A stretch of 64,000 nt of DNA, from the NCBI RefSeq assembly GCF_012927125.1, contig NZ_JABBFZ010000010.1, forward strand, positions 124,001 to 188,000, given 5' to 3'. Each line of letters begins with the position of its first letter. Position 1 is the first letter of the stretch. A program made the translations under genes and the position numbers. The notes under the pieces are model-generated. The model was not told where the DNA came from. It saw nothing but the letters and a program-made list of their open reading frames with translations, and did no database searches. The DNA comes from Paraburkholderia antibiotica (GTDB lineage Bacteria > Pseudomonadota > Gammaproteobacteria > Burkholderiales > Burkholderiaceae). Shown here piece after piece: positions 1 through 64,000 of this stretch.

Positions 1-602
1 TCGTTCAACGCGCGGCGTACGTGCAGCAGAAACGTTTCGCCTTCGGTCGTCAGCAGAATGCCGCGCGGGCTACGATGAAACAGACTCAGGCCCGAGCCGC
101 TTTCGAGGACGCGAATCGCGGTGCTGACCGCGGGCTGGCTGATGCCGAAGGTCTTCGCCGCGCTCGGCATATGTCGATGCCGCGCGAGCGCCGCGAACAG
201 TTGCAGCCGCCGTGTGTTGAGCAGATAGGCGGGCAACGCGCCTTCCGCGACGGGGCGGCGGCGCGCCTGGCGCGCGGCGCACCATTGCGCGAGTTCTTCG
301 AGTTCCGCGAAGATGCGCTCGCAGCGATGCAGCACCGCGCGGCCGACCGGTGTTGGCAGCATCCCCGAAGGACCGCGATCGAATAGCGGCTCGCCGAGCG
401 CCGCTTCAAGTTCCTGCACCGAACGCGTGACCGCCGATTGCGCGCGAAACAGTGCCGCGGCCGCGCGGGTCGCGCTGCCCATGTCGGCGACGAGGCGGAA
501 CGCGCGCAGATGCGCGAGATTGAGCAGGTCCTTGCTGCTCACCGATAACGGCGCGCGGGTAGGCGCGTGGCCGGCTTCGGCGGACACGAGATCGTTGCTC
601 AT
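1..602 (-). CDS. LysR-family regulator with two N-terminal HTH domains (partial)
   Basis: The frame is open from the ATG at 600-602 to the window edge, so the C-terminal effector-binding part is missing. Translation by hand gives two successive LysR-type winged HTH domains. The first, roughly residues 25-85, contains LFRAQSAVTRSVQELEAALG and ends at LFDRGPSGMLPTPVG. The second, roughly residues 120-185, contains KTFGISQPAVSTAIRVLE and ends at LFHRSPRGILLTTEG. A tandem-HTH LysR is uncommon but occurs in proteobacterial aromatic-catabolism regulators. Its ATG overlaps the stop of the GntR gene (ATGA), so the two are probably co-translated. Both diverge from ligB-ligA, so it probably regulates that pathway in response to an aromatic acid; this is inference from position. 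Confidence 0.85.
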   Translation of the reverse strand, partial: MSNDLVSAEAGHAPTRAPLSVSSKDLLNLAHLRAFRLVADMGSATRAAAALFRAQSAVTRSVQELEAALGEPLFDRGPSGMLPTPVGRAVLHRCERIFAELEELAQWCAARQARRRPVAEGALPAYLLNTRRLQLFAALARHRHMPSAAKTFGISQPAVSTAIRVLESGSGLSLFHRSPRGILLTTEGETFLLHVRRALN

Positions 603-1300
603 GCCGCGCCCGCGATCAGATGCAACGACGGCAGCGACAGATTCAGGCTTTCCTTCGAGATATGCGTGTGCTCCCTCATCAACGCATCGACGCGCGCGCC
701 TTCGCCTTTTTTCAGCGCGTCGACGATCGCATGATGCTGGCGATGCGCGTACATCAGCATCATGAATTGACGCTCGCGCGCGGATTCGTCGAACGCGATC
801 GTGAACGGCGAAACGAACGGCACCTTGTCGTTCAGACTCAGCGCGGCGCTGACTGCCTGGTTCTGTGCGGCCTCGACGATCAGCGCGTGGAAGCGGCCGT
901 TGAGCTCCGCGTAGCGCACGTCGTCGCCTTGCCGCAGATGCTTTTGCGCGAAGATCTCGTCGCCTTCGCGCAGACATTCGTCGAGCGCGGCGGCGAGTGC
1001 AGGGCTCACGCCTTTCTCGGCGACCGAGCGCGCGGCGAGTCCTTCGAGCACGCCGCGCACGTCGATCGCGTTGAGCACGTCGCGCACGCTGAAGCGGCGC
1101 ACCACGTAGCCGCGCGATCCCGACCGGTCGAGCAGACCTTCCGACGACAGCACGCTGAGCGCATACCGCAGCGGCGTGCGCGACACGCCGAGCCATTGCG
1201 CGAGCTGCGCCTCGACGAGTCGCTGACCGGGCGACAGTTCGCCCGAGAGTATCTTTTCGCGTAACGTCTGGACAATCGCTTGCTGGGTCGTCTCGTTCAT
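599..1300 (-). CDS. GntR-family (FCD/FadR-type) transcriptional regulator
   Basis: Encodes 233 aa beginning MNETTQQAIVQ; the open frame runs further upstream but this start matches the family. An N-terminal winged HTH (about residues 5-75) carries the GntR signature GELSPGQRLVEAQLAQWLGV followed by SRTPLRYAL. The C-terminal all-helical FCD ligand-binding domain (about residues 85-215) contains the typical NGRFHALIVEAA and MREHTHIS segments, including His residues that usually take part in metal or carboxylate binding. FadR/FCD members usually repress catabolic operons and release DNA on binding an organic acid. The gene diverges from ligB and overlaps the downstream LysR gene by 4 bases, which suggests a regulator pair for the extradiol dioxygenase genes. 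Confidence 0.88.
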   Translation of the reverse strand: MNETTQQAIVQTLREKILSGELSPGQRLVEAQLAQWLGVSRTPLRYALSVLSSEGLLDRSGSRGYVVRRFSVRDVLNAIDVRGVLEGLAARSVAEKGVSPALAAALDECLREGDEIFAQKHLRQGDDVRYAELNGRFHALIVEAAQNQAVSAALSLNDKVPFVSPFTIAFDESARERQFMMLMYAHRQHHAIVDALKKGEGARVDALMREHTHISKESLNLSLPSLHLIAGAA

Positions 1301-1691
1301 CGTCGTGTCACTCTTCGGAAGCACCGAAGTATAGCCACGTGCGCAACGCCATACCAAGACTAAAAAAGTGCGTTGCGAGTTGTTTTCCGGGCCATCTGTT
1401 TTATTTATCGATGGCGAGTGTGGGATGATGCGGCGCGAGGCCTGCCACACAGGCTTGGGATACCGAGAAAGCCAGGCGTAGCGCGGTTCGCGGCGCGCGG
1501 CATCAACCCATGCTGCGCCGCTCGACGGGGTTTTCACCCATGACCCCGACGCTAACTGAGGTTTACCCGTACTTCCGGTATCGCGGCACAATTCCTATCT
1601 TTGTATCCCAACACGGTCGCGCCGGCTCGCGCCGCAAAAGCGCCGACCCATCCGATTGGCACGCAGCACGAAGTGACAGAAGAGAACGAAT
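1301..1691. promoter_or_regulatory. Divergent control region between the regulator pair and ligB
   Basis: This 391-bp gap separates the minus-strand GntR/LysR pair from ligB and must hold both promoters. An AT-rich stretch near 1370-1415 includes the inverted repeat CCATC (1392-1396) ... GATGG (1410-1414). Its geometry would suit a LysR-type or GntR-type operator. No convincing -35/-10 pair was assigned. The purine-rich AGAAGAGAAC before the ligB ATG at 1692 is a plausible ribosome binding site. Confidence 0.4.
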
Positions 1692-2534
1692 ATGGCAAGG
1701 ATCATTGGTGGTATCGGCACCTCCCACGTACCCACGATCGGGTTGGCGTACGACAAGGGTAAGCAGAACGAGCCGGCGTGGGCGCCGCTCTTCAAAGGCT
1801 ACGAGCCGGTGGCGAAATGGCTCGACGAGCAGAAGCCCGACGTGATGGTGATGTTCTACAACGACCACGCGAACAGCTTCTTCTTCGACTGCTATCCGAC
1901 CTTCGCGCTCGGCGTGTCGCCGAATCACGAATTCGCCGACGAAGGCGCGGGCAAGCGTCCGCTGCCGGACATCGCCGGTCATCCGGATCTGGCGATCCAT
2001 ATCGTCGAGCAACTGGTTGCCGACGAATTCGATCTGACCGTGTTCCAGGACCGTCCGCTCGATCACGGCGTCAACTCGCCGCTGTCGCTGATGCTGCCGC
2101 ATCAGGGCGGCTGGCCGCTGTCGCTGGTGCCGCTCGAAGTCAACGTGCTGCAGTATCCGCTGCCTACCGCGAATCGCTGCTACCGGCTCGGCCAGGCGCT
2201 GCGTCGCGCGATCGAATCGTTCGAGCAGGATCTGAAAGTCGTGGTGGTCGGCACGGGCGGGCTGTCGCATCAGGTGCACGGCGAGCGCAGCGGCTTTAAC
2301 AACACCGAATGGGACATGGAGTTCCTCGACCTGATCGTCAACGACCCCGAGCGTCTCGCCGCGATGAAGCACGTCGACTACGTGCGCCTCGGCGGCGCGG
2401 AGAGCGTCGAAACGATCATGTGGCTGGCCATGCGCGGCGCGCTCGGCAACAAGGTCCGCGAACTGCATCGCAACTACTATCTCGCGACCAGCACTGCAAT
2501 GGCCGTGACGATCTATGAAGAAGAGGTAGCGTAA
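1692..2534 (+). CDS. ligB: Class III extradiol dioxygenase, catalytic beta subunit (LigB family)
   Basis: The 280-aa product matches the size and organisation of protocatechuate 4,5-dioxygenase beta subunits, which cleave the aromatic ring with non-heme Fe(II) and O2. The expected metal ligands can be found: His12 in GGIGTSH, His59 in FYNDHA, and a Glu near 240 in GGAESVET. The catalytic His is near 193-196 in GTGGLSHQVHG. The catalytic subunit precedes the small subunit and their reading frames overlap (TAATG at 2532-2536), as expected for an obligate complex. The natural substrate could be protocatechuate, gallate or an O-methylated relative; the sequence alone does not decide. Regulation is probably by the divergent GntR/LysR genes. 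Confidence 0.88.
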   Translation: MARIIGGIGTSHVPTIGLAYDKGKQNEPAWAPLFKGYEPVAKWLDEQKPDVMVMFYNDHANSFFFDCYPTFALGVSPNHEFADEGAGKRPLPDIAGHPDLAIHIVEQLVADEFDLTVFQDRPLDHGVNSPLSLMLPHQGGWPLSLVPLEVNVLQYPLPTANRCYRLGQALRRAIESFEQDLKVVVVGTGGLSHQVHGERSGFNNTEWDMEFLDLIVNDPERLAAMKHVDYVRLGGAESVETIMWLAMRGALGNKVRELHRNYYLATSTAMAVTIYEEEVA

Positions 2535-2893
2535 TGAATCCGCAACTGGTTGGCGTCGAAGAATTGACGGGCACCTATCCGTTCGATATTCGCCAGAGCA
2601 TGAAGGCGATGCGCATGAACCGCTTTTTCTGGCAGATGCGCGAAGCGTCGGCCCGCGCGCTGTGGCTCGAAAACCGTACCGCCTCTTACGATGCGGCGAA
2701 GCTCACGCCGGAAGAACGCACGCTGGTCGACAACGTCGACTGGATCGGCATGATCCGTTATGGCGTGTGCTTCTTCGTGCTCGAGAAGTTCGCGCGCGTG
2801 GTGAAGATCACCAATCTCGGCATGTACGCAAGCATGCGCGGTGAAACGCTCGAAGCGTTTCTGAAGACGCGCAAGGTGCCCGAGGCCGTTTAA
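2534..2893 (+). CDS. ligA: Extradiol dioxygenase small alpha subunit (LigA family)
   Basis: The 119-aa helical protein has the size and features of the LigA subunit (residues PFDIRQSMKAMRMNRFFWQM and TPEERTLVDNVDWIGMIRYG). In the Sphingobium LigAB structure the alpha subunit caps the active site of LigB and contributes to substrate selectivity. The start overlaps the ligB stop by one base, so translation is coupled. No other aromatic-ring-cleavage pathway gene, such as a LigC dehydrogenase or LigI hydrolase, is visible next to it, so the rest of the pathway must be elsewhere. Confidence 0.87.
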   Translation: MNPQLVGVEELTGTYPFDIRQSMKAMRMNRFFWQMREASARALWLENRTASYDAAKLTPEERTLVDNVDWIGMIRYGVCFFVLEKFARVVKITNLGMYASMRGETLEAFLKTRKVPEAV

Positions 2894-2930
2894 TCGTCGT
2901 TGGTCATTAGTTGTCACGCTAGTTGTCACG

Positions 2931-2951
2931 CCTGCCGGTCGAACCGGCAGG
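2931..2951 (+). terminator. Hairpin downstream of ligA
   Basis: A perfect 9-bp stem (CCTGCCGGT / ACCGGCAGG) with a 3-base loop lies 38 bases after the ligA stop. No T-run follows, so it may be a Rho-assisted terminator or an mRNA-stabilising hairpin rather than a classical intrinsic terminator. Confidence 0.5.
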
Positions 2952-3139
2952 CTGTCGCTCCAGTAGCACGTCTCGATAGAACCATAAAAGAAGATCCCGG
3001 AGCCCGATTCTTTTCGAGCGCAATCCGGGGCAATAAAAATCCTGTTCTGAAACAACGCGCGGCGTGCCCGCGCAAATCTCGCATGGTCCGCCGCAATGGC
3101 GGCTAATCCGCTATGAAGTCCATTTTGAGGAGAGAAGGG

Positions 3140-3709
3140 ATGGTCAGCAAGTTTGGTATGAGCGAGGCAGATCTGAACCGGCGCATGGAAACCGTGAATT
3201 CCGCGGCACCCGGTCGTGGCGCGACGTTTCGCGCCGGGGCGATCGGCGGTTTGATCGGTGCGGTGGTGATCTGGATTTACGAAGCACTCGTGTGGGTCGA
3301 CGCGCAGCATCTGATGCCGCTCGCGGGCATTCCGCGCAATGCGACGGGTCTCGTGTTCGGCAAGGGCGTGCAGGAATCGCTGGGCATCTGGGCGTATATC
3401 GTCGGCACGGGGATTCATTTCGTGTTCGCGATCGCGTGGGGTGTGCTGTTCGCCGCGATCTGGCCGTACTTCCGGCGGCGCGGCTATGAGGCGACGCTGG
3501 TCGCGCTGTTCTATGCGGTATTCGCGTGGATCGTCATGCACATCGCGATCATGATCGCGTCGAGCAATCATCCGGATTATTTCGACCCGGCGGTGATTAT
3601 CGGCGGGTTCATGTCGCATCTCTTCTTTACCGTGCCGCTCGCGTTGACGGTCAAGCGGTTGCTGGCAAATCAGCGGGAGACCGGGGACATGAGATTCGCG
3701 GGAGCCTGA
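3140..3709 (+). CDS. Hypothetical multi-pass membrane protein
   Basis: Start chosen at the ATG at 3140 because GAGGAGAGAAGG lies directly upstream; the frame is open from 3113. The 189-aa product has a short soluble N-terminus, then four hydrophobic segments: around GAIGGLIGAVVIWIYEALVW, AYIVGTGIHFVFAIAWGVLF, LVALFYAVFAWIVMHIAIMI and VIIGGFMSHLFFTVPLALTV. No catalytic motif was recognised. It sits 247 bp after ligA behind its own hairpin and is followed by a strong terminator, so it is probably a single-gene transcript. A general inner-membrane protein of unknown function is the safest reading. Confidence 0.75.
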   Translation: MVSKFGMSEADLNRRMETVNSAAPGRGATFRAGAIGGLIGAVVIWIYEALVWVDAQHLMPLAGIPRNATGLVFGKGVQESLGIWAYIVGTGIHFVFAIAWGVLFAAIWPYFRRRGYEATLVALFYAVFAWIVMHIAIMIASSNHPDYFDPAVIIGGFMSHLFFTVPLALTVKRLLANQRETGDMRFAGA

Positions 3710-3760
3710 GAGAAAGTACCCGGTCGTGCAATGACATGATCGTGGAGGGTGGTATCGGAA

Positions 3761-3790
3761 AGCCGGGTCCGTTTGGACCCGGCTTTTTTC
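3761..3790 (+). terminator. Rho-independent terminator
   Basis: A GC-rich 10-bp stem (AGCCGGGTCC / GGACCCGGCT) with a GTTT loop is followed directly by TTTTTTC. It lies 51 bases after the membrane-protein stop and should end that transcript. Confidence 0.9.
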
Positions 3791-4248
3791 GTTTGATGAT
3801 CGTATGCGTGGGCAGTCGGAACAGGCATCGAATCGGGCCGTCGTTTATTCAAATGGTTTTGCTTTAGCGGCAAGCAGAGAACCCGACTTGGTGCAATAGG
3901 GAAACTCGCGTTGTCGAGCGGCGTTTAAGTGGCCACGGGGATAAAACGCGCAGAAAAAGCGGCGTCGCTGCCGCCTGCTGACGGGCAAAAAGAATTGGCC
4001 TCCGATGGCGTCGCGGGTCCGTTGCGACGAGCACTCCCATTCGGCAAATTTGACTCTCAGGGTTTTTCCCGGCGCGCTTCGGGCCGCAGTGTCAGCGGTG
4101 CGCTACACCGCTCATTTTTAAAGAAAAAAGAATGCCGACGTCAGAGGAATGTGCTAGAAAATAACCATTGCACGGGCACGAGAAATGGCGGCACGGGGCA
4201 AGTAAATTTTTCGGCTTTCAAAACTCTTAATCGGCCGCGAGGTGGATC
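3791..4248. other. Intergenic region before the Gln/Pro-rich secreted protein
   Basis: About 460 bp without a convincing gene. Short frames here lack a ribosome binding site and any family resemblance. The last 60 bases are relatively AT-rich and end with the Shine-Dalgarno-like GAGGTGG just before the ATG at 4249. The promoter of that gene is expected here but was not pinpointed. Confidence 0.4.
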
Positions 4249-5037
4249 ATGAGAACAAAAACGCTTCTGGGGATCGGGGTGACGACGGTCGCCTCGGCGC
4301 TGACGCTGCAATGTTATCCAGCGTGGGCCGATGGACCCGAAGCCGCATACGCGTCCGAGGACGAGGTGCCGTCCGGCTCGCTCAGTCCGAACGAGTATCA
4401 GGTCAACGCGGACGGCATGAAGGAAGATCCGAAAGCGAAAATGTCCGACGTGGCCCGCGCGTATCGCAATGGCTATATCAATCGCGGCAAACAGGATCAG
4501 GCGGATTATCAGGCGATGATCGACGCGCACAATCACGGTCAACGGCAGCCGGCGAAGACCGATGTCGCGCGAGTGGACGTGCCGCCGCTGCCGGCCGGCG
4601 TCCCCGAAGACGACAACTCGAAGTACACGAACATTCCGCCGCAGCCGCGCCAGTACGCGCAGCGTCAGGTGCCGCAACCGCCGCCTCAGCAGGCCTATCA
4701 ACAGCCTTACCAGCAGGCGTATCAGCAGCCGCAATATGCGCAGCCGGCGATGCCGATGCAATACCAGCAGGCGCCGGCTTATGCGCAGATGCAGCAGATG
4801 CAACCCGTCTATGCCGACACTCAGCCGATGTACGTGCGGCAGGACTATGCGCCGCCGCCCATGCAATACGTGCCGGTTTACCCGCAGGCGCAATACGAGG
4901 AAATGCCGGTCGTCGAAACGGTGATGCAGCCGGCGGCGCCGGTTGCGTATCAGGTTTATCGGCCGCCGGTTTATTGGGCGCAGCCGCGTATGTACGCGTA
5001 TCGGGCGCCGGTTGTCAGCTACCGGATGTGGCGCTGA
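4249..5037 (+). CDS. Secreted Gln/Pro/Tyr-rich protein of unknown function
   Basis: The 262-aa product begins with a signal peptide (KTLLGIGVTTVASALTLQCY then AWA|DG, cleavage near residue 27). A charged segment to about residue 125 (DVARAYRNGYINRGKQDQAD) is followed by a low-complexity half with repeated QQPYQQAYQQ-, QYAQ- and PPPMQYVPVY-like stretches. The composition suggests a disordered envelope or surface protein. No enzyme motif is seen. GAGGTGG is the ribosome binding site. A long convergent hairpin separates it from the BON-domain gene, so it appears monocistronic. Confidence 0.75.
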   Translation: MRTKTLLGIGVTTVASALTLQCYPAWADGPEAAYASEDEVPSGSLSPNEYQVNADGMKEDPKAKMSDVARAYRNGYINRGKQDQADYQAMIDAHNHGQRQPAKTDVARVDVPPLPAGVPEDDNSKYTNIPPQPRQYAQRQVPQPPPQQAYQQPYQQAYQQPQYAQPAMPMQYQQAPAYAQMQQMQPVYADTQPMYVRQDYAPPPMQYVPVYPQAQYEEMPVVETVMQPAAPVAYQVYRPPVYWAQPRMYAYRAPVVSYRMWR

Positions 5038-5128
5038 TATAGCGCGAAGTCGCGGCGGCGTCGCGGAACGGGCGCCGCGGCGGATGCGCGCTTATCTTCC
5101 CGTTTATCGAGTGGTCAATTTAAAGCGG

Positions 5129-5158
5129 ATCGGCCCGGCATCTTCATGCCGGGCCGAT
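5129..5158. terminator. Bidirectional terminator hairpin
   Basis: A perfect 13-bp GC-rich inverted repeat (ATCGGCCCGGCAT / ATGCCGGGCCGAT) with loop CTTC sits between two convergent genes, ending at 5037 (+) and 5211 (-). There is no long T-run on either side, but position and stability suggest termination in both directions. Confidence 0.7.
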
Positions 5159-5210
5159 TGCATTAGGTCGTCTGTATTGGATTGCGCAGGATTGCCAGGC
5201 GCGCGTGGCT

Positions 5211-5663
5211 TTAGTGGCCGCCGGCACCTCGGGTGCGCACGCTCAGGCGGTTATTCACGTGCCGGACGCCGCGCACCGATCTGGCGGCGTTGCTGGCCCG
5301 CTGGACCTGCGCGCGGTGCGGCACCCAGCCGGTCAGCGTGACGACGCCGTGACGCACCTGGACGTGAATACCGGTGGAATGCAGATTCGGCGTGCGCGTG
5401 AGCGCGCGGCGTACCTCGCGCGCCAGTTCGTTATCCGATCGGTTTCGAATCGGTGCGGCCGCGATCGTCGGGTTGTGCGCGGCCGCTTCGGCCGGCATGC
5501 CGCCATGATCTTGCGCGTTCGCGCAGGGTGCCGCGCCGATTGCGATGAACGTTGCAGCAATTGCAGTGGTGATTTTCGCGCCGGGTATTCTCACGCCTGC
5601 TCCTGTGCCGAATGGGCCGATAGTGCGGGTTATGCCTGTTATGCCGATAGTCGAGCCTTGCAC
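5211..5663 (-). CDS. Periplasmic BON-domain protein
   Basis: The 150-aa product has a hydrophobic export signal (ITTAIAATFIAIGAAPCANA, cleavage before QDHGG) after a long N-terminus, so the real start may be an internal codon. The C-terminal part, about residues 78-145, is a BON domain: NELAREVRRALTRTPNLHST, then VQVRHGVVTLTGWV, then a VRGVRHVNNRLSV ending. BON domains in the OsmY/Kbp type bind phospholipid or stabilise the envelope under stress. The gene lies just downstream of the MHYT protein gene on the same strand (13-bp gap), so the two may be co-transcribed. Confidence 0.8.
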   Translation of the reverse strand: MQGSTIGITGITRTIGPFGTGAGVRIPGAKITTAIAATFIAIGAAPCANAQDHGGMPAEAAAHNPTIAAAPIRNRSDNELAREVRRALTRTPNLHSTGIHVQVRHGVVTLTGWVPHRAQVQRASNAARSVRGVRHVNNRLSVRTRGAGGH

Positions 5664-5676
5664 CCGCGCGGCGGCG

Positions 5677-6468
5677 TTAGCGCATCATGCCGCGGATGCG
5701 GTCGACATGATCGTCGAGTCGCGCGACGGAATCGGCGAGAAACTTGGCGCGCGCGTCGAGATGGAAAACCGCCAGCGTCACGACCAGAATCACGATCGCC
5801 GCCGGAATTACCACCGCCGCGAGCCATTCGGGCCGGATACCGCCCGCCGCGCCGCAGATCGAGCCGGCCGGAAAATTCGCCGCGGCCATGCCAGTGTAGT
5901 GCATCCCGGTGATCGCGACGCCCATGATCAGCGCGGTGCCGATGCGTTTGTACGCCACGTACTTGCGCTCCGCCGAGCGCAGCGTATAGGCGCTCCACAG
6001 CGCAACCGTCGACGCGGCAATCGCAATCACGATCGATGCGACGAGAAGCACCGGATCATAGTGAATCGCGGGCGTCATCAGCATCGCGGCCATGCCGACG
6101 TAATGCATGCTGGCAATGCCGAGCCCCATCAACACGCCGCCGGCGAAGAGCCGGAATACGCCGAGACGCTTGCGCGTGACGATCTGCAACGCGAACCACG
6201 AAACCAGTACGGCAATGAGCAGCGAGTAGACCGTTACCCGTAAGTCGTAGCCGATCGGAATGCTCAGCGAGAACGACAGCATGCCGATGAAGTGCATCGA
6301 CCAGATGCCGACGCCCATCGCCAGGGCGCCGCCGGCCAGCCAGATCTGCCGCGTTCGCGCGTAGGCGAGCAGGGAAATCCGGTCGGCGAGATCGAGTGCG
6401 GTGTAAGAGGCGAGGGTCGCGATCAGCACGGAGATGGCGACCAGCCACAGGTTGTAGGTGCTTTGCAT
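5677..6468 (-). CDS. MHYT-domain integral membrane sensor protein
   Basis: The 263-aa protein has seven predicted membrane segments and the diagnostic MHYT-type motifs: MHFIGML (about residue 60), MHYVGMAA (about 123) and MHYTGMAA (about 187). These His/Met pairs are thought to coordinate copper and sense O2, CO or NO. Most MHYT proteins carry GGDEF/EAL output domains. This one ends with only a short amphipathic tail (ARAKFLADSVARLDDHVDRI), so it is a stand-alone sensor of unknown partner. The downstream BON gene may share its transcript. Confidence 0.88.
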   Translation of the reverse strand: MQSTYNLWLVAISVLIATLASYTALDLADRISLLAYARTRQIWLAGGALAMGVGIWSMHFIGMLSFSLSIPIGYDLRVTVYSLLIAVLVSWFALQIVTRKRLGVFRLFAGGVLMGLGIASMHYVGMAAMLMTPAIHYDPVLLVASIVIAIAASTVALWSAYTLRSAERKYVAYKRIGTALIMGVAITGMHYTGMAAANFPAGSICGAAGGIRPEWLAAVVIPAAIVILVVTLAVFHLDARAKFLADSVARLDDHVDRIRGMMR

Positions 6469-7034
6469 AGTCGATGGCGTTTGAGCGCTCGTTTAATGAT
6501 TTATCGGCCGCTTCGCACGGATTTTTCGCTAGCGACGCCAACATGGAATCCGGCCTTGCACGCCGCTTTGGCCGAGGCGGTCGTGTCTTCACTGCATGCT
6601 TTTTCCTTGCCGTCGCGCCAGGCAATGCATGGTGCGGCCGGCATCGATGAGCGGCGAAAACGGTGTCGCTGGAAGCCCGTCCCCGGGGCGATTCGACCGC
6701 CGTTCTGTTCGCCGCGTCGTCGATGCGGACTCGACTACGAAAAGGCACCGCCGAGTGTAGTACAGGTCGGTCAAATGTTAATTGACGAATTGAAGCATTA
6801 AAAAGGCTTTTTTTCCGAATTGATGCGGGTTGAATTTTTAAAAGACGCGATCGATGTGGAAGAATGTCAGTCGTTGCTTAAAAGAGGTGATGAAAGCGCG
6901 CGGATATGTCCTCGTTCCTGGCGTGTCGCGGGTGCGATACGATGATGTCCCCTCATCGTTTTCAATCGCGGTGCGGATACGGTAGGTGCGCAGCGGTTGT
7001 GTGCGCAGCCGTCGTCGGCCGCCGAAGGACGTTT
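6469..7034. other. Divergent intergenic region, MHYT gene / GNAT gene
   Basis: About 565 bp between divergently transcribed genes. Small open frames on both strands lack family resemblance and a ribosome binding site. The AT-rich stretch around 6770-6850 is the most likely promoter area, but no definite boxes were assigned. Confidence 0.4.
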
Positions 7035-7577
7035 ATGCATTCGAATCTTTCCATTCGCGATGGCAATGCCGCTGAATTGGCCGAACTTGGCCAACTGCTG
7101 GTCAAGGTCTATGCCGCGTTGCCCGGATTCCCGAAACCCGACGAACAGCCGGCCTATTACGACGTGCTCGCCAATATCGGTCGCTTTACCGAGAAGCCGG
7201 GCGTGCGCGTGCTCGTGGCGCTAGCGGAATCGAATGAGCTGGTTGGCGGAGTCGTTTATTTCGCCGATATGGCGCAATACGGATCGGGCGGAACGGCGAC
7301 CTCGGTGAAGAACGCTTCCGGCATCCGCCTGCTCGGCGTCGATCCCGAGTGCCGCGGCAAAGGCGTGGGCAAGGCGCTGACGCTGGCGTGCATCGAGCTG
7401 GCGCGTCAAAGCGGCCATGCCGAAGTGATTCTGCACACGACGAAGGCGATGCAATCGGCTTGGGCGATGTATGAAAGGCTGGGCTTTGTGCGTTCGGAAG
7501 ATCTGGACTTCTTCCAGCAGGAACTGGCGGTACATGGGTTCAGGTTGAAGTTGAGCGACGGGGCAGAGCGGGCGTGA
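7035..7577 (+). CDS. GNAT-family N-acetyltransferase
   Basis: The 180-aa product starts at MHSNLSIRDG; GAAGGACG lies upstream, and the in-frame extension to 6906 lacks family resemblance. The GNAT fold is recognised by the acetyl-CoA pyrophosphate-binding motif A, LLGVDPECRGKGVGKALT (Q/R-x-x-G-x-G/A form, about residues 97-114), preceded by the beta4 strand ASGIRLLGV. It is followed by AMQSAWAMYERLGFVRSEDL, the typical C-terminal motif. The substrate cannot be told. The gene is followed 180 bp later by ppnP on the same strand. Confidence 0.88.
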   Translation: MHSNLSIRDGNAAELAELGQLLVKVYAALPGFPKPDEQPAYYDVLANIGRFTEKPGVRVLVALAESNELVGGVVYFADMAQYGSGGTATSVKNASGIRLLGVDPECRGKGVGKALTLACIELARQSGHAEVILHTTKAMQSAWAMYERLGFVRSEDLDFFQQELAVHGFRLKLSDGAERA

Positions 7578-7757
7578 TCGCGCGAGATCGGGCGTGCCGT
7601 TGAGCGGCGGAAGAAATCTTCCCGCCACGCAAACCCACGTTGAGCGCTGCCCGGAGCCTGTATGATGGCGGGCTCGCGTTCCCGGCGAAGCCGCGCCAAC
7701 TGCCGCGGCCATCGGGCGCCCATGCATTCATTTACGATGACCCAGAGGAAGACCGCC

Positions 7758-8078
7758 ATGACGGCTGCAGCGCAATTCGACCAGGTTTCCGTTGTCAAAC
7801 GAGCCAATGTGTACTTCGACGGCAAGTGCGTGTCGCACACCGTGCTGTTCGCCGACGGCACGCGCAAGACGCTCGGCGTGATCCTGCCGGGCACGCTCAA
7901 CTTCGGCACCGACGCGCCGGAGCTGATGGAAGTGCAGGCAGGCAAGTGCCGCATCCGTCTCGATGGTAGCGACGAATGGAAGACCTATGGCGCGGGCGAG
8001 TCGTTCTCGGTGCCGGGCAAGAGCCGCTTCGATATCGACGTGGTCGAAACGCTCGATTACGTTTGCAGCTATCTGTAA
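7758..8078 (+). CDS. ppnP: Pyrimidine/purine nucleoside phosphorylase
   Basis: The 106-aa product matches the small cupin-type PpnP (YaiE, DUF1255) family in length and sequence: [34 protein letters not shown], then the VPGKSRFDI(D)V segment and the end DYVCSYL. Family members phosphorolyse a broad range of nucleosides (adenosine, guanosine, uridine, cytidine, thymidine) in nucleoside salvage. The start follows CAGAGGAAGACCGCC, a good ribosome binding site. A small hairpin-like repeat near 7614-7633 precedes it. It converges on the ArsR-like gene. Confidence 0.92.
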
Positions 8079-8178
8079 GCGGTATCAGGCGCGCGTGGCG
8101 GGATTGACTTCCGTCGCACGCGCCGGTGGCGGTCGGGTCCACCAGCTTCGGAAGTCGCGCAGGCGGCAATCCGTTCCG

Positions 8179-8907
8179 CTACACGACGCGAAGTTCTTCA
8201 TCCTCCCCAGTGACGCTGTCCGCCGTCACACCCAGGCGCTCGTACAGCTGCGCCCACCCCTGCGGCGTCACCTGCACCGCGCGCGAAGAGGCGGAGCGCC
8301 GCACCCAGCCGTTATCGCACAGCGTCGTCAGCAACTGCGTGCCCAGCGGTCTCGCCAGATGATGCTGCCGCTCCGTCCAGTCGAGGCATTGTCGGGCGAT
8401 GCCATGCTTGCCCGGCCGTAGCGCCGCGACATCGATACCCAGTTCGCTGAACCACTGCGCGCCGCGCTGCGTGACTTCGAAGCGCTTGTCTTCCTGAGAC
8501 GTGAGTAAATCCCGCTGCACCAACTGGTGCGTAATCGCGATGCCGATCTGGCCGGCGAGGTGGTCGTAGCAACAACGCGCGAAACGCAACTTCTGCGCGT
8601 CGCGTCCGCGCGGTTTGAGGCGCGTGGGCGCTTTTGCGCCGATGGCCGCGAGGTTTTCGAGCAGCGTCGCCACCTGCGCGTCCGCAAGACGGTAGTAGCG
8701 ATGGCGTCCTTCTTTCTCGACCGTGAGCAGGCCGCCGTCGAGCAGTTTGGCGAGGTGGCTGCTCGCCGTTTGCGCGGTCACGCCGGCCGCGTAGGCGAGT
8801 TCGCCGGCAGGCAGCGCGCGACCGTCGGCGAGCGCCATCAGCATCGCCGCGCGCGCCGCGTCGGCGATCAGGAACGCGGTGGCGGAGACTTGCGGTTGAA
8901 CGTCCAT
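8179..8907 (-). CDS. ArsR-like winged-helix transcriptional regulator
   Basis: The 242-aa product starts at MDVQPQVSATAF. The first 90 residues form an ArsR/SmtB-type winged HTH: AARAAMLMALADGRALPAGE, the recognition helix around GVTAQTASSHLAKLLDGGLL, and the wing VEKEGRHRYYRLAD. The remaining 150 residues are an additional domain (ARCCYDHLAGQIGIAITHQL and a second HTH-like region near the C-terminus), a layout common in Burkholderia ArsR-like regulators. No CXC metal-binding motif is seen in the recognition helix, so metal sensing is not supported. A CC pair in ARCCYDHLAG could be redox-sensitive; that is speculation. Target unknown. Confidence 0.82.
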   Translation of the reverse strand: MDVQPQVSATAFLIADAARAAMLMALADGRALPAGELAYAAGVTAQTASSHLAKLLDGGLLTVEKEGRHRYYRLADAQVATLLENLAAIGAKAPTRLKPRGRDAQKLRFARCCYDHLAGQIGIAITHQLVQRDLLTSQEDKRFEVTQRGAQWFSELGIDVAALRPGKHGIARQCLDWTERQHHLARPLGTQLLTTLCDNGWVRRSASSRAVQVTPQGWAQLYERLGVTADSVTGEDEELRVV

Positions 8908-9024
8908 GTCTGTCTCCCGGGAATGTACGGACAGACTAACCGAATCGGGCGACCGCATGGTTCGACGCGTGTCGAAGCATTCAAGCGACTTCGCCGCCCG
9001 CTGAGCACGCACACGCAGCGGCGC

Positions 9025-9531
9025 TCAACCGCTTTGCAGCGATAACACACAGGCATTCGCGAGCGCATGCGTCAGATAGGTGCTCAAAACCGGCCACCCG
9101 CCCCGTTTTGCTTCGATAACGAACACCGTCGCCAGCACCACCGCGCCCAGCAGAATGGCTATAACCGCACGATCGGTATAACCATGCATGAGCGTGAACA
9201 GTACGATCGATCCGGCCGCCGCCACTCGCCACGACAGATGAAAGACGCCGTGCATCAGTCGAATGGGCAGCCACTGTCCGACGATCGTCTCGAGGAACGG
9301 CATCAGCATGACGATAAAGAAGAACCGAACCGCTATCGATTGATGCGCGAGCGGGTTCGGATGGGGCACGGGCGGGCCCCATAGCGCGTACTCGGCGAAG
9401 ATCAGCACGATTTGCCCGACGAACATGATTGCCGCGCCGCCGACGATCAGCGCCCAGCGGGGCGCGTCGGTCCAGGTTCTTTTTGTCAAAGCCGAAAGCG
9501 CGTGCAAGAGAACTCCATGAGCTAATGGCAC
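9025..9531 (-). CDS. CPBP (CAAX/Abi)-like membrane protein
   Basis: The 168-aa product has about four hydrophobic segments and the order of motifs of the CPBP intramembrane protease family. Motif 1 is reduced to FLETIVGQWLPIR (the family usually has EExxxR), motif 2 is FTLMH, and the last motif HALANA matches HxxxN. The changed motif 1 (E-T instead of E-E) raises doubt about protease activity. It sits between the ArsR-like and the DsbA-like genes, all on the minus strand. Confidence 0.65.
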   Translation of the reverse strand: MPLAHGVLLHALSALTKRTWTDAPRWALIVGGAAIMFVGQIVLIFAEYALWGPPVPHPNPLAHQSIAVRFFFIVMLMPFLETIVGQWLPIRLMHGVFHLSWRVAAAGSIVLFTLMHGYTDRAVIAILLGAVVLATVFVIEAKRGGWPVLSTYLTHALANACVLSLQSG

Positions 9532-9612
9532 GATCCCGCCGATTCCAGCCGATGCGCGATATTCCGCCGGAAATCGTCCGCCGAAATCCTTCGCCGAAAA
9601 AAGAACCCGCGC

Positions 9613-10278
9613 TTACTCCGTGCTCTCCGTGCCTTCCGCCTGTTCCGCCACGATCTGCTCGATCGCCTGCACGAACTGTTCGACCGGCTGGCCGCCCGTC
9701 ACCAGATAGCGGCGGTTGAACACGATCGACGGTACCGATTGCAGGCCCATCGCCTGATTGTTCTTTTCGGCTTCGCGCACCTCGTCGGCATACTGGCCGC
9801 TCGTCAGCACGTCGCGCGCTTCGGCGGCGTCGAGCCCGACCGACTGCGCCGCTTCGACCAGCACGTCGTGATTGCTCGGGTTCTTGCCGTCGGAGTGATA
9901 CGCGCGCAGCAGCGCAAGCTTCAGCGGCAGCTGCGTGCCTTTCAGACCTGCCCAATGCAGCAGGCGGTGCGCGTCGAACGTGTTATAGGTTCGTGTGCGC
10001 GGGCCGAAATTGAAGCCGACGCTCGCGCCGCGTTCGCGGATCATCGCCTGCGTTTCGGCGATCTGCTCGGCCGTGCGGCCGTATTTCTTGCCGAGATAAG
10101 CGACGATGTCCTCGCCGTCCGGTCCCATCTCCGGATTCAGTTCGAACGGATGCACGACGATCTGCGCGTCGACGCTATCCTCGAGCCGCGCGAGCGCGAG
10201 TTGCAGCGACGAGAGGCCAATCGCGCACCATGGGCACGCGATGTCCGAGACGAAATCGATGGTGAGCTGCTGTTTCAT
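9613..10278 (-). CDS. DsbA-family oxidoreductase (FrnE-like)
   Basis: The 221-aa cytoplasmic-looking protein starts at MKQQLTIDFVSD with no signal peptide. The thioredoxin-fold active site CPWC is at about residues 14-17 (SDIACPWCAIG). The inserted helical domain contains NTFDAHRLLHWA, typical of the FrnE branch of DsbA-like proteins. The cis-proline loop is SVPSIVFNRRY, followed by the typical ending SGGQP-type VTGGQPVEQF. FrnE-like proteins act as thiol oxidoreductases or glutathione-linked isomerases; the substrate is unknown. Confidence 0.88.
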   Translation of the reverse strand: MKQQLTIDFVSDIACPWCAIGLSSLQLALARLEDSVDAQIVVHPFELNPEMGPDGEDIVAYLGKKYGRTAEQIAETQAMIRERGASVGFNFGPRTRTYNTFDAHRLLHWAGLKGTQLPLKLALLRAYHSDGKNPSNHDVLVEAAQSVGLDAAEARDVLTSGQYADEVREAEKNNQAMGLQSVPSIVFNRRYLVTGGQPVEQFVQAIEQIVAEQAEGTESTE

Positions 10279-10508
10279 GGCGGTCCCTGACGGAATTGAA
10301 ATGCAATGCGCCCGGCTGGATACGGGCGCAACGAATAGCGTTAGCGTAACGTGAATCGCGCGCCCGTGCAGGGATGCCGAATTTGACCGCAAGAGCCGGA
10401 GTGTTTTCGCGCTGCCGCACTCGTACACTGGAGTCTGCTGAAAAATGAAGCGTACGTGCGGAAACGCACGTGCGCCGCCGCGAGAACGACAGCGCCACCC
10501 AACCGACG

Positions 10509-11264
10509 ATGACCTCACACTCCACCGCAACCTCCACGCTTGCCCCAGCACCCACGCCGACGATCGCGCAACGCGTCGACGCGCTCGACTGGCGCCGGGT
10601 CGAACACGACCTCGACCAGTACGGCTGCTCGGCTATTGCGCAACTGCTCACGCCGCGCGAATGCGACGCGCTCGTCGCGCTCTATCCGCGCGATGAGCTT
10701 TACCGCAGCCGCATCGTGATGGCACGCCACGGCTTCGGCCGCGGCGAGTACAAGTACTTCGCGTATCCGCTGCCATCGCCGATCGACGCATTGCGCGGCG
10801 CGTTCTATCCGCACCTCGTGCCGGTCGCGAACCGCTGGAATCGCGCGATGGATATCGACGTGCGTTATCCACCGGACCACGCCGATTTCCTGCGACGCTG
10901 CCACGACGCGGGCCAGTTGCGCCCGACGCCGCTGATCCTGCAATACGGCGAGGGCGATTACAACTGCCTGCATCAGGACCTGTACGGCGAGCACGTGTTT
11001 CCGCTGCAGGTCGCGATTCTGCTCTCGGCGCCGGGCCGCGATTTCAGCGGTGGCGAGTTTGTAATGACCGAGCAGCGTCCGCGCATGCAGTCGCGTGCCG
11101 AGGTTGTGCCGCTTGCGCAGGGCGATGCGGTCGTATTTACCGTCAACAGCCGGCCGGTGCAGGGCACGCGTGGTCCGTATCGGGTGAATCTGCGGCATGG
11201 CGTGAGCCGGCTGCGTTCGGGGCATCGGCATACGGTGGGGATCATCTTTCACGACGCGTCCTGA
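10509..11264 (+). CDS. 2OG-Fe(II) oxygenase (PF09859-type)
   Basis: The 251-aa product starts at ATG 10509. The Fe(II)/2-oxoglutarate core shows the HxD pair in NCLHQDLYGEH (about residue 157), the strand FPLQVAILLSAPGRDFSGGE, the distal His in VNLRHGVSRL, and an Arg further on (SGHRHTVGIIFHDA) for 2OG binding. The Pfam family resembling this sequence has been annotated as an oxygenase acting on damaged alkylated DNA, but direct proof for this subgroup is limited. A short, low-complexity N-terminus precedes the domain. It is divergent from the DsbA-like gene. Confidence 0.85.
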   Translation: MTSHSTATSTLAPAPTPTIAQRVDALDWRRVEHDLDQYGCSAIAQLLTPRECDALVALYPRDELYRSRIVMARHGFGRGEYKYFAYPLPSPIDALRGAFYPHLVPVANRWNRAMDIDVRYPPDHADFLRRCHDAGQLRPTPLILQYGEGDYNCLHQDLYGEHVFPLQVAILLSAPGRDFSGGEFVMTEQRPRMQSRAEVVPLAQGDAVVFTVNSRPVQGTRGPYRVNLRHGVSRLRSGHRHTVGIIFHDAS

Positions 11265-11462
11265 CGGTTGCCGTGCGGCGTTGGCCGCTAGAGGAAGAGC
11301 GGGAAAGCCGGATGAAAGGCGCGCGCGTCGACACGTGTTGCTAAACCGCGAGACTGCGCCGCGAGACTTCGAGCGTTCGTGAAACGAGACGGCTGTGTTG
11401 CCGTACCGGCACTTTGGCATCGGCCTGGCGCACCGTATAGTGGGCGCAAGGAGAATGCAGTG

Positions 11463-13445
<1,983 letters not shown>

Positions 13446-13575
13446 AATGCTGGCCGGACTCCGGCCCGGCAGTATCGTGGCGCGTGCGACGCGCGATTAT
13501 CCGCAAGGCCGGCATCGAACCGGCTACGGCGCGCGACGCGTGTTGCCGTGAAAGCATCCAGCCAGGAGACACAAC

Positions 13576-15054
13576 ATGGTATCCCCCAATCAGGTGGAGT
13601 CCGTCGCGCGCAGCGACGACAACACGGCGCGTTCCACGAGCGCGCCAGTCGGCACAGCGCCTCACGCGGCGCATGCCGCCCCGCTCGACGCCGGCAGCAT
13701 CTCGGCACGCCTCGACCGGCTGCCCGCTACGCGCTCCATCTGGAAGCTGGTGGTGCTGCTGAGCCTCGGCTTCTTCTTCGAACTCTACGATCTGCTGTAC
13801 TCCGGCTACGTCGCGCCGGGCCTCGTGAAGAGCGGCATTTTGACCGCGACCACGCACGGCCTGTTCGGCTCGACCGGCGTCGCGAGCTTTATTGCCGCGC
13901 TGTTCAGCGGCCTCTTTATCGGCACGATCGCGTGCGGCTTTCTCGCCGATCGCTTCGGGCGGCGCGCGGTCTTCACGTATTCGCTGCTGTGGTACACGGC
14001 GGCCAACGTCGTGATGGCGTTCCAGGAAACCGCAACAGGCCTTAATTTCTGGCGTTTTATCGCGGGTGTCGGTATCGGCGTCGAGCTGGTGACGATCGGC
14101 ACGTATATCTCCGAACTGGTGCCGAAGCAGATTCGCGGTCGCGCGTTCGCGTGCGAGCAGGCGGTCGGCTTCACCGCGGTGCCGGTGGTCGCGTTTCTGT
14201 CGTGGCTGCTGGTGCCGCGCACGCTGTTCGGTCTCGACGGCTGGCGTTGGGTCGTGCTGATCGGCGCGCACGGTGCGCTGTTCGTGTGGTGGATTCGCCG
14301 CGAGTTGCCGGAAAGCCCGCGCTGGCTCGCGCAACAGGGACGTCTCGCCGACGCCGATCGCGTGATGTGCGCGCTCGAAGCGAAAGTGCGCAGCGAATAC
14401 GGCCGTGAATTGCCGCCGCCCGCACCGCCGGCGCCGATCGCGCCGCGCGGCCGCTTTCGCGACATGTGGGTGCCGCCGTATCGCAGCCGCACGCTGATGA
14501 TGACGATCTTCAACATCTTCCAGACCGTCGGCTTCTACGGCTTCGCGAACTGGGTGCCGACGCTCCTGATCAAGCAGGGCATCACGATCACGACGAGCCT
14601 GATGTATTCGAGCGTGATCGCGCTGGCCGCGCCGATTGGGCCGATCATTGGCCTCTTTATCGGCGACCGCTTCGAGCGCAAGACGGTGATCGTCGTGATG
14701 GCCGGCGTGAATATCGTGTGTGGGTTGTGGTTCAGTCAGGCGTCGGGCGCGGTGCTGCTGGTGAGTCTCGGCGTGTGTCTGACGCTGGCCGGCAATATCA
14801 TTTCGTACAGCTATCACGCGTATCAGACGGAGCTTTTCCCGACCAGCATTCGGGCGCGAGCTGTCGGCTTCGTTTATTCATGGAGCCGCTTTTCGGCGAT
14901 TTTCACGGCGTTTCTGATTGCTGAAGTATTGAAGCAATTCGGCACGGCGGGTGTGTTTGTGTTTATCGCCGGGTCGATGTTGATTGTCATGCTGGCCATT
15001 GGTTTGATGGGGCCGCGGACGAAGGGGCTCGAGCTGGAGAGGATTTCCAGCTAG
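13576..15054 (+). CDS. MFS transporter (metabolite/aromatic-acid porter type)
   Basis: The 492-aa product has a 55-residue cytoplasmic N-terminus and 12 predicted membrane helices. The MFS signatures are GFLADRFGRRAV after TM2, RFIAGVGIGVELVTIGTYIS in TM4, the ELVPKQIRGRAFA loop, and GLFIGDRFERKTVI after TM8. TM1 carries the F-E-L-Y-D motif (FFFELYDLLYSG) typical of the metabolite:H+ and aromatic-acid:H+ symporter groups. Start ATG 13576 follows GGAGAC. It lies just after the aconitase-like gene and may import that enzyme's substrate; this is inference. A NiaP-like or sugar-porter function is an alternative. Confidence 0.88.
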   Translation: MVSPNQVESVARSDDNTARSTSAPVGTAPHAAHAAPLDAGSISARLDRLPATRSIWKLVVLLSLGFFFELYDLLYSGYVAPGLVKSGILTATTHGLFGSTGVASFIAALFSGLFIGTIACGFLADRFGRRAVFTYSLLWYTAANVVMAFQETATGLNFWRFIAGVGIGVELVTIGTYISELVPKQIRGRAFACEQAVGFTAVPVVAFLSWLLVPRTLFGLDGWRWVVLIGAHGALFVWWIRRELPESPRWLAQQGRLADADRVMCALEAKVRSEYGRELPPPAPPAPIAPRGRFRDMWVPPYRSRTLMMTIFNIFQTVGFYGFANWVPTLLIKQGITITTSLMYSSVIALAAPIGPIIGLFIGDRFERKTVIVVMAGVNIVCGLWFSQASGAVLLVSLGVCLTLAGNIISYSYHAYQTELFPTSIRARAVGFVYSWSRFSAIFTAFLIAEVLKQFGTAGVFVFIAGSMLIVMLAIGLMGPRTKGLELERISS

Positions 15055-15524
15055 CGGGAGTGACGGGTGTTCCTTGGGGGGAATTTGCCGACACGCTTCG
15101 TTCATACCTGCTTGCCCGGAGATCTCGACGAGTTACTTCGCGAACTGCCCGGGCACTTCGGTCATGCGACTTAGCGAAACACGATCGAGGTCTATTCGCC
15201 TGCCGGATTGGCGTTGAATCTGGGGGGCGAATAGGCCCGTGCTTCCGAGTAGGGCGGCGAGTGGGTGGTGCCCACGACACTCGCTACCTTTATCTCGCGC
15301 AACTGCATGCGAAGCCGAATCGATAGGGAGGTGACTCACAGTGGCTGCTGTGGATTATCTCCTGCATAGGATCAATTGAGTTTCCAATAAACCCCTGATT
15401 CTGGACGATTTACGAAAATGAGCCGGTGGTAAGCCCTATCTTTCAAGATTCGGATTAGTCCACTATTGGCGGCCGAGGCGAGTGGATATCGTTTGTCAGT
15501 ACAGCTTCTGACAAAGGATCCTCT
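15055..15524. other. Boundary region between metabolic genes and the accessory island
   Basis: About 470 bp with no convincing gene. Short frames on both strands show no family resemblance. AT content rises sharply after about 15,350, marking the transition into the island. The IS5-type gene starts at 15525 after GGATCCTCT, a weak ribosome binding site. Confidence 0.4.
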
Positions 15525-15980
15525 ATGCTGACCCAGCATCGCGATATTACCGATCAAGAATGGCAGCGTGTAATGAAACTCCTGCCCGAACTTCGTCCGC
15601 GTACCGAGCTGCGTGGACGGCCACAAGCCGATACGCGCTCAGTACTTAACGGAGTACTTTGGGTTATATATAGCGGCGCTGTGTGGTCGGCCATGCCGCG
15701 CCGTTATCCCGCCTATCAAACCTGCCATCGGCGATTCAAGAACTGGTATGACAAAGGGGTGCTCAGCCTCGTGATGGTCGAACTATTCGGTGAAGCGGGC
15801 GCGGAGTTGTACGACACGATCAAGATGCGTATGCGCAATCCCGTGATCTTTACGGAGAGGTCGCTCGCAGGCAGAAGGGTGCCCAACGTGTCGAGTCAGC
15901 CACCGTTCGTATCGGCGACATCGGTGGTCGTGCCGTCTCAGTCATTTAATCATCGCCCTGCGTTTCGTCGGGAAGCCTAA
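15525..15980 (+). pseudogene. IS5-family transposase N-terminal (DUF4096) fragment
   Basis: The 151-aa frame carries the DUF4096 domain found at the N-terminus of IS5-type transposases: ITDQEWQRVMKLLPELRPR, RGRPQADTRSVLNGVLWVIY, SGAVWSAMPRRYPAYQTCHR and RFKNWYDKGVL. The DDE catalytic domain is absent. After about residue 105 the sequence loses resemblance, suggesting truncation or frameshift. Stand-alone DUF4096 proteins of similar length exist in Burkholderia, so a retained small gene is possible. It marks the left edge of the adhesin island. Confidence 0.65.
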
Positions 15981-16059
15981 GTACCGCAGTTTGCGACGTT
16001 AGGTGTGACGAATGAATCGCCGCGAGAGGACGTTCTCACGCGGATTCAGTTCACACGCT

Positions 16060-16395
16060 TCACCGGTCAGTCAGCGCCTCCACGACCTCGACGATGACTG
16101 TGTCCCACTCGCCCGGCTTGGGCTGCCGGAACAGGCGCATGGTGCGTGGATACCATGGAGAATCGGCGCGCTCGTGTAGCCAGTGCCAGTCGCAGTCGAA
16201 ATTTAGAGGCAGCCAGCACGGCTTACCTAACGCGCCGGCGAGATGTGCGACCGACGTATCTGTCGTTACCACCAGATCGAGGTTACACACGAGCGCTGCC
16301 GTATCGGCGAAATCTTCGATGTCTCCCATAACGGCGTGACTAATCTGCGTCAGCTTCTGGCCGTTTCGCTCGTCGCCGCCGGTTTCCGGCGGGGC
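16060..16395 (-). pseudogene. C-terminal remnant of a TPR-glycosyltransferase gene
   Basis: Only the end of the protein remains: DFADTAALVCNLDLVVTTDT, then SVAHLAGALGKPCWLPLNFD and SPWYPRTMRLFRQPKPGEWD. These align well with the same region of the intact gene just upstream on the same strand (SVAHLSGAIGQRTWVLLDVN, SPWYPTSTLYRQQEFAQWE). In-frame resemblance can be followed back to about 16395, almost to the stop of the intact gene at 16408. This looks like a tandem duplication whose second copy lost its TPR and central parts. Confidence 0.75.
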
Positions 16396-16407
16396 AGCGA
16401 GGGTGCA

Positions 16408-18093
16408 CTACGGCAGGACAGGCTGCTGACGTGCTTTGTGGGTGGCGGATAGATGTCGCAGATCCTGTGTCATCCTGTCGAGTACCGGCTCCCACTGCGC
16501 GAATTCTTGCTGACGGTATAGCGTCGAAGTCGGATACCACGGACTGTCGGTCCGCTCTAGCAGCCAGGGCCAGTGCGGGTTGACGTCGAGTAGTACCCAC
16601 GTGCGCTGGCCGATCGCGCCGCTCAGATGAGCGACCGACGTGCAGACCGTAATGACGAGATCCAGCGAGTCAATAAACGCAGCCGTATGGTCGAACGTTG
16701 CGAAGCTCGCAGTCGGGTCGATGAGATCGAGGCCTGCCTCCCTCGCGGCCGAGACGTCTGCGATGGCCCCGGGTTGCAGCGAATAAAAGGCCACGTCCCG
16801 CAGGTTGCCGAAATGGGCTGCGTAGCGTTCCCAACCCACACGCCGGAACGCGTTGCGCTGATGCGCCAGGCTCCCGGTCCACGCGAGTCCGACCTTCAGG
16901 CGCGGCTCGGACGCTAGCTTTGCGCGCCAGTCATCGCGCAGCGCTGGGTCGGTCGCGAGCCATGGGCCGGTCGCCTGGATTGTCGTTTCGTCGAGATTGA
17001 GTACGAGGGGCACGCTCATCAATGGAAGCTCGTAGTCGCAGGCCGGCAGCGATTCGATTCCCCCGCCAGCCGTATAGCCATCGACATACTGGCCGAGACT
17101 GCGGACAAGCAGGTTGCCTGCCAGAGGGAACGAGTTCCATATGATCCGGCCGCCTTGTGCGTGCACGCGCTCGGCCAGCATAGGGATGAAACGGCAAAAC
17201 TGAAAAAGATCGCCGAAACCCTGTTCACCCCACAAGAACAGCGTCTTGCCCGCGAGCGATTCGCCCTTCCATCGCGGTACGGGAAATAGGGGGCGTGCGC
17301 TGCGCAGTTCCGATGCTCCCAGCCAGCGTGCCTCGAAGCCCGGCCAGCCTTCCGGGTAGCGACCTCGCTGTAGGTGCAGGACGCTCTGGTTGAAACGATA
17401 TGTCGCGTTGTCAGGGTCGAGGATGCGCGCTCTCGTTGCGTAATGGTCGGCTTCGTCCCAGCGTTGTGCCTCCTTTAGCGTGAGCGACAGGTTGTTCGCC
17501 GCGGCCGCATGGTCAGGATCCAGATGCAGGGCTCGCTCGCCCGCGGCGAGCGCTCCATCGAGATCGAGTCGATCGCGCCTCGCGTTGACAAGATTGACCC
17601 AGGCATTGGTGTCGAGAGGATTCGCCTCAACCGCTTTTTCCAGTAATAAAAAGGATTCCTGCAGATCTCCGTGCGACATGCGGATGGCTGCCGCCAGGTT
17701 ATTGAGGAGCTGCGGATATTCAGGGGCTATGGCCAGCGCCCGGCGGTAAGCAACGGTGGCCTGTGCATGGCGACCAGCCGACTGCAGGGCATACCCCAAT
17801 CCAAAATGAAGTTCCGGCGCATCATGGCCGAGTAGCACTGCTACCTCACCGAGTTCGATCGAGAGTCCGGCCTGGCCTGCGCGGATTAACTCATCCATCA
17901 GTCTGACGATCGCCGACGTGCCGGTGTCGTGCAGATACGCAGCTGCCTTCAGCCAGATGGACATTGCTTCGGATTGACCACTATTCCTGGCCGCCACCGC
18001 ATGCCTCAAAAACGTGACGAAGTGCGAGGGGAGGTGAGATTCGACGGGACGTAGATCCTGCATGGTGGTTTGACCGAGATGACGATGTGGCAC
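16408..18093 (-). CDS. TPR-repeat glycosyltransferase (GT9/GT41-like)
   Basis: Up to 561 aa; MQDLRPVESH at 18063 is an alternative start. Residues about 90-260 hold TPR units with the typical W/LG/A/P pattern (APELHFGLGYALQSAGRHAQ, YRRALAIAPEYPQLLNNLAA, LDPDHAAAANNLSLTLKEAQ). Residues about 280-540 form a GT-B-like catalytic region: GKTLFLWGEQGFGDLFQFCR, RLKVGLAWTGSLAHQRNAFR, DLVITVCTSVAHLSGAIGQR and the SPWYPT ending. Such proteins are predicted sugar transferases resembling heptosyltransferases or O-GlcNAc transferases. The position beside Ser/Thr-rich adhesins fits modification of those proteins, but no substrate is shown. It diverges from the TPR gene pair. Confidence 0.82.
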   Translation of the reverse strand: MPHRHLGQTTMQDLRPVESHLPSHFVTFLRHAVAARNSGQSEAMSIWLKAAAYLHDTGTSAIVRLMDELIRAGQAGLSIELGEVAVLLGHDAPELHFGLGYALQSAGRHAQATVAYRRALAIAPEYPQLLNNLAAAIRMSHGDLQESFLLLEKAVEANPLDTNAWVNLVNARRDRLDLDGALAAGERALHLDPDHAAAANNLSLTLKEAQRWDEADHYATRARILDPDNATYRFNQSVLHLQRGRYPEGWPGFEARWLGASELRSARPLFPVPRWKGESLAGKTLFLWGEQGFGDLFQFCRFIPMLAERVHAQGGRIIWNSFPLAGNLLVRSLGQYVDGYTAGGGIESLPACDYELPLMSVPLVLNLDETTIQATGPWLATDPALRDDWRAKLASEPRLKVGLAWTGSLAHQRNAFRRVGWERYAAHFGNLRDVAFYSLQPGAIADVSAAREAGLDLIDPTASFATFDHTAAFIDSLDLVITVCTSVAHLSGAIGQRTWVLLDVNPHWPWLLERTDSPWYPTSTLYRQQEFAQWEPVLDRMTQDLRHLSATHKARQQPVLP

Positions 18094-18372
18094 GCCAGCA
18101 GTGTGGAGTCGACGACTGTTGGCAATGAGATGTTTCGAATCCTAAATGGTTTACCGGTTATTCAGCAAAGCTGCCGGGCATTTTCCAGACAGGTTCGATT
18201 CTCGTGATTCTGGCCGACGCGTATTCTGACGGCGGTCGACCTATTCAGGTCTCTATGTGGCCTCTTGTCGCATTCAGGTCCGCCAGAGCAAAGACGGGGA
18301 AGTCGCGAATCATCGATGACCATCGCTGGTGGAGTGCGTGAAGCGGGTAGCCTGCCGCGATGGAATATACAA
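18094..18372. promoter_or_regulatory. Divergent control region, TPR-glycosyltransferase / TPR operon
   Basis: This gap of about 280 bp separates divergent genes and contains a segment, roughly 18185-18345, that recurs in imperfect form upstream of the first giant adhesin. No definite promoter boxes were assigned. Confidence 0.45.
18185..18345 (+). repeat. Leader repeat, copy A
   Basis: An imperfect repeat of about 160 bp shared with 22312-22475 in the same orientation. Conserved blocks include GGTTCGATTCTCG, GCGTATTCTGA, a GACCTCT/GGCCTCT block followed by TCGCAT, and CCAGAGC-AAGACG. Copy A sits upstream of the TPR/TPR/halogenase genes and copy B upstream of the adhesin pair, so a shared regulatory leader or an old duplication is suggested. 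Confidence 0.65.
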
Positions 18373-19146
18373 ATGAATTACGACGTTGATGCAATCTCAA
18401 GTGAAGAATATCAGCGGTGTCTTGAGCGATTTTCGGCGGGCGAATACGCGGCAGCCGAACGTGGATTCCGCGCTCTGCTCGACAAATTCCCTGATTTTCC
18501 CGAAGCCTGGTACCACCTGAGCCTTCTCCGTTCGTTCCAGAAGGATACGCACGGAGCGGAAGTCGCGTTGAGGGAGGCGCTAGCGCGTGCCCCTCAACTG
18601 GCGCACGCGCATAACAATCTTGGGCGTCTGTTGATGGACTCCGATCGCTTCGAAGAGGCCGAGATGGAGTTTCGCGCTGCCATTGCGTATGGTCCGAGCG
18701 TCGTGGAGGCGCACTATAACCTTGGCTTGCTGTTGCTCCGCGCGAATCGCCTCGTCGAAGCGGAGGCCTGCCTGAGTCAGGCTATTTCGCTGCGACCAGA
18801 CTTTGCTGCGGCATATACCAATCTAGGTGCCCTATTTCTCTGCGATAGGCGTCTCGATCAGGCCCAGAGGTGTCTGATCAGGGCGATTGAGTTGAGTCCT
18901 GACTCTGCGGCGGCTCACCTGACGCTCGGCTCGGCGCTTCTGGCCGCCGATCGGGTTGGCGAAGCAATCGAGCGTCTGCAGTGCGGCTTGAGACTCGACC
19001 CCGATCATGTTTCGGGAAGGCATCTGATGAATCTGGCGCTGCAACGCGCGGGACAACAGGAAGAAACGGGTGCGCCAGATCTGGGCGCGCCGTCTGGAGT
19101 CCCTTCTCGCCGTCGTCAATACCGCCGTAAAAAGGAGCGCGTTTAA
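18373..19146 (+). CDS. TPR-repeat protein
   Basis: About 257 aa from the ATG at 18373 (MNYDVDAISSEEYQRC); an in-frame ATG at 18316 is an alternative, and neither has a strong ribosome binding site. Six or so TPR units follow each other from residue 10 to 225, for example EYAAAERGFRALLDKFPDFP, AHAHNNLGRLLMDSDRFEEA, EAHYNLGLLLLRANRLVEAE and AAYTNLGALFLCDRRLDQAQ. The C-terminus is basic (RRRQYRRKKERV). No catalytic domain is attached. The stop abuts the next TPR gene directly, so the two are one transcript. The likely role is a protein-protein scaffold for the neighbouring modification or adhesin genes; that is inferred from context. Confidence 0.8.
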   Translation: MNYDVDAISSEEYQRCLERFSAGEYAAAERGFRALLDKFPDFPEAWYHLSLLRSFQKDTHGAEVALREALARAPQLAHAHNNLGRLLMDSDRFEEAEMEFRAAIAYGPSVVEAHYNLGLLLLRANRLVEAEACLSQAISLRPDFAAAYTNLGALFLCDRRLDQAQRCLIRAIELSPDSAAAHLTLGSALLAADRVGEAIERLQCGLRLDPDHVSGRHLMNLALQRAGQQEETGAPDLGAPSGVPSRRRQYRRKKERV

Positions 19147-20211
19147 ATGACTCTGCAGCGCATCGAGACGACAACTACTGTCGCGCCGGAAGCCGAAGTG
19201 GGTCCAGCGCATGAGAAGTCGCCTGGCGGTCCCGCTCCAGATGTCGCGGCATTTAACGCTGCCGCGCTTCGTTGCATCGCCGATACTCGTTTCTCCGAGG
19301 CGCGCGCTCTGCTGGCGCAGGCGCTCGAGATCCAGCCTTCCGATCCTGTAACGCAGTGCAATCTCGGCTTGCTGTTTGCGCATGAGGGTGAGGTCCGGCT
19401 TGCGCAGCAGCACTACAGAATGGCGCAGACGCTTGCGCCTGATCTCGTTGAAGCCTATTTCAACAGTGCCGTGCTTCATCATCGTTGCTCGGAGTTTGAC
19501 GCTGCGGAGGCCGCCTATCTGCGAGCGCGGGCGCTTCGGCCATTCCATCCGGAGATCAGCTTCTGCCTCGGCACGCTTTACCGGGAAATCGGTCGAAACG
19601 AAGATGCGGCATGCGCATATCGCCGCGCTATCGAGCTCCGGAACGATTACCCCGAATCCCATCACGATCTGGGCGTCCTGCTGATGAATGGGGGAGCGCT
19701 GAGTGAAGCAGAACAGTGCTTTCGCGATGCGCTCAACCTGAGCCCCGGATATGCCGACGCACTTTACAACCTTGCACTTGTACACGGGCTGACCGGGCGA
19801 CACGCGCAAGCAGCGGAGCTCTTGCGGAGTGCCCACGCCGTTGCGCCGAATCGATCGGACATTTGCAACAATCTCGCGATGGTGCTGATGTGCGAACGCG
19901 ACACGCAGGAGGAAGCGGAGGCGTTGCTGCATGATCTGATCAAGCGTGAGCCGGAGCACCCGGAGGCTCACGCGAACCTCGGTTGCCTGCTGCGGCAGAA
20001 GGGCAACGTCGCCGAAGCTGAATCCATGTTGCGCCGGGCACTGAAGCTGCGCCCCGAGGCCGCTGAACTGGAGGAGCAACTGGGTCTGCTGTTGCAGGAG
20101 ACAGGGCGTTTTCAGGCCGCAGAGGAGGCCTATCGTCGAGCGCTGAAGCTGCGCCCGGGGCTGGTTAGCGCACAACAATACCTGGACAAACTTACCGGAA
20201 GCGTGTCCTGA
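19147..20211 (+). CDS. TPR-repeat protein
   Basis: The 354-aa product starts immediately after the preceding stop (TAAATG at 19144-19149), suggesting translational coupling. After a 35-residue Pro/Ala/Glu-rich N-terminus it has about nine TPR units, for example PVTQCNLGLLFAHEGEVRLA, PEISFCLGTLYREIGRNEDA, ADALYNLALVHGLTGRHAQA and PEAHANLGCLLRQKGNVAEA. No enzymatic domain is seen. It is followed by the halogenase-like gene 40 bp downstream. A superhelical TPR array of this length usually binds extended peptides, so it could present a protein substrate; that is inference. Confidence 0.82.
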   Translation: MTLQRIETTTTVAPEAEVGPAHEKSPGGPAPDVAAFNAAALRCIADTRFSEARALLAQALEIQPSDPVTQCNLGLLFAHEGEVRLAQQHYRMAQTLAPDLVEAYFNSAVLHHRCSEFDAAEAAYLRARALRPFHPEISFCLGTLYREIGRNEDAACAYRRAIELRNDYPESHHDLGVLLMNGGALSEAEQCFRDALNLSPGYADALYNLALVHGLTGRHAQAAELLRSAHAVAPNRSDICNNLAMVLMCERDTQEEAEALLHDLIKREPEHPEAHANLGCLLRQKGNVAEAESMLRRALKLRPEAAELEEQLGLLLQETGRFQAAEEAYRRALKLRPGLVSAQQYLDKLTGSVS

Positions 20212-20251
20212 TGAGAGGCAATCCCGGCCAGTTAATTATTTCAGTTCTCCT

Positions 20252-21766
20252 ATGCTGAACTTCCGGAAGATGAAAAATTTCGTCGTGCTCGGCGGCGGAA
20301 CTGCGGGTTGGTTTGCTGCGTTCGAATTGCGGCGACTGTTTGGGGCCGGGGTGTCGGTGACGGTGGTCGAGTCACCGCGCGTCGGCGCGATTGGCGTTGG
20401 CGAAGGCGGAATTCTGAATTTCCCGGCGGCGCTCGTCGGACGTTACGGAATCGATCTCGATGCTTTTCTTGAAGGCACTGGCGCGGTGTTCAAGCTGGGG
20501 TTTGAATACATCGGGTGGAACAATGGCCGTGACGACGACGTTTTTTATCATCTGTTTCACTCGTTGCCAACAGAAGGCGACGGGAGGGTAATCGACGGTA
20601 TTGCCCCGTACTGGTCAATGTTGGCGGCGCATGGTATCGGCATCCACCACGCAATTTACTCGCTGCCTTTCGTGCTTGCGAACGCTTCGCAGCGTGAAGT
20701 ACGGTCGGCGTGCGAGGCATCTGGCGGATTGATGCCATGGTCACTTCACTTCGACGCTCATCGGGTGAGTGCATGGCTGAAACTGGCTGGGATGGCGCGC
20801 CAGATTGAAACGCATGTCGGCAACGTGGTCGAACTGGTACGGGATGCGGAGAGTGGCCATGTGCATGGATTGCGATTCGAAGGTGAGGAGCGCACCATGC
20901 CATGCGATTTCCTGATCGATGCGTCGGGCTTCGCTCGTATTGCGTTGCAAAAGGCGATGGGCATGCAGTTTCGCTCGTTCACCGATTGCATGATTCTGGA
21001 TCGCGCGATTCCGTTCTATATTCCCCATCCTCGTGCCAATCCGCACCTCGTCACGAGTGCGCTCGCGATGAATGCCGGCTGGATGTGGCAGATCCCCGTG
21101 CGTGAGCGGGTCGGGTGCGGCTATGTTTATTCGAGCGCGCATCTCAGCGAGGATGAAGCGCTGGCGGAGATCGAAACCCGACTCGGACACGAGATTGAGC
21201 CGATGCCTACATTGCGTTTCCACGCAGGCCATTTTCCGGAGGTTTGGGTCGGAAACGTGATGGCGGTGGGGCTTGCATCGGGTTTCATTGAGCCGCTCGA
21301 AGCGACCTCAATTGGGCAGATGCTTGGCCAGCTTGTGATGTTCGGCGAGACAGTCGCCCAAAGCCAGGGCGTAGTACCGCAATCGACCATCTCGACGTTC
21401 AATCATCGCAATCTTCTCGATTGGGACGGGATACGCGATTTCCTGTGCCTGCACTACGATGTGCGACGCCGTGATACGCCGTTCTGGCGTGACGTGGCCT
21501 CGCGCCCGTTGCCGACAAGCTATACCGATCTCAAGGCGGCATGGCAGCTTCGCACGCCGCGTCCGGTAGACTTTAATGCCTATCGAGCGGGGCATGTGCT
21601 GCACTTCGATGCTACGAGTTGGTTCTCAGTCGGCCAGGGTGTTGGAGTAGTGCCTCAGGCGGCAGCGCAAGCTGATCTGGGTATGCTGCCACGCGAAGTC
21701 GTGCGATTCGCCGAGGCATTTCTCGATAGCGTGCGAATTCGAAACGCTGCGACGATGCATATGTAA
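20252..21766 (+). CDS. Tryptophan-halogenase-family flavoprotein
   Basis: 504 aa; the start is either ATG 20252 or ATG 20270 (MKNFVVLGGG), both with poor ribosome binding sites. The key features of flavin-dependent halogenases are present. The FAD-binding GGGTAGW lies at the N-terminus. AIGVGEGG is the GVGE segment. The conserved Lys sits in GAVFKLGFEYIGW, corresponding to Lys79 of PrnA. The GWMWQIPVRERVGCGYVYS stretch contains the family WxWxIP motif. The FIEPLEATS segment carries the Glu equivalent to PrnA Glu346. Catalytic residues thus look intact, so a halogenation or related FADH2-dependent oxidation is plausible. A flavin reductase is not visible nearby. It is linked to two TPR genes rather than to peptide- or polyketide-synthesis genes, so the substrate may be a protein or glycan rather than free Trp. 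Confidence 0.85.
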   Translation: MLNFRKMKNFVVLGGGTAGWFAAFELRRLFGAGVSVTVVESPRVGAIGVGEGGILNFPAALVGRYGIDLDAFLEGTGAVFKLGFEYIGWNNGRDDDVFYHLFHSLPTEGDGRVIDGIAPYWSMLAAHGIGIHHAIYSLPFVLANASQREVRSACEASGGLMPWSLHFDAHRVSAWLKLAGMARQIETHVGNVVELVRDAESGHVHGLRFEGEERTMPCDFLIDASGFARIALQKAMGMQFRSFTDCMILDRAIPFYIPHPRANPHLVTSALAMNAGWMWQIPVRERVGCGYVYSSAHLSEDEALAEIETRLGHEIEPMPTLRFHAGHFPEVWVGNVMAVGLASGFIEPLEATSIGQMLGQLVMFGETVAQSQGVVPQSTISTFNHRNLLDWDGIRDFLCLHYDVRRRDTPFWRDVASRPLPTSYTDLKAAWQLRTPRPVDFNAYRAGHVLHFDATSWFSVGQGVGVVPQAAAQADLGMLPREVVRFAEAFLDSVRIRNAATMHM

Positions 21767-22311
21767 GGCGAGCTTTGTCTTTGCGTTGCCGGGCGAGTGA
21801 CGGGTAAAGCAAGGCGGCAGTTCTACGCGATAACCTTCTCCGTAGTTTTCGAGAAATAATAGTTAGTACTGCAGTTGGAGCAGAGATAGAGGGATCTGAC
21901 GGCTGCCGGCTGTAGCTCCCGATCATGCTTTTACTCCAGGTCAGCACAAACGCGTCGTCCGTTTGATACCCTTCCAGTCGCTCGTTCTTGATCCATTCAT
22001 TGCACAGCAGCTTCTGTCCGCCGATTCAGCCTGCCTTTCTCTTTCCGGTAGAGAAGCACACTAACGCCCCAACGGCTTCGACTTCCCAGTGATCTTTCCC
22101 AGTAAGAACAGGTCCATGGGGTGGGTCCCCAGATAGGTGATGTGACATCGTCTCTGCCTGTGCCTACGGGTTGTTATGGGCGATAAAGTCCACAGCACTC
22201 CAAGTCGTGTTCAGTACTTTTTCCTGGGGACACGGTCCAATCATGTTGATCGGTTATACGACGGGCTCGTTTGGCTGATTGGTCAAATAGTGCAAAAAAG
22301 AGGGGGGGTAA

Positions 22312-22475
22312 TTTCAGACCGGTTCGATTCTCGCGAGTTTGGGCAGCGCGTATTCTGATGTCAGTTGGTCTAGCTGGTTAGTTTTTTGTCGACCTCTCGG
22401 TCGCATCCCTATCGGCCAGAGCGAAGACGAAGGATTGGCTGCTTATCGGTGACCAGCCGGTGGTGGGGTAGATGA
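22312..22475 (+). repeat. Leader repeat, copy B
   Basis: Imperfect copy of the 18185-18345 sequence in the same orientation. It shares GGTTCGATTCTCG, GCGTATTCTGA, TCGCAT and CCAGAGC-AAGACG in the same order with similar spacing, ending in a GGTGACCAGCCGGTGGTG-like block. It lies about 600 bp before the adhesin start. Confidence 0.65.
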
Positions 22476-22639
22476 AAAATTGCGCTTCTGTTTTATCTGC
22501 CAACGTACAGCTTCTGTTCTCCCTCGTCAGGATCGTTCAGGTGCGGCTCGAGCATGACCGGCGATTCATGGCCTTGGCAATATGCCTGGCGACCATGACC
22601 TGAAGTTTCAATTATTGGTGTCGTTTCGAGGATCGTGAT

Positions 22640-22830
22640 TACTGTTGCTTGCCGATTTTGTCTGAAAAATTAGGCATTCTAATTGGTAATTTTCCGTATT
22701 TGTCGATTCGATATATGGAAATGCGCGCCAGATTTTATTTTTATAAAAATATTTATTTTTTTAATTTTTAAAAATCTTGATTATCTCGAAAAATGGCGTC
22801 CGTGAAAAATTTCAATCAAATCATTTCTGC
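22640..22830. promoter_or_regulatory. AT-rich tract upstream of adhesin 1
   Basis: About 190 bp dominated by A and T, including TTTTATTTTTATAAAAATAT-like runs near 22,732-22,775. It is unlike the rest of the window in composition and is placed 250-440 bp upstream of the adhesin start. Such tracts are typical targets of H-NS-like silencers and may carry the adhesin promoter. Confidence 0.45.
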
Positions 22831-23083
22831 CGTAGTAATCGGTTGACTTGGGAGTGGAATGACTGAACAGCTCTTTGGTGGTTAAAAAGCCTTCCGTGTT
22901 TGGCGCGTTATTCCAGCCGGGGGAGTGTGCTGGCGCGTTGCCTTGCTGGGTTGTCGGTGTTGTGAGTGCGTAGCCAAGGGTCTGTATGCCTTGATACAGG
23001 TGGAAGCCGGGTGGCCGACTCCGGGATTCGTCTGCTATTCGGTGACAGGAGTCACCGGTAGGCCCAATATTTCAAGAAACAGA

Positions 23084-26000
23084 ATGAACAAAAGTTACCG
23101 TAGTATCTACAACGAAACGCTTGGCACGTGGGTTGCCGTAAGTGAGATTGAAACCGCGAGAGGCAAGAAGAACCGCTCAAAAGTGGTTTCTGGCACAACC
23201 ATCGGACGAGCGCTGCTTGCTGTATCTCTTGCTGGGGGCGTCTATATAAGCGACATAGCTCCCACGATGGCGGCTGTCGCTGTGGCAGGCTCGACGAACA
23301 ACTCGGCGGATAGTACCGGGACTGTCACCACTAACGGCAATACGCTAAGCGCATCGTTCACCGGCGTAGCACTGGCGGGCAGTGCGGCGTGCGGGATGCT
23401 GACTCCGGCGAACGGCAGCAGTGTGTCGTCAATGATCTACGGTAGCGATTCGATGTACACCGATGGTCTGTACGGCTTTGGTGCGCAGACGACCGCAGTC
23501 GGGACCGCAACGGCTACCAACGCCGGTGACGGTGTGACGACCGGCAACACGACAGGATTCCTTACTACGTCGTCGGCGGCGCAAACCATCGGAAATGTCG
23601 CTTTGTCCGCCACATCGACGAATGCGGCAGGCAAAAGTGCGAACATTCTGGCGTATGGTCTGAACTCGCTTGCGACCGGATGCGGCTCGCAAGCAACGGG
23701 GATGGGCGCCACGGCAATGGGGTGGGGCGCTGTTGCTTCGGGTGCCGGAGCGGCCGCGCTCGGCATCAATAGCACCGCGTCGGGGCAGGGCTCGTTCGCG
23801 TACGGCACCTACGCGACCGCATCCGGCACTGATACGATCGCCATGGGCACGCTGGCCACGGCGGCCGGTACGAGCGGCATTGCGATCGGCGCGTCCTCGA
23901 ACGTCACCAGCGATGCGATTTCGGGCATCGCGATTGGTCAGGCGGCGACCGCAAGTGGCGCGTACGGGATCGCGGAAGGTGATAGCAGCGTTGCGGGCGC
24001 GACGGGTCAGAACGTGGTAATCGGTTCGGCTGCGACCACCGCGAACGGTGGGTCGTCGACGGGTGGCGCGGTGGCAGTCGGCCGGGCACAGACCGCTACG
24101 GGTGATGGCGCGGTTGCGCTCGGCAGTTCGAACGTGGCGACGGGGCAAGGAACCATCGCACTCGGTAATAACGTGACCGCGACGGCCGATGGAGCGATCG
24201 CTCTCGGCAACGGCACGACCAATACCGCAACGGACGCAGTCGCGATCGGCAGCGGCGCGAATGCGCAAGGCAGCAATAGCGTAGCGATCGGCGCCGGTAG
24301 CACGACGAGCGCAACAGTGCCGGCAACGACGGCCTATCTGACCGGCACGACCGCGGCAGGTGAGGTGTCGGTCGGCAATGACACGACGCTGCGTCGCGTC
24401 ACGAACGTGGCCGACGGCTCGGCACAGCAGGACGCGGTAACCGTCCACCAGCTGAGCACCAGCGACAGCAGCCTGTCCACGGCGATCGCTTCTGTTTCCA
24501 CCGGGCTTTCCACGACCAACTCCAGCATGACGGTGCTCTCGATCTCCACGTCGAGCGGCATCGTTTCGCTTGACGCGAGCCTGTCCACGACGAATAGCTC
24601 GATCGACGCGTTGAACGCGTCGACGTCGTCTGGAATCAGCGGACTGACGACGAGCCTGTCGACAACGAATAGCAATCTCATGGCGGTGTCCGCGTCCGCG
24701 TCGAGCGGCATGACGAGCCTGAGCTCGGGGCTGAGTTCGACGAACGTCAGCCTGAGCACCCTGTCGATGTCGACGGCAACTGGCCTGTCGACGACGAACA
24801 GCTCGCTCACCTCGCTGTCGACCACCACGGGTGCGAGCCTCTCCACGTTGACCGCGAGCCTGAGTTCGACGAACAGCTCGCTCACCGATCTGTCCAGCTC
24901 CACCTCCAGCACCTTCTCGACCACGACCGACGCCATCACGAGCCTGTCCATGTCGTCGTCGAACTCTATCGCGGCGACCAACAGCTCGTTGTCGGCGCTG
25001 TCGCTGTCCACCTCGACCGGTCTCAACACACTCAGCACGTCGATCCAGGACCTCTCCGATTCGGCATCCACCAGCATTGCAGGGCTGAATACCAGCATCA
25101 GTTCGACGAATTCGAGCATGGCCGTGCTGTCGACGACCACGGCGACCAGCGTCGATTCGCTGTCGACGGGCGTAACGTCGGTCTCGACCACCGTGAGCGC
25201 GCTGTCGGGCAGCCTGTCGACGACGGCGAGCAGTCTGATTTCGTTGTCGGTTTCCGCATCGACGTCGATCGCGCCGTTGTCGACGACGCTCGACGGCTTG
25301 ACTACGCAGGTCTCGACCAGCGTCGCCTCGATTTCCTCCGGCATGGACACGCTTTCGATGTCCACGTCGAACGCGACGAACGCGCTCAACACCAACGTCA
25401 CGAATCTGTCGAACTCGACGTCGTCGGGTATCGCGTCGTTGTCGACCGCGCTCGACTCGACCGATAATTCGGTTGCGAGCCTCTCGGTGTCGAGCTCGAC
25501 CGGCATCGGCGCGCTGTCGACGACGATGGCGACGCTTTCCACGGGTGTCGATTCGCTGTCCACCGGTCTCGATTCGACCACCAGCGCGCTTTCGAGCGTG
25601 TCGTCTTCCGCGTCGACGAGCCTCGGCTCGCTGTCGACCGGTCTCGCCGGCGTGTCGAGCGGCGTCGCGAGCGTGTCGCAGTCCATGTCGGTCGGCTATG
25701 CGTCGCTGTCGACCAGCGTCGATAGCCTCTCGACGTCGACGTCGACCAGCCTCGCCGATACCGACACCAACATCGCGAACCTTTCGTCTTCGACTTCCAC
25801 GGGCATTTCGTCGCTGTCGACGAGCCTGTCGTCGGCGATCAGCAATGTGTCGAGCCTGTCGGTTTCCGGTTCGACCAGCGTCACGTCGTTGTCGACAGCG
25901 CTGAGCACGACCGACAGCAATGTGTTCAGCCTGTCGGTCTCCAGCTCGACGGGTCTCACGTCGCTTTCGACGGGTCTGTCGACGACGACGAGCGACCTGT

Positions 26001-29000
26001 TCAGCCTGTCGAACTCCACGTCGACCAGCGTCATGTCGCTGTCGACCAGCGTCGACAGCCTGTCCGGTTCGACGTCGACCAGCATCGCAACGATCGACAC
26101 GGGCATCAGCAGCCTGTCGGTGGGTATCTCGACCACCAACAGCAGCATCTCGAGCGTGTCCTCGTCGCTCACGACGACCAACAGCAATCTGGCGAGCCTG
26201 TCGTCGTCGACTTCAAGCGGAATCGATCTGCTGACGACGGGTCTGTCCACGACGAACAGCAATATCGCGAGCGTGTCCACGTCGGCGTCGACGAGCGCCG
26301 CGTCGCTGCTGCAAAGCGTGTCGACGACCAACAGCAATCTCGCGAGTCTGTCGGGTTCGACCTCGACCAGCGTCGCATCGCTGTCGTCGGGACTTTCCAC
26401 CGCGACCACCAGTATCGGCTCGCTGTCTACCGGCATCGACTCGCTGTCGATGTCCACGTCGACGGGTCTCACGACGCTGTCGACCGGGCTCGATTCGACC
26501 AACAGCAGCGTCAATGCGTTGTCGCTTTCCGCATCGACGGGCCTGGCTTCGCTGTCGGGCAGCATCTCGACGGTCGCCGACAACGTCACGTCGCTGTCGA
26601 GCGGTCTCGTCACGACCGATAGCAGCATTGCATCGCTGTCCACCAGTGTCGACACGACCAATAACACGATCACGAGCCTGTCCGCGTCGGCTTCGACCAG
26701 TACCGATGCGCTGACGACCAGCCTGTCCGCGACCACCAGCAACCTCAGCAGCCTGTCGGCTTCGAGCTCCGCGGGTATCGCGTCGCTGTCGAGCGGTCTC
26801 GACACCACGAACAGCAGCCTGACCGGCCTGTCGGTTTCGACGGCCGCGAACGTGACTTCTCTGTCGACGGGCCTCGTGGGCGCGACGAGCAGCATCACGT
26901 CTCTATCGACGGGTGTCGATTCGCTTTCGACCAGCCTCGACACGACCGCAAGCACGCTGTCGAGCGTGTCGGCATCGGCGTCGACCAGCGTGGGCTCGCT
27001 GTCGGCTGGCCTCTCCACGACGAATAGCACGGTCGCGAGCCTGTCGGTTTCGAATTCGACGGGCGTTGCATCGCTGTCGACCAGCGTCGACACGTTGACG
27101 AGCGATCTCAGCGGCTTGTCCACCTCCACCGCGGCCAACGTGAGTTCGTTGTCGACGGGTCTGGTCGGTGCGACGAGCAGCATCACGTCGCTGTCGAGCG
27201 GTCTGGATACGGCGGTGGCGTCCGCGTCGACCGGCATCGCGTCGTTGTCGAGCGGGCTCGACACGACGAACAGTACGCTCACGAGCGTATCGGCGTCGAC
27301 GTCGGCGGGCGTCGGCTCGCTGTCGACGGGCCTCACGGCAACGAACAGCAGCGTCGCGGCTCTGTCGGCTTCCGCCTCGACGAGCGCGGCATCGTTGTCG
27401 ACGGGTCTCGACGCGGTTGGCAGCAACATCTCGACTCTGTCGACGTCCACCGCGTCGAGCGTGAATTCGCTGTCGACCAGCGTCGCCGGTGCGGCTAGCG
27501 GTATCGTGTCGCTCTCGAGCGGCCTCGATACGGCGACGACGTCGGCGTCGACCGGCATCGCATCGCTGTCGACCAACCTCGTCACGACGAACAGCACGCT
27601 CGTGAGCGTGTCGACGTCGGCGTCGGCGGGCGTCGCGTCGTTGTCGACGGGCCTCGGTTCGACCAATAGCACGCTCGCAAGCGTGTCTTCTTCCGCATCG
27701 ACGACGGCCTCGTCGCTGTCGACGGGTCTCGATACGGCCAACAGCACGGTGTCGAGCGTGTCGGTGTCGACCTCGACGAGCGTCGATTCGCTGTCGACGG
27801 GTCTGTCGACGACGAACAGCAATATCGCCAGCGTGTCGGTATCGGCTTCGACCGGTGCGGCGTCGCTGTCGACCGCGCTCGACACGACCAGCAGCAACCT
27901 GACGAGCCTGTCCTCGTCGACCTCGACGGGCATCGATTCGCTGTCGACGGGCCTCACGGGTGTGGCGAGCAACGTCACGTCGCTGTCGGCGGGTATCGAC
28001 ACGGTGTCGAACTCGGTGTCGACCGGCATGACGTCGCTGTCGTCGGGCATCGATACGACCAACAGCACGGTGGCGAACCTGTCGGTGTCGGCCTCGACCG
28101 GCCTGACGTCGCTGTCGACCGGTCTCGATACGACGACGAGCAATCTGACGAGCGTGTCGGTCTCGGCTTCGGCGGGCATCTCGTCGCTGTCGACGTCGAT
28201 TGACACGACCAACAGCAATCTGACGAGCGTGTCGGTGTCGACTTCGAGCGGCGTGAAGTCGCTGTCGACCGGTGTCGCGAGCCTGTCGGCGTCGGCCTCG
28301 ACGACGCTGTCGACGGCGTCGGACAACATCGATAGCCTGTCGACGGGTCTGGCGACGACGGACAGCACGGTCTCGACGCTGTCGACGAATCTGGACACGA
28401 CCAACAGCAATCTGGCGAGCGTGTCGAGTTCGGCGTCGAGCGGCGTGAGCTCGCTGTCGAGCGCGGTATCGACGACGACGAGCAGCATTGCGAGCCTGTC
28501 GGTGTCGAGCTCGACGGGGATGTCGTCGCTGTCGACGACGCTCGACACGACCAATAGCAACCTGACGAGCCTGTCGTCGTCCACCTCGACCGGCATGAAC
28601 TCGCTGTCGACCAGCGTGACGGGGCTGTCCGCTTCGATGTCGAGCGGCGTGTCCACGGTGCTGAGCAACATCGACAGCCTGTCCAGCGGCCTGTCGACGA
28701 CCGGCAGCACGGTCGCATCGCTGTCCACGTCGCTCGATACGACCAACAGCGACCTCGCCAGCGTGTCCGTTTCGGCTTCCAGCGGCGTGAGCTCGCTGTC
28801 GAGCGGCTTGTCGACGACGAACAGCAATATCGCGAGTGTGTCGGTGTCGGCCTCGACCGGTGTGGCATCGCTGTCGACGGGTCTCGACACGACCAACAGC
28901 AACGTGGCGAGCCTGTCCGCCTCCAGCTCGACGAGCGTGTCGTCGCTGTCGACGGGGTTGGCAAGCGCGGCGAGCAGCGTCACGTCGCTGTCGGCGGGTA

Positions 29001-32000
29001 TCGACACGGTGTCGAACTCGGTGTCGACCGGCATGACGTCGTTGTCGTCGGGCATCGACGCGACCAACAGCACGGTGGCGAACCTGTCGGTGTCCGCATC
29101 GACCGGCATGGCCTCGTTGTCCACGGTCATCGATACGACCAACAGCACGTTGGCCGTCGTGTCGGGTTCGGCTTCGACGAGCGTTCTGTCGCTGTCCACG
29201 GGCATCGATAGTCTGTCGACGTCCAACTCGACCGGCATCGCGTCGCTGTCGACGGGTCTCGATACGGCCAACAGCACGGTGTCGAGCCTGTCGGTGTCGA
29301 CCTCGACGAGCGTCGATTCGCTGTCGACGGGTCTGTCGACGACGAACAGCAATATCGCCAGCGTGTCGGTGTCGGCCTCGACCGGTGCGGCCTCGCTGTC
29401 GACCGCGCTCGACACGACCAGCAGCAACCTGACGAGCCTGTCGTCGTCCACTTCGACGGGCATCGATTCGCTGTCGACGGGCCTCACGGGTGTGGCGAGC
29501 AGCGTCACGTCGCTGTCGGCGGGTATCGACACGGTGTCGAACTCGGTGTCGACCGGCATGACGTCGCTGTCGAGCGGCATCGATACGACCAACAGCACGG
29601 TGGGGAGCCTCTCGGTGTCGGCCTCGACCGGCCTGACGTCGCTGTCGACCGGTCTCGATACGACGACCAGCAACCTGACGAGCGTGTCGGTCTCGGCATC
29701 GGCGGGCATCTCGTCGCTGTCGACGTCGATCGACACGACCAATAGCAATCTGACGAGCGTGTCGGTGTCGACTTCGAGCGGCGTGAAGTCGCTGTCGACC
29801 GGTGTCGCGAGCCTGTCAGCGTCGGCCTCGACGACGCTGTCGACGGCGTCGGACAACATCGATAGCCTGTCGACGGGTCTGGCGACGACCGACAGCACGG
29901 TCTCGACGCTGTCGACGAATCTGGACACGACCAACAGCAATCTGGCGAGCGTGTCGACGTCGGCGTCGAGCGGTGTGAGCTCGCTGTCGAGCGCGGTATC
30001 GACGACGACGAGCAGCATTGCGAGCCTGTCGGTGTCGAGCTCGACGGGGATGTCGTCGCTGTCGACGACGCTCGACACGACCAACAGCAACCTGACGAGC
30101 CTGTCGTCGTCCACCTCGACCGGCATGAACTCGCTGTCGACCAGCCTGTCGACGGCAACGACGAATGTCGCGTCGCTGTCTTCCGGCCTCGAAACGGCGT
30201 CGTTGTCCGCCTCGACGGGCATTGCGTCGGTATCGAGCGGTCTGTCGACGACGGACAGCACGGTGGCGAGCCTGTCGGTGTCGACGTCGACCAGTGTCGG
30301 TTCGCTGTCGAGCGGGCTGTCCACGACGAACAGCAACCTATCGAGCGTGTCGGTGTCGGCCTCGACCGGTTTGGCATCGCTGTCGACGGGACTCGACACG
30401 ACCTCCAGCAACCTGACGAGCCTCTCGGCATCCACGTCGACGAGCGTCAATTCGCTGTCGAGCGGCTTGTCGACCACGACCAGCAACGTCGCGAGTCTGT
30501 CGGCGTCCAGTTCGACTGGCCTCCTGTCGCTGTCGACGGGTCTCGACACGGTAAGCAGCGATCTCACCGAACTGTCCGGCTCCACGTCGGTCGGCATGAC
30601 CTCGCTGTCGAGCGGTTTGTCGACGACGGACAGCAAGCTGACGAATCTGTCGGTCTCCAGTTCGACGGGTCTGTCTTCGCTGTCGAGCGGTTTGTCGACC
30701 ACGACCAGCACCATCACCAGCCTGTCCGCATCGACGTCGGCCGGTGTCACGTCGCTGTCGAGCGGTCTGTCGACCACTGACAGCAATCTCGCGAGCCTGT
30801 CGGTCTCCAGCTCGGCGGGTGTCGCATCGCTGTCGACGGGTCTCGACGCGACCAACAGCAACCTGACGAGTCTGTCGACGTCCACCTCGACCGGCGTGAC
30901 CTCGCTGTCGACCGGCCTCGCCAGCACCAGCAGCACGCTGGCCAGCGTGTCGGCCTCCACGTCGACCGGAATCGACTCGCTGTCGACCGGCCTGTCGACG
31001 ACCGGCAGCACCATCACGAGCCTGTCCGCCTCGACCTCGAGCGGTATCACGTCGCTGTCGACCGGTCTGGCCGGCGCGACGAGCAGCGTCGACTCGCTGT
31101 CCACCGGATTGAACTCGGTCTCGGCCTCGGCTTCGACGGGTGTTGCGTCGCTGTCGTCCGGGTTGTCGAGCACGAACAATGCGCTGACGAACGTGTCGGT
31201 TTCCGCCTCCGCGGGCATCAACTCGCTGTCGACCGGCCTGTCGGGCGCCGATAGCGCGGTGGCCAGCCTGTCGGTCTCGGGATCGACGAGCCTGTCGTCG
31301 TTGTCGACCGGTCTGTCGACGGCGACGAACAACATCGCGAGCCTGTCCACGTCGACCTCGACCGGCCTCAGCTCCGTGTCGACCAGCTTGTCGTCGGCCA
31401 CCAGCAACATCGCGGATCTGTCGGTGGGCCAGGCGAGCCTCTCGGTCTCCGCGTCGGCGGGTATCGCGGGTCTGACGACCGATCTGTCGACGACCAACAG
31501 CACGCTGTCGAGCATGTCGTATTCGGCGTCGACCGGACTCGTGTCGCTGTCGGCCGGTTTGTCGACGGCTAACAGCGATATCGGCAGTCTGTCGGTGTCC
31601 ACGTCGACGGGGCAGGCTTCGCTGTCGAGCGGGTTGAGCACGACGAACAGCACGGTTGCCAGCTTGTCGGTGTCGAGTTCGACGGGCGTCGCGTCGCTGT
31701 CGACGGCACTGTCGACGACCGACAGCAACGTGTTCAGCCTGTCGGTGTCGGCTTCGACCGGAATCGATTCGCTGTCGACAGGTATGTCGACCACGTCGAG
31801 CGATCTGTACAGCATGTCCGCATCGACGTCGACGGGGGTCTCGTCGCTGTCCAGCGGTCTGTTCTCGACGGTCAGCACGGTAAGCAGCCTGTCCACGGCG
31901 ACGCTCGGCAACGTGAATTCGTTGTCGACGATGCTGTCGACGCTGTCGGCTTCGTCGTCGACGAGCATCAGCACGCTGTGGACGGGTGTGACTTCGCTGT

Positions 32001-33760
32001 CCACCGGCTTCGGTGTGTTGTCCACGACGGTCGTCAACCTGTCGAGTTCGGCATCGACCGGCATCTCGTCGCTGTCGACCAGCCTCGACTCCACGAACTC
32101 GGGCATTGCCAGCGTATCGACGTCGGCTTCGAGCGGTATCTCGTCGCTGTCGAGCAGCCTGTCGAGCACGAACAGCAACATGACCAGCCTGTCGACCTCG
32201 ACTTCGGTCGGTATCGCGTCGGTATCGACGAGCCTCGACTCGGTGTCGGCTTCGACGTCCACGGGCATCGACTCGCTGTCGACGTCGGCGTCGAGCGGTA
32301 TCGCCGCACTGTCGAGCGGCCTGTCCACGACCGATAGCACGGTCGCCAGCCTGTCGAGCTCGACTTCGTCCGGCGTGAGTTCGCTGTCGACCACGTTCAA
32401 TTCGCTCTCCAGCGGTTTGTCGACCACGGATAGCACGGTCGCGAGCCTGTCGTCGTCGACCTCGACGGGTATCGATTCGCTGTCGACGAGCGTCGACACG
32501 CTGTCCACCGGCTTGTCGACCACCAACAGCAACGTGGCCGATCTGTCGACTTCGACCTCCACCGGTATGAGTTCGCTGTCGACCAGTGTGGATTCGCTGT
32601 CGAGCGGTTTGTCGACGACGAACAGCAACCTGACCAGCCTGTCGACCTCCGTGTCGACGAGCATCGACTATGTGGTCGGCGGCGTTACCTCGCTGTCGAG
32701 CGGCATGAGTTCGTTGTCGGCGTCGGCCTCGACGGGCGTCAACTCGCTGTCGACGGCGCTCGATCAGGTTTCGGCGTCGACCTCGACCAGCACCGCGTCG
32801 CTGTCCACCTCGACTTCGGCGAGCGTGAGTTCGTTGTCGACCAGCGTGAATTCGCTGTCGACGGGTGTGAGCTCGTTGTCGACCGGCCTGTCTACGACGA
32901 ATTCGACGGTCGCTTCGCTGTCGACCACGATCGAACCGGTAGTCAGCCAGATCAGTACCGCCGCCAGCAGCGGCAACCTGTTCAGCGGTACGCAGGTGGG
33001 CGGTATGAACACCAACGGCACGGTGCAGACACGCGGGCAAAGCGGCGTTGCCGTGACCAACGTGGTGGCCGCGGGTTGCTCGTCGGTGTCGGGTATCGAC
33101 GCGACCGGCACGGGTCTGTGTTCGACGGCTAGCGCCGACGGTGCGACGGCCTACGGCTCGAATGCGGTGGCGAGCGCGGAGAACACGACTGCCATCGGTT
33201 TCCGTGCGGCGGCGACCTACGTGGGGGCCGTGGCGATTGGTTACAACGCACGGGCGGTTGCGGATCCGACGGTCGCGATTGGCGCGAACTCGCTGGCATC
33301 CGGCAACAACTCGGTCGCTCTCGGCGCGTCGGCGTCGGCTGTCGGTTCGAACTCGGTGGCGTTGGGCGCCGGCTCGGTTGCAACGCAGGACAACACGGTG
33401 TCCGTCGGCTCGCAGGGTAGCGAGCGCCGGATCACGAACGTGGCGGATGGCGTGAATGCGACCGACGCTGTCAACGTCGGCCAGTTGAACAGGGCGGTGG
33501 GCAGCGTCCAGAACCAGATCAACGACGTCGCTCGTAACGCGTACTCGGGTGTGGCCGCGGCTACCGCGCTGTCGATGATTCCGGAGGTCGATATGAACAA
33601 GAACTTCTCGTTCGGTATCGGCACGGCGAACTACTCGGGCTACCAGGCTGTGGCGTTTGGCAGTACTGCACGTATCACGCAGAACATCAAGGTCAAGGGT
33701 GGCGTGGCGATCAGCGCAGGCAAGACCGCCGTGGGCGCCGGTGCGGCGTACCAACGATGA
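23084..33760 (+). CDS. Giant trimeric autotransporter adhesin 1 (YadA-like, SLST repeats)
   Basis: 3,558 aa from MNKSYRSIYNETLGTWVAVS, the extended signal peptide region (ESPR) that marks trimeric autotransporters; the frame is open from 22925, but the ESPR fixes the start. The order is ESPR and signal peptide (1-70), a region with a Cys (CGML), a YadA-type head of AxGxxSxAxG repeats (about 185-420), and the HANS neck ending LRRVTNVADGSAQQDAVT (about 430-455). A very long Ser/Thr-rich stalk (about 458-3275) follows, with SLST-type repeats and few charged or aromatic residues. A second small head (about 3350-3440), the neck ERRITNVADGVNATDAVNVG and a YadA anchor (about 3490-3558) ending GVAISAGKTAVGAGAAYQR complete it. 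It is secreted to the outer membrane (type Vc), where the anchor forms a trimeric 12-strand barrel. The likely role is adhesion or aggregation. Confidence 0.95.
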   Translation: MNKSYRSIYNETLGTWVAVSEIETARGKKNRSKVVSGTTIGRALLAVSLAGGVYISDIAPTMAAVAVAGSTNNSADSTGTVTTNGNTLSASFTGVALAGSAACGMLTPANGSSVSSMIYGSDSMYTDGLYGFGAQTTAVGTATATNAGDGVTTGNTTGFLTTSSAAQTIGNVALSATSTNAAGKSANILAYGLNSLATGCGSQATGMGATAMGWGAVASGAGAAALGINSTASGQGSFAYGTYATASGTDTIAMGTLATAAGTSGIAIGASSNVTSDAISGIAIGQAATASGAYGIAEGDSSVAGATGQNVVIGSAATTANGGSSTGGAVAVGRAQTATGDGAVALGSSNVATGQGTIALGNNVTATADGAIALGNGTTNTATDAVAIGSGANAQGSNSVAIGAGSTTSATVPATTAYLTGTTAAGEVSVGNDTTLRRVTNVADGSAQQDAVTVHQLSTSDSSLSTAIASVSTGLSTTNSSMTVLSISTSSGIVSLDASLSTTNSSIDALNASTSSGISGLTTSLSTTNSNLMAVSASASSGMTSLSSGLSSTNVSLSTLSMSTATGLSTTNSSLTSLSTTTGASLSTLTASLSSTNSSLTDLSSSTSSTFSTTTDAITSLSMSSSNSIAATNSSLSALSLSTSTGLNTLSTSIQDLSDSASTSIAGLNTSISSTNSSMAVLSTTTATSVDSLSTGVTSVSTTVSALSGSLSTTASSLISLSVSASTSIAPLSTTLDGLTTQVSTSVASISSGMDTLSMSTSNATNALNTNVTNLSNSTSSGIASLSTALDSTDNSVASLSVSSSTGIGALSTTMATLSTGVDSLSTGLDSTTSALSSVSSSASTSLGSLSTGLAGVSSGVASVSQSMSVGYASLSTSVDSLSTSTSTSLADTDTNIANLSSSTSTGISSLSTSLSSAISNVSSLSVSGSTSVTSLSTALSTTDSNVFSLSVSSSTGLTSLSTGLSTTTSDLFSLSNSTSTSVMSLSTSVDSLSGSTSTSIATIDTGISSLSVGISTTNSSISSVSSSLTTTNSNLASLSSSTSSGIDLLTTGLSTTNSNIASVSTSASTSAASLLQSVSTTNSNLASLSGSTSTSVASLSSGLSTATTSIGSLSTGIDSLSMSTSTGLTTLSTGLDSTNSSVNALSLSASTGLASLSGSISTVADNVTSLSSGLVTTDSSIASLSTSVDTTNNTITSLSASASTSTDALTTSLSATTSNLSSLSASSSAGIASLSSGLDTTNSSLTGLSVSTAANVTSLSTGLVGATSSITSLSTGVDSLSTSLDTTASTLSSVSASASTSVGSLSAGLSTTNSTVASLSVSNSTGVASLSTSVDTLTSDLSGLSTSTAANVSSLSTGLVGATSSITSLSSGLDTAVASASTGIASLSSGLDTTNSTLTSVSASTSAGVGSLSTGLTATNSSVAALSASASTSAASLSTGLDAVGSNISTLSTSTASSVNSLSTSVAGAASGIVSLSSGLDTATTSASTGIASLSTNLVTTNSTLVSVSTSASAGVASLSTGLGSTNSTLASVSSSASTTASSLSTGLDTANSTVSSVSVSTSTSVDSLSTGLSTTNSNIASVSVSASTGAASLSTALDTTSSNLTSLSSSTSTGIDSLSTGLTGVASNVTSLSAGIDTVSNSVSTGMTSLSSGIDTTNSTVANLSVSASTGLTSLSTGLDTTTSNLTSVSVSASAGISSLSTSIDTTNSNLTSVSVSTSSGVKSLSTGVASLSASASTTLSTASDNIDSLSTGLATTDSTVSTLSTNLDTTNSNLASVSSSASSGVSSLSSAVSTTTSSIASLSVSSSTGMSSLSTTLDTTNSNLTSLSSSTSTGMNSLSTSVTGLSASMSSGVSTVLSNIDSLSSGLSTTGSTVASLSTSLDTTNSDLASVSVSASSGVSSLSSGLSTTNSNIASVSVSASTGVASLSTGLDTTNSNVASLSASSSTSVSSLSTGLASAASSVTSLSAGIDTVSNSVSTGMTSLSSGIDATNSTVANLSVSASTGMASLSTVIDTTNSTLAVVSGSASTSVLSLSTGIDSLSTSNSTGIASLSTGLDTANSTVSSLSVSTSTSVDSLSTGLSTTNSNIASVSVSASTGAASLSTALDTTSSNLTSLSSSTSTGIDSLSTGLTGVASSVTSLSAGIDTVSNSVSTGMTSLSSGIDTTNSTVGSLSVSASTGLTSLSTGLDTTTSNLTSVSVSASAGISSLSTSIDTTNSNLTSVSVSTSSGVKSLSTGVASLSASASTTLSTASDNIDSLSTGLATTDSTVSTLSTNLDTTNSNLASVSTSASSGVSSLSSAVSTTTSSIASLSVSSSTGMSSLSTTLDTTNSNLTSLSSSTSTGMNSLSTSLSTATTNVASLSSGLETASLSASTGIASVSSGLSTTDSTVASLSVSTSTSVGSLSSGLSTTNSNLSSVSVSASTGLASLSTGLDTTSSNLTSLSASTSTSVNSLSSGLSTTTSNVASLSASSSTGLLSLSTGLDTVSSDLTELSGSTSVGMTSLSSGLSTTDSKLTNLSVSSSTGLSSLSSGLSTTTSTITSLSASTSAGVTSLSSGLSTTDSNLASLSVSSSAGVASLSTGLDATNSNLTSLSTSTSTGVTSLSTGLASTSSTLASVSASTSTGIDSLSTGLSTTGSTITSLSASTSSGITSLSTGLAGATSSVDSLSTGLNSVSASASTGVASLSSGLSSTNNALTNVSVSASAGINSLSTGLSGADSAVASLSVSGSTSLSSLSTGLSTATNNIASLSTSTSTGLSSVSTSLSSATSNIADLSVGQASLSVSASAGIAGLTTDLSTTNSTLSSMSYSASTGLVSLSAGLSTANSDIGSLSVSTSTGQASLSSGLSTTNSTVASLSVSSSTGVASLSTALSTTDSNVFSLSVSASTGIDSLSTGMSTTSSDLYSMSASTSTGVSSLSSGLFSTVSTVSSLSTATLGNVNSLSTMLSTLSASSSTSISTLWTGVTSLSTGFGVLSTTVVNLSSSASTGISSLSTSLDSTNSGIASVSTSASSGISSLSSSLSSTNSNMTSLSTSTSVGIASVSTSLDSVSASTSTGIDSLSTSASSGIAALSSGLSTTDSTVASLSSSTSSGVSSLSTTFNSLSSGLSTTDSTVASLSSSTSTGIDSLSTSVDTLSTGLSTTNSNVADLSTSTSTGMSSLSTSVDSLSSGLSTTNSNLTSLSTSVSTSIDYVVGGVTSLSSGMSSLSASASTGVNSLSTALDQVSASTSTSTASLSTSTSASVSSLSTSVNSLSTGVSSLSTGLSTTNSTVASLSTTIEPVVSQISTAASSGNLFSGTQVGGMNTNGTVQTRGQSGVAVTNVVAAGCSSVSGIDATGTGLCSTASADGATAYGSNAVASAENTTAIGFRAAATYVGAVAIGYNARAVADPTVAIGANSLASGNNSVALGASASAVGSNSVALGAGSVATQDNTVSVGSQGSERRITNVADGVNATDAVNVGQLNRAVGSVQNQINDVARNAYSGVAAATALSMIPEVDMNKNFSFGIGTANYSGYQAVAFGSTARITQNIKVKGGVAISAGKTAVGAGAAYQR
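27711..28615 (+). repeat. Long internal duplication in adhesin 1, copy 1
   Basis: About 905 bp nearly identical to 29241-30145. The start-to-start distance is 1,530 bp (510 codons, in frame). Only scattered substitutions separate the copies, for example SSVSVSTSTS versus SSLSVSTSTS and TVANLSV versus TVGSLSV in the products. Confidence 0.9.
29241..30145 (+). repeat. Long internal duplication in adhesin 1, copy 2
   Basis: Second copy of 27711-28615, offset exactly 1,530 bp and in frame. The spacer of about 625 bp between copies contains a further partial copy near 28,970-29,100 (SAGIDTVSNSVSTGMTSLSS). Confidence 0.9.
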
Positions 33761-33790
33761 TGAACGAGCTTAGTGCAAATTCCATGCGTG

Positions 33791-33812
33791 CCGGTCGGAT
33801 CGCTCCGACCGG
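33791..33812 (+). other. Hairpin between the two adhesin genes
   Basis: A perfect 9-bp stem (CCGGTCGGA / TCCGACCGG) with loop TCGC, 30 bases after the first adhesin stop and without a T-run. It could be a processing or partial-termination element that lets the two genes be expressed at different levels. Confidence 0.5.
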
Positions 33813-33875
33813 AGCACCGGCCGACCCATCGATTGCAGCGAAGGCGTTTGCTGTTTCCTTTGAGTACGAAACAGA

Positions 33876-36800
33876 ATGAATAAGAATTACCGCAGTATTT
33901 ATAACGAGACGCTTGGCGCGTGGGTGGCGGTCAGCGAGATCGACACCGCGCGCGGCAAGAAAAGTCGTTCGAAATCCGTAGCCGGGCCGGCGCTCGGGCG
34001 AGCTGTATTGGCCATGTCTGTGGCTGGGGTGCTGTCCGGCGGGGCACTGGATCCGGCCTACGCCGGTCTTGTAACCGGCAACGCTGCAAAGCTTGGGGAC
34101 TCCGCTTACAGTAGCGACACGGCTGTCGTCAGCTATCACTATTATCAGGGTAACTCCACGGCATCTATTGGTGGTGTTGCACTTGCCGGGGCGGTGGACT
34201 GCGGCATGTTGGTGCCCTACGGCACCACCGTCACGTCCTCCACCACCAACGGGGTCGGTATTACCAATTCTGTCGCAGCGACGTCGGCGACGATTTATGG
34301 TACCAACTCGTCTTATAAAGGGGGGCTGTACGGATTTGGTGCGCAGACGAGCGTGGCGAATTACGGCACGTCGTCGAACGCCGGTACCGGAAATAGCGGG
34401 ATCACGCCGACGTGGACGGCCGCGGGGACCGTTTCCGGTAACTTGCTCGCGTACACGGGTTCGAATGGCTCATCGAACGCTAGCACCGGTACTGGCACGA
34501 ATACCACCAATCTGGGCAATATTGTTGCAACCAGCATCAATACGCTTGCCACCGGATGCGGCTCCCAGGCTACCGGCCTGGGTTCGACCGCGCTCGGCTG
34601 GGGTGCCGCAGCGTCGGGTACCGGGGCCCTTTCCATGGGGATCAATTCGACGGCGTCTGGCCAGGGCTCATTCGCTTTCGGCGCCTGGTCGACCGCGTCG
34701 GGCACGGATTCCCTCGCGATGGGTGCGTTGACGACCGCCGCCTCGACGGGTGCTATCGCATTGGGTTCCGCTACGAATGTGGGTACAGGTGTGGCGTCGG
34801 GTATTGCGATCGGCAATCTCGCCACCGTAAGTGGTGCCTACGGGATCGCACAGGGCGACAGCTCGGTAGCGGGTGCCACTGGCCAGAACGTTGCGATCGG
34901 CAACAGTGCGTCGGCCACGGCAGGCACCGGCGCGGGTGGTGCAGTTGCGCTCGGCTCGATGACCAATGCGACCGGCGATGGCGCACTCGCGATAGGCAGG
35001 AGCGGCACCGCCGTCGGTACGGCCGCGATGGCGCTGGGCAATGCCTCCTCGGCGACCGGCGACGGCGCGATCGCGATGGGCAATACCGCGGTGGCGAACG
35101 GCACGAACGCGGTGGCTATCGGTAACGGTGCGAGCGCCCAGTACGATGGCAGCGTCGCGATCGGCGCGGGTTCCACGACGGCCGGCAGCGCATCCGCTGC
35201 GCTCGGTTACGGGACCAGCACGACGGCAAGCGGCGAAGTGTCGTTTGGCGCGGCGGGCAATCTCCGAAGGTTGACCAACGTGGCGGACGGCGCCGACCCG
35301 CAGGATGTCGCGACCGTTGCGCAGTTGAGCACCGTTGTGAGTGCGCTGGAGCCGGGGGTGGCTTCGATTTCCACCGCGGGGAGTACGCTCGCCGCAAATC
35401 TGACCAGCCTGTCGACGTCAGCATCGACCGGTCTCGATACGATCGGCCAGGGCATTACCGGCGCGAACAGCACCGTCTCGTCGCTGTCGTCGTCGGCATC
35501 GACGTCCATCGCAGGGCTCAATACGAGCCTGTCCACGACGAATAGCAACCTCACGGTCCTGACGACGTCGATGTCGAGCGGTATCGACGCGCTGGGGACG
35601 AGCCTGTCCACGACGGGTAGCGATCTCGACGCGTTGTCGTCCTCGACGGCAAGCAACCTGTCGAGCACGAACAGCACGCTGAGCGCGCTGTCGAATTCGG
35701 CGTCCACCGGCCTGATCACGCTGTCGACGAGCATGAGCGTTGCGAACAGCACGTTCCAATCGCTGTCGGTGTCGACAGCGGACCGCTTCGTGACCGCCAA
35801 CAGTTCGATCTCCTCGCTATCGCTGTCGACGTCGAATGCATTGACCTCGACCAATAGCAGTCTGAGCACGTTGTCGGATACGACCACCTCGACCATGGCC
35901 TCGCTCAGCAACAGCGCGACCAGCGTCAGCGGCTCGGTCTCGACGGGTCTCGACATGCTCACGACGAGTATGAGCACCACGTCTTCGTCGCTGCGCGTGC
36001 TGTCGCTGTCGACGTCGGATGCGATCGGTTCGATGTCGACGACCCTGTCGTCGCTCGATACCAATCTCACGCCGAGCCTGTCGACTCTGTCGGCGGGTGT
36101 TTCGTCGCTGACGGCGTCGACGTCGACCAACATCGCGTCGGTGTCGACGGGTATCGATTCGATCAGCACGTCGGCATCCACGAACATTGCCAGCGTTTCG
36201 ACCGCCCAGAGCTCGCTGTCCACTGCCGCGTCGACGGCGTTCTCGTCGATCGCGTCGAACGTAACCGGTCTGTCGACGTCCACCTCGACGGGCCTCGCGT
36301 CGCTGTCCACCGGCATCGCGTCGACCAACAACGATCTCAAGGTGATGTCGTCGTCGATCTCCAGCGGCCTGACTTCGGTGTCGTCGAGCGAGTCTTCGCT
36401 GTCCACCAGCATGACGTCGCTGTCGACGGGCATCGATACGGCGAACAGCACGATCTCGACGATGGCTTCGTCTGTGTCGGGCAACGAGGCTTCGCTGTCG
36501 TCGGTACTCGGCTCGACCCAGAGCAATCTTGCCGACCTGTCGACCTCTGGCGCGACGGGCATGGCGGCGTTGTCGGGCACACTCAATACGATTTCCAGCT
36601 CGGCATCCAGCGGTCTTGCGAGCTATAGCGTGGCCGTCGGCGTCCTGTCGGCGTCGGCATCGAGCAGCTTCGTGACGATGGCAAGCGGGCTCACGCGCAC
36701 GAACAGCTACCTCGATAGCCTGTCGGCATCGCTGTCGACCGGCAACGACTGGTTGGCGTCGTCGATGAGCACGATGGACAGCAACGTCGCGGATCTCTCG

Positions 36801-39800
36801 AGCTCCAGCTCGACGGCGGTGTCCAACACGTCGGCAAGTCTGTCGGTGGCCGGCAGCGTCTATTCGGACCTCTCGGCGACGACCGCGAGCGGTCTTGCTT
36901 CACTTTCGACGGGGCTCGACGGGTTGGCCGCTTCGGCATCCACCAGTTTCGCCAACGAGACGACCGGCGTCGCGAGCGTTTCCACGAGCTTGTCCGCGGC
37001 GAACAGCTCGGTCGACGGTCTGTCCACGTCGCTCGATTCGACCAATAGCCAGATCGCAAGTTGGGCCGATTCGGCTTCGAGCGGCTTGAGTACGCTCTCG
37101 ACGGGCCTGCAGTCGGCCGACAGCTCGATTGTGGCTTTGGCGGTCTCGGCCTCCACGAGCTCGGCGCAGCTTTCCACGAGTCTCGATACGGCCAACAGCA
37201 ACCTCACGGTACTCGGCAGTTCCGCGAGCACCAGCGTCGCGCAACTGACGACAGGACTCTCGTCGGTCACGAGCAGCGCACTTTCGCTTTCCACGGGGAT
37301 CAACACGCTGTCGACGTCGGAGTCGACCGGCTTGAGCAATCTGTCTGCCGGGCTTGCGACGGTGGGCAGCAATCTGGCAAACACGACGACCCAGGTGTCG
37401 AGCGGCATCGCGGGCACCTCCACCGGACTGGCCAATGCGGCGAATAGCGTGGCGTCGCTCTCCTCGGGCCTGTCGACGGCGGACAGCAACGTAAGCGCGT
37501 TGTCCACGTCGTTCGACGGTACGAATTCGACGGTGTCGAGCCTTTCGTCGACGATGTCGGGCAACCTTGCGTCGATTTCCAGCAGCCTCTCGACGACGGG
37601 CACGGCGCTCGCCAGCCTGTCGGCGACCAGCAGCGCTGGGATCGGATCGCTGTCGAGCGGCGTTGCTGCCGCGGGCAGCACGGTGACCAGTCTGTCGGTG
37701 TCGACCTCCGGTACGGTCTCGCTCCTGTCTACACAGCTTGCCGGCGTCGCCAGCAGCACGACGTCGTTGTCGACCGGTATCGACGGACTGTCGACCAGTC
37801 TCGACACGACGAATTCGTCGCTCCTGAGCGTGTCCGCCTCGACGGCGGGCTCGATGAGCGCGGTATCGACGGGCCTCGTAACCACCGGCAGCACGCTCGA
37901 CAATCTCGCTTCGACGAGCGCGGCGGCCGCGGCATCGCTGTCGACCTCGCTCGGTACGGTGGGAAGCAACTTCACGAGCGTCTCGACGTCGACCGCGTCG
38001 GCGGTTGCTTCGTTGTCGAGCGGCCTCGTTGGGACGGCAAGCGGCGTCACGTCGCTGTCGGTCGGGCTCGATACGTTCTCGGGCAGCACGTCGACTGGCG
38101 TCGGTTCGCTTTCGACGGTCCTTCTGGCAACGGGTAATGCATTGAACAGCATGTCCGCTTCGGCATCGACGGGTCTTGGTTCGCTGTCGACCGGCGTCGC
38201 ATCGGCCAACAGCGCGTTGGCCAGCGTGTCGCAATTCAGCTCGACGAGCACGGCGTCGCTGTCGAGTTCGCTCGAGGGTTCGACTGGTGCCGTTTCCGAC
38301 CTGTCGGCCTCCACGTCGAGCAGCGTGGGTTCGCTGTCCACGTCGCTCGCGGGTACGGCTTCCGGCATCGATTCGCTGTCGACCGGGATCAGCAGTCTGT
38401 CCACCTCCACGTCGACCGGTCTGTCGTCGCTTGCTACCGGCGCCAGCACGCTTGGCGGCGCGGTTGCACAGATGTCGACTTCGCTGTCGGGCAGCTTGAG
38501 CACGGCGGCTTCGGGGCTCGCGACGACGAGCAACAATGTCGCGCTGCTGTCGGGCTCGACTTCGGCGAGCTTCGGATCGCTGTCGACGGGCATCGATGCG
38601 CTGACGTCGACGGCGACGAGCGTCGCGGCGACGGCATCGACGGGTCTTGCGTCGCTGTCGACGGGCGCGACGACTGCCGGCAGCACGCTGGCGAGCGTCT
38701 CGACGTCGGCGGCATTGGCGGTTACGTCGCTGTCGAGCGGCATCGCGGATGCGGGCAACACGCTCGCTCGCCTGTCGGTGTCCAGCGCGGCGGATCTGAC
38801 GTCGCTGTCGACCACGCTTTCCGGCGCGACGAGCAGCCTGAGCTCGCAGTCGAACAGTCTGGATGCGCTTTCGGGTAGCGCGTCGGTCGGCTTGAGCTCG
38901 CTCTCCAGCGGACTGTCGACGACGAACAGCAACGTGGCGGGCCTCGTGGTCACGACTTCGTCGGGTATCGCTTCGATGACGAGCGGCCTGTCGACGGTGA
39001 ACAGCGGCATTGCGGACCTGGGCGTGGCGGCGTCGACGGGCATGACGTCGATCGGCACGCAACTGTCGACCACGGATAGCGCGCTGGCGGGGCTGGAAGT
39101 GTCGGGCTCGACGAGCCTGAGTTCGCTGTCGAGCGCGATGGGCGATATGTCCGCGACGATCGGCGCGAGCCTGTCGACGGTGAGCTCGAACGTATCGAGC
39201 CTGTCGACGGCGATGGGCACGACCAATAGCAATGTGTCGTCGCTGTCGACGAACCTGCAGACGGCGGCGAGCAATGTGGCGTCGTTGTCGGTATCGGCGT
39301 CGACGGGGCTGGTCTCGGTGTCGACGGCGATGGCGGGAGCGGACAGCACGGTGTCGAGCCTGTCGACGTCGACGGACGCGGGTCTCGTGTCGCTGAGTAC
39401 CGGCGCAAGCACGACCGCCAGCGGCCTGACGAGCCTGTCCACCGCCACGGTGGCCGGCCTCAGCTCGCTGTCGACGAGCGTTGCCGATCTGGCCGCGACC
39501 TCCAGCCAGCAGCTTGCGCTCATGACGGGCAACGCCGATGGCGTGTCGGCCAGCCTGTCGAGCACCAACCTCGGTGCCGCGCTGTTGTCGGCCGGCCTCG
39601 ATACGACGGCCAGCCGCGTCGCGAGTCTCTCGACCACGACGATGACGGATATGTCGTCGCTGTCGAGCGGGGTGGCGGGCGCCACCAGCAATCTGGCGAG
39701 TCTGTCTTCGACGGTAGCGGTCGACGTCACCTCGTTGTCGACCGGCATCGCCGGTACGGGCAGCACGCTGGATAGCCTGTCGGTGTCGAGTGCGGCGGAC

Positions 39801-42800
39801 GTGACGTCGCTGGCCACGACGCTGGCGGGGACGACGAGCAGCATTACGTCGTTGTCGAGCGGTCTGGATACGCTCTCAGGCAGCGCCTCGGTCGGCTTGA
39901 GCTCGCTGTCCAGCGGGCTGTCCACGACGGGCAGCAACGTCGCGGACCTCGCGGGCACGACTTCGTCGGGTCTGTCTTCGCTGACGGGCAGCGTGTCGAG
40001 CGCGGCGAGCAACGTCGCGAGCTTGTCGGTGTCCACGTCGGTTGGCGTGACGTCGCTGTCGACTGCGCTGAATTCGTTGTCCGCATCCGGGTCGACGGGA
40101 CTTGCTTCGCTGTCGACGGGCGTCGATGCGCTGACGTCGACGGCGACGAGCGTCGCGGCGACGGCATCGACGGGTCTTGCGTCGCTGTCGACGGGCGCGA
40201 CGACTGCCGGCAGCACGCTGGCGAGCGTCTCGACGTCGGCGGCATTGGCGGTTACGTCGCTGTCGAGCGGCATCGCGGATGCGGGCAACACGCTCGCTCG
40301 CCTGTCGGTGTCCAGCGCGGCGGATCTGACGTCGCTGTCGACCACGCTTTCCGGCGCGACGAGCAGCCTGAGCTCGCAGTCGAGCAGTCTGGATGCGCTT
40401 TCGGGTAGCGCGTCGGTCGGCTTGAGCTCGCTCTCCAGCGGACTGTCGACGACGAACAGCAACGTGGCGGGCCTCGTGGTCACGACTTCGTCGGGTATCG
40501 CTTCGATGACGAGCGGCCTGTCGACGGTGAACAGCGGCATTGCGGACCTGGGCGTGGCGGCGTCGACGGGCATGACGTCGATCGGCACGCAACTGTCGAC
40601 CACGGATAGCGCGCTGGCGGGGCTGGAAGTGTCGGGCTCGACGAGCCTGAGTTCGCTGTCGAGCGCGATGGGCGATATGTCCGCGACGATCGGCGCGAGC
40701 CTGTCGACGGTGAGCTCGAACGTATCGAGCCTGTCGACGGCGATGGGCACGACCAATAGCAATGTGTCGTCGCTGTCGACGAACCTGCAGACGGCGGCGA
40801 GCAATGTGGCGTCGCTGTCGGTATCGGCGTCGACGGGTCTGGTCTCGGTGTCGACGGCGATGGCGGGAGCGGACAGCACGGTGTCGAGCCTGTCGACGTC
40901 GACGGACGCGGGTCTCGTGTCGCTGAGTACTGGCGCAAGCACGACCGCCAGCGGCCTGACGAGCCTGTCCACCGCCACGGTAGTCGGCCTCAGCTCGCTG
41001 TCGACCGGTACGTCGTCGCTCGCGAGCGCGGTAGGCTCGCTGTCGTCCGGTCTCGACGGCTTCTCGACCTCGATGTCGACGGGTGTCTCGTCGCTTGCGG
41101 TGGGCCTCGGCGCGACGCAGAACAATGTGGCGAACCTCGTGACGTCCTCGTCCACGGCACTCGCTCCGCTGTCCACGGATCTCGCCGACGTTGAAAGTAC
41201 GCTTTCGAGCGTATCGAGCGAGACGTCGACCGGCATTGCCGCACTGTCCGGCAGCCTGTCGACCACCGGCAGCACGCTCGGCGATCTGGCGGTATCGGGT
41301 TCCACGAGCCTGGCGTCGCTGTCGTCCGGCATCGCGACGAACGGCAGCAAGATCGCGAGCCTGTCGGGTTCGCTATCGACCGGAATCGGTTCGCTGTCGA
41401 CTTCGCTCGGTTCCGCAACGAGCTCGATGACGAACCTGTCGGTCTCGACGGCGAGCGGCTTCAGTTCGCTATCGAGCGGCGTGTCGTCGACGAACAGCAC
41501 CGCTGCAAGTCTTTCCGTTTCGACTCTCGCGGGCCTTTCCGCGTTGTCGACCGGTCTTGCCGCGGCCACTGACGATACGCAGTCCCTGGCGGATTCGACG
41601 TTGTCGGGCATGAGCTCTCTGTCGTCCGGGCTTTCGACGACGACGAGCACCGTGGCGTCGTTGTCCGTGTCGGGCTCGACGAGCCTGACGTCGATGTCGA
41701 GCGAACTCTCGAGCGTGGGCAGCACGTTGACGAGCCTGTCGGCTTCTACCCTCGGCGACGTGAATTCGTTGTCGAGCGGCCTCGCCGCGGTGACGAACGA
41801 TCTCGGCAATATGTCGGCATCCAGCTCGACCAGTCTCGCCTCGTTGTCCTCGGGGCTGGTTGGTCAGCAGGGCGCGCTCGGCAGCCTCTCCACGGGGTCG
41901 TCCGAAAGCGTGGCGTCGCTGTCGACCGGTATCTCCGGCACGATCAGCAACCTGACCACGCTGTCGACGGGGCTCGATACGCTCAGCGGCTCGACCTCGA
42001 CCGGCTTCGCATCGCTTTCGAGTGGTTTCGACTCGACGAGCAGCGCGCTCGACACACTCGACGCATCCACGTCGACGGGCCTGCAGTCGTTGAGCACGAG
42101 CCTCTCGACCGTGAACACGACCGTTGCCGGACTGTCGACCACGCTGGTGGACGGTGTCGCTTCGCTGTCGTCGGGTCTGTCGACGGTAGGCGACGTGTAC
42201 ACGAGCATGTCCGGGTCCGCGACCGTTGGCCTGGCGCAGGCGAGCGCAAGTGTGTCGAGCGTCACGAGCGCGGTGTCGTCGCTGTCCACGAGCATGGACC
42301 TGTTGTCGACTTCGACGTCGACCGGCCTCGCGCAACTGTCGACCGGCCTGTCGACGACGAACAGCAATGTCGCCAGCATCTCGACGTCGTTCTCCACGGG
42401 TGCCGACCTGGTGACCGCGGCGCTTTCGACTACCCAGAGCAGCTTTGCCGGACTCTCGGCTTCGGTGTCCACGGGAGCCGGATCGCTGTCGTCGGGGCTG
42501 TCGACCACCCAGAGCACGGTCGCCAATCTCGATGTCTCGACCTCGGCCGGCCTCAGTTCGATTTCGAGCAGCGTGTCGACGGTCGTCGGCGCGGTGTCGA
42601 GCCTCGAGTCGTCTTCGTCGACCGCCGTCACGTCGCTTTCTACCGCGCTGGTCGGTGAGCAAAGCAGCGTCTATAGCCTGTCGAGCGCAACGTCGGTTTC
42701 GCTGTCGTCGCTCTCCACCGGTATCTCGACGGTAGACGGGGCCATCGACAGTCTGTCGACGTCCACGTCGACGAGCCTCGCTTCTGTGTCCACCGGCGCG

Positions 42801-44624
42801 GGGGATCTGTCGACTTCGACGTCGACGGGTATCAGCGATCTGTCGAGCAGTCTCGCGTCGCTCTCGACCAGCATGGGCGATCTGTCGACGACGACAACGA
42901 CGCTGTCGGCGTCGATGTCGGGTGGCATTGCGTCGCTGTCGGTCGGCATGATCACGGCTACCACGACGCTCAGTACGGTGGGGAGTTCGATTTCCACCGG
43001 AGCGAGTCTGCTTGCAAGCGGAATCGATACGGCCAACAGCACGTTGACGACACTGTCGGGTTCCAGTTCGACCGGTCTCGCGTCGTTGTCCACGAGCGTG
43101 AGCACGTTTGCGGATTCGGCGTCCACGAGCCTGAGTACGCTCGGTACGTCGACTTCGACCGGCCTCGCATCGCTTTCGAGCGGCCTGTCCACGACCGACA
43201 GCACGGTGGCGAGTCTGTCCGTCGCGGCGTCGAGCAGCTTGAGCACGTTGTCGTCGAACGCCGATTCGTTGTCGTCCAGCATGTCGACCACGAATTCGAC
43301 CATTGCCGACCTGTCGTCGTCCACGTCGTCGGGCCTTGCTTCGCTGTCGACTGCGGTCGACTCGGTATCGAGTGGTCTCGGCACGACGGATAGCACGGTC
43401 GCGAGTTTGTCGACGGCGACATCGAGCGGCTTCAGTTCGCTGTCGACGGGGCTGGATTCCGTGTCCACCGGCATTACGTCCACGGATAGCGCGATTGCCA
43501 GCCTGTCGAGTTCTGTCACGTTCGACGCGAGCGGCATGGCGGTCGATGTCGATTCGTTGTCGACGGCGTTTGGTATGACGAACAGTTCGATCTCGACTGG
43601 TCTGGCGTCGGTATCGGCGGGTGTCGGTTCGTTGTCGACCTCGAGTTCCACGGCGATCGAGGATCTCGCGGGATCGGCGTCGACCAGCCTCGGTTCGATC
43701 TCGACGAGCGTATCGACGCTGGGCATGGACATTTTGTCGCTGTCGACAGGTCTTTCCACGACGAACTCGACGGTAGCGACTCTGTCTACTTCTGTAGAAC
43801 CCCTTACTACCCAGGTGGAAGCTGCAGCAGCACAAGGTGGAACTGTTGTGGGCACGCTGATCGGCGCGGCCAACAGCAACGGTACGGTTCAGACCCAGGG
43901 TCATAGCGGCACGACGGTGAGCAATGTCGATGCCGCCAGCTGTTCGTCGGTATCGGGCGTCGATGCTACGGGTACGGGCTTGTGCGCAACCGCCACGGGC
44001 GATGGTGCAACCGCATACGGCTCGAATGCCGCGGCTACCGCGGAAGATACGACGGCGATCGGTTTCCGTGCGTCGTCGACTTACGCGGGTTCGGTGGCAA
44101 TTGGCTACAACGCGCAGGCAACTGCCGACCCGACTGTTGCAGTCGGTGCGAACTCCCGGGCCTCCGGCGACAATTCGGTCGCGCTCGGTGCGGGTGCCGT
44201 TGCAACGGGGGCGAATTCGGTCGCGCTTGGTGCGGGTTCGGTCGCGAACGAGAGCAACACGGTATCCGTGGGCGATTCGGGTAGCGAACGGCGAATCACG
44301 AACGTCGCTGCCGGTACGGACGACACTGACGCGATCAACATGAGCCAGCTCAACGCTGTCACCGGCGGGGTCAATAGCGCGATGCAGAGTATCGGCCGGA
44401 ATGCGTACTCGGGTGTTGCATCGGCTGTGGCACTGTCGATGATCCCGGGTGTCGACGCCGACAAGTCGATGTCGATCGGGGTTGGCGCAGGCAGCTACGC
44501 CGGGTATCACGCGTTAGCAGTCGGCGTGACGATGCGCGTTACGCAAAACATCGGTATGAAGGTGGGTGTCGGCGTCTCGACCAATAACAAGAACGTGGGT
44601 ATAGGTATGACGTACACGTATTAA
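33876..44624 (+). CDS. Giant trimeric autotransporter adhesin 2 (YadA-like, SLST repeats)
   Basis: 3,582 aa, starting directly at the ESPR MNKNYRSIYNETLGAWVAVS, 115 bp after adhesin 1. The plan is the same as in adhesin 1. Signal region and a Cys (VDCGML) come first, then a YadA-type head (about 215-450, including ATGCGSQATGLGSTALGWG) and the neck LRRLTNVADGADPQDVATVA. A Ser/Thr-rich coiled-coil stalk spans about 490-3305. The C-terminal head carries the Cys pair in ASCSSVSGVDATGTGLCAT. The neck ERRITNVAAGTDDTDAINMS and YadA anchor end in KNVGIGMTYTY. The stalk has more Ala/Val and less regular repeats than adhesin 1 and contains its own 1,530-bp-spaced duplication. N- and C-terminal parts are clearly paralogous to adhesin 1. 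It is probably transported as a homotrimer by type Vc secretion. Confidence 0.95.
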   Translation: MNKNYRSIYNETLGAWVAVSEIDTARGKKSRSKSVAGPALGRAVLAMSVAGVLSGGALDPAYAGLVTGNAAKLGDSAYSSDTAVVSYHYYQGNSTASIGGVALAGAVDCGMLVPYGTTVTSSTTNGVGITNSVAATSATIYGTNSSYKGGLYGFGAQTSVANYGTSSNAGTGNSGITPTWTAAGTVSGNLLAYTGSNGSSNASTGTGTNTTNLGNIVATSINTLATGCGSQATGLGSTALGWGAAASGTGALSMGINSTASGQGSFAFGAWSTASGTDSLAMGALTTAASTGAIALGSATNVGTGVASGIAIGNLATVSGAYGIAQGDSSVAGATGQNVAIGNSASATAGTGAGGAVALGSMTNATGDGALAIGRSGTAVGTAAMALGNASSATGDGAIAMGNTAVANGTNAVAIGNGASAQYDGSVAIGAGSTTAGSASAALGYGTSTTASGEVSFGAAGNLRRLTNVADGADPQDVATVAQLSTVVSALEPGVASISTAGSTLAANLTSLSTSASTGLDTIGQGITGANSTVSSLSSSASTSIAGLNTSLSTTNSNLTVLTTSMSSGIDALGTSLSTTGSDLDALSSSTASNLSSTNSTLSALSNSASTGLITLSTSMSVANSTFQSLSVSTADRFVTANSSISSLSLSTSNALTSTNSSLSTLSDTTTSTMASLSNSATSVSGSVSTGLDMLTTSMSTTSSSLRVLSLSTSDAIGSMSTTLSSLDTNLTPSLSTLSAGVSSLTASTSTNIASVSTGIDSISTSASTNIASVSTAQSSLSTAASTAFSSIASNVTGLSTSTSTGLASLSTGIASTNNDLKVMSSSISSGLTSVSSSESSLSTSMTSLSTGIDTANSTISTMASSVSGNEASLSSVLGSTQSNLADLSTSGATGMAALSGTLNTISSSASSGLASYSVAVGVLSASASSSFVTMASGLTRTNSYLDSLSASLSTGNDWLASSMSTMDSNVADLSSSSSTAVSNTSASLSVAGSVYSDLSATTASGLASLSTGLDGLAASASTSFANETTGVASVSTSLSAANSSVDGLSTSLDSTNSQIASWADSASSGLSTLSTGLQSADSSIVALAVSASTSSAQLSTSLDTANSNLTVLGSSASTSVAQLTTGLSSVTSSALSLSTGINTLSTSESTGLSNLSAGLATVGSNLANTTTQVSSGIAGTSTGLANAANSVASLSSGLSTADSNVSALSTSFDGTNSTVSSLSSTMSGNLASISSSLSTTGTALASLSATSSAGIGSLSSGVAAAGSTVTSLSVSTSGTVSLLSTQLAGVASSTTSLSTGIDGLSTSLDTTNSSLLSVSASTAGSMSAVSTGLVTTGSTLDNLASTSAAAAASLSTSLGTVGSNFTSVSTSTASAVASLSSGLVGTASGVTSLSVGLDTFSGSTSTGVGSLSTVLLATGNALNSMSASASTGLGSLSTGVASANSALASVSQFSSTSTASLSSSLEGSTGAVSDLSASTSSSVGSLSTSLAGTASGIDSLSTGISSLSTSTSTGLSSLATGASTLGGAVAQMSTSLSGSLSTAASGLATTSNNVALLSGSTSASFGSLSTGIDALTSTATSVAATASTGLASLSTGATTAGSTLASVSTSAALAVTSLSSGIADAGNTLARLSVSSAADLTSLSTTLSGATSSLSSQSNSLDALSGSASVGLSSLSSGLSTTNSNVAGLVVTTSSGIASMTSGLSTVNSGIADLGVAASTGMTSIGTQLSTTDSALAGLEVSGSTSLSSLSSAMGDMSATIGASLSTVSSNVSSLSTAMGTTNSNVSSLSTNLQTAASNVASLSVSASTGLVSVSTAMAGADSTVSSLSTSTDAGLVSLSTGASTTASGLTSLSTATVAGLSSLSTSVADLAATSSQQLALMTGNADGVSASLSSTNLGAALLSAGLDTTASRVASLSTTTMTDMSSLSSGVAGATSNLASLSSTVAVDVTSLSTGIAGTGSTLDSLSVSSAADVTSLATTLAGTTSSITSLSSGLDTLSGSASVGLSSLSSGLSTTGSNVADLAGTTSSGLSSLTGSVSSAASNVASLSVSTSVGVTSLSTALNSLSASGSTGLASLSTGVDALTSTATSVAATASTGLASLSTGATTAGSTLASVSTSAALAVTSLSSGIADAGNTLARLSVSSAADLTSLSTTLSGATSSLSSQSSSLDALSGSASVGLSSLSSGLSTTNSNVAGLVVTTSSGIASMTSGLSTVNSGIADLGVAASTGMTSIGTQLSTTDSALAGLEVSGSTSLSSLSSAMGDMSATIGASLSTVSSNVSSLSTAMGTTNSNVSSLSTNLQTAASNVASLSVSASTGLVSVSTAMAGADSTVSSLSTSTDAGLVSLSTGASTTASGLTSLSTATVVGLSSLSTGTSSLASAVGSLSSGLDGFSTSMSTGVSSLAVGLGATQNNVANLVTSSSTALAPLSTDLADVESTLSSVSSETSTGIAALSGSLSTTGSTLGDLAVSGSTSLASLSSGIATNGSKIASLSGSLSTGIGSLSTSLGSATSSMTNLSVSTASGFSSLSSGVSSTNSTAASLSVSTLAGLSALSTGLAAATDDTQSLADSTLSGMSSLSSGLSTTTSTVASLSVSGSTSLTSMSSELSSVGSTLTSLSASTLGDVNSLSSGLAAVTNDLGNMSASSSTSLASLSSGLVGQQGALGSLSTGSSESVASLSTGISGTISNLTTLSTGLDTLSGSTSTGFASLSSGFDSTSSALDTLDASTSTGLQSLSTSLSTVNTTVAGLSTTLVDGVASLSSGLSTVGDVYTSMSGSATVGLAQASASVSSVTSAVSSLSTSMDLLSTSTSTGLAQLSTGLSTTNSNVASISTSFSTGADLVTAALSTTQSSFAGLSASVSTGAGSLSSGLSTTQSTVANLDVSTSAGLSSISSSVSTVVGAVSSLESSSSTAVTSLSTALVGEQSSVYSLSSATSVSLSSLSTGISTVDGAIDSLSTSTSTSLASVSTGAGDLSTSTSTGISDLSSSLASLSTSMGDLSTTTTTLSASMSGGIASLSVGMITATTTLSTVGSSISTGASLLASGIDTANSTLTTLSGSSSTGLASLSTSVSTFADSASTSLSTLGTSTSTGLASLSSGLSTTDSTVASLSVAASSSLSTLSSNADSLSSSMSTTNSTIADLSSSTSSGLASLSTAVDSVSSGLGTTDSTVASLSTATSSGFSSLSTGLDSVSTGITSTDSAIASLSSSVTFDASGMAVDVDSLSTAFGMTNSSISTGLASVSAGVGSLSTSSSTAIEDLAGSASTSLGSISTSVSTLGMDILSLSTGLSTTNSTVATLSTSVEPLTTQVEAAAAQGGTVVGTLIGAANSNGTVQTQGHSGTTVSNVDAASCSSVSGVDATGTGLCATATGDGATAYGSNAAATAEDTTAIGFRASSTYAGSVAIGYNAQATADPTVAVGANSRASGDNSVALGAGAVATGANSVALGAGSVANESNTVSVGDSGSERRITNVAAGTDDTDAINMSQLNAVTGGVNSAMQSIGRNAYSGVASAVALSMIPGVDADKSMSIGVGAGSYAGYHALAVGVTMRVTQNIGMKVGVGVSTNNKNVGIGMTYTY
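38577..39475 (+). repeat. Long internal duplication in adhesin 2, copy 1
   Basis: About 900 bp nearly identical to 40107-41005, offset 1,530 bp and in frame. It encodes the segment from GIDALTSTATSVAATASTGL through SLSTATVAGLSSLST; the second copy has VVGL in place of VAGL. Confidence 0.9.
40107..41005 (+). repeat. Long internal duplication in adhesin 2, copy 2
   Basis: Second copy of 38577-39475 with few substitutions (for example SQSNSLD versus SQSSSLD). The offset of 1,530 bp is the same as for the unrelated duplication inside adhesin 1. Confidence 0.9.
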
Positions 44625-44649
44625 CGTACGTCGCGCTACGGGGTAAGGG

Positions 44650-44686
44650 TGCCGCGGGCCTGTTTCAACGAAGCTGGTCCGCGGCA
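44650..44686 (+). other. Hairpin between adhesin 2 and the DUF2827 genes
   Basis: An 8-bp stem TGCCGCGG / CCGCGGCA with a 21-base loop lies in the 88-bp gap. There is no T-run. It may limit read-through from the adhesin into the DUF2827 genes or protect the downstream mRNA. Confidence 0.4.
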
Positions 44687-44712
44687 TTAGTATGTCAATC
44701 GGGAAGGAATCA

Positions 44713-45858
44713 ATGCGTATCGGAATTTCCGTTCTTAGTCATCAGGGGCAGAATATCTGGGAAAATGGCCTAGGGCAGAACACTATATTTATTGCACAGG
44801 CGTTTCAACGTCTCCCATTTGTGCAATCGGTCGTACTAATCGATGTTGGCAGTGAAGGTCAATTGCCGGCTGATGTAGACCACGTAGCGCCGGGGCTCAG
44901 CATCGTCACACAGCAGCAGGCCACCGACAAAGTCGACGTGATCGTCGAGATGGCCGGGGCGCTGGACAATGCGTGGCTCGACCTGATGCGCGCGCGCGGC
45001 CGCAAGGTCGTCTACTACTGCTGTGGTCAGCCTTATGTCGGACTCGTGGAGCCGGCCGTGTTCAATCGGCCGGTCCATTCGTCACGTCCGGATCGTTGTG
45101 ACGAAATCTGGGTGCTGCCGAAAGACGAGGCATGCGTTCCGATGATGCGAACGTTGCATCGCTGTCCGGTGCATGTGGTGCCGTATGTGTGGCATCAGCA
45201 GTTTCTTGAAAAGCGTATCCGTGAAGTTGCGGCACACGGTTTTCATTATGGCTACGAGGCCGCTCGCGAAGCGCGCCAAAGCGCGGGTGGTGGATTGCGC
45301 GTCGCAATCTTCGAACCGAACATCTCGGTCGTGAAGACGTCGAGCATACCCATGCTGGTGTGTGATGAGGCTTACCGGGCGGAGCGTGACAGCGTCGCCG
45401 CGATGCACGTGCTTAATACGTTGCATATCAAGGACCACGTCACGATGCTGCATCTGGCTAATTCGCTTGATCTGGTGCGGGAGCATCACGCAACCTTCCA
45501 CGGACGGCACGACATCGTCGGCTTTATGGCACAGCATGCCGACGCGGTCGTCGCGCATCAATGGTGCAACGATCAGAATTACAGTTACCTGGACGTACTG
45601 TATGGCGACTACCCGCTGATCCACAACTCGCCGTGGCTCGCGGAGATGGGCGCGGGTTACTACTACGAAGGCTTCGACGCGAAGCAGGGTGGGGAAGAGT
45701 TGCTTGGCGCCTCGCGCCATCATGATGAGCAACTCCAGACGTACCGTGAACGGGCCCGCACTGTTTTCGACAAGGTCGATCCATTTGGGGAGGCCAATCT
45801 TGCTCAGTATGCCGCACGACTTCAGAGTCTTGCGGGCTCGAACGGTGTGGGGACCTGA
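44713..45858 (+). CDS. DUF2827 family protein, first of three
   Basis: 381 aa from MRIGISVLSHQGQNIWENGL; GGAAGGAA precedes this ATG, so it is preferred over the ATG at 44692. Conserved with its two neighbours are WENGxxQN near the start, EPNISVVKTSSIPMLVCDEA around residue 200, and HQWCNDQNYSYLDVLYGDYP followed by LIHNS around residue 282. A Gly/Tyr/Asp-rich stretch then follows (GAGYYYEGFDAKQGGEEL). The two-domain pattern with a C-terminal xPLIHNS segment resembles GT-B glycosyltransferases; a sugar-transferase role is inference, as the family is uncharacterised. It forms an operon with the next two genes and follows the adhesins. Confidence 0.82.
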   Translation: MRIGISVLSHQGQNIWENGLGQNTIFIAQAFQRLPFVQSVVLIDVGSEGQLPADVDHVAPGLSIVTQQQATDKVDVIVEMAGALDNAWLDLMRARGRKVVYYCCGQPYVGLVEPAVFNRPVHSSRPDRCDEIWVLPKDEACVPMMRTLHRCPVHVVPYVWHQQFLEKRIREVAAHGFHYGYEAAREARQSAGGGLRVAIFEPNISVVKTSSIPMLVCDEAYRAERDSVAAMHVLNTLHIKDHVTMLHLANSLDLVREHHATFHGRHDIVGFMAQHADAVVAHQWCNDQNYSYLDVLYGDYPLIHNSPWLAEMGAGYYYEGFDAKQGGEELLGASRHHDEQLQTYRERARTVFDKVDPFGEANLAQYAARLQSLAGSNGVGT

Positions 45859-45861
45859 GGC

Positions 45862-47040
45862 ATGAAGAATTCAAACGTTGCAAAGAAAAAGGCTGATACG
45901 AAGGGGCGGCGCCAGAATCTGAAAGTGGGCGTGTCGCTTTTTGTGCGTAAGGGACAGCAGTCCCTGTGGGAAAACGGCATTTTCCAGAACTGCCTGTTTC
46001 TCGTGATGTTGCTCAAGCAGGTGCCGTCGATCGGCGAGGTGTACCTGGTGGTGGGCGGGGGCGGCGGAGACGTCGAGGACGCAAAGAATTTCATCGAGGA
46101 TTCGCCTGCTCCTCTGATCGATCTGAACGATGCGATGAACCAGCTCGATCTGATGATCGAAATGAGCGCGCAGTTGAATCGCGAGTGGATCGTATCGTTT
46201 CGGGAGCGTGGCGGGCGCGTGATTTCCATGCGAGTCGGGAACGACTATGTGATCGATATCGAGCGAATGGTCTTCGACCGCCAGCAGGCGCTTTTGATTA
46301 GTGCCGCGCCGTATGACGAAATCTGGACGCTGCCCGAGTACGAACGCACATGCATGCCGTACTACCGCAGCGCCATGCGCGCGCCGGTGCGTCTGATGCC
46401 GCATCTGTGGAGTCCCGTCGTGCTCGAGCGGGCTGCCACCGCACTCCCGGACGGCGAGTCGTTTGGCTACAAGCCGGGGCGTCCTCGCTGGCGCGCGGGC
46501 GTTTTTGAGCCAAACATCTGTATGGTGAAGACGAGCCAGATTCCGATGCTGTGCTGCGAAAATGCACATCGGGAGAATGCGGATGTACTGGAGCACGTGT
46601 GGGTTTACAACACGGTGGGCGTCAAGGAGCATGCCGGCTTCTTCGCATTCGCACGGAGCCTCGACATTGTGAAGCACGGAATTGCGTCTTTCGAGGGGCG
46701 TTTTCCGTTCTGGCAGGTCATGTCGAAATATGTCGACGTCGTGGTGACTCACCAGTGGGAGAACGCACAAAACTACGTCTACTACGAAGCACTGTATGGT
46801 GGCTACCCGCTGATTCACAACTCGCATCTGATCGGCGATTGCGGCTACCGCTATCACGACTTCGATTGCGAAGAAGGAGGCGGCATGCTATTGCACGCGT
46901 TCAACATGCACGATCTCAACCTCGATGCATACCGGCGTAAAGCGGGCGCGTTTTTGAAGACATTGGATCCTTTGAATGCGGCCAACGTGAAAATCTACGG
47001 CGACGCGATCGACGCGGTATTCGATAGAGGCGAACGATGA
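45862..47040 (+). CDS. DUF2827 family protein, second of three
   Basis: 392 aa, starting 3 bp after the previous stop; TGAGGC acts as ribosome binding site. The first 20 residues are basic (NVAKKKADTKGRRQNLK) and absent from the paralogues. The conserved blocks are SLWENGIFQNCLFLVMLLKQ, EPNICMVKTSQIPMLCCENA, HQWENAQNYVYYEALYGGYP and LIHNSHLIGDCGYRYHDFDC. It also carries the acidic VGGGGGDVEDAKNF loop. Divergence from the first copy suggests a distinct substrate or donor specificity within one pathway. Confidence 0.82.
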   Translation: MKNSNVAKKKADTKGRRQNLKVGVSLFVRKGQQSLWENGIFQNCLFLVMLLKQVPSIGEVYLVVGGGGGDVEDAKNFIEDSPAPLIDLNDAMNQLDLMIEMSAQLNREWIVSFRERGGRVISMRVGNDYVIDIERMVFDRQQALLISAAPYDEIWTLPEYERTCMPYYRSAMRAPVRLMPHLWSPVVLERAATALPDGESFGYKPGRPRWRAGVFEPNICMVKTSQIPMLCCENAHRENADVLEHVWVYNTVGVKEHAGFFAFARSLDIVKHGIASFEGRFPFWQVMSKYVDVVVTHQWENAQNYVYYEALYGGYPLIHNSHLIGDCGYRYHDFDCEEGGGMLLHAFNMHDLNLDAYRRKAGAFLKTLDPLNAANVKIYGDAIDAVFDRGER

Positions 47041-48167
47041 CCGGAAAACTGCGTGTCGGAATTACGATCGGCCTGGGCCAGCCCGACGAAACGCTCTGGA
47101 ACAACGGCATCAAGCAGAACGCCGTGTTTCTCGCCGAGGCGTTGCGCCACTGCCCGAATGTCGAGAGCACCGTGCTCGTGAATACCACGGGCGTGCCGAT
47201 CACCGCGGCACTTCCGTGGGATCAAACGCGCTGGCCCGTATTGTCATTCGACGACGCGAAGGACAATCTGGACATTCTGATCGAGCTCGGTGGTCAGACG
47301 GATCCCGTGCGTACGGCGTATTTGAAGGAACGCGGTACTCGTCTCGTTTCGTATTGCTGCGGGTTCGAATACATCCATGCTGCCGAAGCAATGATGTTCG
47401 GCAAGAAGATGTGGGACGGCAACCTCTTCGTGAACCAGCGTTATGACGCGCTCTGGTTTATTCCACAGGTGGCGGGTAATACGCAGTCGTATCTCGAGGT
47501 AATGAGACGCGTGCCCGGTCAGGTGGTGCCGTTCGTGTGGAGCCCGGTGTTTCTGGCGGAGCGCTCACGCAACTTTCCGGACGAGGGGCAATATCGGCCT
47601 CGCCAAGGTCCGCGTAGGCTCACGGTCATGGAGCCGAACATCAATATTGTGAAGTTCTGTCTGTATCCGATATTGATAGCGGAGCTCGTTTACCGGGATC
47701 GTCCGACGGACATTGAATTGCTGCAGGTCGCCAATGCGTTTCCGATGGCACAGACGAATCGCGACTTTATTGCGCTCATGAACCACCTCGATATTGTCCG
47801 CGGGGGAAAGGCGTTGTTTACGGGCCGGCACGACACGCCAACGTTTCTGGCAACCAATACAGATATCGTGCTTTCTCACCAGATGGAGAATCCACTTAAC
47901 TATTTTTACCTGGAGGTGTGCTGGCAAGGGTACCCGCTCATCCACAACGCGACGCTGTGTGATGACCTCGGCTATTACTACTCTGGCAACGATGCAGAGG
48001 CGGGGGCGCAACGGCTGAACGAAGTCATCGATTCTCACGACGAGAATGCCGTGTCATACCGTGACGGACAGCGTGCGATGATCCAGCGCTACTTGCCAGA
48101 TAACAAGGATGTTGTCTCGACCTATAGTGCGTTGCTGGAAAACCTGATGAAAGCGCCGCTACGCTAA
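47037..48167 (+). CDS. DUF2827 family protein, third of three
   Basis: 376 aa; its ATG overlaps the preceding stop (ATGA), so it is translationally coupled. Conserved blocks are TLWNNGIKQNAVFLAEALRH, EPNINIVKFCLYPILIAELV (less conserved than in the paralogues), and SHQMENPLNYFYLEVCWQGY followed by PLIHNATLCDDLGYYYSGND. The HQW motif is changed to HQM here and KTS to KFC, so it may have a different specificity or a regulatory role. No terminator was recognised after it. Confidence 0.82.
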   Translation: MTGKLRVGITIGLGQPDETLWNNGIKQNAVFLAEALRHCPNVESTVLVNTTGVPITAALPWDQTRWPVLSFDDAKDNLDILIELGGQTDPVRTAYLKERGTRLVSYCCGFEYIHAAEAMMFGKKMWDGNLFVNQRYDALWFIPQVAGNTQSYLEVMRRVPGQVVPFVWSPVFLAERSRNFPDEGQYRPRQGPRRLTVMEPNINIVKFCLYPILIAELVYRDRPTDIELLQVANAFPMAQTNRDFIALMNHLDIVRGGKALFTGRHDTPTFLATNTDIVLSHQMENPLNYFYLEVCWQGYPLIHNATLCDDLGYYYSGNDAEAGAQRLNEVIDSHDENAVSYRDGQRAMIQRYLPDNKDVVSTYSALLENLMKAPLR

Positions 48168-48245
48168 AGTTCCGATTCTGTATCGCCATTTGTCTGCGTC
48201 ACTGCTAAACAGGCAGGTATTAATTTGTTTGTTGATCTAGATACT

Positions 48246-48581
48246 ATGAATATAAAATTTTCTATTGCTGCGCTTATGGTTGTGTCGACGTCCTTGATCT
48301 CGGGATGTTCAATCTACTCGGATCCAATGCAAGTCACCACGCAAGTTTCTACTGCGAGCGGCATGCAATATCACGTCAAATGTGGCGGCATTTTGGGCTC
48401 GTCGTCCGTTTGTGCGCGGCAGATGCAGAAGATATGTGGCGACCACCGGATACAGCAACTGGAAGTCGGGGACTCCAAAGATCCCGGATTTGCATCGGGA
48501 GATGATCCGCGCAGCGTGACGTTCATGTGTATTGCTTCGAACGGCAGCGCCGCGGGTGGGAAGGAGACGCATACCCAGTAA
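48246..48581 (+). CDS. Small putative lipoprotein
   Basis: 111 aa from ATG 48246 (MNIKFSIAALMVVSTSLISG); the upstream ATG at 48225 would disturb the signal. A signal peptide ends in the lipobox LISGC, giving a lipidated Cys near residue 21. The mature part has five further Cys (VKCGG, SVCAR, KICGD, FMCIAS), compatible with disulfides in the periplasm. No family recognised. It lies 78 bp after the DUF2827 genes on the same strand and may assist biogenesis of the adhesins. Confidence 0.7.
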   Translation: MNIKFSIAALMVVSTSLISGCSIYSDPMQVTTQVSTASGMQYHVKCGGILGSSSVCARQMQKICGDHRIQQLEVGDSKDPGFASGDDPRSVTFMCIASNGSAAGGKETHTQ

Positions 48582-48694
48582 GCGTTAGCCAGTCGGCTTA
48601 TTGGTTCTTTCCGTTCATCGGATACGCGGATAACGCCTGGAACAGTCCAGTCATTCCGCTTGAGTAAGTTTGTTTATCATTGTCTGAGCGATTA

Positions 48695-49300
48695 ATGAAG
48701 ACTGTTCTGTATGCGAGCCGGCGTGGCTTGATTCGTCTTTTGTGGAGTCTTCTGGCCATATCGGCGTCCGTGGCGACGGTGCATGCGCAAAGTATCCTCG
48801 CGCCTACCGCCGCCACACCTGAGCACCGGAATCCGCTGGTGCTTGCCGCTGGTAACGTCGGCGTACGCCAATGTCTACCGGCACTGAATTCGCTATCGGA
48901 ATTCGGTGTACGCGACGCGCGTAACAGCGATGTATTGCTCGATTGGGATCATCGCAGGCCAAACGGCGCTGCGGTGTTCTCTCTACTCGGTCTGGAGGCG
49001 CGTACGGCCGGCAATGGGGTCATGTCGATCGTGGCCGTGCCCGAAGCCGATGGCTCGTGTTCGGCATCCGCCGAACGGATTTCTGTTGAACCCAAGTCTT
49101 GTAAGGCGGTTGCCGAAGCGGAGTTGCGCGGATTTCAGGCGACACAGCTGTTGCCTCATATGACTGTCTACGCCAAGCAGCAGGAACCTGGATCGACTAT
49201 TTCGCTGGTAGAAACATCCGGAAGCTGTCTGATGATCCGGCGTTTTGTGAAATATTCGGCAGGATGGACTGCGGCAGGCGCAATCGATACTGCGAAATAA
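48695..49300 (+). CDS. Secreted protein of unknown function
   Basis: About 201 aa from MKTVLYASRRGLIRLLWSLL; the frame opens at 48680. A Tat-like or Sec-type signal peptide ends near VATVHAQ|S. The mature protein has four Cys (RQCLP, GSCSAS, KSCKAV, GSCLMI) and no recognised domain. Placement after the lipoprotein on the same strand suggests it belongs to the adhesin locus, for instance as a periplasmic or surface accessory factor. It ends the plus-strand run; the response regulators that follow are on the other strand. Confidence 0.7.
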   Translation: MKTVLYASRRGLIRLLWSLLAISASVATVHAQSILAPTAATPEHRNPLVLAAGNVGVRQCLPALNSLSEFGVRDARNSDVLLDWDHRRPNGAAVFSLLGLEARTAGNGVMSIVAVPEADGSCSASAERISVEPKSCKAVAEAELRGFQATQLLPHMTVYAKQQEPGSTISLVETSGSCLMIRRFVKYSAGWTAAGAIDTAK

Positions 49301-49692
49301 ACCTACCCGGGGTGTCTGGTTTCACGGATCGCGTTAGTCATGGGGGACGTTCCTGATTGCTTCAGTTTGTCGCCACTTGACTAAATCTTGGTCTTGGTGC
49401 GAACTCTGAGCCGTTCCGCGACTTGTGAACGACAAGCGGCAGATGCTGTTCTAGCCGTTCGTTTTTCGGATTTTTGCCAGCAGATAGATCAGCCCCTAAT
49501 TGGGACTGCCATGGCGAAGTTCGGATAGTGGACGCTGTTTGCACAGTGTCGTATGCGCGAAATGCTCATGGCCGGGCGCACTGCGCCGGCCAGGCAGATC
49601 TTTATGGGAAGATGGTCCGGCTCTCTGGATGAGTTTCGCGAGTACGCAATTCTCTGAGCCGGACGCGACAGCACAAGCCGCTTAGGCAGGCT
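49301..49692. other. Intergenic region between convergent genes
   Basis: About 390 bp with no gene that can be supported; small frames on both strands are out of character for the region. No clear intrinsic terminator was seen for either convergent transcript. Confidence 0.4.
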
Positions 49693-50337
49693 TTAGCCAC
49701 TCAGTCCGATTTCGAAGGCAAATCGAAACAGGTCGGCGTCGCGTGTAATCCCCAGTTTTTGCATCGCGCTACTTTTTTGAGTGCTGACCGTTTGTTTGGT
49801 GACATTCAGCTGTCGGGAAATTTCCCCGCTGGATAAACCCGAAACATACAGTCGAACAACTTCTTCTTCACGAGGTGATAGCGTTCGCTTGTTTGATTTT
49901 TCCGAAGAAAATCGCGTAAATACGGAGTCCTGTCCGCTTTCCGTACCGGGGAAATAGGTGGAGCCTGCATATACCGCATGAATTGCCGAAATCAAATGGT
50001 CTAATCGGCCACTTTTACTGACGACAGACTGGATTCCGATTTTCGCGATCTCTCGCACGATTGCGGGATTGTCCATCGACGTGAACACGACAATTCGTAG
50101 CGCTGGGTAACGCAGTCTCAAATCGGAAAGCAGTGCCAAGCCTTCACCCTGCGGGCCTCCTGGCATGAAGTAATCCGTAACCAGGACATCGCAGTGCACG
50201 TGATCAAGCAATTGGAAAGTTGCGTTGGAATCCTGCGCTACTCCTACGATATTCAGAATACCGGCCGAATTAATCGCATATTTCATTCCGGAGAGCACTG
50301 CAGGATGGTCGTCAGCTAACATGAGATCAATTTTCAC
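49693..50337 (-). CDS. LuxR/NarL-type response regulator (RcsB-like), copy 1
   Basis: 214 aa from the GTG at 50337 (VKIDLMLADDHPAVLSGM), preceded by AAGGGGC; this start aligns with the ATG of copy 3, and the phosphorylation site then falls at Asp55 (DVLVTDY) as in all four copies. The receiver domain covers residues 1-125 (acidic pocket ADDHP, Thr and Lys switch residues in VVFTSMDNP and SVVSKSG). The C-terminal LuxR HTH (about 148-210) contains LSPREEEVVRLYVSGLSSGE and RQLNVTKQTVSTQKSSAMQK, close to RcsB. No histidine kinase is nearby, so it is an orphan regulator. It is probably a regulator of the adhesin locus; inference. Confidence 0.88.
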   Translation of the reverse strand: MKIDLMLADDHPAVLSGMKYAINSAGILNIVGVAQDSNATFQLLDHVHCDVLVTDYFMPGGPQGEGLALLSDLRLRYPALRIVVFTSMDNPAIVREIAKIGIQSVVSKSGRLDHLISAIHAVYAGSTYFPGTESGQDSVFTRFSSEKSNKRTLSPREEEVVRLYVSGLSSGEISRQLNVTKQTVSTQKSSAMQKLGITRDADLFRFAFEIGLSG

Positions 50338-50854
50338 GGTAAGCCCCTTTAATCCAAGAGTTTGATATAGGTTAACTATCAATGCTTAAGCTTCAATTAA
50401 ATTGTAAATTTTTTTAACTTTTTTTAAGAATTTAAATAATTGAAGCTGCGGCAATATGCCATGGGGGGATTTATTGAAGGAGGGAGAGTCACTTAGGGGC
50501 GTCGTGATTCCACGTACGCGGCGACGAAGTGGGGCGGTGCTATACGTGAGCTCGAACTGGTGATCTTCGTGATGGCGGCACTCGAAATGTGTGCCGGTGG
50601 ACCCATCACATTGTTCTGGTAGACATACTTGGATTGGCAGGCGCTAATCGATTTCTACGCCGAATGGTTTCAAGTAATCGATTGCAAACAGACAGGCACG
50701 GCGCCGATGCTCCTAACGAGAAGTATCGATGTCTTGACCGGTATTGCTGGAGATGTAATGGCGATCAAAGGCAAAAACGTAGCTGCACATCAATGAGCAG
50801 GGAAGGTATGACCCGTGGGGATCCCCATGCGCTCGTCTTGCTGCAGGTCATTTC
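50338..50854. promoter_or_regulatory. Upstream region of response regulator 1
   Basis: About 515 bp. The first 110 bases upstream of the GTG are very AT-rich and contain an 11-bp inverted repeat, AGCTTCAATTA (50389-50399) and TAATTGAAGCT (50437-50447). Beyond it, to 50,854, I see no gene; a plus-strand frame at 50589-50990 overlaps the next regulator and lacks support. Confidence 0.45.
50389..50447. promoter_or_regulatory. AT-rich dyad upstream of response regulator 1
   Basis: A perfect 11-bp inverted repeat with a 37-base A/T spacer, 52-110 bases upstream of the start. It could be a paired operator for a dimeric regulator, possibly autoregulation, or a cruciform-forming site. Confidence 0.4.
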
Positions 50855-51472
50855 TCACGAGTGGCGAAACAAATCAGCGTCGCTCACGATACCAAGCTTT
50901 TTCATCGCAGCGATCTTCTGTGAGCTGATGGTCTTCTTGCTACGATTTAGTTTTTCCGCGATTTCACCAACTCGCATTCCAGAGGTGTAAAGCCGAATCA
51001 CTTCAGCTTCGCGTTTCGAAAGCTGAGTCAGCGACGTACTCATGCTACCCTCAGCCAAATCGGTGACGATCTCCGGATAGGAAGGGTAATAAATGGTGTG
51101 CGCATAGACCGCATGTATTGCGGAAATCAGGTGGCCAATATTGTCCGTTTTTCGGAGATAAGAATGTACACCGAGTCGTGCAACCTCGCGCACGATAGTG
51201 GGATTATCGTGCATCGACAGCGTAACGATTTTTATATTCGGATAGCGCCGCCGTAAATAAGACAGCATCGAAAAACCGTCACCATACGCACCGTCAGACA
51301 TTGAGTAGTCGGTGACAAGAACATCGCAGCTTGTCGTTTCAAGGAGTTTTACGATTTCGCTTGAGTTCTGTGCGGCGCCTATAACATCAATTGTATTTAC
51401 TGAATCCAGTGAATATCTGATGCCAGCCAGAACTGCTGGATGATCGTCCGCTATCACGACCTTGATTGACAT
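50855..51472 (-). CDS. LuxR/NarL-type response regulator (RcsB-like), copy 2
   Basis: 205 aa from MSIKVVIADDHPAVLAGIRY. The receiver has Asp55 in DVLVTDYSMSDG (Ser-Asp replaces the usual Pro-Gly after the site), and the switch stretch is IVTLSMHDNP. The HTH is LSKREAEVIRLYTSGMRVGE and EKLNRSKKTISSQKIAAMKK. The protein ends early at DADLFRHS, lacking the FEIGLS tail of copies 1 and 3. Dyads upstream (GATTGCCG 51501-51508 / CGGCAATC 51521-51528 and ACTAAT 51551 / ATTAGT 51563) may be operators. Confidence 0.88.
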   Translation of the reverse strand: MSIKVVIADDHPAVLAGIRYSLDSVNTIDVIGAAQNSSEIVKLLETTSCDVLVTDYSMSDGAYGDGFSMLSYLRRRYPNIKIVTLSMHDNPTIVREVARLGVHSYLRKTDNIGHLISAIHAVYAHTIYYPSYPEIVTDLAEGSMSTSLTQLSKREAEVIRLYTSGMRVGEIAEKLNRSKKTISSQKIAAMKKLGIVSDADLFRHS

Positions 51473-51500
51473 GGTGAGTTCCAGATGGTGCTGTTTCTAA

Positions 51501-51568
51501 GATTGCCGGATGGAGTATAGCGGCAATCATAAAATATTATATGAAAAAAGACTAATTTTGACATTAGT
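51501..51568. promoter_or_regulatory. Two dyads upstream of response regulator 2
   Basis: GATTGCCG / CGGCAATC (8-bp perfect, 12-base spacer) and ACTAAT / ATTAGT (6-bp perfect, 6-base spacer) lie 29-96 bases upstream of the start in an AT-rich stretch. They are candidate binding sites for dimeric regulators. Confidence 0.35.
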
Positions 51569-51720
51569 TGATAATTCTCCTGTTGTGGATATCAAGTTGT
51601 TGGTAAAAAAGTTTAGATATTTGATTTTATTAAGGACTGGACAGGAGGCGATGACCTGCCTGGCGATTTTCGGACCAGCTGAAACTTGAGAGAATGGCTT
51701 CCAACGGAGAAATGGAAGTC

Positions 51721-51972
51721 ATGAAGAAGAGCCGATTCACGGAAGAACAGATGGTCACGATGCTGCGCGAGGCGGACAGGACGTCGGTCGCGGAGGTATC
51801 GAAGAAATAAGCGACCAGACGATCTACAACTGGCGCCAGCACTTTGGCGGCATGGATGCGGCCGATGTCAAGCGACTGAAGCATCTGGAGCAGGAGAATG
51901 CCCGGCTCAAGAAGATGCTGGCCGAACGGGATCTCGAACTGGATGTGATGAAGGAGATCAACGCAAAAAATG
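51721..51972 (+). pseudogene. IS3 orfA, frameshifted and disconnected
   Basis: It begins MKKSRFTEEQMVTMLREADR with TSVAEVSKK, then meets a stop. The expected continuation (HGISDQTIYNWRQ) resumes in another frame as ISDQTIYNWRQHFGGMDAAD and RLKHLEQENARLKKMLAERD. A 7-bp deletion at about 51807-51810 explains the shift. The HTH and leucine-zipper parts are recognisable. The link to orfB is cut by the inserted IS110-type element. Confidence 0.85.
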
Positions 51973-51989
51973 TATGGTCCGCCCTGGTT

Positions 51990-52205
51990 TTGCAAGCGGG
52001 CACTGACGAACGAAGCAGTTTGCGTAAATGTATCCGGCCTCTCGCAAGTCAGCCGCTTTTGGCGGCAAGGCCATGATGGGATATGCGCGCTCGGTTCCCA
52101 ATAACTGGACCGGCCACGAAGGCCGCTTTTTTGGACCGGGCTTACCGAACGCCGTTGCACTGTTTCGTCATCAATTACTCGTCTGCAAACTTTGAAGAGA
52201 GTGCG
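51990..52205 (-). ncRNA. Candidate guide (seek/bridge) RNA region of the IS110-family element
   Basis: The roughly 220-bp non-coding end downstream of the transposase stop is where IS1111 elements encode their target-specifying RNA. Read on the minus strand it contains stable small hairpins (CGGCCTTCGTGGCCG and GCCGCCAAAAGCGGC). It also contains two 7-base matches to the sequences flanking the insertion: CAAAAAA (complement of 52127-52133, target 51964-51970) and GAGCGCG (complement of 52086-52092, target 53339-53345). These matches are short and could be chance. No transcript evidence is available. Confidence 0.4.
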
Positions 52206-52210
52206 GCTAC

Positions 52211-53260
52211 CTACAAGATACGTGGCTGCCGCAGGTAGAAGGTTCCTTGTCGCGTGAGAATGGTCCACGCGATACGTGCAAGCTTATTGGCAAGCGCGAC
52301 TATTACCTTGTTCCTGTGTATGCCCTTCGCCTCCATGTCGGAAATCCAAACCCCAAGATGATCTTTGGTCCGATCGAGATGCAGCACACATGCGCGCGCA
52401 CCATGGATCAATAGCTTACGAAGGTAGGGGTTGCCCCGCTTGGTAATGCCGAGCAGGTGCTGCTTGCCTCCGGTAGAAAACTCCCGGGGAACAAGACCGA
52501 GCCACGCAGCAAAATTACGCCCCGACTTGAACTGGGTACCGCTGCCGGAGAAAGCTGTAATGGCGGTTGCTGTCAGGTGAGCGATTCCTGGTATGGATGT
52601 TAGCCGCGTTGCAACATCGTCTGCTCCGGCGATAGCTTCGATCTGGCGTCGTAGTTGCAACAGGCGCGCCTCGATTGACCGATACTCTTGCCATAACTCC
52701 TGCAAAAGTTCACGCATGGCAGTCGTCAATCCGTTGGTCTCGTCAGACAGGATGTTCGGGATATCGCGCACGAAGTACGCAGCTCCTGCGCCGATAGTCA
52801 GGCCATATTCAAGCAGGAAAGCACGAGACTGATTGATGACGGCAGTCTTGCTGGACACCAGTCGCTGCCGGACACGATGCAGCGCCTGCAGATCTAACTG
52901 GGCTTCGGTCTTTGGCTGCGTAAAACGCATGGTGGGGCGTGAAATTGCTTCTGCGATCGCTTCTGCGTCGACGATATCAGTCTTGTTGGACTTGACGAAC
53001 GGTTTGACGAATTGCGCAGGCACGATACGAACCTGATGCTCCTGGCCAACAGCCTTGCGCGCCAACCAGTTACTGCCGGGGCAAGCCTCCATACCAATGA
53101 TCGTCGGAGAGGCGCGGGCAAGGAGTTCAAGTAACCGTTCTCGGTTGAAGCGGCCTTTGAACACGGGCTTGCCGTTATCATCGAGACCGACGACATGGAA
53201 AACGGATTTCCCGATGTCTATGCCCATGCGGGCGATTGAAGTCGTGCTACGTTGACTCAT
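52211..53260 (-). CDS. IS110-family transposase/recombinase
   Basis: 349 aa from MSQRSTTSIARMGIDIGKSV; upstream AGGTGTG is a ribosome binding site. The N-terminal RuvC-like DEDD domain shows GIDIGKSVFHVVGLDDNG (first Asp), GMEACPGSNWLAR, and NKTDIVDAEAIAEA (the D-x-x-D pair). The C-terminal transposase_20 domain contains LTSIPGIAHLTATAITAFSG, then RNFAAWLGLVPREFSTGGKQ and the catalytic Ser region, and GITKRGNPYLRKLLIHGARA. The frame is intact, so the element may be active. Confidence 0.93.
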   Translation of the reverse strand: MSQRSTTSIARMGIDIGKSVFHVVGLDDNGKPVFKGRFNRERLLELLARASPTIIGMEACPGSNWLARKAVGQEHQVRIVPAQFVKPFVKSNKTDIVDAEAIAEAISRPTMRFTQPKTEAQLDLQALHRVRQRLVSSKTAVINQSRAFLLEYGLTIGAGAAYFVRDIPNILSDETNGLTTAMRELLQELWQEYRSIEARLLQLRRQIEAIAGADDVATRLTSIPGIAHLTATAITAFSGSGTQFKSGRNFAAWLGLVPREFSTGGKQHLLGITKRGNPYLRKLLIHGARACVLHLDRTKDHLGVWISDMEAKGIHRNKVIVALANKLARIAWTILTRQGTFYLRQPRIL

Positions 53261-53336
53261 GACACACCTCCGGGGGTGAGGATCGGCGTCAGCGTCGATT
53301 ATGCCCCTGTGGGAAGGGCGGACCATCCTATTAGTG

Positions 53337-54188
53337 GTGAGCGCGTGCGCGCGACGCCAGCAGGTTGCCTATGCGAGGACACGGGGCCTGTCGGAACGAC
53401 GAGCGTGCGCGCTGATGCTGGTGGCAAGATCAGCGTTGCGTTACCAGTCGAAGCTGGCTGAGCGGGATGCTCCGGTGAGGGCGGCCATGTGTGTGCTGTC
53501 GGCGCAGTATCCGCGCTACGGCTACCGTCGCATCCAGATTTTTCTGGAACGGCAGGGCTACCCGATGAGCGCCGACCGTGCATGGCGACTGTGGAGGCTC
53601 GCCGGATTGCAGGTGCCGCGCAAGCGTCCGCGTCGGCGTGTGTCGGTTCGTCGACCCCGGCCAACACCAGCCACGGCAGCACGACACGTCTGGGCTTACG
53701 ATTTCGTGTTCGATGGATGCGCCAACGGTCAGCAGTTGAAGTGCCTGACGGTGATCGATGAATACACGCGCGAATGTCTGGCCATCGATGTTGCCGGGTC
53801 GATTCGCTCAGGGCGGGTAATCGAAGTGCTGTCGCAATTGATCAGCCTGCATGGCACACCGCGTTACCTGCGCTCGGACAACGGCCCGGAGTTTGTGTCT
53901 CGCGCTATCTTGAAGTGGGCCGCACAGAACGGAATGGACATGGCGCTCAGCGATCCCGGCAAGCCGTGGCAGAACGGTACAGACGAGAGCTTCAATGGCA
54001 GGTTCCGTGACGAATGTCTGAGCCTGGAATGGTTCCGCTCACGGGTCGAAGCCAAAGTCGTGATTGAGCAGTGGCGGCGCCATTACAATGCGATTCGGCC
54101 GCATTCCGCGCTGGACTACCTGACACCCAACGAGTTTAAGCAACGGTATGGTTCAACTGAAGCAACCGAGGCCGTTCTCCAAGATTGA
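53337..54188 (+). CDS. IS3-family (IS407-group) transposase OrfB
   Basis: About 283 aa; normally translated by frameshifting from orfA, here reached only from GTG 53337 (VSACARRQQVAYARTRGLSE). The HTH_21 segment is YPRYGYRRIQIFLERQGYPM. The rve integrase core has the DDE triad: first Asp in ARHVWAYDFVFD, second in RSDNGPEFVSRA, and Glu in GTDESFNGRFRDECLSLEW. The ending is NAIRPHSALDYLTPNEFKQR. The core is intact but cut off from orfA, so the protein is unlikely to be made in its normal fused form. Confidence 0.88.
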   Translation: MSACARRQQVAYARTRGLSERRACALMLVARSALRYQSKLAERDAPVRAAMCVLSAQYPRYGYRRIQIFLERQGYPMSADRAWRLWRLAGLQVPRKRPRRRVSVRRPRPTPATAARHVWAYDFVFDGCANGQQLKCLTVIDEYTRECLAIDVAGSIRSGRVIEVLSQLISLHGTPRYLRSDNGPEFVSRAILKWAAQNGMDMALSDPGKPWQNGTDESFNGRFRDECLSLEWFRSRVEAKVVIEQWRRHYNAIRPHSALDYLTPNEFKQRYGSTEATEAVLQD

Positions 54189-54215
54189 ACCGGTCCGAAG
54201 AAATCAGGCAGGTCA

Positions 54216-54620
54216 GCGAGGCATTAAAATAGAGTTCCTTGGGAAGATGGCGCGTGAAATCTGTGCCAGAGATAACCAGATCTGGTGGGCGTTCTGTGGA
54301 GGTTGATGCGAGGCCCGAAGAGAGTGGGTTGATCGTTACAATGTTGTTGTGCAAATTTCCATCAAAGTTCACCAGGATTCAAGTCCAGTGTCGTGAGACG
54401 TTACGGAATCCAGATCACGATACTAAATGAACGAAGAATGCGTGGATGCTTGCCGTAATGGTAGTCGAAGGTCGAATAAGTTCTGGTAGAGGGTCCGGTG
54501 ATTATTGATGCAGGCACACCGAGCCTGCACGAAAACTCAATCACCGGAGCCTGGAAATAAGGAAGCTAAGATTACACTGCAGGTTAGGCTCGACTGTTCG
54601 GATTAGCCTGTAACCAGCAA
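54216..54620. other. Intergenic region right of the IS3 element
   Basis: About 405 bp starting with the GCGA target repeat. No gene is supported; minor frames have no family match. It was probably continuous with the sequence left of 51652 before the insertion and would form the spacer between the second and third response regulator genes. Confidence 0.4.
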
Positions 54621-55322
54621 TCATTCATCGGAAATATCAGATTCGCCCTGGTCCGTGACAGGAGGAGTGGACGACTCGGGGGCATTTAATCCGACTTCGA
54701 AAGAAAATTGAAAAAGGTCTGCGTCGCGCGTGATGCCAAGTTTGCGCATCGCACTGGCTTTTTGCGAACTGACCGTTTGCTTGGTTATTTTCAAACGACG
54801 CCCAATTTCCTTCCCAGGGAGCCCGGCGACATATAAGCGAACGACTTCCTTTTCTCGAGGGGAGAGCACTTCTTTGTCTGATTTTTCCAATGAAATTCGC
54901 ATAAGCGTAGCGTCTTGCTTGCCTTCCGGGTCAGGGAAGTAGACGGCACCGGCGTATACTGCGTGAATCGCGGAGACTAACCGGTCCAAACGGTCTTTCT
55001 TGCTGATAATCGATTGAATGCCAATTCTGGCTATTTCACGAGCGATCGCTGGATTTTCTATCACCGAGAATACGATAATACGTAGATCGGGATAACGCCG
55101 TCGCAGATTGGAAAGCATCGCCATTCCATCTTCGCGCGTACAGTCAGGCATAGAATAATCAGTGACAAGCACATCGCAGTGAACTTTCTCAAGCAATTGA
55201 ACAAGCTCATCAGGATTTTGCGCTACTCCGGAAATATTCAAGACGCTGCTTGAACCGATTATGAACTTCATGCCTGCGATCAGTGCCGGATGATCATCAG
55301 CCAACACGACATCAATTTTCAT
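54621..55322 (-). CDS. LuxR/NarL-type response regulator (RcsB-like), copy 3
   Basis: 233 aa from MKIDVVLADDHPALIAGMKF. The receiver has Asp55 in DVLVTDYSMPD and the switch loop IIVFSVIENP. The LuxR HTH contains LSPREKEVVRLYVAGLPGKE and RRLKITKQTVSSQKASAMRK. It is closest to copy 1 over its entire length, but has an extra 18-residue acidic/Ser/Pro tail (PESSTPPVTDQGESDISDE). A small dyad CATATC / GATATG (55368-55384) lies 46 bases upstream of the start. Orphan; no kinase in the window. Confidence 0.88.
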   Translation of the reverse strand: MKIDVVLADDHPALIAGMKFIIGSSSVLNISGVAQNPDELVQLLEKVHCDVLVTDYSMPDCTREDGMAMLSNLRRRYPDLRIIVFSVIENPAIAREIARIGIQSIISKKDRLDRLVSAIHAVYAGAVYFPDPEGKQDATLMRISLEKSDKEVLSPREKEVVRLYVAGLPGKEIGRRLKITKQTVSSQKASAMRKLGITRDADLFQFSFEVGLNAPESSTPPVTDQGESDISDE

Positions 55323-55597
55323 GCTGTACGCCTCATTCTTCGTTTCATCTAGGGGTTAAATTATCGTCATATCTCTGCGATATGAAGTTGGCAGTTGTCT
55401 TGAGACGTGCGATCTGGAAAATGGCACGAAATTCAAGCGATAAAAGCTATGCCAGATCAAATTTTCAGAGAACAAAGCACTGACATTTGCCTGAATGCCG
55501 AAGATATTTTGTTTTTTATAAAATATGAGACACTATATCTGGAAGTTATTTGTCTACGGATAAATTGGCCATTTGTCAATTTATTCGGGGGCTCGGA

Positions 55598-56248
55598 TCA
55601 ATTTATCCATGTACTATTACCGTCAAAATTTTTCGCTGGATCTTTGGAAAGTTGCAATGCTTCGATTGGGGCAAATGATTGATGCCCATGGAGAATGCAA
55701 AAAAAATCAACCATATTTCCGATCCTCAATTTTTTCAACGCACTAACCTTTTGGGTGCTGATTGTCTGTTTGGATCGATTCAACTGTTTTGCGATTTCTC
55801 CGGTTGGGACGCCGTACGCATGCAAAGATAGAACCTGTAATTCCCGTTGAGATAATTTGCTTCGAAATTTTTCTTTAGATTCGGTTGAAATTACTGCGAT
55901 GCAAAGTTTTTGAGGATCATCATACTTGTGAACAACCGAGTAGACTCCAATATTTGACAATAAATCCAGCAGATTAGGATCGTCTACTATGGTGAATACA
56001 ATGATTTTCAGATCTGGAAATTTCTGACGAAGAAATAATATGAAAGAAAATCCATCCTCGTAACTCCCTCCGGGCATCACATAGTCTGTGATCAATACGT
56101 CGCATGGTGCGCGCGTAAGTGTTTCAACTATGCCGTCAGAGTTTCGAGCTGTGTCAACTACTTCTACCGAATTGTATCTATCTAAAATATGAATAATGCC
56201 TAACAGCACTGCGGGATGATCGTCGGCGACCACAACACGAATACTCAC
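55598..56248 (-). CDS. LuxR/NarL-type response regulator (RcsB-like), copy 4
   Basis: 216 aa from GTG 56248 (VSIRVVVADDHPAVLLGIIH), chosen because it aligns with the start of copy 2 and puts the phosphorylation site at Asp55 (DVLITDYVMPGG); the ATG at 56284 would add 12 residues. The LuxR HTH contains LSQRELQVLSLHAYGVPTGE and KQLNRSKQTISTQKVSALKK. It is the most divergent of the four, with a shortened linker (ISTESKEKFRSK) and a different C-terminus (GHQSFAPIEALQLSKDPAKN). Orphan. Confidence 0.85.
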   Translation of the reverse strand: MSIRVVVADDHPAVLLGIIHILDRYNSVEVVDTARNSDGIVETLTRAPCDVLITDYVMPGGSYEDGFSFILFLRQKFPDLKIIVFTIVDDPNLLDLLSNIGVYSVVHKYDDPQKLCIAVISTESKEKFRSKLSQRELQVLSLHAYGVPTGEIAKQLNRSKQTISTQKVSALKKLRIGNMVDFFCILHGHQSFAPIEALQLSKDPAKNFDGNSTWIN

Positions 56249-56459
56249 TGTCCAAACTCCGACTCGTTCTGAACGCGTGCCCAACGCACTCGCTCGATAT
56301 TAAGAATTTACAAAAATGTCCTCTCCATGTTTGTCGAACTTGTCCGTAATTGTCGATGTCAATGTCGAATTTATCCTAAAAGACGAGATCAACGATGGGA
56401 TGATAGTTTTCTTGCCGCCGTCAGCACTGACTCAGGGGCAGTAATAGAAATCAAGGTAT
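56249..56459. other. Upstream region of response regulator 4
   Basis: About 210 bp, AT-rich from 56,290 to 56,390 with several TGTCGA/TTGTC motifs (56,327-56,373) that might be regulator sites. No gene is seen. Confidence 0.35.
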
Positions 56460-57240
56460 AGGCAAGACGGGGATCGGTGATGGGAAGATAGCGCGACTAA
56501 CTGGCTTGTCGCTCGATACGGTGTGCAGCTATTTGAGCGATGAGCAGGCGGTGGGTTACAGGTAACGTGAGCCACACTCGACGAAGTTCAATCCGTTCAG
56601 GGAGCATGTTGCTTCCGCGCGCGCGCAGGATCCGATGACGGTGTTGCATCGGACGCTGTAAGAGGCGGGCTACGAAGGAGACGTCAGGTTGATCGAGGAA
56701 CTCCCGGCGCCGTACAAAGGCCACGATGTGAGGCCGGTGGGGCGGTTGAGACACCGCCGTGAACAAACAGATTTAAACCGACGTCACGGTCGTCCGCCGT
56801 GACTGTGTGTCGTTATTGGCGTTGGGCGCGGATGCTGGGATGCAACCAGGCTGTGCTATTGCCCCCGGCGAAGCGTTCATCTCTTCGGTGGCATATCCGG
56901 GTACATGCCTGCTCGATTACGCGAAGTCCGTGACTGTCGAGTGCGATGCGTTCGGCGATGGCGAGCATCGATGACACATCCAACTGCCTGTTGTGGCAAA
57001 CGCCTACGGATTCACAGCGACAGTCCACCCAAGGCCACGGGGAAGGTCGAACGCTTCAACCGCCATCTGACGGCGGGTTTCATGGAGCGGCTCGCGGCCA
57101 TGCTCAAACAGTGGCGTTGAAGCTGACCATCGAACGTGCCGACGCGCGCATCGGCCATTGGCTCGCGGAAGTCGCCAACATGTACGCGCATTCCTCCCTA
57201 TGCGAGCGTCCCGTTGTGAGGCCGGCACTGGAGCCAGCAG
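56460..57240 (+). pseudogene. Decayed IS21-family istA-like transposase
   Basis: Reading across several frames recovers IstA-like pieces in the expected order: an HTH segment (KIARLTGLSLDTV), then KFNPFREHVASARAQDPMTV with LHRTL and EAGYEGDVRLIEEL, and later SPPKATGKVERFNRHLTAGF plus a C-terminal region. Multiple stops and frameshifts separate them. No istB was found. This is an old transposon remnant. Confidence 0.6.
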
Positions 57241-57407
57241 CGCTATTGCTATTGCTCCACTCCACGCCGGCAACAAACGTCGGCCAACGGACTGCGCCTT
57301 CGAGGCTGCGTCGCGTGCCGTAGCGAGCGCTCCTTCGGCGTTCGCATGTGATGCGTGACGCGCGACTGGAGGTCGCGGTATGACGTCACGCTCGACTCGG
57401 ATGGTGC

Positions 57408-59237
57408 TTACGAAGTAGTGCCGGGAACAAAAATGATGCGCCGATTCGCGAAACGCCCTCGCGCCGTTGCGTTGCTCGCTATAGGGCGGGAGATACCATA
57501 ACCTTTTGCGTCAAGAGACGCCGCTGCTACGCCTCTCTCGACGAGGAACGTGCGAACCGCCGCGGCGCGTTTCGCTGAGAGATCAAGATTTGCCTTCGGA
57601 TCACCCACATTGTCCGTAAAGGATTCGATAGTTAGAGCTATCGTTTGCCCGCGTGCGGCGCACGCCTTGAGTACCCGTGCCGTTTCGCTGAGGTTGTCAG
57701 TTGCCGACTGAGGTATGTGGCCGCTCCCGCGCGCGAAATCGACGACCTGAATATTGAGCACCCGGTCGATGGAGTCGCAATTGCCTGTCGTGGGCAGATT
57801 TTCGATTCCAGTCTTGAATGCCGCGGTCGAAGATGAAACGGCTTTGGCCGCATCGAAAATGCCAACGTTGTACCTGGGGCCGAACATGGCCCGAATGCGT
57901 GGGACCCAGTGAGCGTCGGCTTGGGCTGCGGCTCCACCAAGTTCGATATTGCGATCGTTAATGGTCATGTCCGAGCGCGCGATGCGCATCAGGGGAACAA
58001 GCGCCTCACTGTGTGCAATCCAGTCCGCCGACGACTTTGTATCAACAACGATGTCGGCCGTATAGTGTCCGCTCCCCAATCCACGGTTCAAAATCTGACG
58101 CAGACGGTTTTCCTCGCTGCCACTGGTTACGGTTGCATAAACGTTCGCTACTCCCGTCCTGCCTACGCCAAATCCAAAGCGGGCATGATGTGGCTTATCT
58201 GGAGCGGCCCCGTTCGATGCGAACGACAAGGCGGTTGATCCGCTTGCGGACGCTGATGTTGACGGTGACGGCGAACTCGTCGCCACGGGACCCGCTACGA
58301 CCGCTTCGGAAGCCACCGAAGTGGTTGTACTGACATCCGCCGTCATTGGCGACGACGTGCCCGCCGACCCCGTGACTTCTTTCTGTGAGGTATTCGACGT
58401 GGTCTCGCGCGGAACCGGTTTCTGAATGGAAGTGGTGTTATTGAGTTCCACTGCGGACTGCGACCGCTGTGCATAGTAAAGCCCACAGGCAATAGCCGAA
58501 GCGCCGCCGGCAACCACAAGAAGCCCCGCTATTACCTTTCGCTTTATCCGAGGCGGGGCGGTACGCGTTAATACGGCACTGTCCACCGGCTCTTCGCACT
58601 TTGTCTCCTCGGCTTTTTTTGTCTCTTCAGCTCTCTTCAGATTCCCTGAGAGAACACGCAACTGAGCCGGAATCGTGTCGCAGAACTCGATCGCGCTATC
58701 GAAGTGCAGCGTGCTGGCGAGCGCGTCGGAAAACTCCGATTGGATCGAAGGCCATTGAGCAGCAAGCAGTAGAGGCAGTGCACTTGAAGAACCCTGTTCG
58801 ATCAGGATATGGCGCTTGAGCACACCCGACAACGTGGCGACGATAACGCCGGTCATTGCATATGCCGCCTGAGTCGGGATCCCCGAGGTAGATGCGACAA
58901 AATCACTCAGTTCCCAAGGCGTGACGGACATGGCATCGCGAACGAACGACTGACCACGCTCTTCAAGCGATTTGAGACCGGCAGTCGTTGATGCGATTTC
59001 GGCGAGTTCGCCGTCGATTCGTGCGTTGACCTGTGCGGACATAAGTGCAGCGAACAAATTCTCAACCGCTCCCGGCATTGAACCGGCCACCATTAGCGCT
59101 GACACCAGTGCAGGCGCTGCGCGATCGATGACGGACTTGAGGATGTCGGCTGATAAGCCAAATCGGACAGACAGTTGACCCAGCACGGGCTGCGAAAAAA
59201 CGGATTGGAGTGCCTTGACGAGATCAATGTGCTTCAT
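57408..59237 (-). CDS. DUF937-OmpA membrane protein
   Basis: 609 aa from MKHIDLVKALQSVFSQPVLG. Residues about 1-150 resemble DUF937 (YidB-type) helical domains. A membrane segment (IAGLLVVAGGASAIACGLYY) lies near residue 245. It is followed by a Ser/Thr/Ala-rich linker, a BON-like region (ENRLRQILNRGLGSGHYTAD ... SDMTINDRNIELGG) and a C-terminal OmpA peptidoglycan-binding domain (ESFTDNVGDPKANLDLSAKR, GYGISRPIASNATARGRFAN, RRIIFV). The N-terminus would be cytoplasmic and the OmpA part periplasmic, like a TssL/MotB-type anchor. The nearby T6SS genes make a role in envelope anchoring possible; not proved. Confidence 0.82.
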   Translation of the reverse strand: MKHIDLVKALQSVFSQPVLGQLSVRFGLSADILKSVIDRAAPALVSALMVAGSMPGAVENLFAALMSAQVNARIDGELAEIASTTAGLKSLEERGQSFVRDAMSVTPWELSDFVASTSGIPTQAAYAMTGVIVATLSGVLKRHILIEQGSSSALPLLLAAQWPSIQSEFSDALASTLHFDSAIEFCDTIPAQLRVLSGNLKRAEETKKAEETKCEEPVDSAVLTRTAPPRIKRKVIAGLLVVAGGASAIACGLYYAQRSQSAVELNNTTSIQKPVPRETTSNTSQKEVTGSAGTSSPMTADVSTTTSVASEAVVAGPVATSSPSPSTSASASGSTALSFASNGAAPDKPHHARFGFGVGRTGVANVYATVTSGSEENRLRQILNRGLGSGHYTADIVVDTKSSADWIAHSEALVPLMRIARSDMTINDRNIELGGAAAQADAHWVPRIRAMFGPRYNVGIFDAAKAVSSSTAAFKTGIENLPTTGNCDSIDRVLNIQVVDFARGSGHIPQSATDNLSETARVLKACAARGQTIALTIESFTDNVGDPKANLDLSAKRAAAVRTFLVERGVAAASLDAKGYGISRPIASNATARGRFANRRIIFVPGTTS

Positions 59238-60360
59238 CGAATGAGTGGTGCTTTCTTCCTGATTAATGCTTCGCAACGCGGTGGCCGTCCTTGTCCTCGA
59301 TCCGTTCGAGTCGGAGAGGAGAAACTGAAGAGAACTTCGCAATCTATCAGATGACCTGAAACGGATTGGTCAATATTTGTCAGGTATGACATGGCAGCGC
59401 CGGGCTATTGGCTAAAGCGTCTTTAGCAATCAACGACTTATGAAATAAGCTTTAAACGAGTGTATTTTCGGACTAGTCGCTAATTTTTTTGCGACACAAA
59501 GACGAATAATATTCTGGGTATCGGTGGCGCGCTGATGAGCAGGAAGACCCACCCAGCAACGTGGTGGAGTAAGACCATCTGCGCAAATGAGACCATGTAG
59601 GGAGAGACCTTCACTGTCGGCATGCCAGAACAATTATCAGACTACGATCAGCGATTCTCCACGACCAGGGCTACTAAAGAGTTCATTCGGTACCAGATTC
59701 TTAAAAAATTCGGACAATTTCAGACGTTCACCAACACACAGGTTTTCCTATAGGTCGTGTACTAATGCGGCATCCGCGATCATTAGATGTTGATCCGATT
59801 GCACAGCAAATCTACGCTAGAATGCGCACCGGGGAGTTGCAGGTATACCGTTTCAGATGAGTGACCACAGATCGAAGACGACTCTGCCATGACGCCATGG
59901 CGCCATGATGTGCGCGTCGCTTCTGCCTCAGCGAGACTTTCTATACACGTAGTGAAGTCAGTGACACTGAATCGGGCAATCGTCGTCAATCGTATTTGAA
60001 TGGAATCGCGGAAGATCCGGTACATGCATCGTAGTAGCTCAGCAGGAGCGGGGCGTCCTGTATCGAATCAGATCTACGTGACAACCGGTCAACACATGGG
60101 TTATCGCGACATCCCGACCTTCTTCTGTTTCGCCAGCAACGCTTTAGTTGATCAGTAATACATAGGAAACGGAGAGTCTTCTGTCTGGAAGATCGGCCTG
60201 CAAGGCTACCGGATTCGGAGCCGCACTTGTCGCGCTGGGCATCCAGATGATCACGCAATTCTGACCTTGAAGGCAGGTGCGAAACTGTTTTACAGGCTGC
60301 CGCATGATTTGCGAAATGCGAGCATGTCTACCTAAAAACTTTGGAGTGGAGTTACAGCAC
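59238..60360. other. Long intergenic region with no supportable gene
   Basis: About 1.1 kb. Frames on both strands are short, with stops and no family resemblance. The composition is more AT-rich than the flanking genes. It may contain degraded mobile DNA, but no inverted repeats were recognised. Confidence 0.4.
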
Positions 60361-60858
60361 ATGGAAGCACGAACCAGCATCGCTGGAGAATATGGGAATT
60401 ACGCCAGTATGAGAGGTCATCAATGGGAGCAGGCTGCCCCGTTGCCTCAATCCGGTCAGGCCAGCGCCTTCGAAATCATGGCCCGACAGGCGCAAGAGGA
60501 GGTAGAGGCACTTGCGGAAAAAATCGCGCAGCTTGAGACAGGAATTACGGAGGCACGTGTCGAACAACACGTTGCGAAAAGGAAAGCGGAAGGGTTGGTC
60601 CGGCTGATTGCCGAACTGCGGGAAGCAAGAATAACTGCTCAACCCATCGCCGAGCCCGAGATAGTCGGGAAACAGGAGGCGGCCGATGCGACACCTGTGA
60701 ACGTCGATCGTCCGCGCCGTGGCATGCGGTTCATCCTATGGTTGGTCATCGTCGGATTCTGCTTTGCAGCACTGGCTCTGGGTACGTATTACCTGAATAT
60801 ACCCGGCACGCTTGCTGACCATATTCCGGTGCTGAGACCTATTGTTGGTCTGAAGTGA
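60361..60858 (+). CDS. Coiled-coil, single-pass membrane protein
   Basis: 165 aa from MEARTSIAGEYGNYASMRGH, after TTGGAGTGGAG. Residues about 40-95 form a charged coiled coil (ARQAQEEVEALAEKIAQLET ... KRKAEGLVRLIAELREARI). One membrane helix (FILWLVIVGFCFAALALGTY) near residue 122 is followed by a short tail rich in Pro. No family recognised. It lies on the strand opposite to the T6SS and OmpA genes but between them, so a role in the same envelope machinery is possible. Confidence 0.65.
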   Translation: MEARTSIAGEYGNYASMRGHQWEQAAPLPQSGQASAFEIMARQAQEEVEALAEKIAQLETGITEARVEQHVAKRKAEGLVRLIAELREARITAQPIAEPEIVGKQEAADATPVNVDRPRRGMRFILWLVIVGFCFAALALGTYYLNIPGTLADHIPVLRPIVGLK

Positions 60859-61060
60859 GTCTGCTTGAACCGGATGGAATTCGCGCTGTCTGGCAGATGG
60901 GCGGAACACGCCCAAGCCCATCAATCCCGGCGAGACTGGCATGAAGTGACCGCATAGGGCCAGAGGATCAAAAGCCCTCGGCCCCATGCCGTTTAGATCC
61001 GTACAGGCTGCAGCCTGATCGGAATGCGCAATCTATTCGCCTGTTCAATAGCGGACAGGA

Positions 61061-61372
61061 TCATGAATCAGCATGGGATCGGTGCTTCGCAGCATGCTTG
61101 CCGAAAGTGCGTCCACTCTGCGCAGAGCGGTCGGCCTTCTTTCCGCGATTTTTTGCGTGTGATTTCCCAGGAACCAATTTCGAATGATCGCCGGTACAAC
61201 TCGTCGCACTCTTCCTGCATCTCGAAGCCGGTTTGCTGTGATGCGGCTTCGTACCTTCCTGTTTTAACTGCTGGGCAGTCATCCATTGTTCGGAATACGA
61301 TGCATTGGCGTGAGCTGCAAAAGCAATCAGAACGCTGAGTGCCAGGCTATTAAAAAAACAACGATTCTTCAT
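61061..61372 (-). pseudogene. Small secreted protein, probably frameshifted
   Basis: The first 40 residues (MKNRCFFNSLALSVLIAFAA, HANASYSEQWMTAQQLKQEG) look like a signal peptide and mature start. From there the frame turns into Ser/Lys/Arg-rich low-quality sequence. The other minus-strand frame from about 61,260 gives a better protein-like sequence (RYEAASQQTGFEMQEECDEL, YRRSFEIGSWEITRKKSRKE, LCAEWTHFRQACCEAPIPC). A single missing base near 61,257 would join them into one about 100-residue Cys-containing protein. Whether this is mutation or sequencing error cannot be told. Confidence 0.6.
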
Positions 61373-61435
61373 GTGATCTGGTACTTCTTTCTGTTAAAAA
61401 TCAATAATCTCTTCGACGTGGCCTAACGGCGCCCG

Positions 61436-61867
61436 TTAAGGGGCACGATTGCGATTGACGATCTGCTCGACACGCATGCGCCCGGGTGACTCGAAATACG
61501 TCCCAAAGCGGACCAGCCCGGCCTTTTTCAGGTGGCAGACCATCGTGAAGCTCGCGAGTAGCCCGGGATCCGGATTGTCATTGATCTCGATTCCGACCGA
61601 GCGCAGGCGTGGCTCGAACTTCAGCAGCGTGCTTTCCATCTGGTTGCGAAGATCATTGACCGAAGAGGGCAGGTTTCGATACACCTCTGTGAGATCCGGT
61701 AACCCGTAGTCGGGAACGTGCTTGAGTGCTCCTGCGCGCGTGTTGAGAATGCGACGGATGCTGGCCTGGACACTCAGAATCTCGAGCGTGTTGTCATCGT
61801 GATCTTCAAGCGCATCGCCATCGACGTGGCCGAGCAGCATGTCATACAGAGACGGTCCCGCGGGCAT
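61436..61867 (-). CDS. tssE: Type VI secretion baseplate subunit TssE
   Basis: The 143-aa product matches TssE (GPW/gp25 family): SLYDMLLGHVDG, then SVQASIRRILNTRAGALKHV, PDYGLPDLTEVYRNLPSSVN, and the wedge-core helix RNQMESTLLKFEPRLRSVGI. TssE is the gp25-like part of the T6SS baseplate wedge with TssF/TssG/TssK. The gene lies 13 bp after clpV on the same strand, so they are one operon; the other T6SS genes are expected beyond the right edge of the window. Confidence 0.93.
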   Translation of the reverse strand: MPAGPSLYDMLLGHVDGDALEDHDDNTLEILSVQASIRRILNTRAGALKHVPDYGLPDLTEVYRNLPSSVNDLRNQMESTLLKFEPRLRSVGIEINDNPDPGLLASFTMVCHLKKAGLVRFGTYFESPGRMRVEQIVNRNRAP

Positions 61868-61880
61868 GGTGTCGTTCCTC

Positions 61881-64000
61881 TCAGGCGACCGGCTCTACCG
61901 CTATGTCCGCGGCAACCGGCATGTCGCGGTCGAAGAAGTCGATTGTCAGTCCGCCCTCCGCCGAACTGGACAGGATAATTTTTGCTGGTGTCGTACCGCT
62001 GGCCAGGCGCGTCAGCAGTTCGCGCGAAATCGCGGGGAGGATGCGCTGATTGAGGAACGCGTCGACGTTACGCGCGCCGGATTCCCGTGCGAGGCACAAC
62101 TCCGCCATCGCGGCGATCAACGAATCGTCGCAAACCAGCTCGACGTCATGTTGCTGGCGCAGTCGTTCGGCGACCTTCTCCAGTTTCAGACGCACGATGT
62201 CGGCAAGCGCCGCCGCGTCGAGCGGTCGGTAGACGAGGGGCTGGAACCGCGCTAGCAGAGCAGGCTGGAAGTGAGTGACCAGTTGTGGATGGATGGCCTC
62301 AAGGAGCGCTGCCTGGGCGATATCCGGATTGTCGGTTGTGACTTCGTCAATAGTCGCGCTGCCGAGATTTGACGTCATCAGGATCACGCAGTTGCGGAAG
62401 TCTATCTCGCGTCCTTCGCCATCACGCATGGTGCCGCGATCGAATACCTGGTAGAAGATGTCCAGTACGTCGCGATGAGCCTTCTCGACTTCGTCGAGCA
62501 GCACGACGCTATACGGGCGTTGGCGAACCGCTTCCGTGAGGATGCCGCCACGGCCATAACCGACGTAGCCCGGAGGCGCTCCTTTGAGTTGCGAGACGCT
62601 GTGCGACTCCTGGTATTCCGACATGTTGATCGTGGTCAACGCCGCCTCGCCGCCAAAGAGCAGGTCGGCCAGCGCCAGCGCGGTCTCGGTCTTTCCAACG
62701 CCGGAGGGGCCTGCCAACAGGAATACACCAAGCGGCGCATGCTCGTTTTTCAGGCCCGCCTTCGCGGTGCGCAAGCTTTCCGCGAGCGTGGCTAGCGCAT
62801 CGTGTTGGGCGACTACACGCGTGGCGAGTTGTGTCTCCAGGGTCAGCAGGCCGTTCAGTTCATCTTCGAGGAGATTGCCGACCGGCACGCCGGTCCATTC
62901 GGCGACCACGCGTGCGATCGCCCGGGCATCCACATCGGCGAAGATTAACGGTGTCTTGTTCTGCGCGTGTTCGAGTGCTTCACGTGTTGTCGCCAGCGCG
63001 GCGCAGCCGTCCGCTAATCCGGCATCACGCTGCTGCAGTAGCGACTGCACGAGGGCGAGCTCCTGTTCATAGCGTTGCTGCAATGTCCCCATCCGGGATT
63101 GGGCTTCGGTCAACGCCGTGTCGAGCGCGGCTCGTCGCGCTTTGACGTCGTTGATGCCGGCTCGCGCGTCGTCTTCTATCGTGCTCAGTTCGAGTTCGAT
63201 GGCCGCGACTGAAGCTCTTGCGCGCTGCAGTTCCGCCGGCGGCGATTCGAGCCCCATACGCACGCGTGCCGCGGCCGTGTCGATCACGTCGACTGCCTTG
63301 TCCGGCAACTGGCGCGCGGGAATATACCGGCGTGAGAGTGTGACCGCGGCCACCAGTGCTTCATCGCGGATGTGCACATTGTGATACTTCGCATAGCGGC
63401 CTTTCAGGCCTCGCAACATCAGACAGGCCGCGTCGTCGTCCGGTTCGTCGACCTTGATCATCTGGAAGCGCCGCTCGAGCGCGGCATCGCGCTCGAAATA
63501 TTCCTTGTACTCCGACCACGTCGTTGCCGCGATCGTGCGCAATTCGCCGCGCGCAAGCGCCGGCTTGAGCAGGTTGGCCGCGTCGGCGCCGCCGGCCGAA
63601 TTGCCCGCGCCGATCAGCGTGTGGGCTTCATCGATGAAGAGCAGGGTAGGCGTGCTCGAGGTTTGCACCTCGTCGATCACATTCTTCAGGCGCTGCTCGA
63701 ATTCACCTTTTACGCCCGCGCCTGCCTGCAGCAGACCCAGATCGAGCGTGAGAATCCGGACATTGCGGATCACGTTCGGCACGCTCCCTTCGGCCACGCG
63801 AAGAGCAAGGCCCTCGACAAGCGCGGTTTTGCCCACACCCGGCTCACCCACGAGGATCGGGTTGTTTTTCCTGCGGCGCGCGAGCACGTCGACCATCTGC
63901 TGGATCTCGCGATCGCGACCGAACACCGGATCGATCTTTCCCTCGCGTGCCTTCGCCGTGATGTCAATCGCGAAGCGGGCGAGCGCTTCGCCTTCCACGT
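61881..64000 (-). CDS. clpV: Type VI secretion AAA+ ATPase ClpV/TssH (partial)
   Basis: The frame is open to the right edge, so the N-terminal domain lies outside. The visible 706 residues include the first AAA+ domain (Walker A GEPGVGKT, Walker B LLFIDEAHT), the middle domain with heptads, and the second AAA+ domain (Walker A GPSGVGKT, Walker B VVLLDEVEKAH, pore loop GAPPGYVGYG). The C-terminal domain follows (SGARNVDAFLNQRILPAISR). ClpV disassembles the contracted TssB/TssC sheath for recycling. The short middle domain and the neighbouring tssE distinguish it from the chaperone ClpB. Confidence 0.95.
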   Translation of the reverse strand, partial: VEGEALARFAIDITAKAREGKIDPVFGRDREIQQMVDVLARRRKNNPILVGEPGVGKTALVEGLALRVAEGSVPNVIRNVRILTLDLGLLQAGAGVKGEFEQRLKNVIDEVQTSSTPTLLFIDEAHTLIGAGNSAGGADAANLLKPALARGELRTIAATTWSEYKEYFERDAALERRFQMIKVDEPDDDAACLMLRGLKGRYAKYHNVHIRDEALVAAVTLSRRYIPARQLPDKAVDVIDTAAARVRMGLESPPAELQRARASVAAIELELSTIEDDARAGINDVKARRAALDTALTEAQSRMGTLQQRYEQELALVQSLLQQRDAGLADGCAALATTREALEHAQNKTPLIFADVDARAIARVVAEWTGVPVGNLLEDELNGLLTLETQLATRVVAQHDALATLAESLRTAKAGLKNEHAPLGVFLLAGPSGVGKTETALALADLLFGGEAALTTINMSEYQESHSVSQLKGAPPGYVGYGRGGILTEAVRQRPYSVVLLDEVEKAHRDVLDIFYQVFDRGTMRDGEGREIDFRNCVILMTSNLGSATIDEVTTDNPDIAQAALLEAIHPQLVTHFQPALLARFQPLVYRPLDAAALADIVRLKLEKVAERLRQQHDVELVCDDSLIAAMAELCLARESGARNVDAFLNQRILPAISRELLTRLASGTTPAKIILSSSAEGGLTIDFFDRDMPVAADIAVEPVA

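Follow-up and report, generated by a model that had tools for sequence, protein, structure and literature searches.

Glycosylation of trimeric autotransporter adhesins (TAAs) is described as established for the HMW1C/NGT enzymes of Actinobacillus, Kingella and Aggregatibacter (PMC8151025, PMC5303269). Transfer in those systems is N-linked, at Asn, whereas the adhesin stalks described here are dominated by Ser and Thr and lie beside a different enzyme family. Burkholderia cenocepacia BCAM2418 is a serine-rich TAA, like TAA1 and TAA2 of the present locus; its authors speculated that it is O-glycosylated, and the passages of their report that deal with it name no modifying enzyme (PMC7142374).

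Several glycosyltransferase systems resemble parts of the locus. The BAHT enzymes (TibC, Aah and BimC, the last with a reported four-Cys iron finger; PMC11499645) share about 10% identity with the TPR-glycosyltransferase found here (TPR-GT), which has a TPR solenoid in addition; the DUF2827 proteins have their matches among GT-B enzymes outside this group, for example BshA and TarM. FlmG of Caulobacter, reported to be a flagellin O-glycosyltransferase, combines an N-terminal TPR domain that gives substrate binding with a C-terminal GT-B domain (PMC7591256). TPR-GT has the same domain layout; the substrate of FlmG is flagellin. The enzymes of the Gram-positive serine-rich repeat systems (GtfA/GtfB; SdgA/SdgB) are about 10% identical to those here, and the present locus differs from these systems in type Vc export, a trimeric coiled-coil stalk and three DUF2827 paralogues.

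A halogenase gene paired with the gene of a giant type I protein has already been published. In the ant symbiont Candidatus Tokpelaia hoelldoblerii, a tryptophan halogenase gene lies immediately downstream of the gene for a 6,177-residue Ig-like surface protein with a suggested role in attachment to the gut epithelium, and this gene order is common to the symbiont and Bartonella tamiae (PMC5156944). The passages of that report on the halogenase interpret it in terms of antibiotics and competition and do not mention adhesin modification; as described there, the system is without a TAA, TPR or DUF2827 partner. The pairing is the same as one found here in Variovorax and Enterobacterales. Engineered flavin-dependent halogenases have been used on peptides and proteins (PMC9775415).

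Organization of the locus

The window analysed is a 64,000-nucleotide stretch of a Paraburkholderia antibiotica contig, and positions are those of the window unless stated otherwise. Every gene named in the original prediction was found: two TAAs, three DUF2827 genes, TPR-GT, two TPR proteins, a halogenase and two small ORFs. The left edge, outside the proposed mechanism, is an IS5-type transposase fragment (15525–15980, plus strand; PF13340, E = 3.3e-23) that scores under the curated cut-off of NF033580. TPR-GT (16408–18093) is on the minus strand, and the genes that follow are all on the plus strand. TPR protein a (18265–19146, with a more likely ATG start at about 18316) and TPR protein b (19147–20211) match Pfam TPR families, and a TPR protein similar to the former is present in related halogenase loci. 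The flavin-dependent tryptophan halogenase-like gene (20252–21766) precedes TAA1 (23084–33760), whose GTG start, previously placed at 22925, we replaced by the ATG at 23084, and TAA2 (33876–44624). The DUF2827 genes follow in operon-like order: D1 (44692–45858; PF10933, E = 3.5e-121), D2 (45862–47040; E = 1e-140) and D3 (47037–48167; E = 4.1e-137), with a D1–D2 spacing of 4 nt and the start of D3 overlapping D2. Beyond them lie a small lipoprotein-like ORF (48225–48581, start more likely at an ATG at about 48246) with a lipobox-like ISGC identified by eye, and a secreted-protein-like ORF of unassigned family (48680–49300, start more likely at an ATG at about 48695). Neither has a Pfam match; homologues occur in 7 and 12 of 39 neighbourhoods, respectively, window counted, the second often between D2 and D3. 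Rfam and tRNA scans of the window gave no matches.

Two giant Ser/Thr-rich adhesins

By their domains, TAA1 and TAA2 (~3,560 residues each) are type Vc trimeric autotransporter adhesins. A YadA anchor (PF03895) forms both C-termini, at 33581 and 44445 (contig positions 157581 and 168445; E = 2.1e-16 and 1.1e-13), and was found again in TAA1 by a separate Pfam scan (E = 1.3e-14). The domain scan, performed on TAA1 alone, also yielded ESPR (E = 7.4e-13), YadA_head (E = 6.4e-26) and YadA_stalk (E = 1.7e-12). The extended signal peptide, head and coiled-coil stalk of this type are thus represented by the TAA1 domains and by the periodicity of both stalks, which show a hydrophobic period of 7/11/14/18/25; TAA1 contains 25-residue coiled-coil-like stalk repeats.

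The Ser/Thr richness first noted in both adhesins proved real and far above that of ordinary TAAs of the genus, with 947 Ser and 504 Thr among the 2,748 stalk residues of TAA1 and 845 Ser and 435 Thr among the 2,772 of TAA2. Charged residues are almost absent from the stalk. From residue 500 up to the final 250 residues, each window TAA has just 1–2 Trp and 4–5 Tyr, and on this count we rejected stalk aromatics as halogenation targets. The tyrosine head motif SMIYG...GLYGFG of the window TAAs was likewise rejected as a mark of halogenase targets, since it is also present in TAAs of two genomes (G039 and G064) with no halogenase match in the TAA neighbourhoods.

DUF2827 genes accompany Ser/Thr-rich TAAs

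Of 299 genomes sampled from the bacterial family, 86 contain DUF2827, whose three paralogues usually lie directly 3' of an adhesin gene. Among relatives, a YadA anchor is encoded no more than 12 kb away from 38 of the 49 DUF2827 clusters, against 0.89 expected, in genomes that are themselves related, so that the counts are not independent events. The grouping is therefore not a chance one, and in the neighbourhood survey that the original prediction had proposed, the placement of DUF2827 relative to SLST adhesins was not random. A content of at least 40% Ser+Thr over 200 residues was found in 32 of 33 TAAs from DUF2827 neighbourhoods and in none of 45 from DUF2827-free genomes (maximum 33%); the median of the best 200-residue window was 0.60 in the former and 0.28 in the latter. 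The tie is thus with the Ser/Thr richness of TAAs, not with TAAs generally: DUF2827 shows tight linkage to Ser/Thr-rich TAAs and comes close to being diagnostic of them.

Several genomes with unlinked DUF2827 have a Ser/Thr-rich TAA elsewhere. Exceptions are G037, with a DUF2827 pair and none of its six listed TAAs Ser/Thr-rich, and G549, whose sole listed TAA scores 0.29; a TAA adjoining DUF2827 in G056 scores 0.27 and is cut by the contig end. DUF2827 genomes of other genera contributed 27 TAAs without shown linkage. Seven of these score at least 0.40, three of them from genomes (G593, G518 and G524) with DUF2827 positions outside those listed. In G551 a TAA scoring 0.43 is far from the listed DUF2827 cluster. 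Not all Ser/Thr-rich TAAs therefore adjoin DUF2827.

DUF2827 proteins are predicted GT-B glycosyltransferases

The literature on DUF2827 is near-nil, the family being named in a database paper on DUF cysteines. No PDB chain matched by sequence at E ≤ 1, so that a link to a solved structure by sequence alone was dropped, and there was no NCBIfam match. The AF2 model of D2 (pLDDT 87.6, pTM 0.87) is built of two Rossmann-like domains, the C-terminal one of the donor-binding kind, and its structural matches are GT-B enzymes, among them TarM, SdgB and BshA and, from polysaccharide or LPS pathways, PglA, HepE and the LPS glycosyltransferase 5n80. The fold comparison suggested with the original prediction thus gave GT-B as the predicted fold of DUF2827. 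VldE and UDP-GlcNAc 2-epimerase, which also have this fold, match as well, so that a GT-B fold alone is no proof of a transferase.

The DUF2827 tree resolved classes D1, D2 and D3 (support for D3, 100/100). An acidic residue at 309, K223 and E216 are conserved through all three classes, with acidic spacing EX8E; the spacing in GT4 enzymes is EX7E. These conserved polar residues may reflect a maintained active site. Position 300 is Glu in D2 and mostly Gln, but also Asp and Cys, in D1, which has Asp at 309; the activity of D1 may therefore differ.

TPR-GT and the halogenase have wider distributions

TPR-GT consists of a TPR solenoid (residues ~22–260) joined to a GT9/TibC-like domain (~280–556). 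It has the GT9-type fold of the BAHT enzymes and, in place of a four-Cys iron finger, three scattered Cys in its glycosyltransferase half; it also has the TPR N-domain and GT-B C-domain of FlmG-type enzymes. Homologues are common in Burkholderiales at large. Of the 39 neighbourhoods examined, just 16 have one, and in one of these 16 the contig lacks DUF2827. We therefore rejected TPR-GT as a specific partner of the adhesin locus.

The halogenase matches PF04820 (E = 1.9e-98, 330.7 bits) and is homologous over its whole length to characterized family members, with 30 PDB sequences related to it. Among solved structures, its nearest relative by sequence is 6frl (E = 2.5e-59), which we take to be the indole brominase BrvH; RebH and PrnA are also related. 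Across 37 aligned halogenase sequences, K81, W277, P282 and E350 are invariant and W279 and I281 nearly so; K81 and E350 are presumably the catalytic Lys and Glu, and W277–P282 the WxWxIP motif, all present in the window protein. The catalytic positions are thus kept as in BrvH, RebH and PrnA. Unlike these enzymes, the window halogenase belongs to a separate, TPR-coupled group often found beside giant adhesins.

A halogenase match was found in 4 of 34 DUF2827 genomes, and one of the four matches is a fragment interrupted by stops; the halogenase is optional in DUF2827 loci, and we rejected it as a regular member. In its close clade, six of seven loci have a TAA and all seven have a homologue of TPR protein b directly upstream. 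More distant loci have a Bap-like adhesin in 6 of 15 cases, in Variovorax and Enterobacterales, compared with 0 of 62 outgroup loci. The Collimonas halogenase is fused to a TPR domain, with phage-like genes around the fused copy. Limnobaculum, Trabulsiella and Ensifer gave no Bap-like or TAA match beside the halogenase, and G515 gave none in a comparison with TAAs and window genes; three further loci (L113, L125 and L126) are on short contigs. An adhesin locus as a universal setting for the wider clade was rejected on the evidence of these genera and G515. Of the dedicated adhesin-modification locus originally predicted, the linkage and predicted fold of DUF2827 stand, whereas TPR-GT homologues are widespread and the halogenase is optional. 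The novelty claimed for a halogenase in this setting holds only in part, since a tryptophan halogenase gene immediately 3' of one for a giant surface protein of type I was described in 2016 (PMC5156944).

A proposed route of stalk modification

We consider it probable that the DUF2827 proteins act in the cytoplasm as GT-B glycosyltransferases devoted to Ser/Thr-rich TAA stalks, with TPR-GT as an accessory enzyme and the halogenase and its TPR partners as an optional module. Gene order, linkage, the tie of DUF2827 to Ser/Thr content, the predicted folds and the conserved residues are what the analysis shows; from them we infer glycosyl transfer, and the donor sugar, compartment, order of action and any action of the halogenase are conjectural parts of the scheme. 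One DUF2827 paralogue would prime the Ser/Thr hydroxyls exposed by the coiled-coil stalk, with the remaining paralogues extending or varying the glycan, so that D1, D2 and D3 would work in sequence or on differing acceptors. The TPR part of TPR-GT would hold the adhesin, as in FlmG. Glycosylation would precede export via Sec and the YadA anchor. Because the stalk is almost uncharged, sugars would give it the solubility and stiffness that charges give ordinary TAA stalks.

The optional second module would be tethered through its TPR proteins to the adhesin or the glycosylation machinery. It is possible, though we think it doubtful, that this halogenase clade, partly TPR-coupled, halogenates giant adhesins of more than one secretion type, or their glycans: Ser/Thr-rich TAAs in Paraburkholderia and its kin, where halogenation would be added beside DUF2827 glycosylation, and Bap-like type I adhesins in Variovorax and Enterobacterales. 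A literature search found no proposal of adhesin halogenation.

Alternative explanations

The DUF2827 genes might instead make a surface polysaccharide or lipid-linked glycan and travel with the adhesin in a surface-variation island, without acting on it. The polysaccharide and LPS enzymes among the structural matches, the mobile elements that flank the window locus and a GT34-like ORF family in 4 of 38 neighbourhoods are consistent with this, but the tie to Ser/Thr-rich TAAs in particular argues against it, as does their co-occurrence with DUF2827 even where the two are unlinked. Moreover, clustering of 505 unassigned ORFs from the 38 neighbourhoods gave five families present in at least five neighbourhoods (16, 10, 10, 6 and 5), and none resembled a polysaccharide pathway, flippases and polymerases being outside the profile search: members of three were scanned (a response regulator, an EAL-domain protein and a PKS/SDR-like protein), a fourth is LysR-like by eye and the fifth is unscanned. 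We regard this explanation as unlikely. We find it very improbable that the stalks are unmodified coiled coils served by DUF2827 chaperones or export factors that have lost sugar transfer. HMW1C, a glycosyltransferase, has been hypothesised to double as a chaperone (PMC8151025), and D1 is variable where D2 has Glu, but the acidic residue at 309 and K223 persist in all three classes, which suggests a maintained active site, and a near-chargeless stalk would fit a solubilising modification.

For the halogenase, membership with its TPR proteins of a small-molecule or acyl pathway that just happens to lie within the adhesin locus has, in our estimate, a little under an even chance of being correct. 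In one related locus (G062C4) the halogenase is followed by an acyltransferase-ACP gene and a KS-KR-DH PKS-like gene, in Burkholderia sp. SRS-W-2-2016 by an acyltransferase-ACP gene and an unscanned 2,160-residue ORF, and G000C11 has ORFs that match in size and position, the larger of which falls in one cluster with the PKS-like ORF. The kinship with 6frl and the scarcity of Trp and Tyr in the window stalks point the same way, and an antibiotic role was proposed for the symbiont enzyme (PMC5156944). Against this, no such acyltransferase/PKS pair is among the genes listed around the halogenase and TAA in the window, G009 or G760, and the large upstream ORF of G760 encodes a FAD-oxidase-type protein. 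The recurrence of TAAs and the upstream TPR gene in the close clade, the Bap-like adhesins of distant loci and their absence from the outgroup, and the published halogenase beside a giant Ig-like protein of type I, in a differing gene order (PMC5156944), also count against such a pathway.

Implications

Assigning DUF2827 the role of glycosyltransferases for Ser/Thr-rich TAAs provides a nearly unstudied family with a testable function. If the assignment is true, TAA modification would gain a multi-enzyme, probably O-linked route, and there would be an explanation of how a near-chargeless coiled coil is kept soluble and exportable. Should the halogenase act on the adhesin or its sugar, a surface adhesin would be halogenated, which would make halogenation a post-translational modification of adhesins on the bacterial surface.

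Organization of the adhesin locus

The original prediction held that DUF2827, TPR, glycosyltransferase-like and halogenase-like proteins act on two Ser/Thr-rich adhesins; all of the genes it named are present where predicted. A TPR-GT (a TPR solenoid with a GT9/TibC-like glycosyltransferase domain; 16408-18093) lies on the (-) strand, opposite to the rest of the locus, which comprises two TPR proteins (18265-19146 and 19147-20211), a flavin-dependent Trp_halogenase (20252-21766), the trimeric autotransporter adhesins (TAAs) TAA1 (23084-33760) and TAA2 (33876-44624), three DUF2827 genes (44692-48167), a lipoprotein-like ORF following these, and a secreted-protein-like ORF (48680-49300) without any Pfam family. 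Only 68 nt separate the end of TAA2 from the first DUF2827 gene, and the DUF2827 genes are spaced by +4 and -3 nt, an operon-like arrangement. Positions 15525-15980 hold a fragment of an IS5-type transposase.

TAA1 contains ESPR, YadA_head, YadA_stalk and YadA_anchor domains (Pfam). Both adhesins carry the PF03895 anchor and have similar N-terminal starts, and they are classed by sequence as type Vc. The stalks span 2,748 and 2,772 residues, about half of them Ser or Thr in each, which bears out the Ser/Thr richness originally noticed. Hydrophobic residues of the stalks recur with periods of 25, 14, 11, 18 and 7. The TAA1 repeat profile was built from 82 stretches picked by an SLS spacing of 25, so the S-L-S is given and is not a result; the remaining core positions are L/V/I and the other positions are mostly Ser/Thr, and the TAA1 stalk is therefore predicted to be a coiled coil whose surface is Ser/Thr. 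Stalks of TAAs from DUF2827 or halogenase loci have few charged residues, with a median K+R content after trimming of 0.4% (33 TAAs, each 700 aa or longer, those of loci L111 and L112 among them) vs 3.3% for 45 TAAs from DUF2827-free genomes.

DUF2827 is linked to Ser/Thr-rich adhesins

DUF2827 (PF10933) was found in 34 of 146 relatives, in 86 of 299 family genomes (85 above cut-off; 11 of 25 genera) and in 8 of 399 genomes of the order sample (7 above cut-off), and the genes frequently occur in triplets. A tree of 101 DUF2827 proteins taken from the gene neighbourhoods resolved three well-supported classes: D1 (support 100/99; 31 of the 32 D1 rows), D2 (96/92; 38 rows and one more that is labelled D1) and D3 (100/100; 31 rows). 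By best match, all three classes occur in 27 of 39 neighbourhoods, a set that includes G009C12, whose contig has no DUF2827. In genus g61, many genomes (5.5-9 Mb) among the matches listed carry DUF2827, typically as two adjacent copies and one more on the opposite strand, a few kb off.

The linkage comparison covered 49 DUF2827 clusters in 32 genomes and 150 of 160 detected YadA anchors; the DUF2827 genomes G032, G056, G060, G063, G079 and G082 lay outside the anchor search. At least 37 clusters are within 12 kb of an anchor. A G199 anchor, absent from those compared, lies 220 bp from its DUF2827 cluster; with it, the neighbourhood survey proposed with the original prediction links at least 38 of 49 clusters to an anchor, where 0.89 were expected, and 28 of these are within 1.5 kb. 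Five of the remaining 11 clusters are fragmentary or lie close to the end of a contig (G033:C9, the end of G062:C1, G062:C38, G062:C14 and G070); the other six are unlinked (two in G010, and G033:C23, G037, G044:C2 and G093). Among the matches listed from other genera, 20 clusters have coordinates and 16 of these are within 12.5 kb of an anchor, and in G573, scored as a miss, a Ser/Thr-rich ORF running off the contig end adjoins the DUF2827 triplet.

The strongest result is the specificity of DUF2827 for Ser/Thr-rich TAAs. Scored by the highest Ser+Thr fraction of any 200-residue segment, TAAs in DUF2827 neighbourhoods (n = 33) have a median of 0.60, with 32 at or above 0.40 and the exception (G056C71, 0.27) running off a contig end, whereas TAAs of DUF2827-free genomes (n = 45 of 83 listed, mostly long, from 19 of 20 genomes) have a median of 0.28 and a maximum of 0.33, none reaching 0.40 (Mann-Whitney p 5e-13, kinship of genomes ignored). 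In a second DUF2827-free set, of 29 TAA ends (30 loci, one without), 150-residue segments of the stretch preceding the anchor, at most 460 residues long, reach no more than 0.35. Within DUF2827 genomes of the first set, 18 unlinked TAAs have a near-anchor median of 0.23, and the only one above 0.35 is from G093, whose DUF2827 cluster is unlinked. G010, G033, G093, G528 and G544 each have a Ser/Thr-rich TAA (0.57-0.73) apart from the listed DUF2827 copies, and neither of the two TAAs of G070, which has only a DUF2827 fragment, is Ser/Thr-rich. There are two counter-cases with DUF2827: G037, none of whose six listed TAAs exceeds 0.31, one of them being scored just in the part near its anchor, and G549, whose one listed TAA scores 0.29. 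Of the 27 TAAs from other genera without demonstrated linkage, 7 score at least 0.40, all in DUF2827 genomes (G551, G573, G593, G528, G544, G518 and G524), with DUF2827 positions for G593, G518 and G524 absent from the underlying list.

The halogenase is an optional component

The halogenase belongs to PF04820, matches 30 PDB sequences (best, 6frl) and conserves the residues that line up with the catalytic Lys and Glu. Copies in G009, of the same genus, and in Paraburkholderia dinghuensis (NZ_RQIS01000002.1) are each 87% identical to that of the window. Across 398 genomes of the family, with up to three candidates per genome scored, close copies were found only in G000, the window's own genome (two), G009, G760 and G062, and the halogenase is thus optional; the G515 copy is at 48%, and 28 further genomes gave 30-35% matches or short fragments.

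In seven close-clade loci (58-100% identity: the window, G000C11, G062C4, G009/L111, L112, G760 and L113), a TPR gene is always directly upstream of the halogenase, and six contain a TAA; in L113 the contig stops just past the halogenase. G000C11, G062C4 and L112 share the order TAA-D1-D2-TPR(GT-like)-TPR-halogenase, the cassette taking the usual place of D3. These three TAA loci have two more large ORFs 3' of the halogenase (G000C11 26996-34753; L072, from G062C4, 7174-14926; L112 11881-20013); the G062C4 pair encodes an acyltransferase-ACP and then a KS-KR-DH PKS-like protein, and the first L112 ORF an acyltransferase-ACP.

Halogenase and TPRs form a single fused protein in Collimonas. That of Collimonas humicola (L117 9989-12436; 815 aa, TPRs C-terminal) is flanked by a terminase small subunit gene and a T6SS/phage baseplate hub-like gene, and possibly lies on a prophage-like element. 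At about 38-51% identity, the halogenase is preceded by a giant Bap-like adhesin in 6 of 15 loci (three Variovorax, three Enterobacterales), directly so in five and with an intervening OmpA-type gene in Enterobacillus; Pfam scans of four of these adhesins found Big_13/Big_6 repeats. Downstream, L119 has ABC, HlyD and OEP genes, L124 has ABC and HlyD genes and L115 has an ABC gene, while one ORF each in L115 and L116 matched no family. One of three Acinetobacter halogenase loci has a TPS/ShlB pair upstream.

None of 62 outgroup loci (28-35% identity) gave a Bap-like, TAA anchor or TPR match, and ORFs of at least 1,400 aa occur in 5 of these 62 vs 8 of 18 clade loci. This pattern suggests that the halogenase may serve adhesins. 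The rival reading, a small-molecule role, draws on G062C4, where acyltransferase and PKS-like genes follow the halogenase, and in part on L112. In an ant symbiont, a 6,177-aa Ig-repeat type I protein, a proposed attachment factor, is reported to have a tryptophan halogenase encoded immediately after it (PMC5156944); Bartonella tamiae keeps the same gene order, and the authors considered a link to antibiotics. The pairing of a halogenase with giant type I proteins is therefore already known, and the predicted novelty of a halogenase in such a locus is only partial; the TAA-DUF2827-TPR-halogenase arrangement was not found in the literature retrieved. The halogenase is the most novel part of the locus.

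Recurrent flanking genes

Just downstream of the locus, four response-regulator genes with LuxR-type DNA-binding domains (49693-56284, (-) strand) are interrupted by IS110- and IS3-type transposases (52211-54188). Homologues recur in 9 of 39 neighbourhoods, the window counted, so they may regulate the adhesin locus. Two families of previously unassigned ORFs occur in 16 and 10 of 38 DUF2827 neighbourhoods, one member of the first being a two-component response regulator and one of the second an EAL-domain protein; these adhesins may be under two-component and cyclic-di-GMP control. The secreted protein (48680-49300) is present in 12 of 39 neighbourhoods, the window counted, often between D2 and D3, and may assist TAA export in the periplasm. 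A short OmpA C-terminal-like ORF near the TAA, often directly 3' (G078C32, G030C1, G075C2, G082C89, G056C71, G760C1, G370C2 and G528), resembles TpgA, the partner of AtaA as described in PMC8151025. A large protein with an OmpA domain and a weak match to DUF937 (57408-59342, (-) strand), or one resembling its OmpA domain, occurs in 9 of 39 neighbourhoods, the window counted. A gene for a gp25-like baseplate wedge protein and an ORF that by eye resembles the AAA ATPase ClpV (61436-63998, (-) strand) probably mark the edge of a type VI secretion cluster.

A putative role for DUF2827

Autotransporters are known to be glycosylated in the cytoplasm by BAHTs, and TAAs are known to be N-glycosylated (PMC8151025). 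Burkholderia cenocepacia BCAM2418 is described as serine-rich and was speculatively proposed to be O-glycosylated (PMC7142374). The literature retrieved named no O-glycosyltransferase for any Ser/Thr-rich TAA, and named DUF2827 only in a paper on a cysteine database. A GT34-like protein (L056 8330-9652, (-) strand, G010C14), whose family occurs in 4 of 38 neighbourhoods (G000C34, G010C14, G033C9 and G080C1), is a possible further glycosyltransferase of the system. Comparative genomics, together with the predicted fold, makes DUF2827 a well-supported putative family of TAA-stalk glycosyltransferases.
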